Source of the DNA: Pagrus major
Taxonomy: Eukaryota > Chordata > Actinopteri > Spariformes > Sparidae
Length of the DNA stretch: 64,000 nucleotides
Direction: 5' to 3'
NCBI RefSeq assembly: GCF_040436345.1
Contig: NC_133216.1
Location: 243,501 to 307,500, forward strand
The notes below the pieces were generated by a model. It worked only from the letters and a program-made list of their open reading frames with translations. It had not been told where the DNA came from and searched no databases. Below, piece after piece: positions 1 to 64,000 of this stretch. Within the stretch, counting starts at the first letter, position 1. Each line of letters opens with the position of its first letter. The translations under genes were made by a program, and so were the position numbers.

Positions 1-1080
1 ATCCTTTACATATTTTTCAGTATTGTTTGAATTTCATGTTGACCAGTGACTAGTGTTGCACCAAAATGAAGATTTGAAAAACCTTGAAAAAGGCAAGAGG
101 AAGATCAAAAAATTTGTTTTAAGAAAGAGTAACTGGTTGAAATAAACCATTACCAAATCTCAGTATCATTTATAAAATATCTGTTCTCTCTTCTTTGGAA
201 GAAAGTACACTTAAAATGGCTCTGAGCACTCGTGAAAAGAAAGGAACAGGTGGGGGCTAGAAGAGTTTTTTTTTTTTTTTTTTGCAATAGTGGATTATTG
301 ACGTTAGAAAAAAATTCAAAACCAGATATTGAAAAGTTACATAAAATTAAGCTTCCTATTCTAGCCAAAAATCATGGCATTTCAAGTCATACAGTGGAAG
401 TTATGGACAAAAAAACTAGTGAAAATGTATCTGTTCATTGTTGCAGCTCTAAACAACTGTTCATCCTTTTCTCCGCCTGTGTCAGTTAGTTCGCAAAAGC
501 AAACGCAATGGCAAGGTAAAGTTAGTAGCTGGTCTGGCTGAATACTACAGTAAATGCAGCTGGCAGACGCCGGCGGCCATGCTTTTGGCATCATAGTTAG
601 CTAACATTTCAATTGACAACATGCCGGCGTATTCTGTGCCTTTTGCGGAGTGAGTAAACTCAGAGGCATGGTGGTAAATAAAACTAATGCTACTCAGCTT
701 CAGTTTGATACTTGCCGTCTACCGTCGTCCTTCCTCGAGCCTCGACGTTAGCTGCTGTCCGCACAAAGTTCTGTCGGGCGAGCAGGAAGTCTGGAACCGC
801 AACCGCGGCGCGTTGGTTGTTGATCTTGCTCAAGTGTCACGTCGAAACAGCTGATCAACCCAAGCGGGAACCGCGCTTTTTTTTTTTTTTTTTAACTTTA
901 TTCACAGAAATGTCCAGAACAATACTGTTGTGCCAGGGAAGAAAAAAAAAATGCTTTATTGAAAGCATTTAATTGCAGCTCACTTAGTGCTGATGCTGCA
1001 TCAGTTCAAGTCCAACTCTTTATTATTCACCCTCTCAAGCTTTCCCCTTTCCCTGTGTCTCTTTAGATGTCCTTTCAAAA
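1..1080. other. Non-genic stretch with poly-T tracts
   Basis: No OR or recognisable transposase/RT coding similarity is visible. The stretch contains T-rich homopolymers near 268-284 and 877-894 and a more GC-rich part at about 600-870. Short open frames here are broken by low complexity and have no recognisable domain. The missing 5' half of the OR fragment at 1538 is not found here. Confidence 0.4.
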
Positions 1081-1537
1081 TAAATATAATTTATTAATAT
1101 AATGTTACCATCTAGAAATGAGAGTAATTGTATTTATTTTCAATGAAAATATTAGTCAAATAACAAAGAAATTATAGTAAAATTACAAATTTTTACTATT
1201 AATTCCTCAGTAATTTTAAATTATTTTTTCCTCTTTTTTAGGGTTTTAAAGTTGAATTTTACAGTTTATTCCCTTAAATAACAGACAAATATTTGTGAAT
1301 TTACGATACATTTGTGAATGTATTTTAACAATAAATATATGTATTTCTAATGGGTTTTTTTTGTAAAAGAACAGAAATATAGTGTATTTTCACAGTTACA
1401 GTTATTTAATGTTATTTTACATTTGACATGTAAAAACACAGTCTATTTTTGTAAATTAAATGGTATTTTAAAAATACAGAAAAAATCTGTAAAATAGACA
1501 GTAAAATTCTGTTATATTACAATTTTTTTTTACAGTG
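1081..1537. mobile_element. AT-rich DNA-transposon-like sequence ending at an OR
   Basis: This AT-rich block is full of short inverted or repeated words such as ACAGTAAAATTCTGT and ends in TTTTTTTTTACAGTG. That terminus resembles those of non-autonomous DNA elements common in fish genomes. It abuts the OR reading frame exactly where OR similarity starts at 1538. A matching left terminus (CACTGTAAAA) was not found upstream, so the element may be truncated or its left end may lie outside the window. Confidence 0.4.
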
Positions 1538-2085
1538 TACAATATACCACACGTATGACATATAACAAGATTGCCCTGCTTATTGCTTTAACATGGTTAT
1601 ATCCTTTGCTTGCATGCATTGTGATAATATATTTGAATTCCCAGTCACAGCTGTGTGGGAACATCATTCTTAAAGTTTACTGTGATAGCCACTCTGTTGT
1701 CAAGCTGGCTTGTTCAGATGCCCATGCAGTTAATATATATGGACTCCTCGTATCTTTCGGCACAATCTTTGGTACTTTAATTTTTATTATTTACACATAC
1801 ATTAAGATTTTTCTAGTGTGTTTTTCTGGCTCTAAACAAACAAGACAGAAAGCTGTCAGTACCTGCACACCTCACCTTGCTTCCCTCTTTAACTTTTCTT
1901 TTGGTTGCTACTTTGAGTCATTACAGAGCAGGTTTGATATGAAAAGTTTACCCAATATGTTGCGAATTTTTCTATCATTATATTTTCTTACATGCCAGCC
2001 ACTTTTTAACCCTGTAATGTATGGCCTGAAATTGTCCAAAATCAGTGTCATAAGTAAAAATCTCATATCAAATTTCAGCTTTTGA
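1538..2085 (+). pseudogene. Odorant receptor, 3' half only
   Basis: OR similarity begins abruptly at the codons for LQYNTRMT (end of TM3/ICL2; here V-Q-Y-T-T-R-M-T) and runs open to a stop at 2083-2085. It covers TM4, the ECL2 cysteines (LCGN, VYC, LACSD), TM5, CFSGSKQTRQKAVSTCTPHL, TM6 and TM7 with LFNPVMYGLK. TM1-TM3 are missing and the upstream DNA is transposon-like, so this is a 5'-truncated receptor. The remaining frame has no stop or frameshift, which suggests a fairly recent loss. An AATAAA lies at about 2177. A spliced N-terminal exon outside the window is possible but unlikely for this single-exon family. Confidence 0.8.
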
Positions 2086-3732
2086 TATGTTTTTTCACAG
2101 ACGTATTTATTAGCATTGTGTAATCAGACTTTTGAAGTATTCTATTGTAGAGTTGTGCATTTTGTTCTATTTTGACAAATAAATTAAATTAATCCAAGTA
2201 TTTGACCTGTTTTGCTTGTAGAGGCACAATCAATCACAATACTATCAATAAATCTGTACAACACATTTATTAATGGGAGCATGCACCATGTTGGGTCAGA
2301 CTGAGACATAAGCTGACAGTGGAACTGAAGGGTTAGGGTTGGGATGCAATGTTCTGAAACTGCATTGCAGAACATTGCATTGTAACGAGATGAGTAATGT
2401 TGCTCACTTCACCTGTTAGTCCTGTTGTGGCTGATGGGTGTATATTATTTCTATGTGGCACCAAAATCAGATGTTACAGTAGTCGTTCCACTTTCAGCAG
2501 CAGCAGTATTAACAGCAGTCGGCTGTGTATCTGTGGCTCCAGCTGTGTGACGGGAAAATGTTCAGAAATCTCTCTCACAGAGTCCATCACCTCAAAGTTA
2601 CACTTTATTTTCAATGAATTGATGCTGGAGTTACAACAGTCAAACGCCCTCGGCCTTCATGCTCAAAATAACAAACTACATTGCATCAGAGGTCTTTTCA
2701 ATCTCTCTACACCTCCTGTTGTTGTTGAAACCCCTTTAACAGGAAAACAAGCAGAAACCTCAGAGCCATCATCACACACATGCGTAGGTTCTCAGTGGTG
2801 AGCCTGGAATTATATTCTGGTTTAATGAAGTTCATAGTGAAGAAAGCTGACTTTATTTTCTGTGCTCTTAATGTGGATTTGAGTGGGCTTGTTTGCTCAA
2901 AGTGCCGAGTATTCTGCATTTGTTGTTCACTTTTCTCTTTTTAGAGCACACCATGTGAAATATATCTGGTCTGACTCAGTTATTGTCTCTTGTCTGTGTA
3001 ACTCACTCACTGACTCGAGCAGCCACTGCTTTTCTGAATGCACAGATTTGATTGGCTGATTAGCATCACGTGATATGATGTACAACACATGCAACTGGTC
3101 TGTGAGCCGCTAAACCGGTGCTGTAAAGGCTAGAAAAGCTGCACCAATTGAAAAGAAGAACTTCGTCACAATTGAATAATTCTAAAAAAATTTATCGGTT
3201 ATAGGTCCAGATAGGACGGCGTCTGAGTCCGGACCGAGCCCGCAGTTGACCCATTAGTGACCCCTGCCTCGGCTCAGAAAACCCTCAGCTATCAGCCAAA
3301 GGCAGTGTACTTCTTGCAGCTTGTGTGTGTGTGGTGTTCAGTGGATGATGCACTGAGGGAATACACTCAGTGACGTAATTAAGATTTGTAATTTTTCATT
3401 TAATTTGCTTTAAACGTCAGCCTGTCTGCAGCCAGCTGATCCCAACGTCACTCATATTTCAGGCTAAAGCATATTAATATGGAACGGTGAACAGTTTCAC
3501 TTGAACGAACCGTTCAAAGGCACATAAGCTTTAACATTATGAAGTGAGTCACCTGTCAAGGTGCGTTTTCAGGAGCCTGATGAAGTTTGCTGTGGTCAGT
3601 CCAGCATCCTCTATTTTGATGGCAGAGACTTCGCATTTAGAGATTATTTTGTTTGTGTACAGTTATTATACAAACATATATAATATCATATTGTATATAT
3701 GATATTATATATGTATATTATATATATCAATA
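2086..3732. other. Intergenic, DNA-transposon-like debris
   Basis: No gene is recognised. At about 3480-3530 there is GAACGGTGAACAGTTTCACTTGAACGAACCG-type sequence reminiscent of hAT-like elements. An AT dinucleotide-rich tract lies at 3665-3735. The 134-codon open frame at 2397-2801 has no recognisable domain and a serine-rich, repeat-driven composition. Confidence 0.35.
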
Positions 3733-4129
3733 TATTAGAGTTGTCAATCGATTAAAATATTTAATTGCGATTAATCACATGATTGTCCATAGTTAACTCG
3801 CGATTCATCGCAAATTAATCGGACGTTTTTTATCTGTTCCAAATAAACCTTAAAGGGATATTTTTCAAGTTTTTAATACTCTCATCAACATGGGAATGAA
3901 CAAATGTGCTTCATGGAAATGTATGTTTACTATTATTGCAAAATCCAAAACAGCAGATACTGTCCAGTATATTCTCCAGAATAACCTCAAAGGTAGAAAT
4001 CTTTTATTTTTGTTTGCAAATTAAGCACTCATAACTCGCCAAATATATTAAACTGTGGTTTGTAGATTGCTGTAGTGTAGAAGTGGTTCATTGTTGTTTT
4101 TTTTAGCCCTAAATACTTTACATGCTATT

Positions 4130-4700
4130 TCAATTCTCAGGTCACTAACACCATAACCTTGGCTATTACTCCCCAAGAGGTGCTGAAGCCACCTCATTAC
4201 CATCCTAACAGGATAGCTTGCATGAGAGTAATAAGCATAACACCTACTAACAGGTAGGATTGTAAGTCACAGGTATAGCCTCTCACTTGTGCATCAGCAT
4301 CAGCAACATAGCACTCCCTCACATAACTTATTGAACCAACTGGCTATCACCGCTACTTCAGTAAAATGAGTAGACAAAACCCCAGTGTGACAGGAGCCAG
4401 AGCTACTCACGAGCCAGACGACCCAGCCCTGCAGGATGCGGTCACTGGTCTTCTTTGCCTCTCCATAGAAGAGAGAGGCCACCTAAATAGCTATAACATT
4501 AGAACCTGTGATGAGAAATTACAGGAGCTAATAAGCTAGGTTAATGACCCAGCTGGAAAGCTGCAACGCACCATACCAGAGGTGCTTGGTCAAATAGCAC
4601 TACTTTACCAGTGCAAAGCCCAGCTGCAAGCCGCAGCAAACCAAGAACGACTTGTCCAGCTGCAGAACAGCTACCACACTGTGCAGGTGACAACTGCCCC
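4130..4700 (+). pseudogene. Repeat-borne gag-like coding segment, copy 1
   Basis: From the ATG at 4366 the frame reads MSRQNPSVTGARA and continues through an ALQDAVTGL stretch and a helical, Glu/Gln/Lys-rich region (ALLYQCKAQLQAAANQERL) to about 4690, with a TAG stop near 4537. A second diverged copy lies on the minus strand at 33.87-34.50 kb. The two share both the protein (MSSQNP, PALQDAVTGL, GQIxLLYQCKA) and about 230 bp of leader. I do not recognise the family. Its position close to tRNA-Met primer-binding-like sites in both places makes a retroelement gag-like protein the best guess. Confidence 0.45.
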
Positions 4701-4709
4701 ATTTTCATG

Positions 4710-4984
4710 ATTTGATTATTAAATTTGATTAATTTAATTTTAATAATAACTATAAATAATTATTCATTTCTAATAACCACACCTGCCCTACCATTAATAC
4801 CAACAATGGTGCCCCGTGTGAGGCGTATTTAGTGTCTGGGCAGATACTAGAAATTAGCGTGTATTTTAATGCTTGTAAGCTACATCGTTTGTCAGTTTGT
4901 GATGATTGAACTTTGTTTATGTGGAGAAAACCATCTGGCAGCTTTGAAGCTGAACTTGTTATTCAAAAGACCCTTTTCTTTCGG
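4710..4984 (+). mobile_element. LTR-retroelement fragment with tRNA-Met-type PBS
   Basis: An AT-rich stretch ends in CCAACAA and is followed at 4807-4823 by TGGTGCCCCGTGTGAGG. That is a perfect complement to the 3' end (including CCA) of elongator tRNA-Met, the usual arrangement of an LTR 3' end plus primer-binding site. The following leader is cut at about 4985 by a LINE 3' fragment. A similar AT-rich end plus PBS, with one mismatch, occurs on the minus strand at 35.62 kb. No pol domain is seen nearby. Confidence 0.5.
4807..4823 (+). promoter_or_regulatory. Primer-binding site, tRNA-Met type
   Basis: Seventeen bases match the complement of the elongator tRNA-Met 3' terminus exactly. This is inferred from known tRNA-Met sequence, not from a search. 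Confidence 0.5.
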
Positions 4985-5945
4985 ACTTCAACTACTGCAC
5001 AGAGACCTGTCATCTCCAGAAGTTCTCGGATGACTCAGAAATAGTTGGATGTATCAGTGAAGGTGCTGAGGATGAGTACAGGACTACTGTGGACAACTTT
5101 GTCACATGGTGTGAGCAGAACCATCTACAGCTCAATGTGACAAAGACCAAGGAACTGGTTGGGAACCTGAGGAGGACCAAGGTGCCGTTGACCCCTGTTT
5201 CCTTCCAGGGGATCAGTGTGGACATTGTGGAGGATTATAAGTATCTGGGAGTCCATATTGATAATAAACTGGACTGGGTTAAGAACACAGATGCCCTCTA
5301 CATGAAGGGACAGAGTCATCTCTATTTTCTGAGATGATTGAGGTCATTCAACATCTGCCGGACTATGCTCAGGATGTTTTATGAGTCTGTGGTGGTCAGT
5401 GCTATACTCCATGCCGTTGTGTGCTGGGGCAGCAGGCTGAGGGTAGCGGACGCAAAAAGGTTGAATAGACTGATCCGCAAGGCCAGTGATGTTGTGGGAG
5501 TGGAGCTGGACTCTCTGACGGTGGTGTCAGAGCGGAGGATGCTGTACAAGTCACATGTCATCTTGGACAATGGCTCTCATCCACTCCATGACGTGGTGGT
5601 CAGCCACAGGAGAACATTCAGCACTAGACTGATCCACCAAGATGCACCACAGAGCGCCACAGGAAATCATTCCTGCCTGTGGCCATCAAACTGTTTAATT
5701 CCTCACTCTGAGTGTGGCATTATTGCTATGTATGTATGTACATTTCTTGTATTTTTGTTTTGTTTTTGTTGATATTGGTATTGATATTATTATTATTAGT
5801 AGTAGGAGTAGTAGTAGTAGTAGTAGTAGTATTACTACTACTATTACTATTATTATTATTTCTGCATATTCTGAACTTTGAATGGGAGCAGCTGTAACAC
5901 AAACAATTTCCCCTTGGGATAATAAAGTATTTCTTATTCTGATTC
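4985..5945 (+). mobile_element. LINE (L2/CR1-like) 3' fragment with RT C-terminus
   Basis: The segment reads as the 3' third of a non-LTR retrotransposon ORF2: FSDDSEIVGCISEG (the RT catalytic FADD-like box), DYKYLGVHIDNKLDW, then LRSFNICRTMLRMFYESVV and VVCWGSRL. One in-frame TGA at 5335-5337 stands where CGA (Arg) is expected, and the extreme C-terminus has frameshifted. The 3' UTR contains a TAT/TAG trinucleotide tract (5785-5860) and ends in AATAAAGTATTTC followed by TTCTGATTCTGATT, the usual fish LINE tail. It is 5'-truncated and dead. Confidence 0.8.
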
Positions 5946-6734
5946 TGATTATCCATTTCTGTGTAACAGAGTTAAAAATGTACCTTTATTATTTATTATA
6001 TTTAAATTGTATTTGGTTTGTGAATTTTATCTTATTTAAATAGTTTTATTTTCCTTTACCTGTGAGAGGGCATTTTTCTGCACTTTGCTTTCTTTTTGTT
6101 CCTCCTGAGCCCCCGTAGTCCTCCAGGCTTCTGTAGCCCCTCCCTTCTTCCCCTCACAGTAATGTTTACAATGGCTGAGGGTGAGTTCGTCCGGGAAATC
6201 CCGCCAACATATTTTTGTCGTTTGCCGTGTAAATGTGGGTTTAACCTATTGAATGTGTGAAGAAAAATATGCACAGAGAATGTAAAAATGTTTTTATCAG
6301 TTGTTTTCACTAGTTTTTACGTTCAGAACAAGTTTTTACAAACTATTTTATGTTACAGATATCGGCGCCACTCGGCTGCCTCGTTTAGAGCTACATACAG
6401 AGACTGTGGTTCTGTGTGTGTGTGTGTGTGTGTGTGTGTAACGAGTGTCATTCTGTATGTTTAGGCGTGAGACAAAAAGACGGATGATGACATTTTTTAT
6501 CTGAACTGTCTCCCGCAGGTTTGGGTCAAATAAACGCTGTAAACACTGCAGAATCCTTCTCCTCCTTCTTGTGCCCACCCTCTATGGTTACATCTGCTCA
6601 AGGCGGTTTGTTTCTGCTGCCGTCCACAACGTGACTGCTGCATCGCTCTCTGATATCTCAAACTACGGGCAGGCTGAAGGTCATAACGTGTGTGTGTTAA
6701 TCATGCGTCAAAAAAATGAACACCGTTAACGCCG

Positions 6735-7256
6735 TTCAAAACCTCAGTTCTGGCCCGATTGATCCGTTCCTTCACCTTTGATGTGTGTTTGGATCATTGT
6801 CCTGTTGGAACACCCAACCGCACCCAAGACCCAATCTGCTGCTGATGATTTCAGGTTTTCCTGAAGAATTTGGAGATGATCCTCCTTCTTCATTACTCCA
6901 TTTACTTTCTTTAGAGCAGCAGATCCACTGGCAGCAGAACCGACCCACAGCAGAACACTACCAGCACCATGCTTGGGCCATGCTACAGAACAAATCTGAT
7001 TCACACAACTTTCTACAATCAGAAAAATTATCATTCAAGTTGCTGTATGTATATTTATGATCCAGCAGATTTGGTCTCATGTTCAGAAGACCTATAATAA
7101 ATTAAATTATTGAATCAAACTTCATGAATGTTTTTGTGACAAAGTAGTTTGTGTTTCACTCATTGATCACAGAAACATAAGAGCTGTAGGAATCAACTGA
7201 AGGCTGACATGATGAATATTTTCTTTATGAGTGGACGGAAACTTTTGACCACAGCT
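6735..7256 (-). mobile_element. Tc1-like element, 5'/internal deletion copy
   Basis: Read on the minus strand, the segment has a terminal repeat (GGTCAAAAGTTTCCGTCCACTC, then a CATGTCAGCC/GAGCTCTTATG-type subterminal part) and transposase relics equivalent to GAVGCSN and VLGAVG. It matches the complete Tc1-like copies at 38.7-41.7 and 44.4-47.4 kb. Most of the transposase N-terminus is missing and what remains contains stops. Confidence 0.65.
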
Positions 7257-7565
7257 GTTTATAACATATAGGTTATGACAGAAGGCACAGCAGTTGCAGG
7301 TGTGCTGACCACGGTGTTGCTGCTGCAGCGTACACTCACCTGTGGCCGTGCATACCAGATGTGTTGGCTATGATGTCATAATGTTGGAATGACATTCAGC
7401 TAGTCAGACATTTCCTTAATGTGAAAAACAATTTTAAAAAATAAAGACTTTTCACAAGTCACAAATCTCAAGTATAAATCTGTTTTTAAAATGATAACAC
7501 AATGCATGGTTAAAATAATACAAGGGGCCATTAACATTAAAGAAAATAGGCAAATCTGTACGCTA

Positions 7566-8495
7566 CTAACAGCCTACATTTGTAATGAGACTTTTACATA
7601 TGACACAGATTTTAGACAGTTTGAGCCCATACATTACAGGGTTGAAGAGTGGAGGACATGTAAGAAAGTATAAAGATAAAAATATTCTCAACATATTGGG
7701 AACACTGTTCATATCAAACCTGCTCTGTAATATTTCAAAACAAGCCCCAAAACAGAAGTTGAGCAGAGAAGCGAGGTGAGGTGTGCAGGTACTGACGGCT
7801 TTCTGTCTCGTCTGTTTAGAGCCGGAGAAACAAACTTTAAGGATCCTCATGTACGTGTAAAAGATTACAGTTAGAGGACCAAAGACAACGAAGGTACTAA
7901 TAATGAGTCCATAGATGTTATTCAGTGTGGTGTCATAGCAGGCCAGTTTCACAACAGAGTGATAGTCACAGTACACTTTTTTCATAATGTTCCCACACAG
8001 TTGTGAAGGAATCATTAAAGGCATTGTAAAAAAATTCACAAGAAATATGAGTAACCACGTTGTAGCAATAAAGATTGCAACTTTGTTGTATGACATACGA
8101 GTGTTATATTGTAGAGGATAACAGATAGCAAGATATCTGTCATAAGACATGACGGCTAAGTTTAAAAGTTCTATACTTCCATAAGAATACACACAGAAAA
8201 TCTGCAGGAAACAAAGAGAAGTAGAAACAGTGTGAATGTCAGAGAGAATCTGAGTCAGAAGGAACGGAAACAACCCTGAACTACCATACAGTTCATTTAC
8301 AAACAGGCTGCACAGGAACATGTACATAGGTTCATGTAAGCTTCTGTTCATACAGATAACCACAATGAGCAGCAGGTTGGAACAAATGATTAAAATGTAT
8401 AGAGACAAAACAATCATGAAATATAAGTATTTCAACAGCCCGGTGTCAAAGTAGGCACTAAGTGTGAAAAATGAAACCTGTGTTGAGTTCATCAT
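7566..8495 (-). CDS. Odorant receptor, intact, 309 aa
   Basis: This is a class A GPCR of the teleost OR family. It should sit in the cilia of olfactory sensory neurons, bind water-borne odorants and couple to a Golf-type G protein. It has an N-glycosylation site (NST, residues 3-5), seven hydrophobic segments, RSLHEPMYMFLC after TM1 (about 51-62), MSYDRYLAIC at the end of TM3 (about 116-125), three ECL2 cysteines, CFSGSKQTRQKAVSTCTPHL in ICL3/TM6 and LFNPVMYGLK in TM7. Length is normal for the family. The start is the first of two adjacent ATGs; the preceding GAACCA-GGAGGATC context is shared with the ORs at 11.2 and 15.5 kb. It is convergent with none of its neighbours and stands alone on this strand. 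Closest in-window relatives are the ORs at 11.2 and 15.5 kb. Confidence 0.95.
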   Translation of the reverse strand: MMNSTQVSFFTLSAYFDTGLLKYLYFMIVLSLYILIICSNLLLIVVICMNRSLHEPMYMFLCSLFVNELYGSSGLFPFLLTQILSDIHTVSTSLCFLQIFCVYSYGSIELLNLAVMSYDRYLAICYPLQYNTRMSYNKVAIFIATTWLLIFLVNFFTMPLMIPSQLCGNIMKKVYCDYHSVVKLACYDTTLNNIYGLIISTFVVFGPLTVIFYTYMRILKVCFSGSKQTRQKAVSTCTPHLASLLNFCFGACFEILQSRFDMNSVPNMLRIFLSLYFLTCPPLFNPVMYGLKLSKICVICKSLITNVGC

Positions 8496-9296
8496 GATCC
8501 TCCATCTGGTTCACAATAACACAAAGTAATAATTTTGTCACATATTAAACTGGTAGTTATATTGTTTGTTTATTTGTGCTCTATGTTTTAGCTGCACTTT
8601 GTGCAAAACAAGTAGAGGTCAACACAATAGCACGAAACAGATTCATCACAATGGATATCATTTTGTTAAACAACCCCAAACAGAAAATTTACTTTGCAAA
8701 GTCTGTTCACTGCTGAGGTTCAAAAGGACAAAACTAAGTTTGAAACCTTGTGTGAATTAGAGTGTTCACCAGTTGTCCGGCTGCAGTCGTACTGTGAGTC
8801 CCTCCAAACTGAGCTGAAACTCTGCTTTAAAACTTTTGAATGCAGAGGACACCCACAGCAGCAGTGTGACCTCATCATAAAAGGTTGAGGTTATTGATAC
8901 TCATGTTTAATTTATGTTTGTAAAAATCAAACTTTGTAGAACGCCTGCTTTTATTTTTAATATAAGGAAATGGGAACGGTTTCCTCCTAAATGATAAACT
9001 ATTTTTAATCAATAATGTCCCCTTTGCACAGTTCCACACAATGTCACAAGAGAGATGAGTTTTAGAGTAACTAACAAACCATTACATTGTCTTGAAAAAG
9101 GAGATGGAGCATGTGCTACATTTGTTAGACAATTTTCATGGTAATGATTTAACACTGATTATTACTTTGTTATTACACTGACTTCTAAGTTATGTATGAT
9201 GCTTTTGCTGCATGTTGTGCAACACAAGTGCAGCTTTACACCAGTTAACTGTTTACAAATCCATAACAAAATGTAATATGAGTAACAAAGAGGCTA
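8496..9296. other. Intergenic between two ORs
   Basis: No coding similarity is recognised. Two similar words, TTTTGCTGCATGTTGTGCAA (about 9207) and TTAGCTGCACTTTGTGCAAA (about 8589), precede or follow the flanking ORs and may be remnants of a shared upstream region. Confidence 0.35.
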
Positions 9297-9494
9297 ATGA
9301 TTAACTCTACACAGGTTTCATATTTGGCACTGGTTGCCTACTTCAACACTGAGCATTTTAAAAATGTATATTTCACGGTTGTCTTGTGTTTATATTGTTT
9401 AATCTTCTGTTCCAACCTTCTGCTCATTGTGGTTATCGGTATGAACAGAAGCTTACATGAACCTATGTACAGTCTGTGCAGTCTGTTTGTAATC
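9297..9494 (+). pseudogene. Odorant receptor, 5' fragment (TM1-TM2)
   Basis: The frame starts MINSTQVSYLALVAYFN and is clearly OR through TM1, GMNRSLHEPMY and SLCSLFV. Two codons of the usual LHEPMYMFLCSLF box are missing (MYSLCSLF). After about 9494 similarity is lost and the frame ends at 9525. The rest of the receptor (TM2 end to TM7) is absent downstream, where a tRNA-like SINE lies at 9.6 kb. It is a 3'-truncated pseudogene, close in sequence to the OR at 15.5 kb. Confidence 0.8.
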
Positions 9495-9605
9495 CTTTTT
9501 TTTGTTTATTCTCTTGACAGGCTATAAAAATACTGTTAAAAGGCATTTCTAAAGAACGTCTTTTCAGTGTCCAGAACATCAGCAATTGGTGGCATTCATT
9601 AATTC

Positions 9606-9800
9606 GTGGCAGCACGGTGCCACAGTGATTAGCACTGTTGCCTCACAGCAATAAAGTCCTGGATTCAAATTCCAATGTGGCAGGGAATTTCTGTGCAGAG
9701 TTTTGAATGTTCTCCCCATGGGTTTGCATGGGTTTCCTCCTGATACACTGGTTTCCCCCACCATCAAAACATGAATGTTAGACTGAGTCTGCAGAAAACC
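9606..9800 (+). repeat. tRNA-derived SINE-like repeat
   Basis: The head GGCAGCACGGTGCCACAGTGATTAGCACTG resembles an A box, and CCTGGATTCAAATTCC resembles a degenerate B box. GTTTTGAATGTTCTCCCCATGGGTTTGCATGGGTTTCCTCC follows. This is the common fish 'GGCGGCACGGTGG' repeat. It is decayed and not a functional tRNA. Confidence 0.6.
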
Positions 9801-10929
9801 AGTTTCACTGTGCTGTACATTGTGTAGATCTCTGTATTTTGAACATCACCTGGAAATCATTCCACATGCTAAGTATCAAGCAGTTGCTGGAATTGGTCCT
9901 GCCATATAACAGAAAGCGCTTGGCTACTCCCTGGCTCCCTGCACTTACAGGGATGCGGTGCTCCGGCTGCGACGCAGCAGAGGCAAGACGATCTTTGGCC
10001 ATGGCCAGAGAATTGGCCATGTTTTTCGATTGCAATCAAGTGGAAGAAGAGCATCCATGGCATCCAGGCAACAGGCTTTTCTGTCAAATCTCAGACAGAC
10101 AGCCCTTCTGTAAGCAAGTCACACACTATGGCAGGAAGCAACACGACAGCATTAACATTCACACAGTTGTTGGGGCTCATGGCAGCAGCCCACCTGTTGG
10201 TTCCAATGCCCATTAAGGAGGCTCAGAAACTCCTGAAACCTTGTGACCTGCCGGTGTCAAGCAACAAGGCCGTGGCTGCCTCATATCCGCTATGCGGGGG
10301 TGTGAGGACAAGTTCAAAGCTGTACGCAGCTTTTATTTTTTATTATTTTTATAAATTCTAAAACTACTGCTACTATTTTTGTACTTTCTATAATCATACA
10401 CGTATTATAACATATGTATTATATAATAGTATTGCATCACATTTTAGTAGTATTTATACAACTAATACTGCTATACATTATTATACTATAGCCACCTCTG
10501 CGTAGTGTATACAGTATGAGTATGCAGTGTATATGTGGTCAAGCCAGTTCTACTCCCACACTTCTGGTAAGAAAACTTTGAGTCACATCCAGCAAATTCA
10601 GTTAACAAAAATGAGAAAATGAAAAAAAAAATTGAAAATACAGGATTGATGATGACTGAAAATACATACTGCTTTCCACTATCTTCAGCCAGACAAGCAT
10701 GTACAGCATGTACAATATGTACAGTATGTATAACTTCTGGCATGTGTGTGAAATGTTGTTCCACGACATAGTTCCCACGTAAAATAAATAATATATATGA
10801 CGTCTACAGTCATCACTTTGAAATATTCCCTTTGGTGCAAATTTGTTTTTTCTGACCTCTCTTCTGAAAAAAAGTAACTGTGTTTTCGAACTCTTGTTGC
10901 TGACAGCAGCCTGACATCATGACTGCAGC
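9801..10929. other. Intergenic, no recognised gene
   Basis: A 125-codon open frame (9839-10216) has no domain I can name and lacks a convincing context. 10320-10470 is AT-rich, with interspersed TATTATA words. Nothing else is supported. Confidence 0.35.
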
Positions 10930-10937
10930 TATAAAAA
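10930..10937 (+). promoter_or_regulatory. Candidate TATA box for the OR at 11.2 kb
   Basis: TATAAAAA lies about 280 bp upstream of the preferred OR start codon, in a context (TGCAGC-TATAAAAAG) comparable to other ORs in this cluster. The distance leaves room for a 5' UTR intron. Inference only. Confidence 0.35.
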
Positions 10938-11216
10938 GTTTAAAAGAAGGAGTTTCGTTTCAGTAAGGAGGAACTCACAGTGCAGATAATAAGACTCACA
11001 CAGTGTCATATGTTCTGTAAACTCTCAGCAGAGCATTACACAGAATTTATATAATTAATTTCATCAAATTGAATTTCTCTAATGTTAGACTGAATATTGT
11101 TTGTTTGCTGTCGGTTGACAATAATCATTAAAGTTGACTATTATTATTAAAACTCGTATTGTTAAAACCAACAACAAAATGTTTAACTGATGTGTTGTGA
11201 ACCAAAAAGGAGGATC

Positions 11217-12143
11217 ATGTTAAACTCCACACGTGTTTCACATTTCACACTTGCTGCCTTCTTTGACACTGGGATTTTAAGATATTTATTTTTCATGATT
11301 GTTTTGTTATTATATATTTTAATTGTTGGTGCCAATATTGTTCTTATTGCTCTTATCTGTATGAACAGAAGCTTACATGAACCTATGTTCTTGTTTCTGT
11401 GCAGCCTGTTTGTAAATGAACTGTTTGGTAGTGCAGGTTTTTTTCCACCCCTTCTGCTTCAGATTCTCTCTGACAGTCACACTGTTTCTGCTTCTCTTTG
11501 TTTCCTGCAGATTTTCTGTTTGTATACTTATGCAAATGTACAATTTTGGAACTTGGCCGTCATGTCTTATGACAGATATCTTGCTATCTGTCATCCTCTA
11601 CAATATAACACACGTATGTCATATAAAAAGGTTTCCATGCTTATTTTTCTCACATGGTTGTGCCCAATAATTGAAGTTGCTGTCATGATATATTTGAGTG
11701 CCCGTTTACAGCTGTGTGGGAACGTCATTCACAAAGTATTCTGTGACAATTACTCTATCGTCAAGCTGGCCTGCTATGACACCACAATAAATAATGCTTA
11801 TGGACTTATTTACATGTTCACATTAGTCTTTGCTCTTATAATTTTAATTCTTTACACGTACATAAAGATTCTCAAAGTTTGTTTCTCCGGCTCTAAACAG
11901 ACGAGACAGAAAGCTGTCAGCACCTGCACACCTCACCTCGCTTCCCTGCTCAACTTTGCTTTTGGTTGTTTCTTTGAAACTGTGCAGGGCAGGTTTAATA
12001 TGAACAGTGTACCAAACATGTTGCAAATTTTTTTGTCAGTATACTTTCTGACTTGCCAACCGCTCTTTAACCCTGTACTTCATGGACTGAAAATGTCGAA
12101 AATACGTACATTATGCAAGCATCTTGTGGGTGGTAAAATGTAA
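11217..12143 (+). CDS. Odorant receptor, intact, 308 aa, atypical TM7
   Basis: Full-length teleost-type OR: MLNSTRVSHFTLAAFFD, RSLHEPMFLFLC, MSYDRYLAIC, ECL2 cysteines (LCGN, VFC, LACYD), CFSGSKQTRQKAVSTCTPHL, seven hydrophobic helices. An in-frame ATG 27 bp upstream (11190) would add MCCEPKRRI. I prefer 11217 because the GGAGGATC-ATG context and the N-terminus then align with the ORs at 7.6 and 15.5 kb. Oddity: the TM7 NPxxY motif reads NPVLH (His codon at 12081-12083) where all other ORs here have NP-x-M-Y or NPVMY. NPxxY takes part in GPCR activation, so signalling may be altered. No stop or frameshift. Confidence 0.93.
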   Translation: MLNSTRVSHFTLAAFFDTGILRYLFFMIVLLLYILIVGANIVLIALICMNRSLHEPMFLFLCSLFVNELFGSAGFFPPLLLQILSDSHTVSASLCFLQIFCLYTYANVQFWNLAVMSYDRYLAICHPLQYNTRMSYKKVSMLIFLTWLCPIIEVAVMIYLSARLQLCGNVIHKVFCDNYSIVKLACYDTTINNAYGLIYMFTLVFALIILILYTYIKILKVCFSGSKQTRQKAVSTCTPHLASLLNFAFGCFFETVQGRFNMNSVPNMLQIFLSVYFLTCQPLFNPVLHGLKMSKIRTLCKHLVGGKM

Positions 12144-12827
12144 AGTACAGTTTAAAATCATGTAAAATATGTTTTTAGCCTTAGTACCATGAAAACTCTG
12201 AAAAGATGGATGTTTTGATGAGGTAAGTGTCAACAATAATAATTTTGTTTATTTAATGTGAATGTTTTTATCAAAGAGTAATAATAAAATTAATTTCCAC
12301 ATCAAAGTTGGTTTGAATCTTTAAGTGATGAATTGTTGCTCCAAAGAGGTTCCTTAAATTGAGGCTCTTCAGTTGGATATTGTTTAGCAGTAGCAGTAAC
12401 AGTAGTACACCCTGATGAAAGCCCTGAGCTGAATTTGTATCTATGCCTGCAGCAGTTTTGATTTGATCATGTAAGTGTTTATTAAGGGGGATCAGTTCTC
12501 CAGCAGAATCCCTGTTGCAGCTCAGTTTCTTTGAGAACTCCTCAAACAGCAAAGCCTTTCCTGCCAAATCTAACTGTAACTGTAACTCCATTTACCAAAA
12601 ATGGTTAATTCACTAACATAAGTAACTGAAATGTGAAACCATATGTGGTCTACCGTCACCACTTTTAATGATCCATCAATATTTTCATTCAGAATTGATT
12701 TGTAATGAGATTTCCTATAAAACAGTGGTTCAAAAATGAAATCAAGTATTACATTTTAACTATTATGTTTATGAATGATAACTATGAACCCTAACCCTAT
12801 AAACAAAGTGAGTTGGAAGTGTTCAAC
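12144..12827. other. Downstream flank of OR, no gene recognised
   Basis: A 106-codon minus-strand frame (12271-12591) has no recognisable domain, and its Leu run comes from a CAG/TAG-type simple repeat. I see no other feature. Confidence 0.35.
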
Positions 12828-13260
12828 CTCAGAATCAGAATCAGAATCAGAATTCCTTTATTTGTCCCGCAAATGGGGAAATTCCTTAGTCACAGCAGCC
12901 AAAGGACAGTATCACACTTAAACAATAATAAAAAGTAAAAAATAAACAATATAATAAGAGATAAGAAATAGAGTTAACTCGTATATACATAGTATTTGCA
13001 GATCAGATCACTGATTCAACCAGTCTGATTTGTTCAGGCAGATCATTCCAGGATCTCAGGGCCCTGACTACAAATGCTCTGCCCCCTTCAGTTTTCAGCC
13101 AGGCCTATGGAACAGACAAAAGACCTTGTCCGAGGATCTTAAAGTATTACCAGCGTGTACTGTACTAAGAGGTGTGAATATTATCATTGTTAAATCACTT
13201 AAAAGTCACCAGAAACAAAGACATCGGTACATCATTTTCCTCGAGCTTTGAGAATTAAGA
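12828..13260 (-). mobile_element. Dispersed fish repeat with LINE-type tail
   Basis: On the minus strand the block ends GGGGAAATTCC...TTCTGATTCTGATTCTGA, a LINE/SINE 3' tail often seen in fish. On the plus strand it begins (CAGAAT)n followed by TCCTTTATTTGTCCCGC. The adjacent part (13030-13150) reads ATCATTCCAGGATCTCAGGGCC and looks like a further dispersed repeat. No readable protein remains. Confidence 0.5.
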
Positions 13261-13345
13261 TGAATCAAAATCAGTAACTACAGCATACTTTTTCCCCTCA
13301 CTAGTGAAGCTTACGAATTGTTATATTAGACACTCTACATTTCAA

Positions 13346-13502
13346 CCATACCAGACTTTTACACATGATAGAGATTTAAGATACATTAATTTTAACTTAA
13401 CACGTGTGAAAAGAGGTTGACATATAAGAAAGTATAATAATACAAATATTTGCAATATGTTGGGTACACTGTCCATATTGAACATGCTCTGTACTCTTTA
13501 AA
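13346..13502 (-). pseudogene. Odorant receptor relic, TM6-TM7 fragment
   Basis: On the minus strand the fragment reads MFNMDSVPNILQIF, then LLYFLICQPLF. These match the FDMNSVPNMLRIFLSLYFLTCQPLFNPVMYG region of intact ORs. The NPVMYG box has decayed, and the upstream five helices are absent. Upstream similarity stops at about 13502, where an inverted-repeat element begins. The nearest relative is the OR at 7.6-8.5 kb. Confidence 0.7.
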
Positions 13503-14015
13503 AAAAACCCGGTATTTACGTCCTGCTGTGAGCGACCACACGACACACAAACACAAGAGGGATCTGCTGCACTAGTGATTTGAAACTTTGACACTCACAG
13601 CAGGAAGTAAATACCGAAGTGTATCTATCGTGAGTCTCGTTCATCTTGTCCGGCGCGGCTTTCGTAGTGCAAACGGCTGTGAGGGAGACTGCAACAGCAT
13701 AGTGACTGTTCAGGCTGTAAAATGTACTGAATGACGTCATTTCCTGTAAACTCTGGATGTCACCACTTCAAGGCCACTTGGACTGCAGCGGACGAGCAGT
13801 ATGGAGGAATATTACAAAGTTTTTGTGTAGTTTTATGGACCTTTTCGTCTCGGACGCCATTAACGCCCCTTATATGGATTATTGCTGCAGGAGGGAACCC
13901 CGCGGGTCTCCAGCTGCACTTTGAGGAATAAGAAACTACACCGGACTTCTCATCAGCATGAGGGTGAGTCCATAATGACTGAATTTCATTCTAGAGTGAA
14001 CTAGTCCTTTAAGTG
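13503..14015. mobile_element. DNA-transposon-like repeat with internal hairpin
   Basis: GGTATTTACGTCCTGCTGTGAG (from about 13511) is repeated in inverted orientation at about 13594-13616. The right end reads ATGAGGGTGAGTCC...GTGAACTAGTCCTTTAA, a very common 3' end of short DNA elements in fish. No transposase frame. It adjoins an OR relic on its left. Confidence 0.5.
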
Positions 14016-15499
14016 GCAGTAGCAAACCATCTTTTTGGACCGTCTGCTTGGCTGACCTCTTCTCCTTCCATAAAGTGGACTTTCTGCCCAGCACAACTTG
14101 CTGTCTTTTGGACAGAACCCTTGTCCTGGCTTGTTGGATGACCTTTTGTCCACTTCACTCACTTAGCTATTTTTCACCAGAAACGCAACAAAATAGGCAC
14201 AGAGGCCCCAAATTTGACACCTGTGACATGAGGTTCAAACTGGTCTTGCATTACCGACGGTCAAACAGGTGGCCTGTCCAAAGATATAGCTTCAAATTTG
14301 CGTCAGATGGCCTGGGAAACCATCCACCTGATAGGCTGGCACATACCTGGGCTTAACAGTGGACAGTATCCAATGGCAATAGCCAGTGTCAGACAGTTAT
14401 TGGGTATTCGCGTTGCACTAACAGGTAATGCCAGTGTCCAACAGTTGTCTACTTAAAATTACATCAATCTCTCAAATGTACAGGCCTGTCTATGGCTCAT
14501 GCTATCTCGCTAACATTTAAACTCTACCGCTCTCTCACCCATCGGATCTAACACTGTGAAAATGAAGCATATTGCAAATGCTTTGATTTTGGCGAATCCA
14601 TTCGTATATGGATTCTTGGTCCTCAGAGACTGAAAATTCACATTTCTCCATTTCACTTCAAACTTGACAAACTGTAAACTATGCCTGAGAATGAATGGCC
14701 AAAGATTTATTATTATATTATATATTATATTATTTCAATAATTTTGGAAATACAACCTCTGAAATGTCAATCTTAATATGTTAGTGGCGGAGTCACATCA
14801 AGTCAATTTTATTTATATGGCACCACTTAACAAACAAAAGTTATCTGGAGATTTCATCACTGCAGCAGGTGATCTCTGCTAGCTTCTGAAGCAAGTGGAG
14901 TTGGTTGCATGTTGCTACAGTGCCACTGACAGAAGCGGATGTAAATTGCATTCATTATTTTATTCATCATTAATGAGATATGATGCTGTCAATTTTAAAT
15001 ACTTTTAATTTCACCTTCCTTTCAACCCCCATTTATTTGTAATGCCATTACAGACTCCATGTAAGAGGACCTGCTCCCTCTATAGATGCAATTCATTATC
15101 GAAAACAATCATTCATTGTTTCAGATGATTATACTCTAATAAAAACAAAATTACGAATACTTTATTTCTTCCAATAGAGCTTCCTACATCCTAATCACTG
15201 GACCTTCGGGTCTGCTGCTGTGGGCGTCCACTAGCTGATATAGTTTAAAAGGAGCAGAAGCAGAGGCAGCTCCGTCAGAAGGGAGTCTGAGCATCATTCA
15301 AACAATGTCAAAAAATGTGTTTATATTTTCGGTCCTAATCATGTCATAAATAAGAGAGTGGTGAGTTTGAGATGTTTGTCACAAATGAATTCTTAGTAAT
15401 TTCTTGACTGTAAGTCGACTGTTTGTGTTGCTGCACAAAATTTAAACTGGTTGCAACCAATTCTTCCTATGCATAGTTACTGCGTGTTGAACCGAATGC
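14016..15499. other. Intergenic with one diverged dispersed repeat
   Basis: The stretch 14510-14960 (GATCTAACACTGTGAAAA, TTCTTGGTCCTCAGAGACTGA, AGTGGAGTTGGTTG...) resembles 17240-17580, so the two are old copies of one repeat. GTCAATTTTATTTATATGGC at about 14800 is a common fish repeat word. No gene is recognised. Confidence 0.4.
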
Positions 15500-15505
15500 A
15501 TGATC

Positions 15506-16459
15506 ATGATAAACTCTACACAGGTTTCATATTTCACACTTGGTGCCTATGTTGATACCAAGTTGTTTAAACACTTAGCTTTCATAATCATTATGTTTTT
15601 TTATATTGTAATCATTTGTTCCAACCTGCTGCTCATTGTGGTTATCTGTATGAACAGGAGCTTACATGAACCTATGTACAAGTTCCTGTGCAGCCTGTTT
15701 GTAAATGAACTGTTTGGTAGTTCAGGGTTGTTTCCGTTCCTTCTGCTTCAGGTTCTCTCTGACATTCACACTGTTTCTGCTTCATTTTGTTACCTGCAGA
15801 TTTTCTGTGTGTATTCTTATGGAAGTGTAGAGTTTACTAACTTAGCCGTCATGTCTTATGACAGATATCTTGCTATCTGTTTTCCTCTACAATATAACAC
15901 TCATATGACATCTGGAAAAATTGCCATGCTTATTGCTGTAACATGGCTGCCTGCTGTTTTTGCTGTTTCTGTGACAACATCTTTGAGTGCCTCTTTACAG
16001 CTGTGTGGGAACATCATTAATAAAGTGTACTGTGACAACTACTCCATCATTAAACTGGCTTGCTTTGACACCAGAATAAATAATGTCTATGAACTCACTG
16101 CTGCTTCTCTCACAGTCTGTATTCCACTATCTGTGATATTTTACACCTATGTGGAGATCCTTAAAGTGTGTTTCTCCGGCTCTAAACAGACGAGACAGAA
16201 AGTTGTCAGTACCTGCACACCTCACCTCGCTTCCCTCCTCAACTATTCTTTTGGGGTTTCTTTTGAAATACTACAGAGCAGGTTTGACATGAACAGTGTG
16301 CCAAATATGTTCAGAATATTTTTATCATTGTATTTTCTTACATGCCAGCCGCTCTTCAACCCTTTAATGTATGGCCTCAACATGTCCAAAATACGCCTCA
16401 TATGTAAAAGTCTGCTTCTGAAGTCTGTTGGGAAGTGTAGATCTGTTCAGCTCCTGTAA
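15506..16459 (+). CDS. Odorant receptor, intact, 317 aa
   Basis: Full-length teleost-type OR with MINSTQVSYFTLGAYVD, RSLHEPMYKFLC, MSYDRYLAIC, ECL2 cysteines, CFSGSKQTRQKVVSTCTPHL and LFNPLMYGLN. Relative to its relatives it has A-to-V in the KAVSTC box and a slightly longer, basic C-terminal tail (KSVGKCRSVQLL). An ATG six bases earlier (15500) is in frame; 15506 aligns better with the sister genes. The truncated copy at 9.3 kb shares its N-terminus (MINSTQVSY). No defects are seen, and an AATAAA lies near 16800. Confidence 0.95.
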   Translation: MINSTQVSYFTLGAYVDTKLFKHLAFIIIMFFYIVIICSNLLLIVVICMNRSLHEPMYKFLCSLFVNELFGSSGLFPFLLLQVLSDIHTVSASFCYLQIFCVYSYGSVEFTNLAVMSYDRYLAICFPLQYNTHMTSGKIAMLIAVTWLPAVFAVSVTTSLSASLQLCGNIINKVYCDNYSIIKLACFDTRINNVYELTAASLTVCIPLSVIFYTYVEILKVCFSGSKQTRQKVVSTCTPHLASLLNYSFGVSFEILQSRFDMNSVPNMFRIFLSLYFLTCQPLFNPLMYGLNMSKIRLICKSLLLKSVGKCRSVQLL

Positions 16460-17094
16460 CAGGAGCAAACACTTGGCTCACTACTGTCAACAGTAATAAT
16501 TTATTTAGTTAATGTATCAAAATGTATTAAATTTATCAAGAAAGTTTTACATTTTGTCTTTTTAATGCTGGTGTGATCTTGGTCAGTTTCAAAGCAAACA
16601 ATCAATCCACAATTTCATTTGCAGTCAGTGAAAGGTGTTTATTTTCACATGATCACGTTTTAGTCTACGAAATATAGGAACATTTTATTTTAACAGTTTA
16701 TTTCCAAAAGTATTTTATTTACCACTTTTATTGTCAGTATAGCAATGATGCTGCTGAAATCAATATGAGGTTAAGAAGTCCTAAAGTTAAGTACTTAAGA
16801 AATAAAGTTTATGTACTTGTCCTGAACTTTGAGTCATTCTGTTGCTTTGTTTGGGATTTTACATCATGGCTATGTAAATGTTACTGTACTGCCTACCTTT
16901 AACAGATTACTTGTAATTTCCAGGACTTTAAGTAAGTAAGACTTTACAGCACAGACACAGTCGGGCTCAGTCAGTTTTGTTTATATGGGCCAAGAAAATT
17001 CTGAGAAACCTCTGAGAAAGGAAAGAGTAGACGGCTGGAGCAGTCGGACTAGGACAATGTAGAGAAACAGAACAACAACATTAGGTAGATAAAG
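16460..17094. other. 3' flank of OR, no gene recognised
   Basis: AT-rich sequence with a possible AATAAA signal at about 16800. A fish dispersed-repeat word (CAGTTTTGTTTATATGGGCC) lies near 16970-17000. No coding similarity. Confidence 0.35.
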
Positions 17095-17240
17095 TACACA
17101 AAGAATCACAGGTGTTTCAACAGTGTACTGACTAACAGGTGAAGTGAAGAACAATCATCATCTCGTAATAATGCAGTGTTCTACTGGGAAACCTTAGGTC
17201 CTGCCATTCATGAAGATGTCACTTAAGGGCCCCAAAAACC
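17095..17240 (+). mobile_element. Tc1/mariner relic
   Basis: GACTAACAGGTGAAGTGAAGAACAATCATCATCTCGTAATAATGCAG...CTACTGGGAAACCTTAGGTCCTGCCATTCATG matches the better preserved element starting at 55.03 kb (GACAGGTGACGTGAATAACATTGATCATCTC). Only the 5' terminal region plus part of the transposase remains. Confidence 0.45.
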
Positions 17241-17940
17241 TCTCACCCAAAAAATCTAACATTGTGAAAAAGAAGAATCGATTTTGGTCATATTAGGATT
17301 TTTGTCCCTCAGAGGTTTGTGAGCTGAAAATTCAGGTTGTCCTCATCGACTCCAAACTCAGAACACAGTAAGCTCTGTCCCTGGGGATGAATGGCCCAAA
17401 GTTTCAATAGGACCTCTTAAAAATCAAGGTCAGTGGACAAATGACCATTTATCTAAGGCCACATTTACAGTTCCTCAATGAATTTCCAGAATTGCCTCTG
17501 TTGATCTCTGTGAGCTCCTGAATCTTGAGTGGTGTTGACTGTGTGTTTCTACGGTGCCCCTGAAAGAAAAAAGAAACTCAGCGGAGAGGAGATAGAAAGC
17601 GAGACACGGGATCCTGGATTATAGGTCTAAAATGACCAACTTTAATGAAAGGGTGGCAGGGCTCTATACCTTTCAGCCGCTGTGGTGATGTGAAAATGGA
17701 GCTAATTTATTGCAGAGCACCTACAAGATTTTAGACGCTTGATTTTGGCCCAAGGAGAGCATCTGCTCCAAATTTGTGGTCTTTAAGTGCTTTGGTGCCG
17801 GAACAGTTATGAGACATTTTGGGCGAATTCAGGTTGCAGTAACCTTTTTTTTTTTTTTACAAATCATCTGTTTTACACACACTCACACACTTAACATAAA
17901 ATGACATGTGTTCTTATATTTGTAGGCATATATAGTATTT
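17241..17940. repeat. Diverged dispersed repeat, copy of 14.5-15.0 kb
   Basis: The words CTAACATTGTGAAAA, GATTTTGGTC, TTTGTCCCTCAGAGG, GCTGAAAATTCA and CTGTGAGCTCCTGAA...GTGCCCCTGAAAGAA occur in the same order as at 14.51-14.96 kb. The family is not recognised. The remainder (17590-17860) has no recognised content. Confidence 0.4.
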
Positions 17941-17999
17941 CATATGTTGTGGAAACAAACTAATAATTGCTGCTCAAAGAGTCAAAACTCAAAAAATTA

Positions 18000-18203
18000 C
18001 AGCCACCACTCAGTCCAGATATTGCGTGCCAGGAAGGGCAGCACATATCCAGTGTATATGTTGATGGTTTTTTTATCATTATTATTATTGTTGTTATTAT
18101 TATTTAATTTCTTTGTTTTTTTCCTTCTGCATTTTTCTGGACTTTGAATGGGAGCAGCTGTAATGGAAGCAATTAAGTATTTCTGATTCTGATTCTGATA
18201 TTT
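18000..18203 (+). mobile_element. LINE 3' end (tail only)
   Basis: GACTTTGAATGGGAGCAGCTGTAATGG followed by AAGTATTTCTGATTCTGATTCTGATA matches the 3' end of the LINE fragment at 5.87-5.95 kb, including the TAT-rich stretch before it. Only the 3' UTR survives. Confidence 0.6.
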
Positions 18204-18479
18204 TATTTGTTCTCATATTACTAGCTTTTTATTTGTTCTACTGTATATTTTATTTTCCTTTTTTATAGCAGTCAAGTCCAAAGTTTTAAAAGGACAGTTT
18301 TTAAGTTCAGTTTCACATGAGAAGCTGTCACAAGCTTTTTTTTCCATATCAGCTTCTCTGGGAGATTTAAGGCCTTAAATAAACTGCATAACCAGGGGGC
18401 ACCACAGTACGTGATGATTGCGTTTCCATTCTCACCTGCCTGCTGTCTATCACGTCATGTTGGGACACACTAAAAGTTG

Positions 18480-18992
18480 AGACAGTGTCCAAGGATGCAA
18501 CGGACAGTCCTGAGTGGTGGCTCTGTGGGCTGCTAGAGAATAGGGTGAGTAGCAGAGCTACTGGCTGCATGGACCACAGACCTCAGTATGTGAGACTCCA
18601 GGACTGTGTCTCAGACGTGGTTCTCTGCAGTACGGGGCCCCTCAGGGTACGGTGCTCTCTCCCTCCTTTTCACCCTCTACACATCGGACTTCACGCACAA
18701 CACCGTGAACTGTCACCTCCAAGCGTTCTCCGATGATACAGTCATTGTTGGATGTGTGTCTGAGGGGAACGAACAGGAATATAGGGGGGTCATCAACGAC
18801 TTTGTTAACTGGTGTGAATGCAACCACCTGCATATAAACACCAGTAAAACAAAGGAGATGGTGATCAACTTCCAGAGGAAGACACCACAGTTGACTCACT
18901 CTTTTCCTGTACTTGTTGCATCTTGAGCTGTTGTACAAGGTGAATTTCCCTGTTGCGGGATAAATAAAGTCCATCTAATCTAATCTAATCTA
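18480..18992 (+). mobile_element. LINE RT fragment with (TAATC)n tail
   Basis: The frame 18606-18926 plus its frameshifted start reads LSPLLFTLYTSDF, then FSDDTVIVGCVSEGNEQEYRG (RT catalytic box), INDFVNWCECNHLHINTSK and KTKEMVINF. It then jumps to a 3' UTR (GAGCTGTTGTACAAGGTGAATTTCCC, GGGATAAATAAAG) and a tail of TCTAA repeats. An internal deletion removed the C-terminal domain. It belongs to the same general clade as the fragment at 5 kb but has a different tail. Confidence 0.75.
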
Positions 18993-19089
18993 GATAATGT
19001 TGATGAAGACAGCACTGGCTCTCCGGCTACCTGACACTGATTTAGTTAGATTGATGGCCTAACATCTAACACTGCAAACCCACCCAGCA

Positions 19090-19330
19090 TTATCAAGTTA
19101 CATAAGTTTGATAAGGGGTCCAGTTCCTCCTCCGTGACCTGTTAGTCTCGGGGAGTGTGAGAATGAGTAGGCAGTTGAGAGGGCAGCTGGAGTGGCAGTG
19201 TTTTCTGGAGTGACCCAGGTCTCCATAAGGGCCAGGAAGTGGAGAGTCTGCAGGGAGGCATAGGCTGAAATGGTGTCCGCCTTCTCGACTGCAGACTGGC
19301 AGTTCCATAGCCCCCCTAGTACTTCAAGTT
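19090..19330 (-). mobile_element. LINE endonuclease fragment
   Basis: On the minus strand a frame reads LWNCQSAVEKADTIS, LHFLALMETWVTPENTA and ALSTAYSFSHSPR. This is the N-terminal part of the AP-endonuclease domain (the ETW motif of CR1/L2-type LINEs). It is cut after about 75 residues. No RT follows, so it is an orphan fragment. Confidence 0.65.
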
Positions 19331-19762
19331 CAGTGCCAGTGGAGAATGTTGGGTAACAGAGACTGGCTGAGTTACAGCCTCGAGCAATGGGTCTCCGGTG
19401 AAATCTTCTCCAGTTTGATGTCCTGACTGGGATTGGGTAGGACTCATGGCTACGATGGGTGGTGGACAGTGAGTTACTTGGACTTCCTTGATAGACTCCC
19501 GCAGAGAGACTCCCTAAGTCTTTGGTCGGCTGTCCTGACGCTGTAGTGACGAGCCCATATGTGCTAGATTTACCTCATGCAGGCTTAGCTCCACCCTGCA
19601 CTCAAGCCTATTCACCACAGCTGAGTTGGCCAAAACTGACTGATAACCATTCAGCGTCAACAGTTTCACAAGAATTTACACAAAAACTATCTAGACAAGA
19701 TTCAATATTTCAACTAACTCTCCTCACAGAATGCCGAAACACTGGATGTACAATTTTGTATT
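19331..19762. other. No feature recognised
   Basis: The sequence between the LINE endonuclease fragment and the Tc1 terminus contains short open frames without recognisable motifs. Confidence 0.35.
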
Positions 19763-19873
19763 TTTAGTTCTCAAGAAGTGATACAATGCACATCAGCACA
19801 GACTGTCAACTTGAATAATTCTTTCATCAAGATCTGACGTGATTAAAGTGTTCCCTTCACTTTTGGCCGCATA
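19763..19873 (+). mobile_element. Tc1-like element, 3' terminal remnant
   Basis: AGTTCTCAAGAAGTGATACAATG...GATTAAAGTGTTCCCTTCAC is the same terminal-repeat sequence as the end of the Tc1-like copy at 22.94-23.06 kb. Only the last ~110 bp are present. Its inner edge (19763) is also the left edge of the 3.2-kb tandem duplication. Confidence 0.65.
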
Positions 19874-20145
19874 ATTTTTGTCATCAAGAGAACATATAGG
19901 AGGTTAATGTCTGAAACAAGAAATCAGTCACTCAACATTTACCACTGACTCTGAGCACAAGTCACATTTTCATCATTTATCAAATTCATTGCTGGAACTC
20001 TATTTTAGTTCATCATATCCAACAGTAATCAGTGACAATATGATTATTGCAATTCTCCACTATATTACAATAGTTGTATTGCTATACAGCAAACATTTTA
20101 AAACAAGATGCTGTAAAATCTTAAATGAAGCTTTTGTTATTATAC

Positions 20146-21096
20146 CTATAAATTATCTCTGCAGTCAGTCAACATTTTACAACAGAACAGTTGTTTACAT
20201 GCTTTCCTTATTTGTGACATTTGCAATCCGTACATGACAGGATTCAAAAGTGGCTGTATGATGAGAAAATACAGAGACAGAATGATTCGCAGCACACTGG
20301 GAACACCACTCACATCAAATCTACTCTGCAGTATTTCAAAGCAGCAACCAAAAGAAAAGTTTATGAGGGAAGCGAGGTGAGGTGTGCAGGTACTGACAGC
20401 TTTCTGTCTGGTCTGTTTGGAACCAGAAAAACAAACATGAAAAATTTTCATGTAAGAAAACAGGACTGGAAGCAGAGGGACTAAGATGGTGAGAATAACA
20501 CCAAAAATTCCATAAATGTTATTCACTTCGATATCAGAACATGCCAACTTTACAATAAGATAGTTATGACAATACAGACTGTTTATGGTGTTTCCACAGA
20601 GAGGCAAACGGATGTTTAAGGATAAAGTAATTAAGAATTTCACAAAAGAGTACAACCATATTGCAGCAATAAATATCACCACCTTGTTTAATGTCATACG
20701 TGTGTTATACTGTAGAGGACAGCAGATAGCAAGATATCTGTCATAAGACATGACGGCTAAATTGGAAAACTCTACATTTCCATAAGAATACAAAATAAAA
20801 ATCTGCAGGAAACAAAATGAAGCAGAAACAGTGTGAATGTCAGAGAGAATCTGAAGTAGGAGGGACGGAAACAACCCTGAACTACCATACAGTTCATTTA
20901 CAAACAGACTGCACAGGAACATGTACATAGGTTCATGTAAGCTTCTGTTCATACAGATAACCACAATGAGGGAAATGTTGACAAACACAATAACAATGTA
21001 AAGCAAAGCTGTTAATGTAAAATACAAGTATCTCAAAGCTCCTACATGTATGTATGTGCTAAGAATGAAGTAAGATAAAGTTGAATTTACCGTCAT
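20146..21096 (-). CDS. Odorant receptor, intact, 316 aa (tandem copy A)
   Basis: Full-length teleost OR: MTVNSTLSYFILSTYIH, RSLHEPMYMFLC, MSYDRYLAIC, ECL2 cysteines (LCGN, LYC, LACSD), CFSGSKQTRQKAVSTCTPHL, LLNPVMYGLQ. An upstream in-frame ATG at 21126 would add MPTVLLSKTR. I prefer 21096 because that extension is encoded by what looks like the 3' end of a 5' UTR intron (acceptor AAACAAG just before A-ATG; donor GTAAGT at 21313). The gene at 23.3 kb is a near-identical tandem copy, differing mainly at TM3 (here SASFCFLQIFILYSYGNVEF). No defects. Confidence 0.93.
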   Translation of the reverse strand: MTVNSTLSYFILSTYIHVGALRYLYFTLTALLYIVIVFVNISLIVVICMNRSLHEPMYMFLCSLFVNELYGSSGLFPSLLLQILSDIHTVSASFCFLQIFILYSYGNVEFSNLAVMSYDRYLAICCPLQYNTRMTLNKVVIFIAAIWLYSFVKFLITLSLNIRLPLCGNTINSLYCHNYLIVKLACSDIEVNNIYGIFGVILTILVPLLPVLFSYMKIFHVCFSGSKQTRQKAVSTCTPHLASLINFSFGCCFEILQSRFDVSGVPSVLRIILSLYFLIIQPLLNPVMYGLQMSQIRKACKQLFCCKMLTDCRDNL

Positions 21097-21097
21097 T

Positions 21098-21313
21098 CTT
21101 GTTTTTGATAACAAAACAGTAGGCAAATTTATAAAAAGGTTTGCTTATCAATTTTTTAAATCAAAAATGAATTATTTATTTTAATTACGGACATTGTTCT
21201 GAATAACACAGCATTGTCTCCATATCTGCCGAGCTTTACACTGACAACACTGCTTCACTGGCCTTTAAACATGATCAAGCATAACAAAAAAAACACAAGC
21301 AGCATAAACTTAC
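21098..21313 (-). other. Putative 5' UTR intron of OR copy A
   Basis: On the minus strand a consensus donor (ATG/GTAAGT, first G at 21313) and an acceptor AAACAAG (last G at 21098) bracket 216 bp between the TATA-like box at 21.48 kb and the start codon. The same sites are conserved in copy B (24286-24501). Inference from sequence only; no transcript evidence. Confidence 0.4.
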
Positions 21314-21476
21314 CATTCACTCCCCACATTCACTGATGTATGAATATAATTATTAAATATATTTAAACAGATTTCTTTAAATTAGAAACATTCACTTTAC
21401 ACACAGCTCAACATTTGTCACAGACTGTTGCAAACTGCTGCAGTAACTAATGAGAGGCTGCATCATTATCAGCTGC

Positions 21477-21482
21477 TTTATA
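21477..21482 (-). promoter_or_regulatory. TATA box of OR copy A
   Basis: TATAAA in the context GGTATAAAGC on the minus strand, preceded about 40 bp upstream by GAGGTGGGACTA. The same pair of elements precedes the five ORs at 32-52 kb. Confidence 0.5.
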
Positions 21483-21664
21483 CCTCCGCATGACAAGAGG
21501 TTACCAACAAAGTAGTCCCACCTCACTTCTGACATGTCCAACAGCAAATACCAGAGGCAACTGTTGAGGAGAAGTGGAGATCTTTCTGAAAAATGTCATA
21601 AGTCAAGCTATGATGTCAAAATTGGGAATTACAGAGGACGTCTAAAACCATCAGTTAAACTACA

Positions 21665-23058
21665 GGGATATCAAACTGTCCATTTAGGAAACAAGTGATT
21701 GTGAATCAGTTTCAGCTGCTTTGGTGCAAATGAAAGTGACATCAGGAGCAGTGGAGAGGGAAAAGCAAGACAACCCCCAAAAAGGGAATGGTTCTTCATG
21801 TGGTGGCCACAGACAGTTGCTCTCTCCTGATCCTTCCTGACGGATTCTTCTCTAGTTTTGTGTTCTGCTAGTGTCCTTGTCACTACTGGTAGCACGAGGC
21901 GGTACCTGCAGCCAAATCAGGTTGCACAGGTGGTCCAGCTCCTCCAGGATGGCACATCCATAAGTGCAGTCACAAGAAGGTTTGCTATGTCTCCCAGCAC
22001 AGTCTCAGGTGCATGGAGGAGAAACCAGGAGACCGGCCGTTACACGAGGACAACTGGACCGGGCTGTAGAAGGGCATTAACCCAGCAGCAGGACCGGTTT
22101 CTGCTCTTTTGTATAAGGAGGAAGCTGAGAAGCACTGCCAGAGCCCTACAAAATGACCTCTGGCAGGCTACTGGTGTGCATGTTTCTGACCAAACTCAGA
22201 AACAGAACCAATGAGGGTGACATGAGGGCCCGACGTCCTCTAGTAGGACCTGTGCTCACAGCCCAGTACCGTGCAGCTTGACTGGTGTCCGTGAGAGAAC
22301 ACCAGAATTGGCAGCTCTGCCATTGGCACCACGTTCTCTTCACAGATGAGAGCATGTTCACACTGAGCACATGTGACAGGCATTAAAGAGTCTGGAGATG
22401 CTGTGGTGAACTTTATGCTGCCTGTAACATCATCCAGCATGACCGGTTTGGCGGTGGGTCAGTGATGGTCTGGGGAGGCATATCCTTGGAGGGTGGCGCA
22501 GACCTCCATGTCATAGCCAACTGTACCCTGACTGCTTAAAGGTACCGGCATGAAATCCTCATTGTCAGACCTTACGCTGGTGCAGTGGGTCCTGGGTTCC
22601 TCCTGGTGCAGGACAATGCCAGGCCTCATGTGGCCTGAGTGTGAAGGCAGTTTCCTGGATGACGAAGGCATTGATGTCATTGACTGGCCCTCTCGTTCCC
22701 CTGACCTAAATCCAATTGAGCACCATGGGACATTATGCAAGCATGCCCAGACGTTGGCGCGAGTGCATACAGGCCCACCTGGGCCATACACACTACTGAG
22801 TCACATTATGAGTTGCCGTGATAAAATTCACACAAGTTGGATCAGTCTGAGATTCAATTTTTTACTTTGATTTTTGGTGTGTTTTTGAATCCAGTCCTCA
22901 GTGGGTTGATGATTTTGGTTTCCATTGACCATTGTTGCATCATTTAGTTCTCAAGAAGTGATACAATGCACATCAGCACAGACTGTCAACTTGAATAATT
23001 CTTTCATCAAGATCTGACATGTGATTAAAGTGTTCCCTTCACTTTTGGCCGCATAATT
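21665..23058 (+). mobile_element. Tc1-like transposon, nearly full length, dead
   Basis: The transposase starts near 21890 ([19 protein letters not shown], a helix-turn-helix DNA-binding region; then [20 protein letters not shown]). After a frameshift near 22190 it continues through the catalytic core (HHVLFTDES, GGGSVMVWGG, LVQDNARPH in broken form, then [13 protein letters not shown]). Stops and frameshifts kill it. The 3' terminal repeat ends in AAGTGTTCCCTTCACTTTTGGCC at about 23055. The 5' terminal repeat is not seen. Family recognised from transposase motifs. Confidence 0.75.
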
Positions 23059-23333
23059 TTTGTTATCAAGAGAACATATAGGAGGTTAATGTCTGAAACA
23101 AATACAAGAAATCAGTCACTCAACATTTACCACTGACTCTGAGTACATGTCACATTTTCATCGTTTATCAAATTCACTGCTGGAACTCTATTTTAGTTCA
23201 TCATATCCAACAGTAATCAGTGACAATATGATTATTGCAATTCTCCACTATATTACAATAGTTGTATTGCTATACAGCAAACATTTTAAAACAAGATGCT
23301 GTAAAATCTTAAATGAAGCTTTTGTTATTATAC

Positions 23334-24284
23334 CTATAAATTATCTCTGCAGTCAGTCAACATTTTACAACAGAACAGTTGTTTACATGCTTTCCTTATT
23401 TGTGACATTTGCAGTCCGTACATGACAGGATTCAAAAGTGGCTGTATGATGAGAAAATACAGAGACAGAATGATTCGCAGCACACTGGGAACACCACTCA
23501 CATCAAATCTACTCTGCAGTATTTCAAAGCAGCAACCAAAAGAAAAGTTTATGAGGGAAGCGAGGTGAGGTGTGCAGGTACTGACAGCTTTCTGTCTGGT
23601 CTGTTTGGAACCAGAAAAACAAACATGAAAAATTTTCATGTAAGAAAACAGGATTGGAAGCAGAGGGACTAAGATGGTGAGAATAACACCAAAAATTCCA
23701 TAAATGTTATTCACTTCGATGTCAGAACATGCCAACTTTACAATAAGATAGTTATGACAATACAAACTGTTTATGGTGTTTCCACAGAGAGGCAAACGGA
23801 TGTTTAAGGATAAAGTAATTAAGAATTTCACAAAAGAGTACAACCATATTGCAGCAATAAATATCACCACCTTGTTTAATGTCATACGTGTGTTATACTG
23901 TAGAGGACAGCAGATAGCAAGATATCTGTCATAAGACATGACGGCTAAATTGCAAAACTCTACATGTGCATATGTATACAAAATAAAAATCTGTAGATAA
24001 CAAAGAGAAGCAGAAACAGTGTGAATGTCAGAGAGAATCTGAAGCAGGAGGGACGGAAACAACCCTGAACTACCATACAGTTCATTTACAAACAGACTGC
24101 ACAGGAACATGTACATAGGTTCATGTAAGCTTCTGTTCATACAGATAACCACAATGAGGGAAATGTTGACAAACACAATAACAATGTAAAGCAAAGCTGT
24201 TAATGTAAAATACAAGTATCTCAAAGCTCCTACATGTATGTATGTGCTAAGAATGAAGTAAGATAAAGTTGAATTTACCGTCAT
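23334..24284 (-). CDS. Odorant receptor, intact, 316 aa (tandem copy B)
   Basis: Sister of the OR at 20.1 kb; all OR motifs are present and the protein is nearly identical. It differs mainly in TM3: SASLCYLQIFILYTYAHVEFCN instead of SASFCFLQIFILYSYGNVEFSN, plus V-to-I in TM5 (LLPILF). About a dozen nucleotide changes fall in roughly 100 bp (23950-24050), while kilobases around are almost unchanged. An upstream in-frame ATG (24314) is probably intronic, as in copy A. The upstream TATA box and putative intron are conserved. Intact. Confidence 0.93.
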   Translation of the reverse strand: MTVNSTLSYFILSTYIHVGALRYLYFTLTALLYIVIVFVNISLIVVICMNRSLHEPMYMFLCSLFVNELYGSSGLFPSLLLQILSDIHTVSASLCYLQIFILYTYAHVEFCNLAVMSYDRYLAICCPLQYNTRMTLNKVVIFIAAIWLYSFVKFLITLSLNIRLPLCGNTINSLYCHNYLIVKLACSDIEVNNIYGIFGVILTILVPLLPILFSYMKIFHVCFSGSKQTRQKAVSTCTPHLASLINFSFGCCFEILQSRFDVSGVPSVLRIILSLYFLIIQPLLNPVMYGLQMSQIRKACKQLFCCKMLTDCRDNL

Positions 24285-24285
24285 T

Positions 24286-24501
24286 CTTGTTTTTGATAAC
24301 AAAACAGTAGGCAAATTTATAAAAAGGTTTGCTTATCAATTTTTTAAATCAAAAATGAATAATTTATTTTAATTACGGACATTGTTCTGAATAACACAGC
24401 ATTGTCTCCATATCTGCCGAGCTTTACACTGACAACACTGCTTCACTGGCCTTTAAACATGATCAAGCATAACAAAAAAAACACAAGCAGCATAAACTTA
24501 C
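24286..24501 (-). other. Putative 5' UTR intron of OR copy B
   Basis: Donor GTAAGT at 24501 and acceptor AAACAAG ending at 24286 give a 216-bp intron identical in layout to copy A. Inference only. Confidence 0.4.
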
Positions 24502-24664
24502 CATTCACTCCCCACATTCACTGATGTATGAATATAATTATTAAATATATTTAAACAGATTTCTTTAAATTAGAAACATTCACTTTACACACAGCTCAAC
24601 ATTTGTCACAGACTGTTGCAAACTGCTGCAGTAACTAATGAGAGGCTGCATCATTATCAGCTGC

Positions 24665-24670
24665 TTTATA
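24665..24670 (-). promoter_or_regulatory. TATA box of OR copy B
   Basis: GGTATAAAGC on the minus strand with an upstream GAGGTGGGACTA block, as in copy A. Confidence 0.5.
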
Positions 24671-24814
24671 CCTCCGCATGACAAGAGGTTACCAACAAAG
24701 TAGTCCCACCTCACTTCTGACATGTCCAACAGCAAATACCAGAGGCAACTGTTGAGGAGAAGTGGAGATCTTTCTGAAAAATGTCATAAGTCAAGCTATG
24801 ATGTCAAAATTTTG

Positions 24815-24902
<88 letters not shown>
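24815..24902 (+). repeat. (GATA)n microsatellite
   Basis: About 22 uninterrupted GATA units. On the minus strand this is a (TATC)n tract directly following a LINE 3' end, so it probably started as the LINE tail. Confidence 0.95.
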
Positions 24903-24903
<1 letters not shown>

Positions 24904-25175
24904 AATTAAATGTTGAGGTAAGTGGAACATAAGGTGCAAGAGAAAAAGGTGCAGGTTTATGTACAGAAATAATATAAAGCACAGTAGTTATGTGTGTGTT
25001 TTGTGTTTTGTTATGTGAGCGTTGTACAGTCTGATGGCACCAGGTAGGAATGATTTCCCGTGCCGTTCCTTAAGGCAGCGGGGTTGAATTAGTCTGTTGC
25101 TGAAGCTGCTCTTTAGCTTGTCCAGAGTTTTGTGGAGGGGGTGAGAGACATTGTCCATGACTGCCAGCAGTTACA
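24903..25175 (-). mobile_element. LINE 3' end (ORF2 C-terminus, 3' UTR, TATC tail)
   Basis: On the minus strand a frame reads SFSNRLIQPRCLKER then GKSFLPGAIRLYNAHI, the extreme C-terminus typical of L2/Rex-like fish LINE ORF2. A short 3' UTR and the (TATC)n tail follow. It is inserted inside copy B of the tandem duplication and absent from copy A. Confidence 0.65.
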
Positions 25176-25257
25176 TGAATACAGAGGACGTCCAAAACAA
25201 TCATGACATAAGTTAACAAAAAGGTTAATGAATGGATAAAATATTATATTATATATA

Positions 25258-25970
25258 TACACTGCTCAGTCACAAGAAGGTTTGCTGTGTCTCCCAGCAC
25301 AGTCTCAAGAGCATGGAGGAGAAACCAGGAGACCGGCCGTTACACGAGGAGAGCTGGACCGGGCCGTAAAAGGGCATTAACCCAGCAGCAGGACCGGTTT
25401 CTGCTCCGTTGTATAAGGAGGAACCTGAGGAGCACTGCCAGAGCCCTACAAAATGACCTCCGGCAGGCTACTGGTGTGCATGTTTCTGACCAAACTCAGA
25501 AACAGAACCAATGAGGGTGACATGAGGGCCCGACGTCCTCTAGTAGGACCTGTGCTCACAGCCCAGTACCGTGCAGCTTGACTGGCATCCGTGAGAGAAC
25601 ACCAGAATTGGCAGCTCTGCCATTGGCACCACGTTCTCTTCACAGATGAGAGCAGGTTCACACTGAGCACATGTGACAGGCATTAAAGAGTCTGGAGATG
25701 CTGTGGTGAACTTTATGCTGCCTGTAACATCATCCAGCATGACCGGTTTGGCCAGGCCTCATGTGGCCTGAGTGTGTAGGCAGTTTCCTGGATGACGAAG
25801 TCATTGATGTCATTGACTGGCCCTCTCGTTCCCTTGACCTAAATCCAATTGAGCACCATGGGACATTATGCAAGCATGCCCAGACGTTGGCACGAGTGCA
25901 TACAGGCCCACCTGGGCCATACACACTACTGAGTCACATTAGGAGTTGCTGTGATACACAAGTTGGATCT
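25258..25970 (+). mobile_element. Tc1-like transposon, internally deleted copy
   Basis: The 5' terminus TACACTGCTCA (25258) is fused directly to the transposase body at GTCACAAGAAGG, so the 5' UTR and N-terminus are deleted. A second deletion at 25752/25753 removes 167 bp relative to the copy at 21.7 kb (22453-22619 there). The shared aberrant ACTCAGAAACAGAACC shows common ancestry with that copy. Its 3' end is separated and reappears at 30437. Confidence 0.75.
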
Positions 25971-26344
25971 GGGTTAGGGTTATTGATAGAATTGATTGGA
26001 ATTGATGGTAGGGTAGCTGTGATTATTAGAAATGAACAATTTCAGTTTATTTGATAGGGACAATGCAGGTTAACATAGTAACACTTCCACTTGTTACAAA
26101 CAATTCAATGTGACTGATGTTCTGCATACAGAGATTATAGCCAATGCTAGTTTCCAACTCCCGTCCCTAGTTAGGCTTTTAGTAAAAGAAAGAGGGTAAG
26201 AAAAAAGACATCAAAATTACATACCAATACAATAAAATGTACAATACATCTAAAATCATACCAAGTCATGACCCATTAAAAATGCATACAGCTCTGATTT
26301 TGTTTCAGCCAGACTTTAACATTTTTATTAAAAATCCTAATGTC

Positions 26345-27445
26345 TCAGGTTAGTTTTATTTCGGTTGGTAGTGAGTTCCACATCTGGGAACCCTTTATAG
26401 AGAAGGCTGATTGCCCAAAGGAGGTCTTACGGCGCAAGATTTTACAATTACCACTTGCTGTACCCCTGGTGATCCTATCACTATTTTGGCTGCTAAAAAG
26501 ACTGCACAAAACATCTGGTGCCAAGTTCTGCAAACACTTAAAAAACAGTTTAACAGAGGAAAATTTTAGGAAATTATCAAAACTAAGCAAATTATACTGC
26601 TTCAAAATGTGACAGTGATGCCACCTTATTGGTTTCTTGGCCATTATTTTTAAGGTTTGATTATACATAGATGCAATTAACTTAATTGTAGTCGGAGAGG
26701 CCTGACTCCACACTGTAACACAATACGACATATGAGAAAAAATCATGGCATGCATATAAAGCTGTGCCGCTTTGATTGGTATATGATGTCTAATTAGTTT
26801 GAAGCAATTTAAATTGTTTTTTACTGTTTTTGATATCTTTTTGACATGTTTGTCAAATTTGAGTCTGGAATCCAAAACTACACACAAATATTTAAAATCC
26901 TTTACCATCTCAATTTCCTCTCCCTGCAATGTTATGCAAAATTTTTCTGATTGTGGTATGTTTTTGATGGAGAAGCACATGGAAACTGTCTTTTTCTTAT
27001 TTAGGGTGAGCTTGTTATCATATAGCCAATGACAGACCCTGCTCAAAAATGAAGATAATATCTCAGCTGCCTCACTTGATGTCTTTGCTGACGCGTATAT
27101 GACTGTGTCGTCTGCATAAAGCTGACAACCAGCCCCCGGACAGCTTTCGGGCAGGTCGTTAATGTAAAGACTAAAGAGCAACGGCCCCAGGATTGAGCCT
27201 TGAGGAATGCCAATTTTATTTTGTTGAGGAGCAGACTTTTTTTGGTCAATTCTCACACATTGCTTTCTTGAATGTAAATAGGAAGCAAACCAACTAAGAG
27301 CTTGTTTGGAAAAATTTAATTTTGACAACTTTGATAGCAGGATGTCGTGGTTGTCAGTGTCAAACGCCTTCTTTAGGTCGAGAAACACTGCACCCACGAC
27401 ATTACCCCATCCATAAAACACTTCAGATTTTCGACAAAAGAGCAA
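26345..27445 (-). pseudogene. LINE ORF2: catalytic RT and C-terminal domain
   Basis: The 366-codon open stretch includes VVGAVFLDLKKAFDT (about 16-30, first RT aspartate), KIGIPQGSILGPLLFSLYINDLP (about 77-99), YADDTVIY (110-117, catalytic Asp pair), FKYLCVVLD and the C-terminal FKCLQNLAPD and WNSLPTEIK motifs. It is the continuation of the preceding frame after a +1/-1 shift near 27400. The first 10-15 codons are out-of-frame read-in. Confidence 0.85.
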
Positions 27446-28950
27446 ATTGCTGTTTCTGTGGAGTGTTTATGTCTAAACCCAAACTGCTCAGGATATAAAA
27501 GTTGGTTTGACTCTAAATAATCAACTAGTTGTTCTGTCACAACTTTTTCCAAAATCTTTGACATTGCAGGGAGTATAGAGATTGGACGATAATTGCATAG
27601 CTGGTCTGTGTCCCCTGATTTAAAAATGGGAGAGACAACAGCTGTTTTCCATTGATCTAGAAACCTACCTGACATTATAGAAAGATTTATTAGATGAGTT
27701 AATGGTTTTATGATAGAGGAACTATGCTGCTTAATAAAAGCTGTGTCCAAGTTAGACACATCTTGGGATTTTGAGCTAGTTAATTTGTCTAATATTTTGC
27801 TGATTTTAGTTTCGTTGACCTCTCTGATGTAAAATGAATTGGGTAAATCTTCCCTTACAATGTTATTTAGTAATAGAGGGTCAAAACTTTGAGCAAGTTC
27901 CTCTACTGATTGAATAAAAAAACGATTAAACTCGGCTGCAATAAGCGTACTATCTGTTGTGGGTTGTCCACCGATCTTCAGCTCTCTTATCTTATTATGC
28001 TTGGGTTCTTTATTTGTTAGTTTGTTTAAATGCTTCCAAAGGGATGCAGAGTTGCCTTTGGCCTCCTCTATTAACTGAGAAAAATAGGAGGCTTTTGCCT
28101 TTCTTAAAACCATTGTCACTTTATTTCTAAGTCCTTTGTAAGTAAGAAGATCAGTGGACAATCCACTTGACAGAGCTGTTTTGAGAGCAAGATCTCTTTT
28201 TTTCATAAGTAGGAAGATCTCACTGTTTAACCAGGGTAGGCGAGTCTTCCTCTGCGAATGTTTCATTTTCACAGTGTATTTCTCCACCATCCTGGTTAAG
28301 CTATCAGTCAATGAATTGCAACATGTATCAACATCATCCATTTGCAGAGTATTGTCCCAGTTAATTTCTTTAATATCCTTCTCCATCTGTATGATTTTAG
28401 TCTTGGGGATTCCCATTTTTGTTTTTTCTGAAACTTTACAGGGATATATCTGGAGGCGTTTTTTTGATAGTGTCCTTACAGCCAAGGTCATGTTATGGTC
28501 AGATAATCCCGTTATTAAATTATATATTTTTGTTATCTGTTCCTCTCTATTAGTGAAAATGAGATCAATCAAGGTTTTACTATTTCTAGTTATTCTTGTG
28601 GGTGAGTTGACCATTTGTTGGAAGTTGTATTTGGACATGATTGTTTTCAATTTTTGTTTACTTTTCTTGTCCAGCCAATTGATGTTATAGTCCCCATATA
28701 TAATAGTCTCTGATTTGTAATCAAGCTTTTTCATAACATCTTGCAAATCTTTGTAAAAAGAAACATTGTGTGATGGGGGGTTATACAAAATCACAATACT
28801 GAAATTAGTCTGAGGTGATAAAACTACATTCAGAGCAAGACATTCAAGAGAGGTGTTTAGTTGTATTTCATTACAATTAAGGGTATCTCTGATATAAATC
28901 AAAACACCCCCCTCCCTTGCCAAAAGATCTGTCCTTCCTGTAGCAATCAT
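27373..28950 (-). pseudogene. LINE ORF2: AP-endonuclease and N-terminal RT
   Basis: The 525-codon open stretch holds GGVLIYIRDTL, IIYGDYNINW (endonuclease catalytic Asp/Asn), LIDLIFTN, LSDHNM (endonuclease His), then a linker and the RT start (VVSPIFKSGD, NYRPISILP, QFGFRHKHSTE). It is fused by frameshift to the upstream endonuclease start (28877-29215: HLNIRSI, LCRSETWLHNN). The shift falls in the C-run 28906-28915. Confidence 0.85.
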
Positions 28951-29424
28951 AACCAGGGATATTTATCATGTTTGTAGGAATATTATTATGAAGCCAAGTT
29001 TCACTCCGACAGAGATAGTCCACATTTGACTCTGTGAGTAATGTATGAATCTGATCTTCTTTTGCAATGATGCTTCTTATGTTAAGATGTCCACCTAAAA
29101 TCCCCTTCGGCTTGGATTGTGAATCCCATATCACTTTAGCATGGTTGACAGTCTGGAAGAAAAGATACTGTTTTTGTTTTCGCACTGCTTGAGAGTCAGT
29201 GGGCTTGGCACCCACCTCTCCTCATCGCAGCTTGGTTGGACTTCCATCCCCCACGTGCATGTCCCTCATGCTGGGCTCAGGCAGCGCCTGCACGCCTTCT
29301 GACCCACCTACCAGCCTGTAGTCCGCGGGGAGCGTGGCGCAGTCCGTCCGGAGTCCACACCGTTCACTGCCCGCTTGCGCCATCTTCCTGTTTAGCTCCA
29401 CCTGCACTCGCAAGTGGCCCAGGC

Positions 29425-29724
29425 TCAAGACACCCCCATCCAAGCAGAGCGCTGCACCATCCCACCCCGCATCGCCGCTGGGAGCCAAGCCCAGGGCCGA
29501 GACACCTCCATCCAGGTCGGGCACCGCACAACCTCGCTCCGCGCCGCTGACCGGAGCCCTGGCCAACTCGGCAGCTGGTGTGTGTCTCGGCGTGGTGTAA
29601 TTGCTGGTAATTGCTGGATTACAGGTGGCCCCGGATTCGCTTGTATATCACCGGCAAGTAGTAACAGTAAAAATACTGTCTTTACCAGAACCAGACCAAA
29701 AACAGTCTCAAAAGAAGGGTTCAC
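29425..29724 (-). pseudogene. LINE N-terminal segment with 2A-like peptide
   Basis: Starting at an ATG at 29724, the protein has a hydrophobic run (TVFLLLLLAG) immediately followed by DIQANPGP. This matches the 2A consensus D-(V/I)-E-x-N-P-G-P except Q for E. 2A peptides cause ribosome skipping between the final Gly and Pro and are known at the N-terminus of several CR1/L2/Rex1-type LINEs. Downstream the frame runs into GC-rich sequence and changes phase. Confidence 0.6.
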
Positions 29725-29740
29725 TTTAAATGTATATATT

Positions 29741-29938
29741 TGTAAAATATTCAGAATTAAAGGAACAGTGAAGGAAATGAATCTGAGGACTGACCATCAC
29801 AACCAGCAATTACCATGAACATGCACGAAAAAAATCACAGAAAACTGCTATGTACAATTCTATAATAGAATTTGTTAATGTTAGCAAATTGATCAATAAT
29901 CAATTATACTTCAATAGTATTAGGGCATGTGTGTGTCT

Positions 29939-30012
<74 letters not shown>

Positions 30013-30436
30013 CAAAGAAAAGGAGCCAAGATAAAGGCCGTAGAGAGAGAGCAAAGATGGCTGACGCGATCTCTTGGAAGATGACGTCACAGACTGTTCA
30101 AAGCTGTGCGAGGCTTGAACAAACCTTGGCAGAACACAGTTGTTCTCACATGGTTACACACAAGATACCGTTCCAAAACGTTAGTGGTGTATCAACCGTA
30201 TCTAATGTTATGGTGGTGATACCTCGGGACACAGGTATCTAATGTTACAGCAGTCATTAACCATAAGTCTCCAACAAGTCATTCATAAGATTACATGTAT
30301 GTGTCACTCCTAACATATCTGTGTACGTGTGGATTAGTGGAGAGAGGGACAAAGAGAGCTAACGCCGGAGCATAGCAAAGCAGGAGAAACAGCTGTGGAG
30401 ACAATACTCACCCTCCTGTCACAGAAACAAACTCAG
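29741..30436 (-). mobile_element. LTR-like copy with (GT)n tract
   Basis: The block AATCTGAGGACTGACCATCACAACCAGC...AAAAATCACAGAAAACTGC matches 35.87-35.95 kb, part of the LTR-like family that also occurs at 39.8 and 45.5 kb. A (GT)n run (29938-30004) lies at the same relative place. It sits between the 5' end of the LINE and the displaced Tc1 terminus. Confidence 0.45.
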
Positions 30437-30508
30437 GAATTGAATAATTCTTTCATCGACATCTGACTTGTGATTAAAGTGTTCCCTTAATTTTTTTGAG
30501 CAGCATAC
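30437..30508 (+). mobile_element. Displaced Tc1-like 3' terminus
   Basis: TTGAATAATTCTTTCATCGACATC...GATTAAAGTGTTCCCTTAATTTTTTTGAGCAGCATA is the terminal repeat missing from the Tc1 copy that breaks off at 25970. The 4.5-kb LINE/LTR block therefore lies inside that Tc1 element. Confidence 0.65.
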
Positions 30509-32121
30509 TGCCACAACGTTTGTTTCCCAGCAATCTGCCAAACCCTTACCTGGTCTGGGTTACCTTATCCATCACTGCCATTCATGAGAGATGCTTTCTT
30601 AAATGATAACTGTCTATTTGGCATGAATGTCTGAACTTGGCTTCACTTGCTCCATGATTGTCACAGAAGACTAAAAAATGTAGGGATGCACAATATACAT
30701 TTTTTTCAGCATATATCGATAATTACCTGCTTCTCATGGCTGATTCAGATAAGATTACTGATATTTTCACATTTTTGTATTTTAAAAATACATTCCTAGT
30801 CATTTAAGCGTACATGAGCATAACAAAGGCTAAGATGTTGTGAGCAAAAATAGATCATTTAAAGTGACTCAAACACATCCACAAAAAAAGCCTAGGTTGC
30901 ATTTTGGCGAGAGTTTCACTTTAATATTCCATAGGTCTAATAACAATTGTTGTGTTAAAACTCAGAACTTTGACTCTGAACCACTGAGGGACGTGTTGCA
31001 AATTATAATTCTGTTGCCTTCCATTAAAACTGTCTAAAATAAATATGGCATGTTTGGCTCTCTAGTCTGCACTGCATGGCTCTACTCAGGTGCAGCAGTC
31101 TGATGTCATAAGCTAAGTGTGCTGCGCTTCTTCTTTGTCTTCTCTGTTTATTGGTGGATCAGAAACCAACTTTAAAGGGGCATGCCACCTGCATTATCTG
31201 AGTGTGTATATGCTGCACTTATTAAGTCAATGAAAGCAATTTCACTTCATATTATTGGTCTTGTTTATCGGCTAGCTGATAATATAAATTTTCCAATTTC
31301 GGGCAGATAATTGATAGGTCCAGCACGAACAAACTATAGCTGGCTATACCTTACCAAAATGGCAAACGTGATAAGCATAAGTGACATGATTGTTGTCAGG
31401 GACAGGGTTATAATAAAGTTATGTTCAGAAAAAAAAATCATGTGGTTATTGTTGATTAACTTTGCTGCGATGTCTATCATTAACTTAACTGAGAAGGGAA
31501 AAGTTTCATTTCAGCGAATATCAGAAAACCAGTGTGCTGTGTACTGATATATTTGTGAGAGGCTGAATATTGGCTGACAGATAAAATTGTCGGGTTGTAC
31601 TCTAGATGAGCATTAATGCACGTCACTTGGGTTTGAGAAGCACTGATGTTCAAGATTGTCTGGCAATCAATGAAGGTAACCTCCAAAACTGGGGAGTCAA
31701 ACTGCAAACACATAATATAAACCTAGGGAGTCTTATAATTAGAGCCTGTCTAAGCCACATTCATTTTAACACTATGAGCTCTGACAGCAGTAGTATTACA
31801 GGAAAAATTAAAAAAATGAATTTTGTAAACTCGTGCTGTATTATCGTTTTAGAATTGATCAAATACAACGCAGTTCTGAAAATTCAAAAATTCCTCCTGA
31901 ATCCTGGGTGAACTGTTTTTTAATTAAAATTAATTACTGAAAAAGTAATTACTTGTTTCAGAACACCACACTGCTTATAATCCAGTGACAGTTCAACATT
32001 GTAGGGAATGTTTGCATTTTGCAGTTTTTTAGAGAATAGGTAAATATTTCAATGCAAGACATAATATATGTTTTTCTGCTACCTCTTCATGTCAACATTA
32101 GATATATGACCAGTCACCCAT
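30509..32121. repeat. Intergenic repeat region, partly duplicated at 36.6-37.2 kb
   Basis: Blocks such as GGTGCAGCAGTCTGATGTCATAAGCT (about 31091), CGGCTAGCTGATAATATAAATTTTCCAAT (31270) and TCTAAGCCACATTCATTTTAACACTATGAGCTCTG (31750) recur in the same order at 36.65-37.14 kb, with deletions in the latter. These are the 3' flank of a duplicated OR unit. The TATATCGATAATTA/CGGGCAGATAAT words suggest an old DNA transposon. No gene is recognised. Confidence 0.5.
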
Positions 32122-33051
32122 TTATAACACCAGAGACTTTAGAAACACATTTCGTATTTTGGACATTTCCATTCCATACATGATAGGATTCAAAAGTGGT
32201 TGAAGTATCATAAAATAGAGAGACAGAATGATTTGCAGCACACTGGGTACACCGGTCATATCAAATCTACTCTGAACTATTTGAAAGCAGCCACCACAAG
32301 TAAAATTCAGAAGAGACACAAGGTGAGGTGTGCAGGTACTGACAGCTTTCTGTCTGGTCTGTTTGGAACCAGAAAAACAAATTTTGAGAATTTTCATGTA
32401 AGAAAACAGGATTGGAAGCAGAGGGACTGAAATGGAGACAGTAGTGGAAAAAAGTCCATAAATGTTATTCACTTTGGTGTCAGAACAGGCCAACTTAACA
32501 ACAAGGTAATTTTGACAATACAAACTGTTCATGATGTTCCCACAAAGTGACAAACGGATGTTTAAGGATAAAGTGATTAAGAATTTCACAAATGAGTATA
32601 ACCATAATAGACAAATAAAGATAACCGCCTTGTTAAATGTCATACGTGTGTTATACTGTAGAGGACAACAGATAGCGAGATATCTGTCATAAGACATGAC
32701 GGCTAAATTGGTAAATTCTACATTTGCATAAGAATACAAACAGAAAATCTGCAGGTAACAAAATGAAGCAGAAACAGTGTGAATGTCAGAGAGAATCTGA
32801 GTCAGAAGGAATGGAAACAACCCTGAACTACCATACAGTCCATTTACAAACAGGCTGCACAGGAACATGTACATAGGTTCATGTAAGCTCCTGTTCATAC
32901 AGATAACCACAATGAGAGATGTGTTTAAAACAACCATAACAACGTAAAGGAAAGCAGTTAGCATAAAGTATAAGTATCTTAAGTTTCCAACCTGCAGATA
33001 GCCTCCAAGAATAAAATAAGATAAAGTTGATAAAGTTGAATTAAACACCAT
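32122..33051 (-). CDS. Odorant receptor, intact, 309 aa (array member 1)
   Basis: First of five closely related ORs (-). It has an NST glycosylation site, RSLHEPMYMFLC, FVNGLYGSSG, MSYDRYLAIC, CQNYLVVKLACSD, CFSGSKQTRQKAVSTCTPHL and LLNPIMYGME. Array-variable sites: Y99; YSYA at 106-109; CLL at 147-149; Y152/K156; STTVSISVPLL at 202-212. It shares a C-terminus (NVFLK...) with array member 2 and 5' flanking DNA with member 4. A promoter with TATA lies 76 bp upstream of the ATG. A short out-of-frame upstream ATG overlaps the start. Intact. Confidence 0.95.
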   Translation of the reverse strand: MVFNSTLSTLSYFILGGYLQVGNLRYLYFMLTAFLYVVMVVLNTSLIVVICMNRSLHEPMYMFLCSLFVNGLYGSSGLFPFLLTQILSDIHTVSASFCYLQIFCLYSYANVEFTNLAVMSYDRYLAICCPLQYNTRMTFNKAVIFICLLWLYSFVKFLITLSLNIRLSLCGNIMNSLYCQNYLVVKLACSDTKVNNIYGLFSTTVSISVPLLPILFSYMKILKICFSGSKQTRQKAVSTCTPHLVSLLNFTCGGCFQIVQSRFDMTGVPSVLQIILSLYFMILQPLLNPIMYGMEMSKIRNVFLKSLVL

Positions 33052-33126
33052 TATGACATTTGTGAATGAAACATGTTCTCATCACCTGCTGCAGTCACTT
33101 CTGTCAGCTGCAGCTACATCTGACGC

Positions 33127-33132
33127 TTTATA
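33127..33132 (-). promoter_or_regulatory. TATA box, OR array member 1
   Basis: GGTATAAAGCGTCAG on the minus strand, 76 bp upstream of the ATG and preceded by GAGGTGGGACTGACC. Conserved in all five array members. Confidence 0.55.
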
Positions 33133-33869
33133 CCTTCACAGAACAGGAAGCACAGCAGGTCAGTCCCACCTCATCAACAGAGACTATACTAGTCTATCAG
33201 CTGACACATGGATTATATGAAAATAATATCGCAATATTTTTAGACCTTATCGTGATACAACATATATATTGATATTCTTGAATGGCCTCAAACTGAGCGC
33301 CAAAATCAAATATCACAATACTTTTGATCAAATACCTCATTATTGATACTATGACAATATTGTAGGTTAGATTATTGGTATTTCCACAAAATATTTTAAA
33401 AATTACATTACTTTAATATAATGCTGCCTTTAAAAGCTGACATTATACAGTCTCATATCACAATGACGACACATATTGTATATATTTCCCAGTCCTAATG
33501 CAGCCTGTAATCAAAAGTTGACTTTTAAACTACATTTAGTCCATTTTTACAATAAGTCCACAATCAGCTTGTTCACTCAGAAATATAAACATAATATCCA
33601 ACATGATATAATAACTACAATAGCAAAGTTCCATCAGTGTGTCCAATCACAACATGCCAGATGATTGTTCATTGATTGGTGTGCTATGCAGAGTCATTTT
33701 TTAAACAGTGATTACTACAGCATAACGTAGGCTAAATATTTCAGGGCTGGGGAACTGGTTAACAACCTTACAGCTGCTTTAATGTTCACAGTGTCATTAA
33801 GAAGGATATAAGATGTTATTCTGAGCTGAGGATTACTGCTTGACTCATGCCTCATCTGATGAATCTTTC
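33133..33869. other. Upstream flank of OR array member 1
   Basis: Up to about 33400 this matches the 5' flank of the OR at 48.7 kb (TGGATTATATGAAAATAATATCGCAATATTTTTAGACC). From 33400 to 33870 nothing is recognised. Confidence 0.45.
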
Positions 33870-34500
33870 TGCGTCACCTGTGCCGGATCATCAGACTGCT
33901 GATCAAGTGCAGCCCTTGCTTGATCCCTCACTTGGGCCTCTTCTCGCAGGCAGGAAAGATCCTGCCAAAGCTCAGAGAGCTATTCTCGGGTCTCTCTAGA
34001 CTGTAACTCAGCTTTACACTGGTAAAGTAGCATGATTTGACCCAAAACACCCGAGATAGTGCATTGTGGCTTTCAGGCAGGGTGATTTACATAGCTGACA
34101 AGCTCATTGATTTTCTCCTCGCAAGTTTTAATGCTGTAGCTATTTAAATAATTTCTCTCCTCTAAGGAGAGGTACATGAGTCCAGTGACCGCATCCTGCA
34201 GGGCTGGGTTGCCTGACTCAGCAGGAGCTTCAGCTCCTGTCTCACGGGGATTCTGGCTACTCATTTCTACTTGAGTAGGAAAGATTAACTCCTCTTGGGT
34301 TAAATTAGTCTACTGAGTGAATTAAACCTGGTTATACTGATGCTAGTGCAAAGGTGAGAGGTGTACCTGTGACTCATGACCTACAGACTGTAGGAAGTTT
34401 AAGGCCAATTGTTCTCCTTACAACCAATCCTGTAAAAGGGTTATTGAGGTGGTCTCTACACCTCAGGAGCAATAGCTATGTAAATTTTGAGTCAGCTTTG
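33870..34500 (-). pseudogene. Repeat-borne gag-like coding segment, copy 2
   Basis: On the minus strand an ATG at 34264 opens MSSQNPRETGAEA...ALQDAVTGL, YLSLEERNYLNSYSIKTCEE and INELVSYVN. Beyond a stop the similarity to copy 1 (4.37-4.69 kb) continues (GQIMLLYQCKAELQ). The leader upstream also matches copy 1 (GCTATTGCTCC...GAGG...ACCACCTCA). A PBS-like site lies upstream at 35.62 kb once the intervening LINE is discounted, which fits LTR-PBS-leader-gag order. Family not recognised. Confidence 0.45.
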
Positions 34501-34527
34501 TTAAACAAACCAAATTACTAACCAACA

Positions 34528-35507
34528 ATGCACGCTACAGTGCTTCATACTCTGTTACACTGTTATGCTGACGACACCCAACTGTTCCTCTCCTTTCCCC
34601 ATCCTCCAATACTCACGTTGCCACACGCATCTTGGAATGTCTGGCAGACATCTCAGCTTGGACAACTGTGCATCATCTCAAGCTCAACCTCAGTAAAACT
34701 GAACTCCTCTTCATCCAAGGGAAAGACTGCCCTCACATGGACCTGGCAGTCACTGTCGAGAACGTCATAGTATCATGACGAATGTGAGAAACCTGGGTGT
34801 GATCCTCGACGACGGACTATCCTGCACTTCCAACATCACCGCAGTGGCCCGATCCTGCAGATTTGCCCTCTACAACATCCGCAGGATCCGGTCTTTCCTC
34901 ACAAAGGACACAACGCAACTCCTGGTCCAATCGCTGGTCATTTCCCACCTGGACTACGGCAACTCGCTCTTGGTTGGACTCCCAGCCTCTGCGACTAAAC
35001 CCTTGCAATGTATCCAGAATGCTGCAGCACGCCTTGTTTTCAATCTACCTAAATTCTCCCATGTGACCCCCCTCCTCCGTGACCTCCGCTGGCTTCCTGT
35101 TGCGGCCCGCATCAGATTCAAGACCATGGTGCTGGCCTTCAAGGCCGTCAATGGAACTGCACCCATCTACCTCCAAACACTGGTCAGACCACACGCCCCA
35201 ACGCAAGAACTTAGCTCTACTACATCAGCTGGCCGGCTGGTACCGCCATCGCTGAGAGCAAACAAAGGCCACTCAGCGAAGTCGCAACTCTTCTCTGTTC
35301 TGATGCCTGAGTGGTGGAACGAACTCCCGACCATTGTCAGTACAGCAGAATTGCTCGCCATCTTCTGCAAAAGACTCAAGACTCACTTGTTCAGACTTCA
35401 CCTCGACCCCGCATAGCATGACAGTACTTATTGTAAGTCGCTTTGGACAAAAGCGTCTGCTAAATGCCCTAAATGTAAATGTAAATGTAAATGTCATACA
35501 CACCACA
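34528..35507 (+). mobile_element. LINE (CR1/L2-like) 3' fragment
   Basis: The fragment begins at the RT catalytic box (CYADDTQLFLSFPH). A frameshift region follows, then a 213-codon frame (34775-35416) with VRNLGVILDDGLS, CRFALYNIRRIRSFL, QLLVQSLVISHLDYGN, IQNAAARLVFN and PLLRDLRWLPVAARI, the full C-terminal domain of CR1/L2-type ORF2. The 3' end reads TAAGTCGCTTTGGACAAAAGCGTCTGCTAAATG with a GTAAAT repeat tail. It is 5'-truncated and inserted inside the LTR-retroelement remnant. Confidence 0.85.
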
Positions 35508-35620
35508 CCCGGCTATATCTGGCTGCTATCAAATTTAAAATTGAAACTTAAAAAAATAATATACTTTTTTATAACTCTGGATTATTGCACGAATATTACA
35601 ATAAAGCTGGTGTAAAGAGG

Positions 35621-36077
35621 CCTCACACGGAGCACCATAGTTGAAATCATGAGGGAATATTAATTGATTATTGACTATTGATTAAGTTATTAATGAAATG
35701 TTAATCAATGAAATGGATGTTATTACTATTTATTAATAATCACCGGAGCACCACCCTGGAATCAAGGATCAATCATCAAATGATATGCCTTTTGTCTCAA
35801 GGCCTGTAGTTTATCAAAAAAATTTAATATTAAAGAAATATCAATAATTAGAGAAATAGAAGGTGTAAATCTGAGCACTGACCGTCTCAACCAGCTGTTA
35901 TTATAACATTAGATTGTGCAAAATAATCACATAAAACTGCTCAGTTATAATCAGCAGTGTTTATTAAAGCTTGTCCTCAATCCATAAACCACTTCCTTTA
36001 ACAAACACTTGCTTACTACAACTAGCAATTCTACAAAACAACATAAGCCAGCACAGATATTTATATGGGTGGAGATC

Positions 36078-36122
<45 letters not shown>

Positions 36123-36330
36123 GCTGATCAGACAGAAACACGACATACTGTGGTCACACAGGGCGGCAAGACTACACAGGCTATCCACCGAGTGGATCAG
36201 CACAAATTGGCTCCTAGAGAGCATAAAAACACTTACAATCAGCGTACAGTGCATTATACCATAGGTAGGACTCTGTGGTCCTTTCACAACAATCATTAAC
36301 AACCTGATCACGGGGACTGTGAAAGATGGT
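35621..36330 (-). mobile_element. LTR-like copy with tRNA-Met-type PBS and (GT)n
   Basis: On the minus strand an AT-rich end is followed by TGGTGCTCCGTGTGAGG (35621-35637; one mismatch to the tRNA-Met complement). Inside are the family blocks GGGTGGTGCTCC, CAGTGCTCAGATTTACACC, an AATAAA-bearing stretch (about 35962) and a (GT)n tract (36080-36120). The outer boundary is uncertain. Confidence 0.5.
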
Positions 36331-36544
36331 ATTATGTACAAAAAGTGAGGAGCCGACGTGGCTTTCGCCGGGAGAAAAAGCAGTTGTTTTACGTCACTGT
36401 TCACGCCCAACTTCGTGCTTCACGTCACGTCACATGTTTACGCCTAACCCAGTGGCAGCTTTTTTGCAAAGGAGGACTATTACACCTCCGTTTCACATAG
36501 ACGAGGCGGCAGATTGCAGCCTTTACCTGGCTGCACATGTGGCG

Positions 36545-36626
36545 CATTTTCTATCTAAAAGGGGCTACTGTAAGTCGCTTTGGACAAAAGCATCTGCTAT
36601 ATGCCCTAAATGTAATGTAATGTAGT
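36545..36626 (+). mobile_element. LINE/SINE 3' tail
   Basis: GGGCTACTGTAAGTCGCTTTGGACAAAAGCATCTGCTATATGCCCTAAATGTAATGTAATG is the same 3' end as the LINE at 34.5-35.5 kb. Only the tail is recognisable. Confidence 0.6.
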
Positions 36627-37231
36627 CTGAACTGCATGGTTCTACTCAGGTGCAGCAGTCTGATGTCATAAGCTCAGTGTGCTGCACTTCTTCTTTGTCT
36701 TCTCTGTTTATTGGTGGATAAGAAACCAAACTTTAAAAGGGGCATGCCACCTGCATTATCTGAGTGTGTATATGCTGCACTTATTAAGTAAATTAAAGCA
36801 ATTTCGAATTTCTTGTTTATCGGCTAGCTGATAATATAAATTTTCCAATATCGGGCAGATAATTTATCAGTCCAATAGTTATTAAGTATCCCTAAAAGAA
36901 TTTCAACACTCTTTATTTACTTCCAGCATTGCATCTCACCTACAACATAACAACATAGCCTGAAGTCAACCATCAACAGAGTTAAACCCCCATCACATTA
37001 TCATCTGCTGAGCTGCTTACCTTTAAATCTACTACATTACTGACGGCACAGACAAACTATCGCTGGCTACACCTTACTAACATAGCAACCATGTGATGTC
37101 TAAGCCACATTCATTTTAACACTATGAGCTCTGTTTTTTCTCTTTGAGAATAGGTAAATATTTCAATGCAAGACATAATATATGTTTTTCTGCTACTTTT
37201 TTCTTCATGTCAACATTAGATATATGACCAG
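36627..37231. repeat. 3' flank of OR array member 2, copy of 31.06-32.12 kb
   Basis: Same ordered blocks as downstream of array member 1 (CTGATGTCATAAGCT..., TAAGCCACATTCATTTTAACACTATGAGC, GAATAGGTAAATATTTCAATGCAAGACATAATATATG), with insertions and deletions. It marks the 3' part of the OR duplication. Confidence 0.6.
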
Positions 37232-38170
37232 TCACCCATTTCTAACACCAGAGAACTTTAGAAACACATTTCGTATTTTGGACATTTCCATTCCATACAT
37301 GATTGGATTCAAAAGTGGTTGAAGTATCATAAAATAGAGAGACAGAATGATTTGCAGCACACTGGGTACACCGGTCATATCAAATCTACTCTGAACTATT
37401 TGAAAGCAGCCACCACAAGTAAAATTCAGAAGAGACACAAGGTGAGGTGTGCAGGTACTGACAGCTTTCTGTCTGGTCTGTTTGGAACCAGAAAAACAAA
37501 TTTTGAGAATTTTCATGTAAGAAAACAGGATTGGAAACAGAGTAACTAAGAAGAAGAGAGCAGTCACAAAAAGTCCATAAATGTTATTCACTTTGGTGTC
37601 AGAACAGGCCAACTTAACAACAAGGTAATTTTGACAATACAAACTGTTTATGATGTTCCCACAAAGTGACAAACGGATGTTTAAGGATAAAGTAATTAAG
37701 AATATCACAAAAGAGAACAACCATAATGCAACAATAAAGATAACTGCCTTGTCAAATGTCATACGTGTGTTATACTGTAGAGGACAACAGATAGCGAGAT
37801 ATCTGTCATAAGACATGACGGCTAAATTGGTAAATTCTACATTGCCATATGTATGCAAACAGAAAATCTGCAGGAAACAAAATGAAGCAGAAACAGTGTG
37901 AATGTCAGAGAGAATCTGAGTCAGAAGGAACGGAAACAACCCTGAACTACCATACAGTCCATTTACAAACAGGCTGCACAGGAACATGTACATAGGTTCA
38001 TGTAAGCTTCTGTTCATACAGATAACCACAATGAGAGATGTGTTTAAAACAACCATAACAACGTAAAGGAAAGCAGTTAGCATAAAGTATAAGTATCTTA
38101 AGTTTCCAACCTGCAGATAGCCTCCAAGAATAAAATAAGATGAAGTTGATAAAGTTGAATTAAACACCAT
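37232..38170 (-). CDS. Odorant receptor, intact, 312 aa (array member 2)
   Basis: All OR motifs are present. Variable sites: F99; HTYG at 106-109; VAL at 147-149; F152/I156; VTALFFLVTLF at 202-212; also N140D (TFDKAV). It shares FVNGLYG, GGCFQ and the NVFLK-type C-terminus with member 1, but its TM4 and TM5 match member 3 and its TM3 matches member 5. The C-terminus is slightly longer (FSGVRNG). The promoter TATA is conserved. Intact. Confidence 0.95.
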   Translation of the reverse strand: MVFNSTLSTSSYFILGGYLQVGNLRYLYFMLTAFLYVVMVVLNTSLIVVICMNRSLHEPMYMFLCSLFVNGLYGSSGLFPFLLTQILSDIHTVSASFCFLQIFCLHTYGNVEFTNLAVMSYDRYLAICCPLQYNTRMTFDKAVIFIVALWLFSFVIFLITLSLNIRLSLCGNIINSLYCQNYLVVKLACSDTKVNNIYGLFVTALFFLVTLFPILFSYMKILKICFSGSKQTRQKAVSTCTPHLVSLLNFTCGGCFQIVQSRFDMTGVPSVLQIILSLYFMILQPLLNPIMYGMEMSKIRNVFLKFSGVRNG

Positions 38171-38245
38171 TATGACATTTGTGAATGAAACATGTTCTCA
38201 TCACCTGCTGCAGTCACTTCTGTCAGCTGCAGCTACATCTGACGC

Positions 38246-38251
38246 TTTATA
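38246..38251 (-). promoter_or_regulatory. TATA box, OR array member 2
   Basis: GGTATAAAGCGTCAG on the minus strand, 76 bp upstream of the ATG. The upstream block is GAGGTTGGACTGACC (one change from members 1, 4 and 5). Confidence 0.55.
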
Positions 38252-38380
38252 CCTTCACAGAACAGGAAACACAGCAGGTCAGTCCAACCTCATCAACAGA
38301 GACTATACTAGTCTCAGCTAACTAATCAGCTGACACATGCTGGGTTGAATTTTCAACCAAAGCATAAGCATAAGTGTACC

Positions 38381-38486
38381 ACTGGGTACACTGGCCATAT
38401 CAAATCTACTATGAAGTAACTGAAAGCAGCAACTGAAAGTAAGATTGGTTGAGGTGTGCAGGTATTTACAGCTTTTTGTCTGGTCA
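38381..38486 (-). pseudogene. Odorant receptor relic, ICL3-TM7 fragment
   Basis: On the minus strand DQTKSCKYLHTSTN, LTFSCCFQLLHSRFDMASVPSG resembles RQKAVSTCTPHL...NFTCGCCFQIVQSRFDMTSVPS with a deletion in TM6. The fragment has no helices 1-5 or 7. It is carried inside the duplicated 5.7-kb unit. Confidence 0.65.
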
Positions 38487-39770
38487 ATTATTGTCTCCAT
38501 TACCTCTGAGAAAGTGGACTTGGAAAGGAAAAGTAACATTAAAATGGGCTTTGCTTGATCAAATATCAGATTGTACAATGACGTTCACAGGAAATTAGCA
38601 CAATCAAATTAGCCAAATGATAGAAGAAATAAAGCATAAAGAAACATTTTTTCTAAGTGAAAAGGTCAATGGCATACTTCACTACAGTGGTGGTCAAAAG
38701 TTTCCATCCACTCATAAAGAACATGTTCATCATGTCAGTCTTCAGTTCCAGTGATTCCTACAGCTCTCATGTTTCTGTGATGAATGAGTGGACCACAAAC
38801 TACTTTGTCACAAAAACATTCATGAAGTTTGGTTCAGTAATTAATTTATTATAGGTCTGCTAGATCAAAAATATACATACAGTAACTTGAACGATCAATT
38901 CTTGTGATCATAGAAAGTTGTGTGAATCAAATGTTCTTTGTAGCATCTTAACTGATTCTGATTGACAACAGCTGGTGACTTTTCTGGGCCCATTTTAATA
39001 GGGCTTGTTTGATACAGTCACTAGACTCAACCACAAACACTACAATGTGAAAGTCTAAAGGGCTCAGCATTGATCTGAAAGAGCACATTATTGATTTGAA
39101 CAAGTCACGGCAGTCACTTGGAACCATTTCAAAGCAGTTACAGGTCCCAACATCAACTGTACAAACAACTGTTTGTACGTATAAAGTTCACAGCACAGTT
39201 GTGCCACTGCCACAATCAAACTATCACCTGCTGCTGAGAGAAAACTGGTCAGGATGGTCATGAGTCAACCAGAAACCATCAAAAAGCAAGTCTGCAATGA
39301 ATCAGAAGCTGCTGGAAGAGTCACAGGTGTCACAGTCCACAGTCAAGTGTTGTTTTACATCAGCATGAGCTGAGAGGCTGCTGTGTCGAGAGAAGCTCTT
39401 GATCCAGACGCAGAACCTTAAAGCTGGACTGAAGTCTGCTGCTGATCACATGGACGAAGAAAAAACCTTCTGGATGAAAACTCTGTGGTCACATGAAACT
39501 AAAACTGAGCTGTTTGACCACAATGAGCAGCAATATGTTTGAAAAGAGAAGGTGAGGCCTTTAACCCCAAGAACACCAGACCTACTGTCCAGCATGGTGC
39601 TGGTAGTATTGTGCTGAGGGGCGGTTCTGCTGCCAGTGGACCTGCTGCTCTAAAGAAAGAAAATGGAATAATGAAGAAGGAGGATCATCTCCAAATTCTT
39701 CAGGAAAACCTAAAATCATCAGAAGAAGATTGGGTCTTGGGTGCAGTTGGGTGTTCCAACAGGATAATGA

Positions 39771-40186
39771 TGCCTGTGGTGCTTCATGCAACATTAATAG
39801 GGAATTTTGGGTTAAATTTGGCTATCAATTATAATTAATGATTGTCAGGGATAATTATTAATTATGATAAATAATAAGATCAAATTTACATTAGATCACC
39901 TCAGGGCACCACCCTTGAAGGAGGGAAAAGATAGCCAATTCACCAAATCAGTCTCATAAAAAGATACTAAACTGTCAATTGGTGACTCTGATTAATAATT
40001 AACTTAATAAGTACAGCCAAAATGACCATAACAGCTGTAATGGTCGAAGGATTTTGGAGTCCTTGACAGAGTCGAGGTTGGCAACATTCACTCTTGTACA
40101 ATATTCAATAGACAGCATGAAGGTTCAAAAGTCTTTTATTTAACACAAAATGAAAACACACAATCTAACTAACATGTACTATATAC

Positions 40187-40259
<73 letters not shown>

Positions 40260-41291
40260 TGGAAGAACAAAAGCAAAATGGTGGCTAGGGTTCAAAGTGC
40301 CACTCTGCATGGCATGGGCTAAGGAAGACTACAAACAAAATGGCTGATCAAAAGGGACTACAAAATGGCTCATCAGTAGGTTGGACTCAGGTCCAAGATC
40401 GTGGATCACCAGTTGTTTCTTTGATAGGAGAGAACAAAGAGACAATGGTGGTGCTCAGACCATTAGCTCACTGATATCACATGTAGTTGTGATATGGTCC
40501 AGGCTGAAGGAGTGTGTGTGTGTGTGTGTGATGCCAGGTTAGAGTAGATGGTTAGTTACATGCAAAGACCCTGAGTCTGTGTGAAGCATAATTCAACTAA
40601 CGTGTTAAAAACAAGTTTAAAAAGTCCTATACTTAGCCGTGCTATGCTATGCTGTGTGCTATCTAGGCCCAGTTCAACGTTACCTTGTTTTGAAGAAAAG
40701 GTTCTGGTGGTTTCTTGGCTGATGAGCCAAGCAGGAGAAGGTTGTAATCCCAGTGCTAAACAGTGCAGTTCTTGCTGTGCAAGGTCTGATGAAAGACAGC
40801 AGGTGGAGGAAACTGGTCGCTCCTGTCCTTTGCAGGGATAGCAGCTCAGTGCTAACTTGCTTCGTGCTCCTTGGATTTTGGAGTTAGCAGGTAAGCTTTG
40901 CGGCGCAGCTGCTGGCGCTAACTAAGATGGAATACTAGCAGGACCTTGCGTCACTGCTGTGAGATGAAGTTCTTTGGGCCTGCTGGAAATGCAGCTGGCA
41001 ACTGTCAGCAGCTTTTAGGCCCAGAAGAATCCAGGAGAAGGTAACTTGGGGGCATGCAGCCCTGTGGAGAAAGAGATGGAGAAGAGCAAGAACAAAGGAA
41101 GGAGTTGGAGTTTTGACTATCTGGTCAGTGGTCTGGTCTGGTCTGTCACCCTGACCAATAGTAGCTCAAAGCTGGGTCTCTTGGCAGTCCTTGTACCTAG
41201 GTGTGAAGACTGGGGAATTCAGGGGAACTAAGTTCAGTTCAGAGTCCATTTTGAAATCCACAGTGAACAACTTCATCTGTGGGGTCCAACA
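39771..41291 (-). mobile_element. LTR-like insert (about 1.5 kb), copy 1
   Basis: The insert separates ...CAGGATAATGA from TCCCAAACACAC, which are contiguous in an intact Tc1. It starts TG and ends CA (TGCCTG...CCAACA). It carries the family blocks GGGCACCACCCTTGAAGG, a TTTATTTAACAC stretch (AATAAA on the minus strand) and a (GT)n tract (40188-40256). No protein-coding domain is seen, so it looks like a solo LTR. I could not see a clean target-site duplication. Confidence 0.5.
40188..40256 (+). repeat. (GT)n microsatellite in LTR-like insert
   Basis: Uninterrupted GT units followed by ACGTGGAAGAACAAAAGC. The same tract occurs in the duplicate at 45926-45989, with a different length. Confidence 0.9.
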
Positions 41292-42982
41292 TCCCAAACA
41301 CACATCAGAAGTGGTAAAGGAATGGATAAATCAGGCTAGATTTGAGGTTTTGGAATGGCCTTCCAAAAGTCCTGACTTGAACCCCATCGAGAACATGTGG
41401 ACTGTGCTAAACAAAACAAGTCTGTGCCATGAAGACAACAAATTTAGTTAAACTTCACCGATTCTATCGCGAGGAGTGGTTAAAAATTCAGCCAGAGGAC
41501 GACCAGAAGCTTGTGGATGGAGATCAAAAGCACCTGAGGTGAAAATGGCCGAGAGACAAAGTAGTTACCCTCATTCCATCACGGAAACATGAGAGCTGTA
41601 GAAATCATTGGAACTGAAGACTGACATGACGAAGACGTTCTTTATGAGTGGATGAGAACTTTCACCATGACAGTAGCTAGCACTGGCAGAATGCTAGCTG
41701 TGAAATATATAGAATGCATGCGTAACATTAGTGGTTCACGCAACGTTTAACAAAATATTTCACAAAACTGGCTGCACACCCGGCAAGCCAACTGCCTCAG
41801 TTATTGGTTGTTATACATTAGTGGTACTGTTTTTGTCTAGATAATGCTCCATGTGCAACCAGACAAAAGCAACTATTCTTTAAAATGAACGGTGTCAACA
41901 CTATTCATCCGAGAAGAAAACAACTTTCTTGCGTTGAACAGTTGGGGCGTACGTCCAAAATTTAGTGGACAGAAAGAAACTGTATGGAAATGAGGCATTC
42001 ATTTTCCTCAACCGCATGAAAAACCTGAAGTGGTATCTGTTCTGGTGAAGACCAACATTTACTCGCCTATGTTTTCAAACTGTGGAAGAGTAACAGCAAG
42101 TTGTCGTTGGTCTTTCTTCTTTTGCCGAGTCAGTTAGTTGAGATGGCAAAAGCATTACACACCTGGGGGAGTATGTGACTCTGCTCACATGTCTAAACAT
42201 TTTGGAGAAAAGATACACACTGAGAGAAGTTATAACCTCTGGTGTATTTACTTTATATTAAGATATTAAATATAGCATTAACTTACCATTAACATTTAAA
42301 TTCATAAAAAGGCAATGAAAATTATTATACAAATTTGAAACATTTCATAATCCCACAATTTTAAAAAGGGAAAACAAGCTAGATATGACGTTGACTCGAA
42401 GGTTTCTGCTTCAATGCTGTGGTTGTGTTGTTGTGGAGGGGTCATTTTGACACTTACACTCAAAAAAGTAAAGTTTTAATTCTGCTTTTAAACAATTTAG
42501 ATTCATGGTGTCCAAAACATTTTTTTTTTAATGTTTTCGTCATTTCTATTATTCAAATAAGTGTATGCACCTCTGTGTGAACATTAGTTCATCAAGGTCT
42601 GTGGCTGCAGCCTCAAACACATGCTAACCAGTTCAGTCAGGAGAAAAACACCTCAGTGAAAAACATTTAGGTGACACAACCTTTGTGTCTGCGTTCATGA
42701 CTATTAGGAATGGAGTGGATTTGATTTTGGAGTGGATTTCTAATACATTATTTTCACCAATATAAATATAAGATGTAAACTTTTCAACATTTTTCAAATT
42801 CTGTTGTTTTAAATGTTATACTGGAACATTGTCTCAATTCACCACTCTCAACATTAACAGTGAGAAAAGACTGTCAGTTTCTTTCATTCAGTTTAGAATC
42901 AGCACATTTCATCTATTATGAAGAATGTACTGACACTTTTATACTGCACTTACAAATAATCATTCTTACCAGGCAACATTTT

Positions 42983-43909
42983 TTAACAGAACAGATGTTT
43001 ACATATTTTTCGTATTTTGGACATTTGTAGTCCATACATGACAGGATTCAAAAGTGGCTGTATGATGAGAAAATACAGAGCAAGAATGATTTGCAGCACA
43101 CTGGGTACACTGGTCATATCAAATCTACTCTGAACTATTTGAAAGCAGCAACCACAAGTAAAATTCAGAAGAGACACAAGGTGAGGTGTGCAGGTACTGA
43201 CAGCTTTCTGTCTGGTCTGTTTGGAACCAGAAAAACAAATTTTGAGAATTTTCATGTAAGAAAACAGGATTGGAAACAGAGAAACTAAGAAGAAGAGAGC
43301 AGTTGCAAAAAGTCCATAAATGTTACTCACTTTGGTGTCAGAACAGGCCAACTTAACAACAAGGTAATTTTGACAGTACAAACTGTTTATGATGTTCCCA
43401 CAAAGTGACAAACGGATGTTTAAGGATAAAGTGATTAAGAATATCACAAAAGAGAACAACCATAATGCAACAATGAAGATAACTGCCTTGTTAAATGTCA
43501 TACGTGTGTTATACTGTAGAGGAAAACAGATAGCGAGATATCTGTCATAAGACATGACGGCTAAATTGGTAAATTCTACATTGCCATAAGAATACAAACA
43601 GAAAATCTGCAGGTAACAAAATGAAGCAGAAACAGTGTGAATGTCAGAGAGAATCTGAGTCAGAAGGGACGGAAACAACCCTGAACTACCATACAGTTCA
43701 TTTACAAACAGGCTGCACAGGAACATGTACATAGGTTCATGTAAGCTTCTGTTCATACAGATAACCACAATGAGAGATGTGTTTAAAACAACCATAACAA
43801 CGTAAAGGAAAGCAGTTAGCATAAAGTATAAGTATCTTGTGTTTCCAACCTGCAGATAGCCTCCAAGAATAAAATAAGATGAAGTTGATAAAGTTGAATT
43901 AAACACCAT
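42983..43909 (-). CDS. Odorant receptor, intact, 308 aa (array member 3)
   Basis: All OR motifs are present. TM segments fall approximately at 27-51, 60-82, 97-120, 141-163, 196-222, 236-260 and 271-294. Variable sites: Y99; YSYG at 106-109; VAL at 147-149; F152/I156; S195; ATALFFLVSLF at 202-212; CF (not CC) after YLAI. The C-terminus is KICKHLFC, shared with members 4-5. The N-terminus has VGNTRYLYF, as in member 4. Promoter conserved. Intact. Confidence 0.95.
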   Translation of the reverse strand: MVFNSTLSTSSYFILGGYLQVGNTRYLYFMLTAFLYVVMVVLNTSLIVVICMNRSLHEPMYMFLCSLFVNELYGSSGLFPSLLTQILSDIHTVSASFCYLQIFCLYSYGNVEFTNLAVMSYDRYLAICFPLQYNTRMTFNKAVIFIVALWLFSFVIFLITLSLNIRLSLCGNIINSLYCQNYLVVKLACSDTKVSNIYGLFATALFFLVSLFPILFSYMKILKICFSGSKQTRQKAVSTCTPHLVSLLNFTCGCCFQIVQSRFDMTSVPSVLQIILALYFLIIQPLLNPVMYGLQMSKIRKICKHLFC

Positions 43910-43984
43910 TATGACATTTGTGAATGAAACATGTTCTCATCACCTGCTGCAGTCACTTCTGTCAGCTGCAGCTACATCTGGCGC

Positions 43985-43990
43985 TTTATA
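43985..43990 (-). promoter_or_regulatory. TATA box, OR array member 3
   Basis: GGTATAAAGCGCCAG on the minus strand, 76 bp upstream of the ATG; the upstream block is GAGGTTGGACTGACC. Confidence 0.55.
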
Positions 43991-44119
43991 CCTTCACAGA
44001 ACAGGAAGCACAGCAGGTCAGTCCAACCTCATCAACAGAGACTATACTACTCTCAGCTAACTAATCAGCTGACACATGCTGGGTTGAATTTTCAACCAAA
44101 GCATAAGCATAAGTGTACC

Positions 44120-44225
44120 ACTGGGTACACTGGCCATATCAAATCTACTATGAAGTAACTGGAAGCAGCAACTGAAAGTAAGATTGGTTGAGGTGTGCAG
44201 GTATTTACAGCTTTTTGTCTGGTCA
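44120..44225 (-). pseudogene. Odorant receptor relic, copy in second unit
   Basis: Identical in structure to the relic at 38.38 kb (SCCFQLLHSRFDMASVPSG on the minus strand), with a single C-to-T/A-to-G level difference visible. It was duplicated passively with the unit. Confidence 0.65.
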
Positions 44226-44423
44226 ATTATTGTCTCCATTACCTCTGAGAAAGTGGACTTGGAAAGGAAAAGTAACATTACAATGGGCTTTGCTTGATCA
44301 AATATCAGATTGTACAATGACGTTCACAGTAAATAAGCACAATCAAATTAGCCAAATGATAGAAGAAATAAAGCATAAAGAAACATTTTTTCTAAGTGAA
44401 AAGGTCAATGGCATACTTCCCTA

Positions 44424-45923
44424 CAGTGGTGGTCAAAAGTTTCCATCCACTCATAAAGAACATGTTCATCATGTCAGTCTTCAGTTCCAGTGATTCCTAC
44501 AGCTCTCATGTTTCTGTGATGAATGAGTGGACCACAAACTACTTTGTCACAAAAACATTCATGAAGTTTGGTTCAGTAATTAATTTATTATAGGTCTGCT
44601 AGATCAAAAATATACATACAGTAACTTGAACGATCAATTCTTGTGATCATAGAAAGTTGTGTGAATCAAATGTTCTTTGTAGCATCTTAACTGATTCTGA
44701 TTGACAACAGCTGGTGACTTTTCTGGGCCCATTTTAATAGGGCTTGTTTGATACAGTCACTAGACTCAGCCACAAACACTACAATGTGAAAGTCTAAAGG
44801 GCTCAGCATTGATCTGAAAGAGCACATTATTGATTTGAACAAGTCACGGCAGTCACTTGGAACCATTTCAAAGCAGTTACAGGTCCCAACATCAACTGTA
44901 CAAACAACTGTTTGTACGTATAAAGTTCACAGCACAGTTGTGCCACTGCCACAATCAAACTATCACCTGCTGCTGAGAGAAAACTGGTCAGGATGGTCAA
45001 GAGTCAACCAGAAACCATCAAAAAGCAAGTCTGCAATGAATCAGAAGCTGCTGGAAGAGTCACAGGTGTCACAGTCCACAGTCAAGTGTTGTAATACATC
45101 AGCATGAGCTGAGAGGCTGCTGTGTCGAGAGAAGCTCTTGATCCAGACGCAGAACCTTAAAGCTGGACTGAAGTCTGCTGCTGATCACATGGACGAAGAA
45201 AAAACCTTCTGGATGAAAACTCTGTGGTCACATGAAACTAAAACTGAGCTGTTTGACCACAATGAGCAGCAATATGTTTGAAAAGAGAAGGTGAGGCCTT
45301 TAACCCCAAGAACACCAGACCTACTGTCCAGCATGGTGCTGGTAGTATTGTGCTGAGGGGCGGTTCTGCTGCCAGTGGATCTGCTGCTCTAAAGAAAGAA
45401 AATGGAATAATGAAGAAGGAGGATCATCTCCAAATTCTTCAGGAAAACCTAAAATCATCAGAAGAAGATTGGGTCTTGGGTGCAGTTGGGTGTTCCAACA
45501 GGATAATGATGCCTGTGGTGCTTCATGCAACATTAATAGGGAATTTTGGGTTAAATTTGGCTATCAATTATAATTAATGATTGTCAGGGATAATTATTAA
45601 TTATGATAAATAATAAGATCAAATTTACATTAGATCACCTCAGGGCACCACCCTTGAAGGAGGGAAAAGATAGCCAATTCACCAAATCAGTCTCATACAA
45701 AGGTACTAAACTGTCAGTTGGTGACTCTGATTAATAATTAACTTAATAAGTACAGCCAAAATGACCATAACAGCTGTAATGGTCGAAGGATTTTGGAGTC
45801 CTTGACAGAGTCGAGGTTGGCAAGATTCACTCTTGTACAATATTCAATAGACAACATGAAGGTTCAAAAGTCTTTTATTTAACACAAAATGAAAACACAA
45901 TCTAACTAATATGTACTATATAC

Positions 45924-45992
<69 letters not shown>

Positions 45993-47373
45993 TGGAAAAA
46001 AAAAAAGCAAAATGGTGGCTAGGGTTCAAACTCTGCATGGCATGGGCTAAGGAAGACTACAAACAAAATGGCTGATCAGTAGGTTGGACTCAGGTCCAAG
46101 ATCGTGGATCACCAGTTGTTTCTTTGATAGGAGAGAACAAGGAGACAATGGTGGTGCTCAGACCATTAGCTCACTGATATCACATGTAGTTGTGATATGG
46201 TCCAGGCTGAAGGAGTGTGTGTGTGTGTGAAGTGATGCCAGGTTAGAGTAGATGGTTAGTTACATGCAAAGACCCTGAGTCTGTGTGAAGCATAATTCAA
46301 CTAACGTGTTAAAAAGAAGTTAAAAAAGTCCTATACTTAGCCGTGCTATGCTATGCTGTGTGCTATCTAGGTGCAGTTCAACGTTGCCTTGTTTTGAAGA
46401 AAAGGTTCAGGTGGTTCCTTGGCTGATGAGCCAAGCAGGAGAAGGTTGTAATCCCAGTGCTGAACAGTGCTGTTCTTGCTGTGCAAGGTCTGATGAAAGA
46501 CAGCAGGTGGAGGAAACTGGTCGCTCCTTTCCTTTGCAGGGATAGCGGCTCAGTGCTAACTTGCTTCGTGCTCCTTGGATTTTGGAGTTAGCTGGTGAGC
46601 TTTGCGGCGCAGCTGCTGGCACTAACTAAGATGGAATACTAGCAGGACCTTGCGTCGCTGCTGTGAGATGAAGTTCTTTGGGCCTGCTGGAAATGCAGCT
46701 GGCAACTGTCAGCAGCTTTTAGGCCCAGAAGAATCCAGGAGAAGGTAACTTGGGGGCATGCAGCCCTGTGGGGAAAGAGATGGAGAAGAGCAAGAGCAAA
46801 GGAAGGAGTTGGAGTTTTGACTATCTGGTCAGTGGGGGGTCTGTCACCCTGACCAATAGTAGCTCAAAGCTGGGTCTCTTGGCAGTCTTTGTACCTAGGT
46901 GTGAAGACTGGGGAATTCAGGGGAACTAAGTTCAGTTCAGAGTCCATTTTAAAATCCACAGTGAACAACTTCATCTGTGGGGTCCCAACATCCCAAACAC
47001 ACATCAGAAGTGGTAAGGAATGGATAAATCAGGCTAGATTTGAGGTTTTGGAATGGCCTTCCAAAAGTCCTGACTTGAACCCCATCGAGAACATGTGGAC
47101 TGTGCTAAACAAAACAAGTCTGTGCCATGAAGACAACAAATTTAGTTAAACTTCACCGATTCTATCGCGAGGAGTGGTTAAAAATTCAGCCAGAGGATGA
47201 CCAGAAGCTTGTGGATGGAGATCAAAAGCACCTGAGGTGAAAATGGCCGAGAGACAAAGTAGTTACCCTCATTCCATCACGGAAACATGAGAGCTGTAGA
47301 AATCATTGGAACTGAAGACTGATATGACGAAGACGTTCTTTATGAGTGGATGAGAACTTTCACCATGACAGTA
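44424..47373 (+). mobile_element. Tc1-like transposon split by an LTR-like insert, copy 2
   Basis: Same layout as copy 1: left repeat CAGTGGTGGTCAAAAG; an open N-terminal relic MNKSRQSLGTISKQLQVPTSTVQ (44835-45107 frame); central relics up to 45509; C-terminal [16 protein letters not shown] (about 47060); right repeat ending near 47373. Dead. Confidence 0.75.
45510..46990 (-). mobile_element. LTR-like insert (about 1.5 kb), copy 2
   Basis: Same insertion point and TG...CA ends as copy 1, with a (GT)n tract at 45926-45989 and a small internal deletion. It was created by the segmental duplication, not by a second insertion. Confidence 0.5.
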
Positions 47374-48677
47374 GCTAGCACTGGCAGAATGCTAGCTGTG
47401 AAATATATAGAGTGCATGCGTAACATTAGTGGTTCACGCAACGTTTAACAAAATATTTCACAGAACTGGCTGCACACCCGGCAAGCCAACTGCCTCAGTT
47501 ATTGGTTGTTATACATTAGTGGTACTGTTTTTGTCTAGATGCTCCATGTGCAACCAGACAAAAGCAACTATTCTTTAAAATGAACAGTGTCAACACTATT
47601 CATCCGAGAAGAAAACAACTTTCTTGCGTTGAACAGTTGGGGCGTACGTCCAAAATTTAGTGGACAGAAAGAAACTGTATGGAAATGAGGCATTCATTTT
47701 CCTCAACCGCATGAAAAACCTGAAGTGGTATCTGTTCTGGTGAAGACCAACGTTTACTCGCCTATGTTTTCAAACTGTGGAAGAGTAACAGCAAGTTGTC
47801 GTTGGTCTTTCTTCTTTTGCCGAGTCAGTTAGTTGAGATGGCGAAAGCATTACACACCTGGGGGAGTATGTGACTCTGCTCACATGTCTAAACATTTTGG
47901 AGAAAAGATACACACTGAGAGAAGTTATAACCTCTGGTGTATTTACTTTATATTAAGATATTAAATATAGCATTAACTTACCATTAACATTTAAATTCAT
48001 AAAAAGGCAATGAAAATTATTATACAAATTTGAAACATTTCATAATCCCACAATTTTAAAAAGGGAAAACAAGCTAGATATGACGTTGACTCGAAGGTTT
48101 CTGCTTCAATGCTGTGGTTGTGTCGTTGTGGAGGGGTCATTTTGACACTTACACTCAAAAAAGTAAAGTTTTAATTCTGCTTTTAAACAATTTAGATTCA
48201 TGGTGTCCAAAACATTTTTTTTTTTATGTTTTCATCATTTCTATTATTCAAATAAGTGTATGCACCTCTGTGTGAACATTAGTTCATCAAGGTCTGTGGC
48301 TGCAGCCTCGAACACATGCTAACCAGTTCAGTCAGGAGAAAAACACCTCAGTGAAAAACATTTAGGTGACACAACCTTTGTGTCTGCGTTCATGACTATT
48401 AGGAATGGAGTGGATTTGATTTTGGAGTGGATTCTTAATACATTATTTTCACCAATATAAATATAAGATGTAAACTTTTCAACATTTTTCAAATTCTGTT
48501 GTTTTAAATGTTACACTGGAACATTGTCTCAATTCACCACTCTCAACATTAACAGTGAGAAAAGACTGTCAGTTTCTTTCATTCAGTTTAGAATCAGCAC
48601 ATTTCATCTATTATGAAGAATGTACTGACACTTTTATACTGCACTTACAAATAATCATTCTTACCAGGCAACATTTT

Positions 48678-49604
48678 TTAACAGAACAGATGTTTATATA
48701 TTTTTCGTATTTTGGACATTTGTAGTCCATACATGACAGGATTCAAAAGTGGCTGTATGATGAGAAAATACAGAGACAGAATGATTTGCAGCACACTGGG
48801 TACACTGGTCATATCAAATCTACTCTGAACTATTTGAAAGCAGCAACCACAAGTAAAATTCAGAAGAGACACAAGGTGAGGTGTGCAGGTACTGACAGCT
48901 TTCTGTCTGGTCTGTTTGGAACCAGAAAAACAAATTTTGAGAATTTTCATGTAAGAAAACAGGATTGGAAACAGAGGGACTACAATGGAGACAGTAGTGG
49001 AAAAAAGTCCATAAATGTTATTCACTTTGGTGTCAGAACAGGCCAACTTAACAACAAGGTAATTTTGACAATACAAACTGTTTATGATGTTCCCACAAAG
49101 TGACAAACGGATGTTTAAAGATAAAGTGATTAAGAATTTTACAAATGAGTACAACCATAATGCAACAATAAAGATAACTGCCTTGTTAAATGTCATATGT
49201 GTGTTATACTGTAGAGGACAACAGATAGCGAGATATCTGTCATAAGACATGACGGCTAAATTGGTAAATTCTACATTTGCATAAGAATACAAACAGAAAA
49301 TCTGCAGGAAACAAAATGAAGCAGAAACAGTGTGAATGTCAAAGAGAATCTGAGTCAGAAGGGACGGAAACAACCCTGAACTACCATACAGTTCATTTAC
49401 AAACAGGCTGCACAGGAACATGTACATAGGTTCATGTAAGCTTCTGTTCATACAGATAACCACAATGAGAGATGTGTTTAAAACTACCATAACAATGTAA
49501 AGGAAAGCAGTTAGCATAAAGTATAAGTATCTTGTGTTTCCAACCTGCAGATAGCCTCCAAGAATAAAATAAGATGAAGTTGATAAAGTTGAATTAAACA
49601 CCAT
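48678..49604 (-). CDS. Odorant receptor, intact, 308 aa (array member 4)
   Basis: All OR motifs are present. Variable sites: F99; YSYA at 106-109; VAL at 147-149; Y152/K156; STTVSIVVPLF at 202-212. It thus combines TM3 and TM5 resembling member 1 with a TM4 start like members 2-3, in a backbone like member 3. Private changes: S88F (ILFDIHTV), R136H (NTHMTF), V37I. Its 5' flank (to about 49960) matches that of member 1 rather than members 2-3. Promoter conserved. Intact. Confidence 0.95.
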   Translation of the reverse strand: MVFNSTLSTSSYFILGGYLQVGNTRYLYFMLTAFLYIVMVVLNTSLIVVICMNRSLHEPMYMFLCSLFVNELYGSSGLFPSLLTQILFDIHTVSASFCFLQIFCLYSYANVEFTNLAVMSYDRYLAICCPLQYNTHMTFNKAVIFIVALWLYSFVKFLITLSLNIRLSLCGNIINSLYCQNYLVVKLACSDTKVNNIYGLFSTTVSIVVPLFPILFSYMKILKICFSGSKQTRQKAVSTCTPHLVSLLNFTCGCCFQIVQSRFDMTSVPSVLQIILSLYFLIIQPLLNPVMYGLQMSKIRKIYKHLFC

Positions 49605-49679
49605 TATGACATTTGTGAATGAAACATGTTCTCATCACCTGCTGCAGTCACTTCTGTCAGCTGCAGCTACATCTGACGC

Positions 49680-49685
49680 TTTATA
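49680..49685 (-). promoter_or_regulatory. TATA box, OR array member 4
   Basis: GGTATAAAGCGTCAG on the minus strand, 76 bp upstream of the ATG; the upstream block is GAGGTGGGACTGACC. Confidence 0.55.
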
Positions 49686-50654
49686 CCTTCACAGAACAGG
49701 AAGCACAGCAGGTCAGTCCCACCTCATCAACAGAGTCTATACTAGTCTATCAGCTGACACATGGATTATATGAAAATAATATCGCAATATTTTTAGACCG
49801 TATCGTGATACAACATATATATATAGATATTCTTGAATGGCCTAAAACTGAGTGCCAAAATCAAATATCACAATACTTTTGACCAAATGCCTCAATATTG
49901 ATACTATGACAATATTGTAGGTTTGATTATTGGTACTTCCACAAAATACTTTAAAACTTAATATTGGACTAATATCTAATGAGGATTTCGATGTTTATAA
50001 AGACATAACTCCTGGAAATAAATGTCTTCTGATATGAGCTTGGATGTGGACTGTATGAATAAGGAAATGAAACGGTTTGTCAGACAGCTGCTTCGGACTC
50101 AGCAGGAGGGGAGGCGTCAGAGAGAAACTTGTGGGACTGTTGAAGAAAACCTGCCAGTGAGCAGGTTGAGTTCACAGAGTCAGTTACAGCATTAACTGAT
50201 CCAGAATTAAAGTTATCTCTCTGCCTGGAGTGGAAAACACAGAGTTTCACTCATTGAAGGCTTAGGGTTGTGGTCTGTAGCTGCAGCCTCAAACATACTC
50301 TAACCAGTTCAGTCAGAGGGCCTGTCATTCCAGATATGTGTATACACCTCAGTGTAAACATTCAGGAGGCACACGAGTTAACTCTGAGTTAATGACTACT
50401 GGGAGTTGTGAAGATATGTATTATTATCACCACTGAAAATATCTTATGTTACTTTTAAACATTATTTAATCTCTGTTGTTTTAAATGTTACACTGGAATA
50501 TTATTTCAATTCACCACTCTCAACATTAACAGTGAGAAAAGACTGTAAGTTTCTTTCATTCAGTTTAGAATCAGCATATTTCATCTATTATGAAGAATGT
50601 ACTGACACTTTTATACTGCACTTACAAATAATCACTCTAACCAGGCAACATTTT
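49686..50654. other. Spacer between OR array members 4 and 5
   Basis: The first ~280 bp match 33.13-33.40 kb. 50260-50654 matches the 3' flanks of members 3 and 4 (GTCTGTAGCTGCAGCCTC, TCACCACTCTCAACATTAACAGTGAGAAAAGACTG). 49990-50250 has no recognised content. Confidence 0.5.
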
Positions 50655-51581
50655 TTAACAGAACAGATGTTTATATATTTTTCGTATTTTGGACATTTGT
50701 AGTCCATACATGACAGGATTCAAAAGTGGCTGTATGATGAGAAAATACAGAGCAAGAATGATTTGCAGCACACTGGGTACACTGGTCATATCAAATCTAC
50801 TCTGAACTATTTGAAAGCAGCAACCACAAGTAAAATTCAGAAGAGACACAAGGTGAGGTGTGCAGGTACTGACAGCTTTCTGTCTGGTCTGTTTGGAACC
50901 AGAAAAACAAATTTTGAGAATTTTCATGTAAGAAAACAGGATTGGAAGCAGAGGGACTGAAATGGAGAAAGCAGTTGCAAAAAGTCCATAAATGTTACTC
51001 ACTTTGGTGTCAGAACAGGCCAACTTAACAACAAGGTAATTTTGACAATACAAACTGTTTATGATGTTCCCACAAAGTGACAAACGGATGTTTAAAGATA
51101 AAGTAATTAAGAATTTTACAAATGAGAGCAACCATAATACACAAATAAAGATAACTGCCTTGTTAAATGTCATACGTGTGTTATACTGTAGAGGACAACG
51201 GATAGCGAGATATCTGTCATAAGACATGACGGCTAAATTGGTAAATTCTACATTGCCATATGTATGCAAACAGAAAATCTGCAGGAAACAAAATGAAGCA
51301 GAAACAGTGTGAATGTCAGAGAGAATCTGAGTCAGAAGGAACGGAAACAACCCTGAACTACCATACAGTTCATTTACAAACAGGCTGCACAGGAACATGT
51401 ACATAGGTTCATGTAAGCTTCTGTTCATACAGATAACCACAATGAGAGATGTGTTTAAAACAACCATAACAACGTAAAGGAAAGCAGTTAGCATGAAGTA
51501 TACGTATCTTAAGTTTCCAACCTGCAGATAGCCTCCAAGAATAAAATAAGATGAAGTTGATAAAGTTGAATTTAACACCAT
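50655..51581 (-). CDS. Odorant receptor, intact, 308 aa (array member 5)
   Basis: All OR motifs except one conserved residue: MSYDRYLAIR replaces MSYDRYLAIC (C128R, TGT to CGT). Variable sites: F99; HTYG at 106-109 (as member 2); CVL at 147-149 and L152/K156 (TM4 nearest member 1); S195; ATAFSISVPLL at 202-212 (first half as member 3, second half as member 1). F3L at the N-terminus. The C-terminus is as in member 4 (KIYKHLFC). Promoter conserved. The upstream out-of-frame ORF is longer here. Open frame, probably functional; the effect of C128R is unknown. Confidence 0.93.
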   Translation of the reverse strand: MVLNSTLSTSSYFILGGYLQVGNLRYVYFMLTAFLYVVMVVLNTSLIVVICMNRSLHEPMYMFLCSLFVNELYGSSGLFPFLLTQILSDIHTVSASFCFLQIFCLHTYGNVEFTNLAVMSYDRYLAIRCPLQYNTRMTFNKAVIFICVLWLLSFVKFLITLSLNIRLSLCGNIINSLYCQNYLVVKLACSDTKVSNIYGLFATAFSISVPLLPILFSYMKILKICFSGSKQTRQKAVSTCTPHLVSLLNFTCGCCFQIVQSRFDMTSVPSVLQIILALYFLIIQPLLNPVMYGLQMSKIRKIYKHLFC

Positions 51582-51656
51582 TATGACATTTGTGAATGAA
51601 ACATGTTCTCATCACCTGCTGCAGTCACTTCTGTCAGCTGCAGCTACATCTGACGC

Positions 51657-51662
51657 TTTATA
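51657..51662 (-). promoter_or_regulatory. TATA box, OR array member 5
   Basis: GGTATAAAGCGTCAG on the minus strand, 76 bp upstream of the ATG; the upstream block is GAGGTGGGACTGACC. Confidence 0.55.
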
Positions 51663-51749
51663 CCTTCACAGAACAGGAAGCACAGCAGGTCAGTCCCACC
51701 TCATCAACAGAGTCTATACTAGTCTCAGCTAACTAATCAGCTGACACAT

Positions 51750-52480
51750 TCAATGACCCTTCCAAAAATCACCAACTGAACGTGGTGTGTAATGTGGCAC
51801 TCCCCCTGTTACTTTTTACTGTATTGATTGATGCTCAAGCAGTTGAATTCAAACTCAGACCATTCAATAAACTGGCTTTATAGTTACATCAAGCAATATT
51901 AGGTAACATTAGTCCATCATCCTGATACAGTTATCTACAAAATTTAAATAAACTAAATACTAGTTTTTTGTTATGGTTTCAATACAGCACATTATCCTGG
52001 ACAGTAAGTATCATCCGCTTGTCATCATCATCACGAGAGAATACAGAATCGATCAGAGATGATTATTCTTGACAGTGACCCAGTTAGTTTATTCACCGAT
52101 ACCAAGTTTGTAGCTTCGATTGTTGAAATGTGTGTGTCAAGAATTGGTCTTTGTTGCAGCAGAAAGTATTATGTGTTGTTCGTGTGGAGATGGTCGGAGA
52201 CGGTGACCAGCGGGTTTTTCCAGTCTTGATATTGAAATAATTATAAAAGGAAACTCACTAAGGATTTGTTCCTCACAATGTAGCATTATCACGGATAAAA
52301 TATGGTGCATCCCCTGGACACATGGATAGTGAGTTCACTGCGTCCTTTTGGATTTTATGTCAGAGACACATGACGCATACCTGTCAACATCACTGGGGCA
52401 TGTGTGAAGTCTTAATAGCCAAAGGTGAAGACAAAGCAGCTGCCGGCGTGCTCGCCATGGTGTTAGCAGAGAAGAGTTGA
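51750..52480. other. Intergenic, nothing recognised
   Basis: No coding, RNA or repeat similarity that I can name. The OR array flank similarity stops at about 51750 (CAGCTGACACA). Confidence 0.35.
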
Positions 52481-52990
52481 ATCAGCAGCTCCGAGGCAGA
52501 TTTAAATTCCAGAGCTGGAACAGGAAGTACATCCTCTGCTGGGCCGATGACTGCTGGGTCATCTGCAGACTGACAACAGACTGGTCTCGGGAGGTGCAGT
52601 CCTTAATGCGAATGGGGACGAGCAGTGGGCAGAGCACAAATCCCTGAGGTGCAGCAGTGCTGATTGTGCCGGATGTGATTTTCGCCAGCCTAGTCTCTGC
52701 TGCTTCCTGTCTGTCAGGAAGTTTGTGATCCACTGACAGTTGGAGGTTGGCACAGTCTGGGTGAGTTTGGGATGATGGAGTTGACCACGGAGCTAAAGAC
52801 TTCAGACAGAATCCTGGCATTGACTCTGGGGAGTCAAGGTGTTTCAGGATGTAGTTTTGTCTCATGCTGTCTGCATTATCCACTGACCTGTTTGCAGAGT
52901 GGGTCAAGCGGGGGGCTTGTGATGTCCTTCAGGTTGGTCACCACGAGTCTCTAAAAGAACGTCATGACCAAACGGGTCAGGGAGACTGGC
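52481..52990 (-). mobile_element. LINE RT relic
   Basis: Shifting minus-strand frames read VPTSNCQWITNFLTDRKQQRLG (RT finger/palm), ISTAAPQGFVLCPLL (PQG box), and DQSVVSLQMTQQSS in place of the FADD box. Upstream, SMRQNYILKHLDSPESM-type sequence continues the same element. It is an old, heavily mutated Rex/L2-like fragment. Confidence 0.55.
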
Positions 52991-53390
52991 CTGTGGTCAT
53001 TTAGTTCTGCAGTAGAGTTTCTTTGGTAGCCATGTGATTGTGGATTGTTGGAAGCGGGGGGGATGTTCACAGATTCACAGTTGCATGCATCTCCACACTG
53101 ACGCAGAATCGTTTCTGAACTAGTCAGTGTAGCTCCGCTTTGCTATTCTAGTCCATGTGTTTCGGGCTGGTTGTATAGGATTCTGTACCCACCTCTAGGC
53201 TTCCTCGTTGGCCTAAACTGAGTTTAGCTGTAGATTATAATTTATTGTTGTTATATGTGCAGATGCAGAAGGTTTTAGTCCACAAACAAATCCTCACAAA
53301 AACTGACATAAGATGTCATACTGGTCTGTAGCCGCAGCCTTCAACACTCCAACCAGGACCAGACATTAGAAATATTTTACTGACACTTTT
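52991..53390. other. 3' flank of the last OR
   Basis: GTCTGTAGCCGCAGCCTTCAACACTCCAACCAG (about 53324-53356) is a diverged version of the 3' flank block of array members 3-5 (GTCTGTAGCTGCAGCCTCAAACA). Nothing else is recognised. Confidence 0.4.
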
Positions 53391-54359
53391 TCATTGCACT
53401 TGCACAGTATTTCTGCGACCAGTCAACATTTTATAACAGAACAAATGTTTATATGTATTTCGTATTTTGGACATTTGCAGTCCAAACATAATAGGATTCA
53501 AAAGTGGTTGCAGTAATGCGAAATATAACGACAAAAAGATGAGTAGGACATTGGAAACATTTGTCGTATCAAATCTCGTCTGAATTATTTGAAACAAACA
53601 CCCAAAAGAAAAGTTTATGAGAGAGGCAATGTGAGGTGTGCAGGTACTGACAGCTTTTTGTCTGGTTTGTTTGGAACCAGAAAAGCAAACTTTAAGAATT
53701 TTCATGTAAGAGAAAAGGATTGGAAACAGAGGGACCAAAATTGATATAGCACCGGTGAAAAGTCCATAAATGTTATTCACTTTGGTGTCAGAACATGCCA
53801 GTTTTACAATAAGGTAGTTATGACAATACAAACTGTTCATAATGTTCCCACAAAGCTTCACATTGATGTTTAAGGATAAAGTAATCAGACATTTCACAAA
53901 GGAGTATAACCATAAAACAATTATTAACACAAATACCTTTTTAGATGTCATACGTGTGTGATATTGTAGAGGACAACAGATAGCAAGATATCTGTCATAA
54001 GACATGACGGCTAAATTAGAAAACTCTACATTTGCATAAGAATACAAACAGAAAATCTGCAGGAAACAAAGAGAAGCAGAAACAGTATGAATGTCAGAGA
54101 GAATCTGAGTCAGAAGGAACGGAAACAACCCTGAACTACCAAACAGTTCATTTACAAACAGGCTGCACAGGAACATGTACATAGGTTCATGTAAGCGTTT
54201 TCTTTTACAGATAACAACAATGAGGGAAATGTTGACAATCACAATACCAATGTAAAGCAAAGCTATTAACATAAAATACAGGTATCTTAAGTTTCCAACA
54301 TGCAAATAAGCTCCAAGAACAAAATGAGACAAAGTTGATGATGTTGAATTTAACATCAT
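53391..54359 (-). CDS. Odorant receptor, intact, 322 aa
   Basis: Full-length OR: MMLNSTSSTLSHFVLGAYLHVGN, LHEPMYMFLC, MSYDRYLAIC, ECL2 cysteines, CFSGSKQTRQKAVSTCTPHI, LLNPIMFGLQ (NPxxF, Tyr to Phe). A longer reading from 54389 would add MSFFFPLKTR, but that is the translation of a pyrimidine tract followed by AAAACAAG, very likely an intron 3' end. Oddity: ICL1 reads CKRKRLHEP instead of CMNRSLHEP. The C-terminal tail is longer (KMLTGRRNTVQVQ), like the ORs at 20-24 kb. It is the outermost member of the cluster. Confidence 0.93.
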   Translation of the reverse strand: MMLNSTSSTLSHFVLGAYLHVGNLRYLYFMLIALLYIGIVIVNISLIVVICKRKRLHEPMYMFLCSLFVNELFGSSGLFPFLLTQILSDIHTVSASLCFLQIFCLYSYANVEFSNLAVMSYDRYLAICCPLQYHTRMTSKKVFVLIIVLWLYSFVKCLITLSLNINVKLCGNIMNSLYCHNYLIVKLACSDTKVNNIYGLFTGAISILVPLFPILFSYMKILKVCFSGSKQTRQKAVSTCTPHIASLINFSFGCLFQIIQTRFDTTNVSNVLLIFLSLYFALLQPLLNPIMFGLQMSKIRNTYKHLFCYKMLTGRRNTVQVQ

Positions 54360-54628
54360 TCTTGTTTTAAGAGGGAAAAAAAAGCTCAAGCCCGCAAAAC
54401 TTAAAAAAAAAAAAAATTGTCAACGTCACGTCCCTACACCAAATAATTTTTGTTAAAAGGCACCTTTTTGAAAACAATTATTTAAAAACTAAGTGGAAAG
54501 ATTTAATGTGTATACATACAGCATCATATGCAGCTGAAACTAACGCAACCATTGAACTCACCACCCTTATCCTTCCTTCAGGACTGCTGCGATCATCTCT
54601 AACTTTTGGATGCAGCAACATCTGCTGT

Positions 54629-54634
54629 TTTATA
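54629..54634 (-). promoter_or_regulatory. Candidate TATA box of the 53.4-kb OR
   Basis: GGGATATAAAACAGC on the minus strand, about 270 bp upstream of the preferred ATG. The interval would hold the presumed 5' UTR intron. Confidence 0.4.
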
Positions 54635-54640
54635 TCCCAA

Positions 54641-55028
54641 AAGAGCCAGTGAAGTCTACGTCACTATCGTTAGCAGCACCTTCTTGACAACAAATACAAT
54701 TTTTTCACTTATTGTTAAAGCTTCAGTTGTTGTTCAGTTGTTAATTTGTCTTTTTCCCAGTGGGCCAACGCTCCTTAGCAATTTTTCCAAAATTACTGCT
54801 AACGACTGGATAAAACGGGAGCAGCAGCCCATTGGTTCATTTTAATGACACTAGGCCTGTCCAATCAAATCTCTTACTGGGCAAGCTTCACTCCTCCCCC
54901 TCTGTCCTCTGTTCCTCATATCAGACACTATCTCAGAGCCAAACATCTGTTAATGAAGGTCATCTTTGTCAAAGCGATATTCACTTTTACTATTGTGTAT
55001 GATGTATGTATAAATATATACACACACA
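54641..55028. other. Intergenic beyond the last OR
   Basis: No coding similarity is recognised. A short open frame (54606-54845) has no domain. The OR cluster appears to end here within the window. Confidence 0.35.
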
Positions 55029-55310
55029 CCGATCAGCCACAACATTAAAACCACTGACAGGTGACGTGAATAACATTGATCATCTCATCACAGTGTGATG
55101 TTCTGCTGGGAAACCTTGGGTGCTGCCATTTATGTGAATGCCACTTGACACGCACCACCCATCCAAACACTGTTGTGGACCAAGTACACCCCCTCATCAC
55201 AACAACACTACCCGATGGCAGTGGCCCCCCAGCAGGACAATGTGCCCTGACACACCGCAAACACTGCTCAGGAACAGCTCGAGGAACACAATAAAGGGCC
55301 CATATACATA
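55029..55310 (+). mobile_element. Tc1/mariner element, internally deleted
   Basis: The terminus CCGATCAGCCACAACATTAAAACC is followed by GACAGGTGACGTGAATAACATTGATCATCTC. It then jumps to the catalytic region read as THHPSKHCCGPSTPP, DGSGPPAGQCALTHRKHCSG in shifted frames (corresponding to ...DGSG-QQDNAPCHT). The middle and the 3' end are missing. A relic of the same family is at 17.1 kb. Confidence 0.6.
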
Positions 55311-55322
55311 CATATATACACA

Positions 55323-56413
55323 CAGTGCTGTGCAAAAGTTTTAGGCAGAATGCTGTAAACTAAGAATGCTTTCAAAAATATAAATAATAATTGTTTATTT
55401 TTATCAATTTACAAATGCAAGGTGAGCGAACAAAAGAAAAATCTAAATCAAATCAATATTTGGTGTTACTACCCTTTACCTTCAAACCAGCATCAGTTGT
55501 GATGATGGAAGAGGTTGTGGAAGACAGTTTCATGTCCCAGGTCATACACCATGGCAAGACTGAGCACAGCAACAAGACACAAGGTAGTTATACTGCATCA
55601 GCAAGGTCTCTACCAGACAAAAAGTTCAGAGCAGACTGGGGTTTCAACATGTGCTATTCAAGATCTTTTGAAGAAGCACAAAGAAACGGGCAGCGTTGAG
55701 GATCGTAGACGCAGTGGTCGGCCAAGGAAACTTAGTGCAGCAGATGAAAAACACATCAAGCTCATTTCCCTTTGAAATCAGAAGATGTCCAGCAGTGCCA
55801 TCAGCTCAGGACGGGCAGAAACCAGTGGGACCCAGCTACCATCTACTGTCCGGAGAAGTCTGGCCAGAAGTGGTCTTCATGGAAGAGTTGCAGCCAAAAA
55901 GCCAGACCTCCGACATGGAAACAAGGCCAAGAGACTCTGCTATGCATGAAAACTTAAGAACTGGGGTGCAGAACAATGGCAGCAGGTGCTCTGGGCTGAT
56001 AAGTCAAATGTGAAATATTTGGCTGTAGCAGAAGGCAGTTTTTCGCTGAAGGGCTGGAGAGCGGTACAATAATGAGTGTCTGCAGGCAACAGTGAACAGT
56101 GGCCCCCACAGAGCCCTGATCTCAACATCATCAAGTCTGTCTTGGATAACATGAAGAGGCAGAAGGATGTGAGGAAGCCTACATCCACAGAAGATCTGTG
56201 GTTAGTTCTCCAAGATGTTGGGAACAACCTACCAGCTGAGTTCCTCCAAAAACTGTGTGCAGGTGAACCTAGAAGAACTGATGCTGGTCACACCAAATAT
56301 TGATTTGATTCAGATTTCTCTTCTGTTCACTCACTGCATTTTGTTAATTGATGAAAATAAACTATTAACACTTCCATTTTTCAAAGCATTCTTAGTTTAT
56401 AGCATTTTTTCAT
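55323..56413 (+). mobile_element. Tc1-like transposon with ~200-bp terminal repeats
   Basis: The left end CACAGTGCTGTGCAAAAGTTTTAGGCAGAATGCTGTAAACTAAGAATGC is mirrored on the right by AAGCATTCTTAGTTTATAGCATT. Inside, AAATCAAATCAATATTTGGTGT also occurs in inverted form, giving long (about 200 bp) repeats. The transposase relic begins ARLSTATRHKVVILHQQG and runs through ETGSVEDRRRSGRPRK (linker/AT-hook-like) and SGLHGRVAAKKP. The core is internally deleted, then SPDLNIIKSVLDNMKRQ. Dead. Confidence 0.75.
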
Positions 56414-56414
56414 T

Positions 56415-56446
<32 letters not shown>

Positions 56447-56595
56447 TACACGTACATATATATACATATATATACACATATATATACATATATATATACA
56501 CATATATACATATATATATACACATATATGCATATACACATATACACATATATACATATATATATACACACATATATATAGATATATATACACAC
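56414..56595 (+). repeat. AT/ACAC compound microsatellite
   Basis: TATATATATA, ACACACACAC and (TATACA)n-type units in irregular alternation. It adjoins the right end of the Tc1-like element and explains all long Tyr/Ile/Cys-rich frames here. Confidence 0.95.
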
Positions 56596-56689
56596 CAGCC
56601 ATGACACTTATGAACATGTTCAAATTTCAACCCATTACTACTCAGTAATTATTACTATAGTATTTCGTATAGTATAGAGTACTCATTAC

Positions 56690-57040
56690 TCCCACACGCC
56701 CATCTTCAAACTTGGCCGTCATTTTTATCTAAATAACACACCTGTGAAGTTTCATGACTGCATCTTGCATGGTTGTGACACTATTACATTTACAAAATCT
56801 GTCCACAGACAGACAGACATATAAATACCTGGCAAAGTACTCAAAACTGCTTCTGTAGCAGTTCAGGTTTCAAACAGGCGTCTCCAGGAATATAGAAACG
56901 AATGTCGGCAAGAGGTATAAAGTTCCAGCCACTTTGCTTGGAACATGCCCATTTCCGAACTCAGCCTTCATTCTGATTTCAACTACACCAACAGTAAAGT
57001 TTTGTGACGCTATCGTGCAGACAAAAATCTGTCCACAGAT
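56690..57040 (+). repeat. Two diverged copies of a dispersed fish repeat
   Basis: CCATCTTCAAACTTGGCCGTCATTTTTATCTAAATAACACACCTGTGAAGTTTCATGACTGCATC (56701-56764) resembles 56948-57014 (CCATTTCCGAACTCAGCCTTCATTCTGATTTCAACTACACC...GTTTTGTGACGCTATC). Both are followed by AAATCTGTCCACAGA. The family is not named. Confidence 0.5.
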
Positions 57041-60000
57041 TTTTTACGTTTTACTTGATCTCCTTCTGCTTTCCTTCTATAGTAAAATAAAAGTAGCCAG
57101 TCATGACCTTAGCATGTGTAAAAAGTAGTGTTCTGAAGATTGTATAGCCGGACAGGTTAATTGGAGGCCACTAGGGATGATGCCGAGGACTCAGCCAAGT
57201 AGACCTACCGGTTTTATGGGAGTGAAGAGAGTGCAGCGTTATACAGTTGTTTTTGTATGTTCAACTTTATTTTGCTGCTCGGTCCACAGTTGATCCACCG
57301 CTTGCATTCCTGTGTGTCATTGCACTGTTACAATCCTGTGATTACAGCATGTATGAGTAGTATTAAAATGTGTTATTATTGCCGCAAACGGCACTAAAGA
57401 GGCCTTTTATGTTTATGTTCATGTTTCTGACCGTTTGTAATTTAAGTAGATAATGTTGCCAATGATACATTCAGTATTTGTGAAAGATTATTTAAGTTTC
57501 TAGCAAACTCTTAAACTTTAAAACCCTACTTTGAATAGGGTGGTGTTAGTTTAATTTTAGTTTGTTAGCTTGTGTGCTGTAGCTAAACTGCAGGGTAGTA
57601 GATATGTGGCTATTGAATGCTAAGGCATTTATTATGAGTGAGTTGTATTAATGGCTACCTTGTATCGCTTCATCTTTCAGAACCACACCCCCACACCCAA
57701 CAAGTTTATTGCATTAAAGTGCAGTAAAGAGATTGACTGGGAGTGCATTCTAATAGTACCCTCTGCAATTATAACTGAGAGCAGCCAGCCTGTAATTACT
57801 GAGTCTCCAAAACAAGTAGCCATTGGACTATTTAAGACTGCAAAACAGAACAGCAGCCAGTAGAAATCCCTTCCTCCCTCTGGTCGACCAGTGGGACTAC
57901 CAGGGCCACCAAAATCTCTGTCAGCGTCATTGACAAGTTATTATTTCCTAACTGTACGTTCAGTGGTTGTCGGGTTTTAATGGTTTCGAGTTTTTCTCGC
58001 AGATGGCTTGTAAAATCAAAATGCTCGCGGTGGAGCTGATGCAGCGGAGCTGATGCAGCGGATCTGTAGTTTCCCTGCTGGTAAACACACCGCTTGGCTG
58101 TCACATTTGCAGTGTCTTTGGCCTCATAAGGTGAAGCAGACAGGATGGGTGGCGGGGAAGCAGCACAGTAGCCCGCCCTGCAGACCGTCCTGCTTGCTCC
58201 ACCTAACGAGTCACCCTTTCAGCAAAGAGCGGCTCCGGAGAATGAGTGAAGAGGTCGGAGTGTTACAACAGCTCAAACAAAGAAAAACCCAACATCACCG
58301 GAGCAACTGTATGAAGTAGGAGTTTGAGTCAAGCATTGACAACGAAACCAACCAAGTCAACCAATCAGAGGCAGAGTAGGGCGGGTCTTCTTGAGCAGTA
58401 TGACTGCATTATGTGTGGTAATATGAGCTATATGCAGCCCTTATAATGCCTGGATCACTATACAGAATCAACATTTGGTTCATCAAAGTGAAAACATGAT
58501 TTATTGTTATTAAATTTTATGACTGTAAAGATTCAGCAACAACTATTTAAATGATTACATGTTGTAAATTATCCTTCCGGTTTCTTGGATGTTCAGGACA
58601 AATTTTAACCCAACCCGGCGAAAAAAAAGATGTTGGTGAGGCTGAGAATACACATGTTGATTTTTAGCTCTGAGGGCCAAAAACCTGAAGAATTCATGAA
58701 CTTAAAAAGTATTTGGAGTACAGCTACAGAATTTTGCAAGGTCCCATGAATTTAATAAAGTTTAAACATTAATTTTATAGAGAAAATCCACGACATAAAC
58801 AGGGAGGGCCCAGGTGAGTCGGTATGAAATGAGCCTGATGCATTTTGCAGCCCTACATGTCAACAGTCTGACTGACTCAGGTGCAACACATTAAAGTCAC
58901 GTCCCAAATTCTTACAAGTAATATAAGAATACAATGCCCTTGTAGCAATAACCACGACATCAGAAGTTTGGTTCCAGACGGGGACATTTATTAAATGCAT
59001 AGCCCTCTTTCAACCCCTTGTCTCCTGTCTGCCACTTCACTGTCAGCTGTCCAATGAAGCTGTAAATATTAAAGGGCTTCAACAGCATCTTTGATTGTCA
59101 CCTGGGTTAGCAGCTTTGTTAATTTGCTGAACATGTTCCAGCACTTACAAATCCTACATACTGATGAACCTGATTAAGACTTTCATTGATTAAAGGCAGT
59201 CCTCCGGATGTATGTGAGCAGCTGTGAGTTTACTCAGATTCTACACTTAAAGAATCTGAACGTTGAACAATTCAACATTGTTTTACTGACGAGTAAAACT
59301 AATATTTTCTAATGTGTGTCTGTCCATCCTGAGGTGTTGTCACAGAGCGGTCTGAGGGGAGGTCATTATGGTCCTCAGCCCTCTGTGGACCAGTCAAACC
59401 AGTACTGAGGTCTGCTCAGGCTGATTGGTCTCACTGGTTAACAGCTCTGACTGTAATTTGCTTCAGAGGGAATTAGTGGAAACTGTGGCTAATGTGAAGA
59501 CACCTCAGGGACAAACATGTTGACATGCTGAAGTGACCTTTGACCTGAGGGACTTCATTAATGAGCTGCAGTCACCCGAGGACACAGCAGCCAAGAGGAT
59601 TACTTTAGTTAGAGATGAGAGTAAAGTTGGTTAGTGCAAAAGTTTTCATGAATTGATTGATTGTCAGGAGTTTAAAGCTTCAATAATTAATGTTTCAATA
59701 TTAACAAACCAAATGTATGTCATGTTTAAAGTGTTGCTCATAGTTGTGAACATGCAGAGAATTATCATTCATTTAACAGTTTTTTAGCCTCTTGTAGCTC
59801 CCATTCAGGTTTTACAGCACATTGACTGTAAACGTCTTCGTGCCAAGAGTGTAGAGTAAGCTCTTCCGTATATTATATGTAACATTTCTACATGAAAACG
59901 TCTAAAAATGACCACATTTTTAAAAATAATCAAAAATAATGTAAGTACGCAACTCAAGAAGTTGCATACTTACTTCCATATAACAACACACTTGTTTCGG

Positions 60001-60566
60001 CATATTGTTCATGTAAAACCATAACTCGTGATCAAAAATCTGAAATACTGTAATGATTGAAATGCTCCTGGTCATTATGTGAAGACTGCAGGGCGTTGGC
60101 AGGCAAGCGTTTTACATGTGACATACTTCAGACTCCAGTGACTGCAACTGATGACAAAAGCCGAGACCATTAAGCTACATCACAGAATAGGACCCGCACC
60201 ACTCCTCGTGTCCTGTGCTCGGTGTTTTCTTCTGTTCAGGAAATGACTCTTAAGAATTAGTAGTTGTTAAACGGGTTTAGACAGAGGCTGGGAAGAAAGC
60301 AGGACTCTGAGCTGTGTGAGTCAGAGTCTGCCAACCCAGAAACCACTGTTCGGGACAGAGTTTCAACACGGTGAAACTACTCGAAATTTTAAGTGCAATG
60401 TTGGGACATTTTCCAGCCGTGTTTGTGGAGACAGAACAAGGTATTTTGAGCCAAAACTTGATGTTTTCCTAACCCTACCCAAGGAGTTTTTGTTCGTAAA
60501 CCTGATCAAACCATAAGTACAGTGTTGTCACAACATAAAATTTAAGATATGTATTGTTGCAACATA
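57041..60566. other. Long stretch with no recognised gene
   Basis: I read both strands and found no OR, transposase, RT or other protein family. Open frames (70-90 codons at 57651, 57832, 58053, 60316) have no recognisable domain. One regulatory-looking motif is noted separately (59534). GAGCTGATGCAGCG is tandemly doubled at about 58033-58060. Confidence 0.4.
59534..59546 (-). promoter_or_regulatory. Perfect DR1 nuclear-receptor-type motif
   Basis: On the minus strand AGGTCAAAGGTCA, a perfect consensus direct repeat with one-base spacing as bound by HNF4/PPAR-RXR-type receptors. It lies in an otherwise unannotated, less AT-rich stretch. A 13-base match can occur by chance. Confidence 0.25.
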
Positions 60567-61660
60567 CAGTTGTGCTCATATGTTTACATACTCATACTGT
60601 GATTTTTTTTTTGCCATTTTTCAGAGAATATGAATGATGATACAAAAACTTTTCTTTCACTCATGGTTAGTGGTTGGGTGAAGCCAATTATTATCATACA
60701 ATTGTGTTTGCTCTTTTTAAATCATAATGACAACAGAAACTAGAAAATGACCCTAATCAAAAGTTTACATGCTCTGGAGGTTTTGGCCTGATAACATACA
60801 CACAGGTTTAAATGGCTACTAAGGTAACCATCCTCACCTGTGATCTGTTTGCTTGTAATCAGTATGTGTGTGAACAGCCAGTGAGTTTGTGGGCTCCTGA
60901 CAGACCCCTGCATGTTTCATCAGTGCTGCACTGGTGTTGCTGGATTCTGAGCCATGGGGAAAGCAAAAGAATTATCAAAGGATCTGCGGGAGAAGGTGGT
61001 TGAACTTTATAAAACAGGAAAAGGATATAAAAAGATATCCAAGGAATCGAGAATCCAATCGGCAGTGTTCAAACTCTAATTAAGAAGTGGAAAATGAGGG
61101 ATTCTGTTGAAACCGAAAGAAAAACCCAAGATGCACAATGAGGAGGCACCTGAAGAAAAATGGGCTGCATGGTCCTGTCGCCAGAAGAAAGCCATTACTC
61201 TGCCAACGCCACAAAGCAGCCAGCTTACAATACAGCACAGAGACGAGCCTCAAGACTTCTGGAACAAAGTTATTTGGAGTGATGAGGCCAACAATGAACT
61301 TTTTGGCCACAACCATAAACGCTACATTTGAAGAGGAGTCAACAAGGCCTATGATGAAAAGTACACCATCCAACTGTGAAACACGGAGGTGGATCGCTGA
61401 TGTTTTGGGGATGTGTGAGCTACAGAGGCACAGGGAACTTGGTCAAGATTGATGGCAAGATGAATGCAGCATGTTATCAGAAAATACTGGAGGAAAGTTT
61501 GCACTCATCAGCCTGGACGCTGCACATGGGACGTACCTAGACGTTCCAACATGACAATGATCCAAAACACAAGGCCAAGTCGACCTGTCATTGGCTACAG
61601 CAGAAAGACGTTCAAAATAAAAGTACTGTCCGAAACTTAAGCCCACTAAAGGAACGTTAA
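60567..61660 (+). mobile_element. Tc1-like transposon, 5' end and decayed transposase
   Basis: The terminus CAGTTGTGCTCATATGTTTACATAC follows a TA (60565-60566). The transposase starts at the ATG at 60954: MGKAKELSKDLREKVVELYKTGKGYKKISKE (paired-type DNA-binding N-terminus). It is then broken by stops and shifts; later blocks read HLKKNGLHGPVARRKP, FWNKVIWSDEA (catalytic Asp region) and GHNHKRYI. The C-terminal DPE/DDE region is decayed and the right repeat was not found. Confidence 0.75.
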
Positions 61661-61971
61661 AAGACCAAATAGCAGTAATGTGGTAGCAGCCAGTGTCTTT
61701 GGTATCTTATATGAGGGGAAAAAATGATAATGTTATACATTTTAAAGTCAGTGTCAAGCCGTCTGTCCTACCGACTCAAACATCAAACTTCCGCCCAATG
61801 CAATGCGTCTGCGAGGCAGAGTCAGGCAGCTCCTGCTGTTTACTGACCTGATTATGTGAAATGTGCCATTTAGAGCAAAAAACTTTAACTCATGTCTTTG
61901 TCTCTGTCACTACTGTGTTGTAGTTCCTGTCTCTGGAAATTTGGAGAGAAACTAAAATCAGCACATTCAAT
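61661..61971. other. Short spacer, nothing recognised
   Basis: Between the Tc1 relic and the minisatellite. No coding or repeat similarity that I can name. Confidence 0.35.
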
Positions 61972-62163
61972 GACGGGCAGCGTGACAGTCAGCGTGACGG
62001 GCAGCGTGGCGGGCAGCGTGACGGTCAGCGTGACGGGCAGCGTGGCGGGCAGCGTGACGGTCAGCGTGACGGTCAGCGTGACGGGCAGCGTGACAGTCAG
62101 CGTGACGGGCAGCGTGACGGGCAGCGTGACAGTCAGCGTGACGGGCAGCGTGACAGTCAGCGT
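61972..62163 (+). repeat. 12-bp minisatellite, 16 units
   Basis: Sixteen 12-bp units of consensus GACGGGCAGCGT in four variants: A GACGGGCAGCGT, B GACAGTCAGCGT, C GGCGGGCAGCGT, D GACGGTCAGCGT. The order is A B A C D A C D D A B A A B A B. Because the unit is a multiple of three, frames stay open on both strands (Ser-Val-Thr-Gly and Cys-His-Ala-Ala-Arg-type repeats). I do not regard them as genes. Confidence 0.95.
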
Positions 62164-62599
62164 TCCAGCATGTTGTATGAAATGACACACTGGAGTGGTT
62201 TTACGCCGCTGCTTGGTTCAGTGTGAATAAAAAAAAGGTCTGTCTAAAAAGGGCTACTGATAGCGACAGAACAAACAAGGATTGTGTATCATAAACTCGT
62301 AGGAAGACAGTTGCTGTGAGGTCACTACAGCTCATTCACTTTTTATTTGTGGACACAAGCTGATCTAAACACACCTGATAGATGAGGAACAGGCTGTGTG
62401 ACTGGAGGATTATTAACTAAATACGCAGATGATTTAAGTAACAGTCAATGATCAGCAGATAGATAATGACTTCATCACAGATCTACTCTCAGTCATGTGG
62501 TTGGTGTTCTGTTGTAAGAAAACAGCTCCACCTGCTGGTCACAGTACAGCTCAACATTACTGCTCTGGTGCTAGAGGAAGCACAACACCAGTATAACAA

Positions 62600-62830
62600 T
62601 ACTTTGTAGACAGTAAAAGTCCTGCATCCAAATGTTACTTTAGTAAGTGTATGAAATGTATTTGCATCAAAATATACTTTAAGACATGTAGCAAAAGAGA
62701 AAGTAGCAGTAAAGTTTCAACAAATAGTCTAAATATTATATCGTTGGATTGTAATAATGGATGCATTCATGTGTTAATCACTTTTATGTTGCAGCCGGTA
62801 CAGATGGTTGGATCCCTTGTTTGTTTGTAA
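62600..62830 (+). repeat. Common teleost dispersed repeat
   Basis: AGTAAAAGTCCTGCATCCAAATGTTACTT, GCATCAAAATATACTTTAAG, TTGGATTGTAATAATGGATGCATTCATGTG and ATGTTGCAGCCGGTA in that order match a very abundant fish repeat known to me by sequence. No coding content. Confidence 0.5.
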
Positions 62831-63109
62831 AAGTTTACAACATTACTAAGAACTGAATTTCAGATTGTCAGCACTCTGCAAGAAACTCTACACTGAACAT
62901 CTGAGGTTTCTGACTGTCCATGGACGGACGGGGGGCTGGGCCCTGGTCTGCCTCATCACTGTAAACACTGCATCATTTTAAATGATATCATAATGTTCAC
63001 TCAAAGAGCTGAAGTGCTAGAAAACACAATGTGTTCTGAAGATTGTCCAGACTCAGACCACAGCACATATAGCTGTGTTAAACAAACCTTTGTGATATGA
63101 GGGGAGCAT
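62831..63109. other. Nothing recognised
   Basis: No coding, RNA or repeat similarity that I can name. Confidence 0.3.
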
Positions 63110-63149
63110 CATTTACATTTTGGCATGTGTATATTGTTTATTGCTAAAA

Positions 63150-63330
63150 GGACTTGTCACATTCACACATTCACACACACATTCATACACTGATGGCAGA
63201 CGCTGCCATGCAAGGTGCCGACTGCTCATCAGGAGCAATTTGGGGTTTAGTATCGTGCTCAAGGATACTTAGACAGCTGGGGGAGCCAGGGATTCGAACC
63301 AGCGACCTTTCAATTGCTGGATGACCCGCT
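63150..63330 (-). repeat. tRNA-like SINE repeat
   Basis: On the minus strand AAGGTCGCTGGTTCGAATCCCTGGC contains a perfect B box (GGTTCGAATCC). On the plus strand GATGGCAGACGCTGCCATGCAAGGTGCC and GTGCTCAAGGATACTTAGACA follow the layout of a common fish repeat. It lacks a full cloverleaf, so it is not a tRNA gene. Confidence 0.55.
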
Positions 63331-64000
63331 TATTGTCAGGGAAGTTATGAAGCTGTCCATCTTTGATTGTAATTGTTGTCATGTCATGTTATGTTATGGA
63401 TGTATTTGTTTGACAGTTGCTAGAGACATAGTTTTAGATACACCACTGGTGCCCCTGGACACATCATCAGTGATGTAACCTGGGATCACGGGGGGTTTCG
63501 GGTCTTTCAACAATCAGACCCCCTCCCCCAGGCGACCCAGCTGGGGTTGATCAAGCCCCAGCTTGTGTCCAGGTAGCGCTACCCTACATGCCCAGCTCTC
63601 CCCTCCTGATCCACAGCCACCTCGACGCCACTAAACGAAACTAACAAAACACAATGACTTCCTTAAATTCATTTTTCGACATGAAAGGAACAGGAATAAT
63701 CTGACCAATGGGGAATTTTGCTTTGCATTTAGTTGGCTAAATTGGCAAAGTCTCATATATAAATAAATATAAATAACTTAATATTATTTTATTAATTATT
63801 AACATCTAATACTATATGTTTATTTAAATTTACATAATAAGAACTTTAGATGTTTTGAAATTAACACATACATTAGACACACACACACAAATGGATTCAA
63901 TCAAACCCAGCTGAGTTTCTAAATTAAATCATGATTATTTATGTGGAGTACTGGATTCAATAGATCGAATGTTTTTGTCATGAGTCAGGTTCTAATGAAA
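63331..64000. other. End of window, repeat-like, no gene recognised
   Basis: 63470-63600 (GGGATCACGGGGGGTTTCGGG, CCCCCTCCCCCAGGCGACCCAGCTGGGGTTGATCAAGCCCC) is GC-rich and looks like part of a dispersed repeat. The remainder is AT-rich with no recognised content. Confidence 0.35.

Follow-up and report, generated by a model that had tools for sequence, protein, structure and literature searches.

Mosaic receptors arise from conversion and recombination among tandem olfactory receptor (OR) genes (Sharon et al., 1999, cited in the review PMC1995454). As far as the account in that review extends, the five ORs described here (M1 to M5) resemble such receptors, being tandem genes with mosaic sequences from conversion or recombination, and differ from them in that flanks separate crossing-over from tracts, that the tracts lie in TM3-TM5, and that silent sites are nearly uniform in a TM2 core. 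In the ORs of zebrafish, fugu and tetraodon, the accessible part of the published survey gives a dN/dS that is higher for TM3-TM6 than for TM2 and TM7, with purifying selection dominating (PMC1325023). The same contrast along the gene is found in the present cluster, whereas that survey analysed 136 genes by dN/dS and, in the same accessible part, reports neither a TM2 silent-site dip nor tract-level exchange. Concerted evolution may have homogenised the avian gamma-c ORs (PMC2758906, PMC6969042); like this cluster, they present species-specific clades, suspected homogenisation and variable pocket sites. Their homogenisation was deduced from clustering by species, whereas here it was mapped along the gene. 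Mosaicism of ORs by crossing-over or copying is already known in other animals, and what is particular here is a near-identical stretch beside a variable pocket. Clustered protocadherins undergo regional gene conversion, with some regions homogenised and the recognition region kept diverse; the likeness is in pattern only, their proteins and gene architecture being unrelated to those of ORs.

Five tandem receptors and their flanks

The window analysed is a stretch of 64,000 nucleotides of the Pagrus major genome (NC_133216.1, 243,501 to 307,500), in which all positions below are counted. The five OR coding sequences (CDS) lie where an earlier note on this DNA had placed them, all on the minus strand.

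32122-33051, minus strand: M1 OR CDS, 5' flank class a, 3' flank class x
M1 blocks, minus strand (from codon-number arithmetic): TM3 32725-32736, TM4 32605-32613, TM5 32416-32448, TM2 core 32764-32916
37232-38170, minus strand: M2 OR CDS, 5' flank class b, 3' flank class x
M2 blocks, minus strand: TM3 37844-37855, TM4 37724-37732, TM5 37535-37567, TM2 core 37883-38035
42983-43909, minus strand: M3 OR CDS, chimera, 5' flank b (M2-like), 3' flank y (M4-like 3' end)
M3 blocks, minus strand: TM3 43583-43594, TM4 43463-43471, TM5 43274-43306, TM2 core 43622-43774
48678-49604, minus strand: M4 OR CDS, 5' flank class a, 3' flank class y
M4 blocks, minus strand: TM3 49278-49289, TM4 49158-49166, TM5 48969-49001, TM2 core 49317-49469
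50655-51581, minus strand: M5 OR CDS, 5' flank class c, 3' flank class y
M5 blocks, minus strand: TM3 51255-51266, TM4 51135-51143, TM5 50946-50978, TM2 core 51294-51446
37227-42967, no strand: 5.7-kb tandem duplication, first copy, comprising M2 and the intergenic DNA 5' of it
42968-48662, no strand: 5.7-kb tandem duplication, second copy, comprising M3 and the intergenic DNA 5' of it

M1, M2, M5 and two further ORs of the window (U2 and A) all exceeded the curated cut-off of the Pfam 7tm_4 profile, and the remaining six window ORs align to these profile-scanned genes. A search of the window's own 786-Mb genome gave 34 intact relatives at C2:157-473 kb.

The residues quoted in the earlier note were read correctly. 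In M1 numbering and in the order M1 to M5, residues 106-109 are YSYA/HTYG/YSYG/YSYA/HTYG, residues 147-149 CLL/VAL/VAL/VAL/CVL, and residues 202-212 STTVSISVPLL, VTALFFLVTLF, ATALFFLVSLF, STTVSIVVPLF and ATAFSISVPLL. The mosaic nature of M5 was likewise recovered, its TM3 being that of M2, its C147 that of M1, and its TM5 that of M3 in the first part and of M1 in the second. The description of the genes as almost identical outside these three regions was too strong: the 18 quoted residues hold 13 of the 38 amino-acid-variable codons, and 25 lie elsewhere (codons 1-300), including positions 99, 152, 156 and 195. At the C-terminal end, codons 254-302 show a dense split of M1/M2 against M3/M4/M5.

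All four combinations of flank classes a/b and x/y are present in the array. The duplication copies differ at 54 of 4195 intergenic sites (1.3%) but by 12% in the 3'-end bin. Such an exchange of flanking markers, together with a tandem duplication whose breakpoint lies in homology, is what characterises unequal crossing-over. Judged from its M2-like 5' flank and M4-like 3' flank, the chimeric M3 is a product of unequal crossing-over within an OR gene. The interpretation given in the earlier note is partly supported: repeated short-tract ectopic recombination does shuffle TM3, TM4 and TM5, and part of the signal is intragenic unequal crossing-over in addition to conversion.

Conflicting trees and short tracts

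As had been proposed, M1-M5 do not fit one tree. Indeed, 601 of 1081 pairs of binary informative sites were incompatible, with Rm = 11 and a PHI p of 2e-4 (own implementation, for which this value is the floor at 5001). None of 1500 single-tree simulations without recombination, run with and without strong rate variation among sites, matched this count; they gave at most 140 incompatible pairs, although the simulated sets carry fewer informative sites (about 26 vs 47 observed), and the incompatible fraction was at most 0.364 in the simulations vs 0.556 observed. When the trees of five segments were compared, five different best topologies were obtained, and a GENECONV-like test on M1-M5 returned four fragments at p < 0.05. 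Derived states were common to differing pairs of the five genes. Silent and upstream sites taken alone were incompatible in 25 of 55 pairs (Rm 3). The conflict is unevenly distributed: 6 of 210 pairs were incompatible within the coding ends (codons 1-98 and 213-302), against 417 of 504 between the middle and the ends. The coding ends nearly follow {M1,M2} vs {M3,M4,M5}, while codons 99-212 are shuffled. Leaving out M2 made PHI non-significant (p 0.37), yet 140 of 210 pairs were still incompatible.

M1-M5 are best explained as recent tandem copies in an OR cluster whose members recombine ectopically. Intragenic unequal crossing-over accounts for the exchanged flanks, the 5.7-kb duplication and the chimeric M3, and short intragenic tracts, best read as gene conversion, swap TM3, TM4 and TM5 segments. 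From these sequence comparisons, crossing-over and short-tract conversion have very probably together shuffled codons 99-212 between nearly tree-like coding ends. A result that counts against this explanation concerns the upstream DNA, whose two informative sites are incompatible with the coding ends in 26 of 42 pairs. Short tracts were also observed elsewhere in the cluster.

15884-15997, plus strand: TM4 cassette of gene C (CDS 15500-16459), coordinates from the window alignment
20764-20820, minus strand: TM3 tract (codons 93-111) of U1 (CDS from ATG 20146-21096), differing from the near-copy U2
23952-24008, minus strand: TM3 tract (codons 93-111) of U2 (CDS from ATG 23334-24284)

Gene C and g221 (C2:221963, outside the window and 37 kb off) differ at 3 of 114 nt in the TM4 cassette and at 126 of 774 elsewhere, and represent a clean case of exchange with an identified partner. 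Between U1 and U2, 10 of the 21 differences are packed into 60 of 1861 nt (p 5e-5). Among six recent gene pairs of the cluster outside M1-M5, four have clustered differences and the remaining two are non-significant (p 0.26 and 0.12). For the blocks of M1-M5, no donor outside the array was found among the best matches. As in interlocus conversion, segment trees conflict, silent sites are carried along, and tract ends are intragenic with flanks kept.

The idea that each of the three blocks is an island of old silent divergence was weakened by counting silent-only codon differences within block limits set after inspection of the data: TM4 gives a strong signal (28/116), TM5 a weak one from a single codon (6/105), and TM3 none (0/136). 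Silent codons lie nearer to amino-acid-variable codons than at random (p 0.0006), but a rotation test gave p 0.10.

Block patterns could in principle arise with no exchange at all, if point substitutions had occurred in parallel or convergently on a single true tree. The TM3 differences are few and include no silent-only codon, so such substitution may apply to that block alone. As an account of the whole pattern it is extremely unlikely, as the one-tree simulations stay far below the observed conflict, which is present at silent and upstream sites by themselves, flanks are exchanged among array members, and the g221/C cassette spans 114 nt. It is also very improbable that near-identical copies or two haplotypes were joined or mixed during assembly or polishing. 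The array copies are highly identical, and the M2/M3 intergenic divergence could be allelic, about 1.3% being within the range seen for alleles; however, the conflict survives the removal of M3 (311 of 528 pairs incompatible, PHI p 1e-4), all five CDS are open, the window has no N in an assembly of 25 contigs for 786 Mb, and the same pattern occurs in other gene pairs of the cluster. Keeping flank and tract evidence apart shows that crossover and conversion both create new receptors in one array. The result also warns against testing for site selection with a single tree in clusters like this one.

The TM2 core

Among the 34 intact relatives (21 lineages), codons 46-96 differ by 0.053 at silent sites vs 0.346 elsewhere, and by 0.079 vs 0.343 in amino acids. 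This core is about 99% identical in genes that are otherwise up to about 30% different, and the genome search found the segment confined to this cluster. In the open-licence literature, covered through titles and the starts of abstracts by a search mostly aimed at other points, no precedent was found for a silent-site-homogenised TM2 segment in ORs. GC3 reaches 0.39-0.55 in codons 45-94 and is equally high at codons 165-194, so that it is not diagnostic of GC-biased conversion in the core. At a lax threshold, three sub-threshold snoRNA-type Rfam matches were obtained (1146 bases). A subtelomeric location was considered and dropped, as contig C2 has no telomere repeat in its first 10 kb.

Instead of conversion, a constraint at the DNA level, from a regulatory or recombination element within the CDS, might keep the core constant. 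The edges are sharp (codons 45/46 and 95/96), an amino acid that recurs within the core is encoded by distinct codons at distinct positions, and silent difference shows neither decay with distance (0.045 for 79 pairs 150-400 kb apart) nor an effect of orientation (0.053 and 0.054). On the other hand, amino-acid and silent differences drop together, as expected from recency; the RNA fold of the core has a z of 0.04, and Rfam gave nothing near gathering score in the stretch 50655-51800. Moreover, four genes are 10-18 nt off the consensus core, most of their differing codons being amino-acid-changing, a frameshifted pseudogene keeps 93% identity over 73 nt of core vs 79% over the 117 nt before, and no such dip is present in the 34.8-Mb cluster of C9 (11 ORs). 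Such a constraint is rather unlikely, and the cause of the constancy becomes testable.

Pocket residues and selection

The TM2 core also bears on whether recombination is targeted to the pocket, of which there was no sign: in the 34-gene GENECONV-like test, significant identical fragments were densest in TM2, but the test takes all parts of the gene to be equally variable. A constrained TM2 would thus also score, and these fragments are no proof of conversion there. An AlphaFold2 model (11-row alignment of window proteins) had a mean pLDDT of 37.6 and was discarded; pocket positions were hence assigned by alignment with OR52cs and by generic numbering, with C98, R123, W150 and P210 as anchors. 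A wider, presumed list of 24 pocket positions was used as well.

Positive selection, by which recombination supplies variants and selection keeps or drives distinct pocket combinations, is a tentative and less likely reading. Variable positions in M1-M5 include 4 of the 11 OR52cs ligand-contact positions vs 34 of the 289 others (p 0.038). In the six other recent pairs, the pocket helices hold 36 of 75 amino-acid-changing vs 10 of 48 silent codons, and pooled pN/pS is 0.61 (0.40-0.98) there vs 0.23 in the rest; this value is nevertheless below 1. By segment, omega in M1-M5 was 1.03, 0.86, 0.40, 1.98 and 0.30, and even the 1.98 of TM5 was not significant (2dlnL 1.58). As no segment has a dN/dS significantly above 1, the suggestion that the blocks are kept by selection is unproven. 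Besides, the contact enrichment is non-significant among sites variable in other ORs of the window (p 0.12, on a presumed position list), and the TM6 contacts are invariant apart from 254 (6.51). The pocket helices are mainly less constrained. The visible pocket diversity would come from untargeted recombination combined with a weak constraint on pocket positions, whereas the rest of the gene, and TM2 above all, is strongly homogenised or constrained.

Through the recombination of TM3, TM4 and TM5, the residues at ligand-contact positions are combined differently in each receptor, and odour responses plausibly differ among M1-M5. A more speculative and improbable scheme is a cassette system over evolutionary time, in which the 153-nt TM2 core, nearly the same in gene copies of either orientation, would be a shared pairing or regulatory core and the adjoining TM3, TM4 and TM5 would be exchanged in short tracts; a constant head-group site with a shuffled floor would then bind one ligand class, tuned by shape. 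Five near-identical natural receptors differing at known pocket positions provide a ready set for questions of odour tuning. Indeed, M1-M5 vary at 3.33, 3.36, 5.46 and 5.47, which are ligand contacts in the solved OR52cs (the floor of that scheme), while G5.39 and R6.59 (its head-group site) are constant in all five.

Window genes and conflict among the trees of the array

Eleven intact olfactory-receptor-like (OR) ORFs were found in the window, and all five of those scanned matched 7tm_4 (Pfam). The five array genes, all on the minus strand, differ from one another by 3–7% at the nucleotide level, while the distance to them is 14–18% for M6, U1 and U2 and 27–31% for A, B and C, the other window ORs named here.

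32122-33051 (-), M1
37232-38170 (-), M2
42983-43909 (-), M3
48678-49604 (-), M4
50655-51581 (-), M5
20146-21096 (-), U1
23334-24284 (-), U2
15500-16459 (+), C

On re-reading M1-M5, the residue strings quoted in the earlier note were exact and its observation stands. Its statement that the five are almost identical outside three short regions overstates the case, as 25 of the 38 variable residues (codons 1–300, M1 numbering) lie outside the 18 residues quoted; codons 254–302 split M1/M2 from M3/M4/M5.

The alignment common to all five, from -168 to codon 302, contains 77 variable sites; 49 are informative, 47 of these binary. Among these binary sites, 601 of 1081 pairs were incompatible (Rm = 11), and PHI, in our own implementation, gave p = 2e-4, the permutation floor, with window sizes from 30 to 150 nt. 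We simulated 1500 alignments on the best single tree, some with strong rate variation and some without it; none exceeded 140 incompatible pairs, and the fraction was at most 0.364 against 0.556 observed, informative sites being fewer in the simulations. Silent and upstream sites on their own were also in conflict (25/55 pairs, Rm 3). Incompatible pairs persisted when each gene was left out in turn; PHI with M2 left out was not significant (p 0.37). The best topology differed between segments, the TM4 segment rejecting the fewest alternatives, and a GENECONV-like test on M1-M5 yielded four pairwise fragments with p < 0.05. The claim that the block combinations share no common tree is thus borne out by incompatible pairs, PHI, simulations and segment topologies.

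Best topologies by segment and significant fragments
N-terminus: ((M1,M2),M5,(M3,M4))
TM3: ((M1,M4),M3,(M2,M5))
TM4: ((M1,M5),M4,(M2,M3))
TM5: ((M1,M4),M5,(M2,M3))
TM6-7: ((M1,M2),M4,(M3,M5))
Fragments: M3-M5 635-905; M2-M5 213-381; M2-M4 419-454; M4-M5 830-905

Other OR and repeat-like sequences were observed in the window.

1501-2079 (+), 9288-9491 (+), 13369-13509 (-): partial OR pseudogenes
38342-38617 and 44081-44356 (-): broken OR 3' remnants directly 5' of the promoter stretch of M2 and of M3, sharing their orientation
26345-28950 (-): two ORFs matching reverse transcriptase and endonuclease-reverse transcriptase families (Pfam)
34775-35416 (+): ORF with no Pfam match, presumably resembling a LINE fragment

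Crossing-over, probable conversion and a partner gene

Besides the CDS, about 158–168 bp upstream, with TATAAA at -81, are common to M1-M5. Farther out, M1 and M4 have one class of 5' flank (a), M2 and M3 another (b) and M5 a third (c); on the 3' side, M1 and M2 are of class x, and M3, M4 and M5 of class y. Combinations ax, bx, by and ay are all present; therefore, flanks were exchanged across the gene. A 5.7-kb tandem duplication comprises the M2 and M3 units, whose intergenic parts differ at 54/4195 sites (1.3%), against 30/248 (12%) in the bin with the gene 3' end, where M3 is M4-like. M3 is explained by one unequal crossover joining an M2-like gene to an M4-like one. A single crossover is insufficient for the gene middle, because the coding ends (21 sites) are nearly tree-like (6/210 pairs incompatible) while middle and ends are in conflict (417/504). 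When derived states were polarised against M6, U1 and U2, the sharing pairs changed from codon to codon. Tracts with both boundaries inside the gene are best read as gene conversion; double crossover would look identical.

Codons with derived states
M2/M3: 156, 206, 207, 209
M2/M5: 106
M1/M5: 208
M3/M5: 195, 276, 277
M4/M5: 155, 162

A search of the genome (785,883,843 bases, 25 contigs) placed the window at 243501-307500 of contig C2 and found 34 intact relatives at 60–100% identity to M1, fragments not counted, at C2 157–473 kb; additional OR matches lay on C2, C9 and C13. Differences were clustered in four of six independent recent pairs of this cluster (scan p 0.0002–0.001): in TM3 for U1/U2 and g459/g467 (g numbers denoting genes of this cluster), at codons 106–126 for g251/g187 and in TM7 for g226/g229. 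The scan was not significant for the remaining two (p 0.26, 0.12). With flanks included, a stretch of 60 nt out of 1861 contains 10 of the 21 U1/U2 differences (p 5e-5). These two genes belong to a tandem duplication of their own (19763-25969; 98.4% identity over 1869 bp), the flank of which has more copies at 94–97%.

A further difference peak, in TM4, separates g221 from its sister g229: 30/114 nt differ in codons 130–167 and 30/774 elsewhere. Against window gene C, 37 kb away, g221 differs at 3/114 and 126/774 nt, respectively, and is most simply the recipient of the TM4 segment. A donor outside the array was looked for in the case of the M1-M5 blocks, and none was found. The recombination half of the earlier interpretation is supported, and crossovers, replicates in other pairs and one partner gene extend it. 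Mosaic ORs made by conversion were previously described (PMC1995454).

A uniform TM2 core

Over the 34 genes, the GENECONV-like test found 122 pairs with significant fragments, 126 in total. Fragment coverage reaches 94 around codons 61–70 and is 0 to 1 at codons 111–210. In codons 46–96 (TM2 core), the median distance to the cluster consensus is 2/153 nt; in five other windows, one of which (codons 5–55) overlaps the core, the medians are 18 to 35.

51294-51446 (-), TM2 core of M5, 153 nt

A genome search with this core returned 36 matches (E <= 0.001), none outside C2 157–473 kb; by position, these are the 34 intact genes plus a fragment and a pseudogene. Across 210 pairs from 21 lineages, silent difference was 0.053 inside the core against 0.346 outside it, reversed in 0/210, and was the lowest among all 50-codon windows (permutation p 2e-4). 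The C9 cluster at 34.8 Mb, with its 11 ORs, showed no such dip.

We favour conversion as the cause of the uniform core, because differences in amino acids and at silent sites drop together and a pseudogene has the core too; the one at 9288 shows 93% identity in its TM2 part and 79% before it. Constraint at the DNA level would fit as well, and neither distance nor orientation affected silent difference in the core over the same 210 pairs, unlike the distance decay that simple local conversion predicts. The combination of a constant TM2 core and pocket helices open to exchange, not found in the literature searched, is the aspect meriting follow-up. Codons 119–124, the DRY-motif stretch, are identical, silent sites included, in 34/34 cluster genes.

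Pocket positions and selection

By alignment to OR52cs and by generic numbering, variable residues 106, 109, 206 and 207 correspond to 3.33, 3.36, 5.46 and 5.47, which PMC10703812 names as octanoate contacts, with 5.39 and 6.59 meeting the carboxylate. The latter two (G199, R262) are unchanged across M1-M5; of the 11 window ORs in the comparison, all carry R6.59 and 10 carry G5.39, a sequence-based hint of putative acid ligands. Named contacts were variable in 4/11 cases against 34/289 other residues (p 0.038), and those of a wider pocket list in 7/24 against 31/276 (p 0.020). Among sites variable in other window ORs, pocket enrichment was not significant (p 0.12). Head contacts were variable in 0/3 cases and tail contacts in 4/6, the split being drawn post hoc.

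In codon models, the five segments had omega of 1.03, 0.86, 0.40, 1.98 and 0.30, significantly above 1 in none. Selection may have maintained the blocks, as the earlier note suggested. Positive selection on the pocket is not shown by codon models or pN/pS. In the six other recent pairs, pN/pS was 0.61 for the pocket helices, against 0.23 for the rest; silent differences per site came to 0.096 and 0.052, respectively, and to 0.020 in TM2. Therefore, the pocket helices are less constrained, and exchanged.
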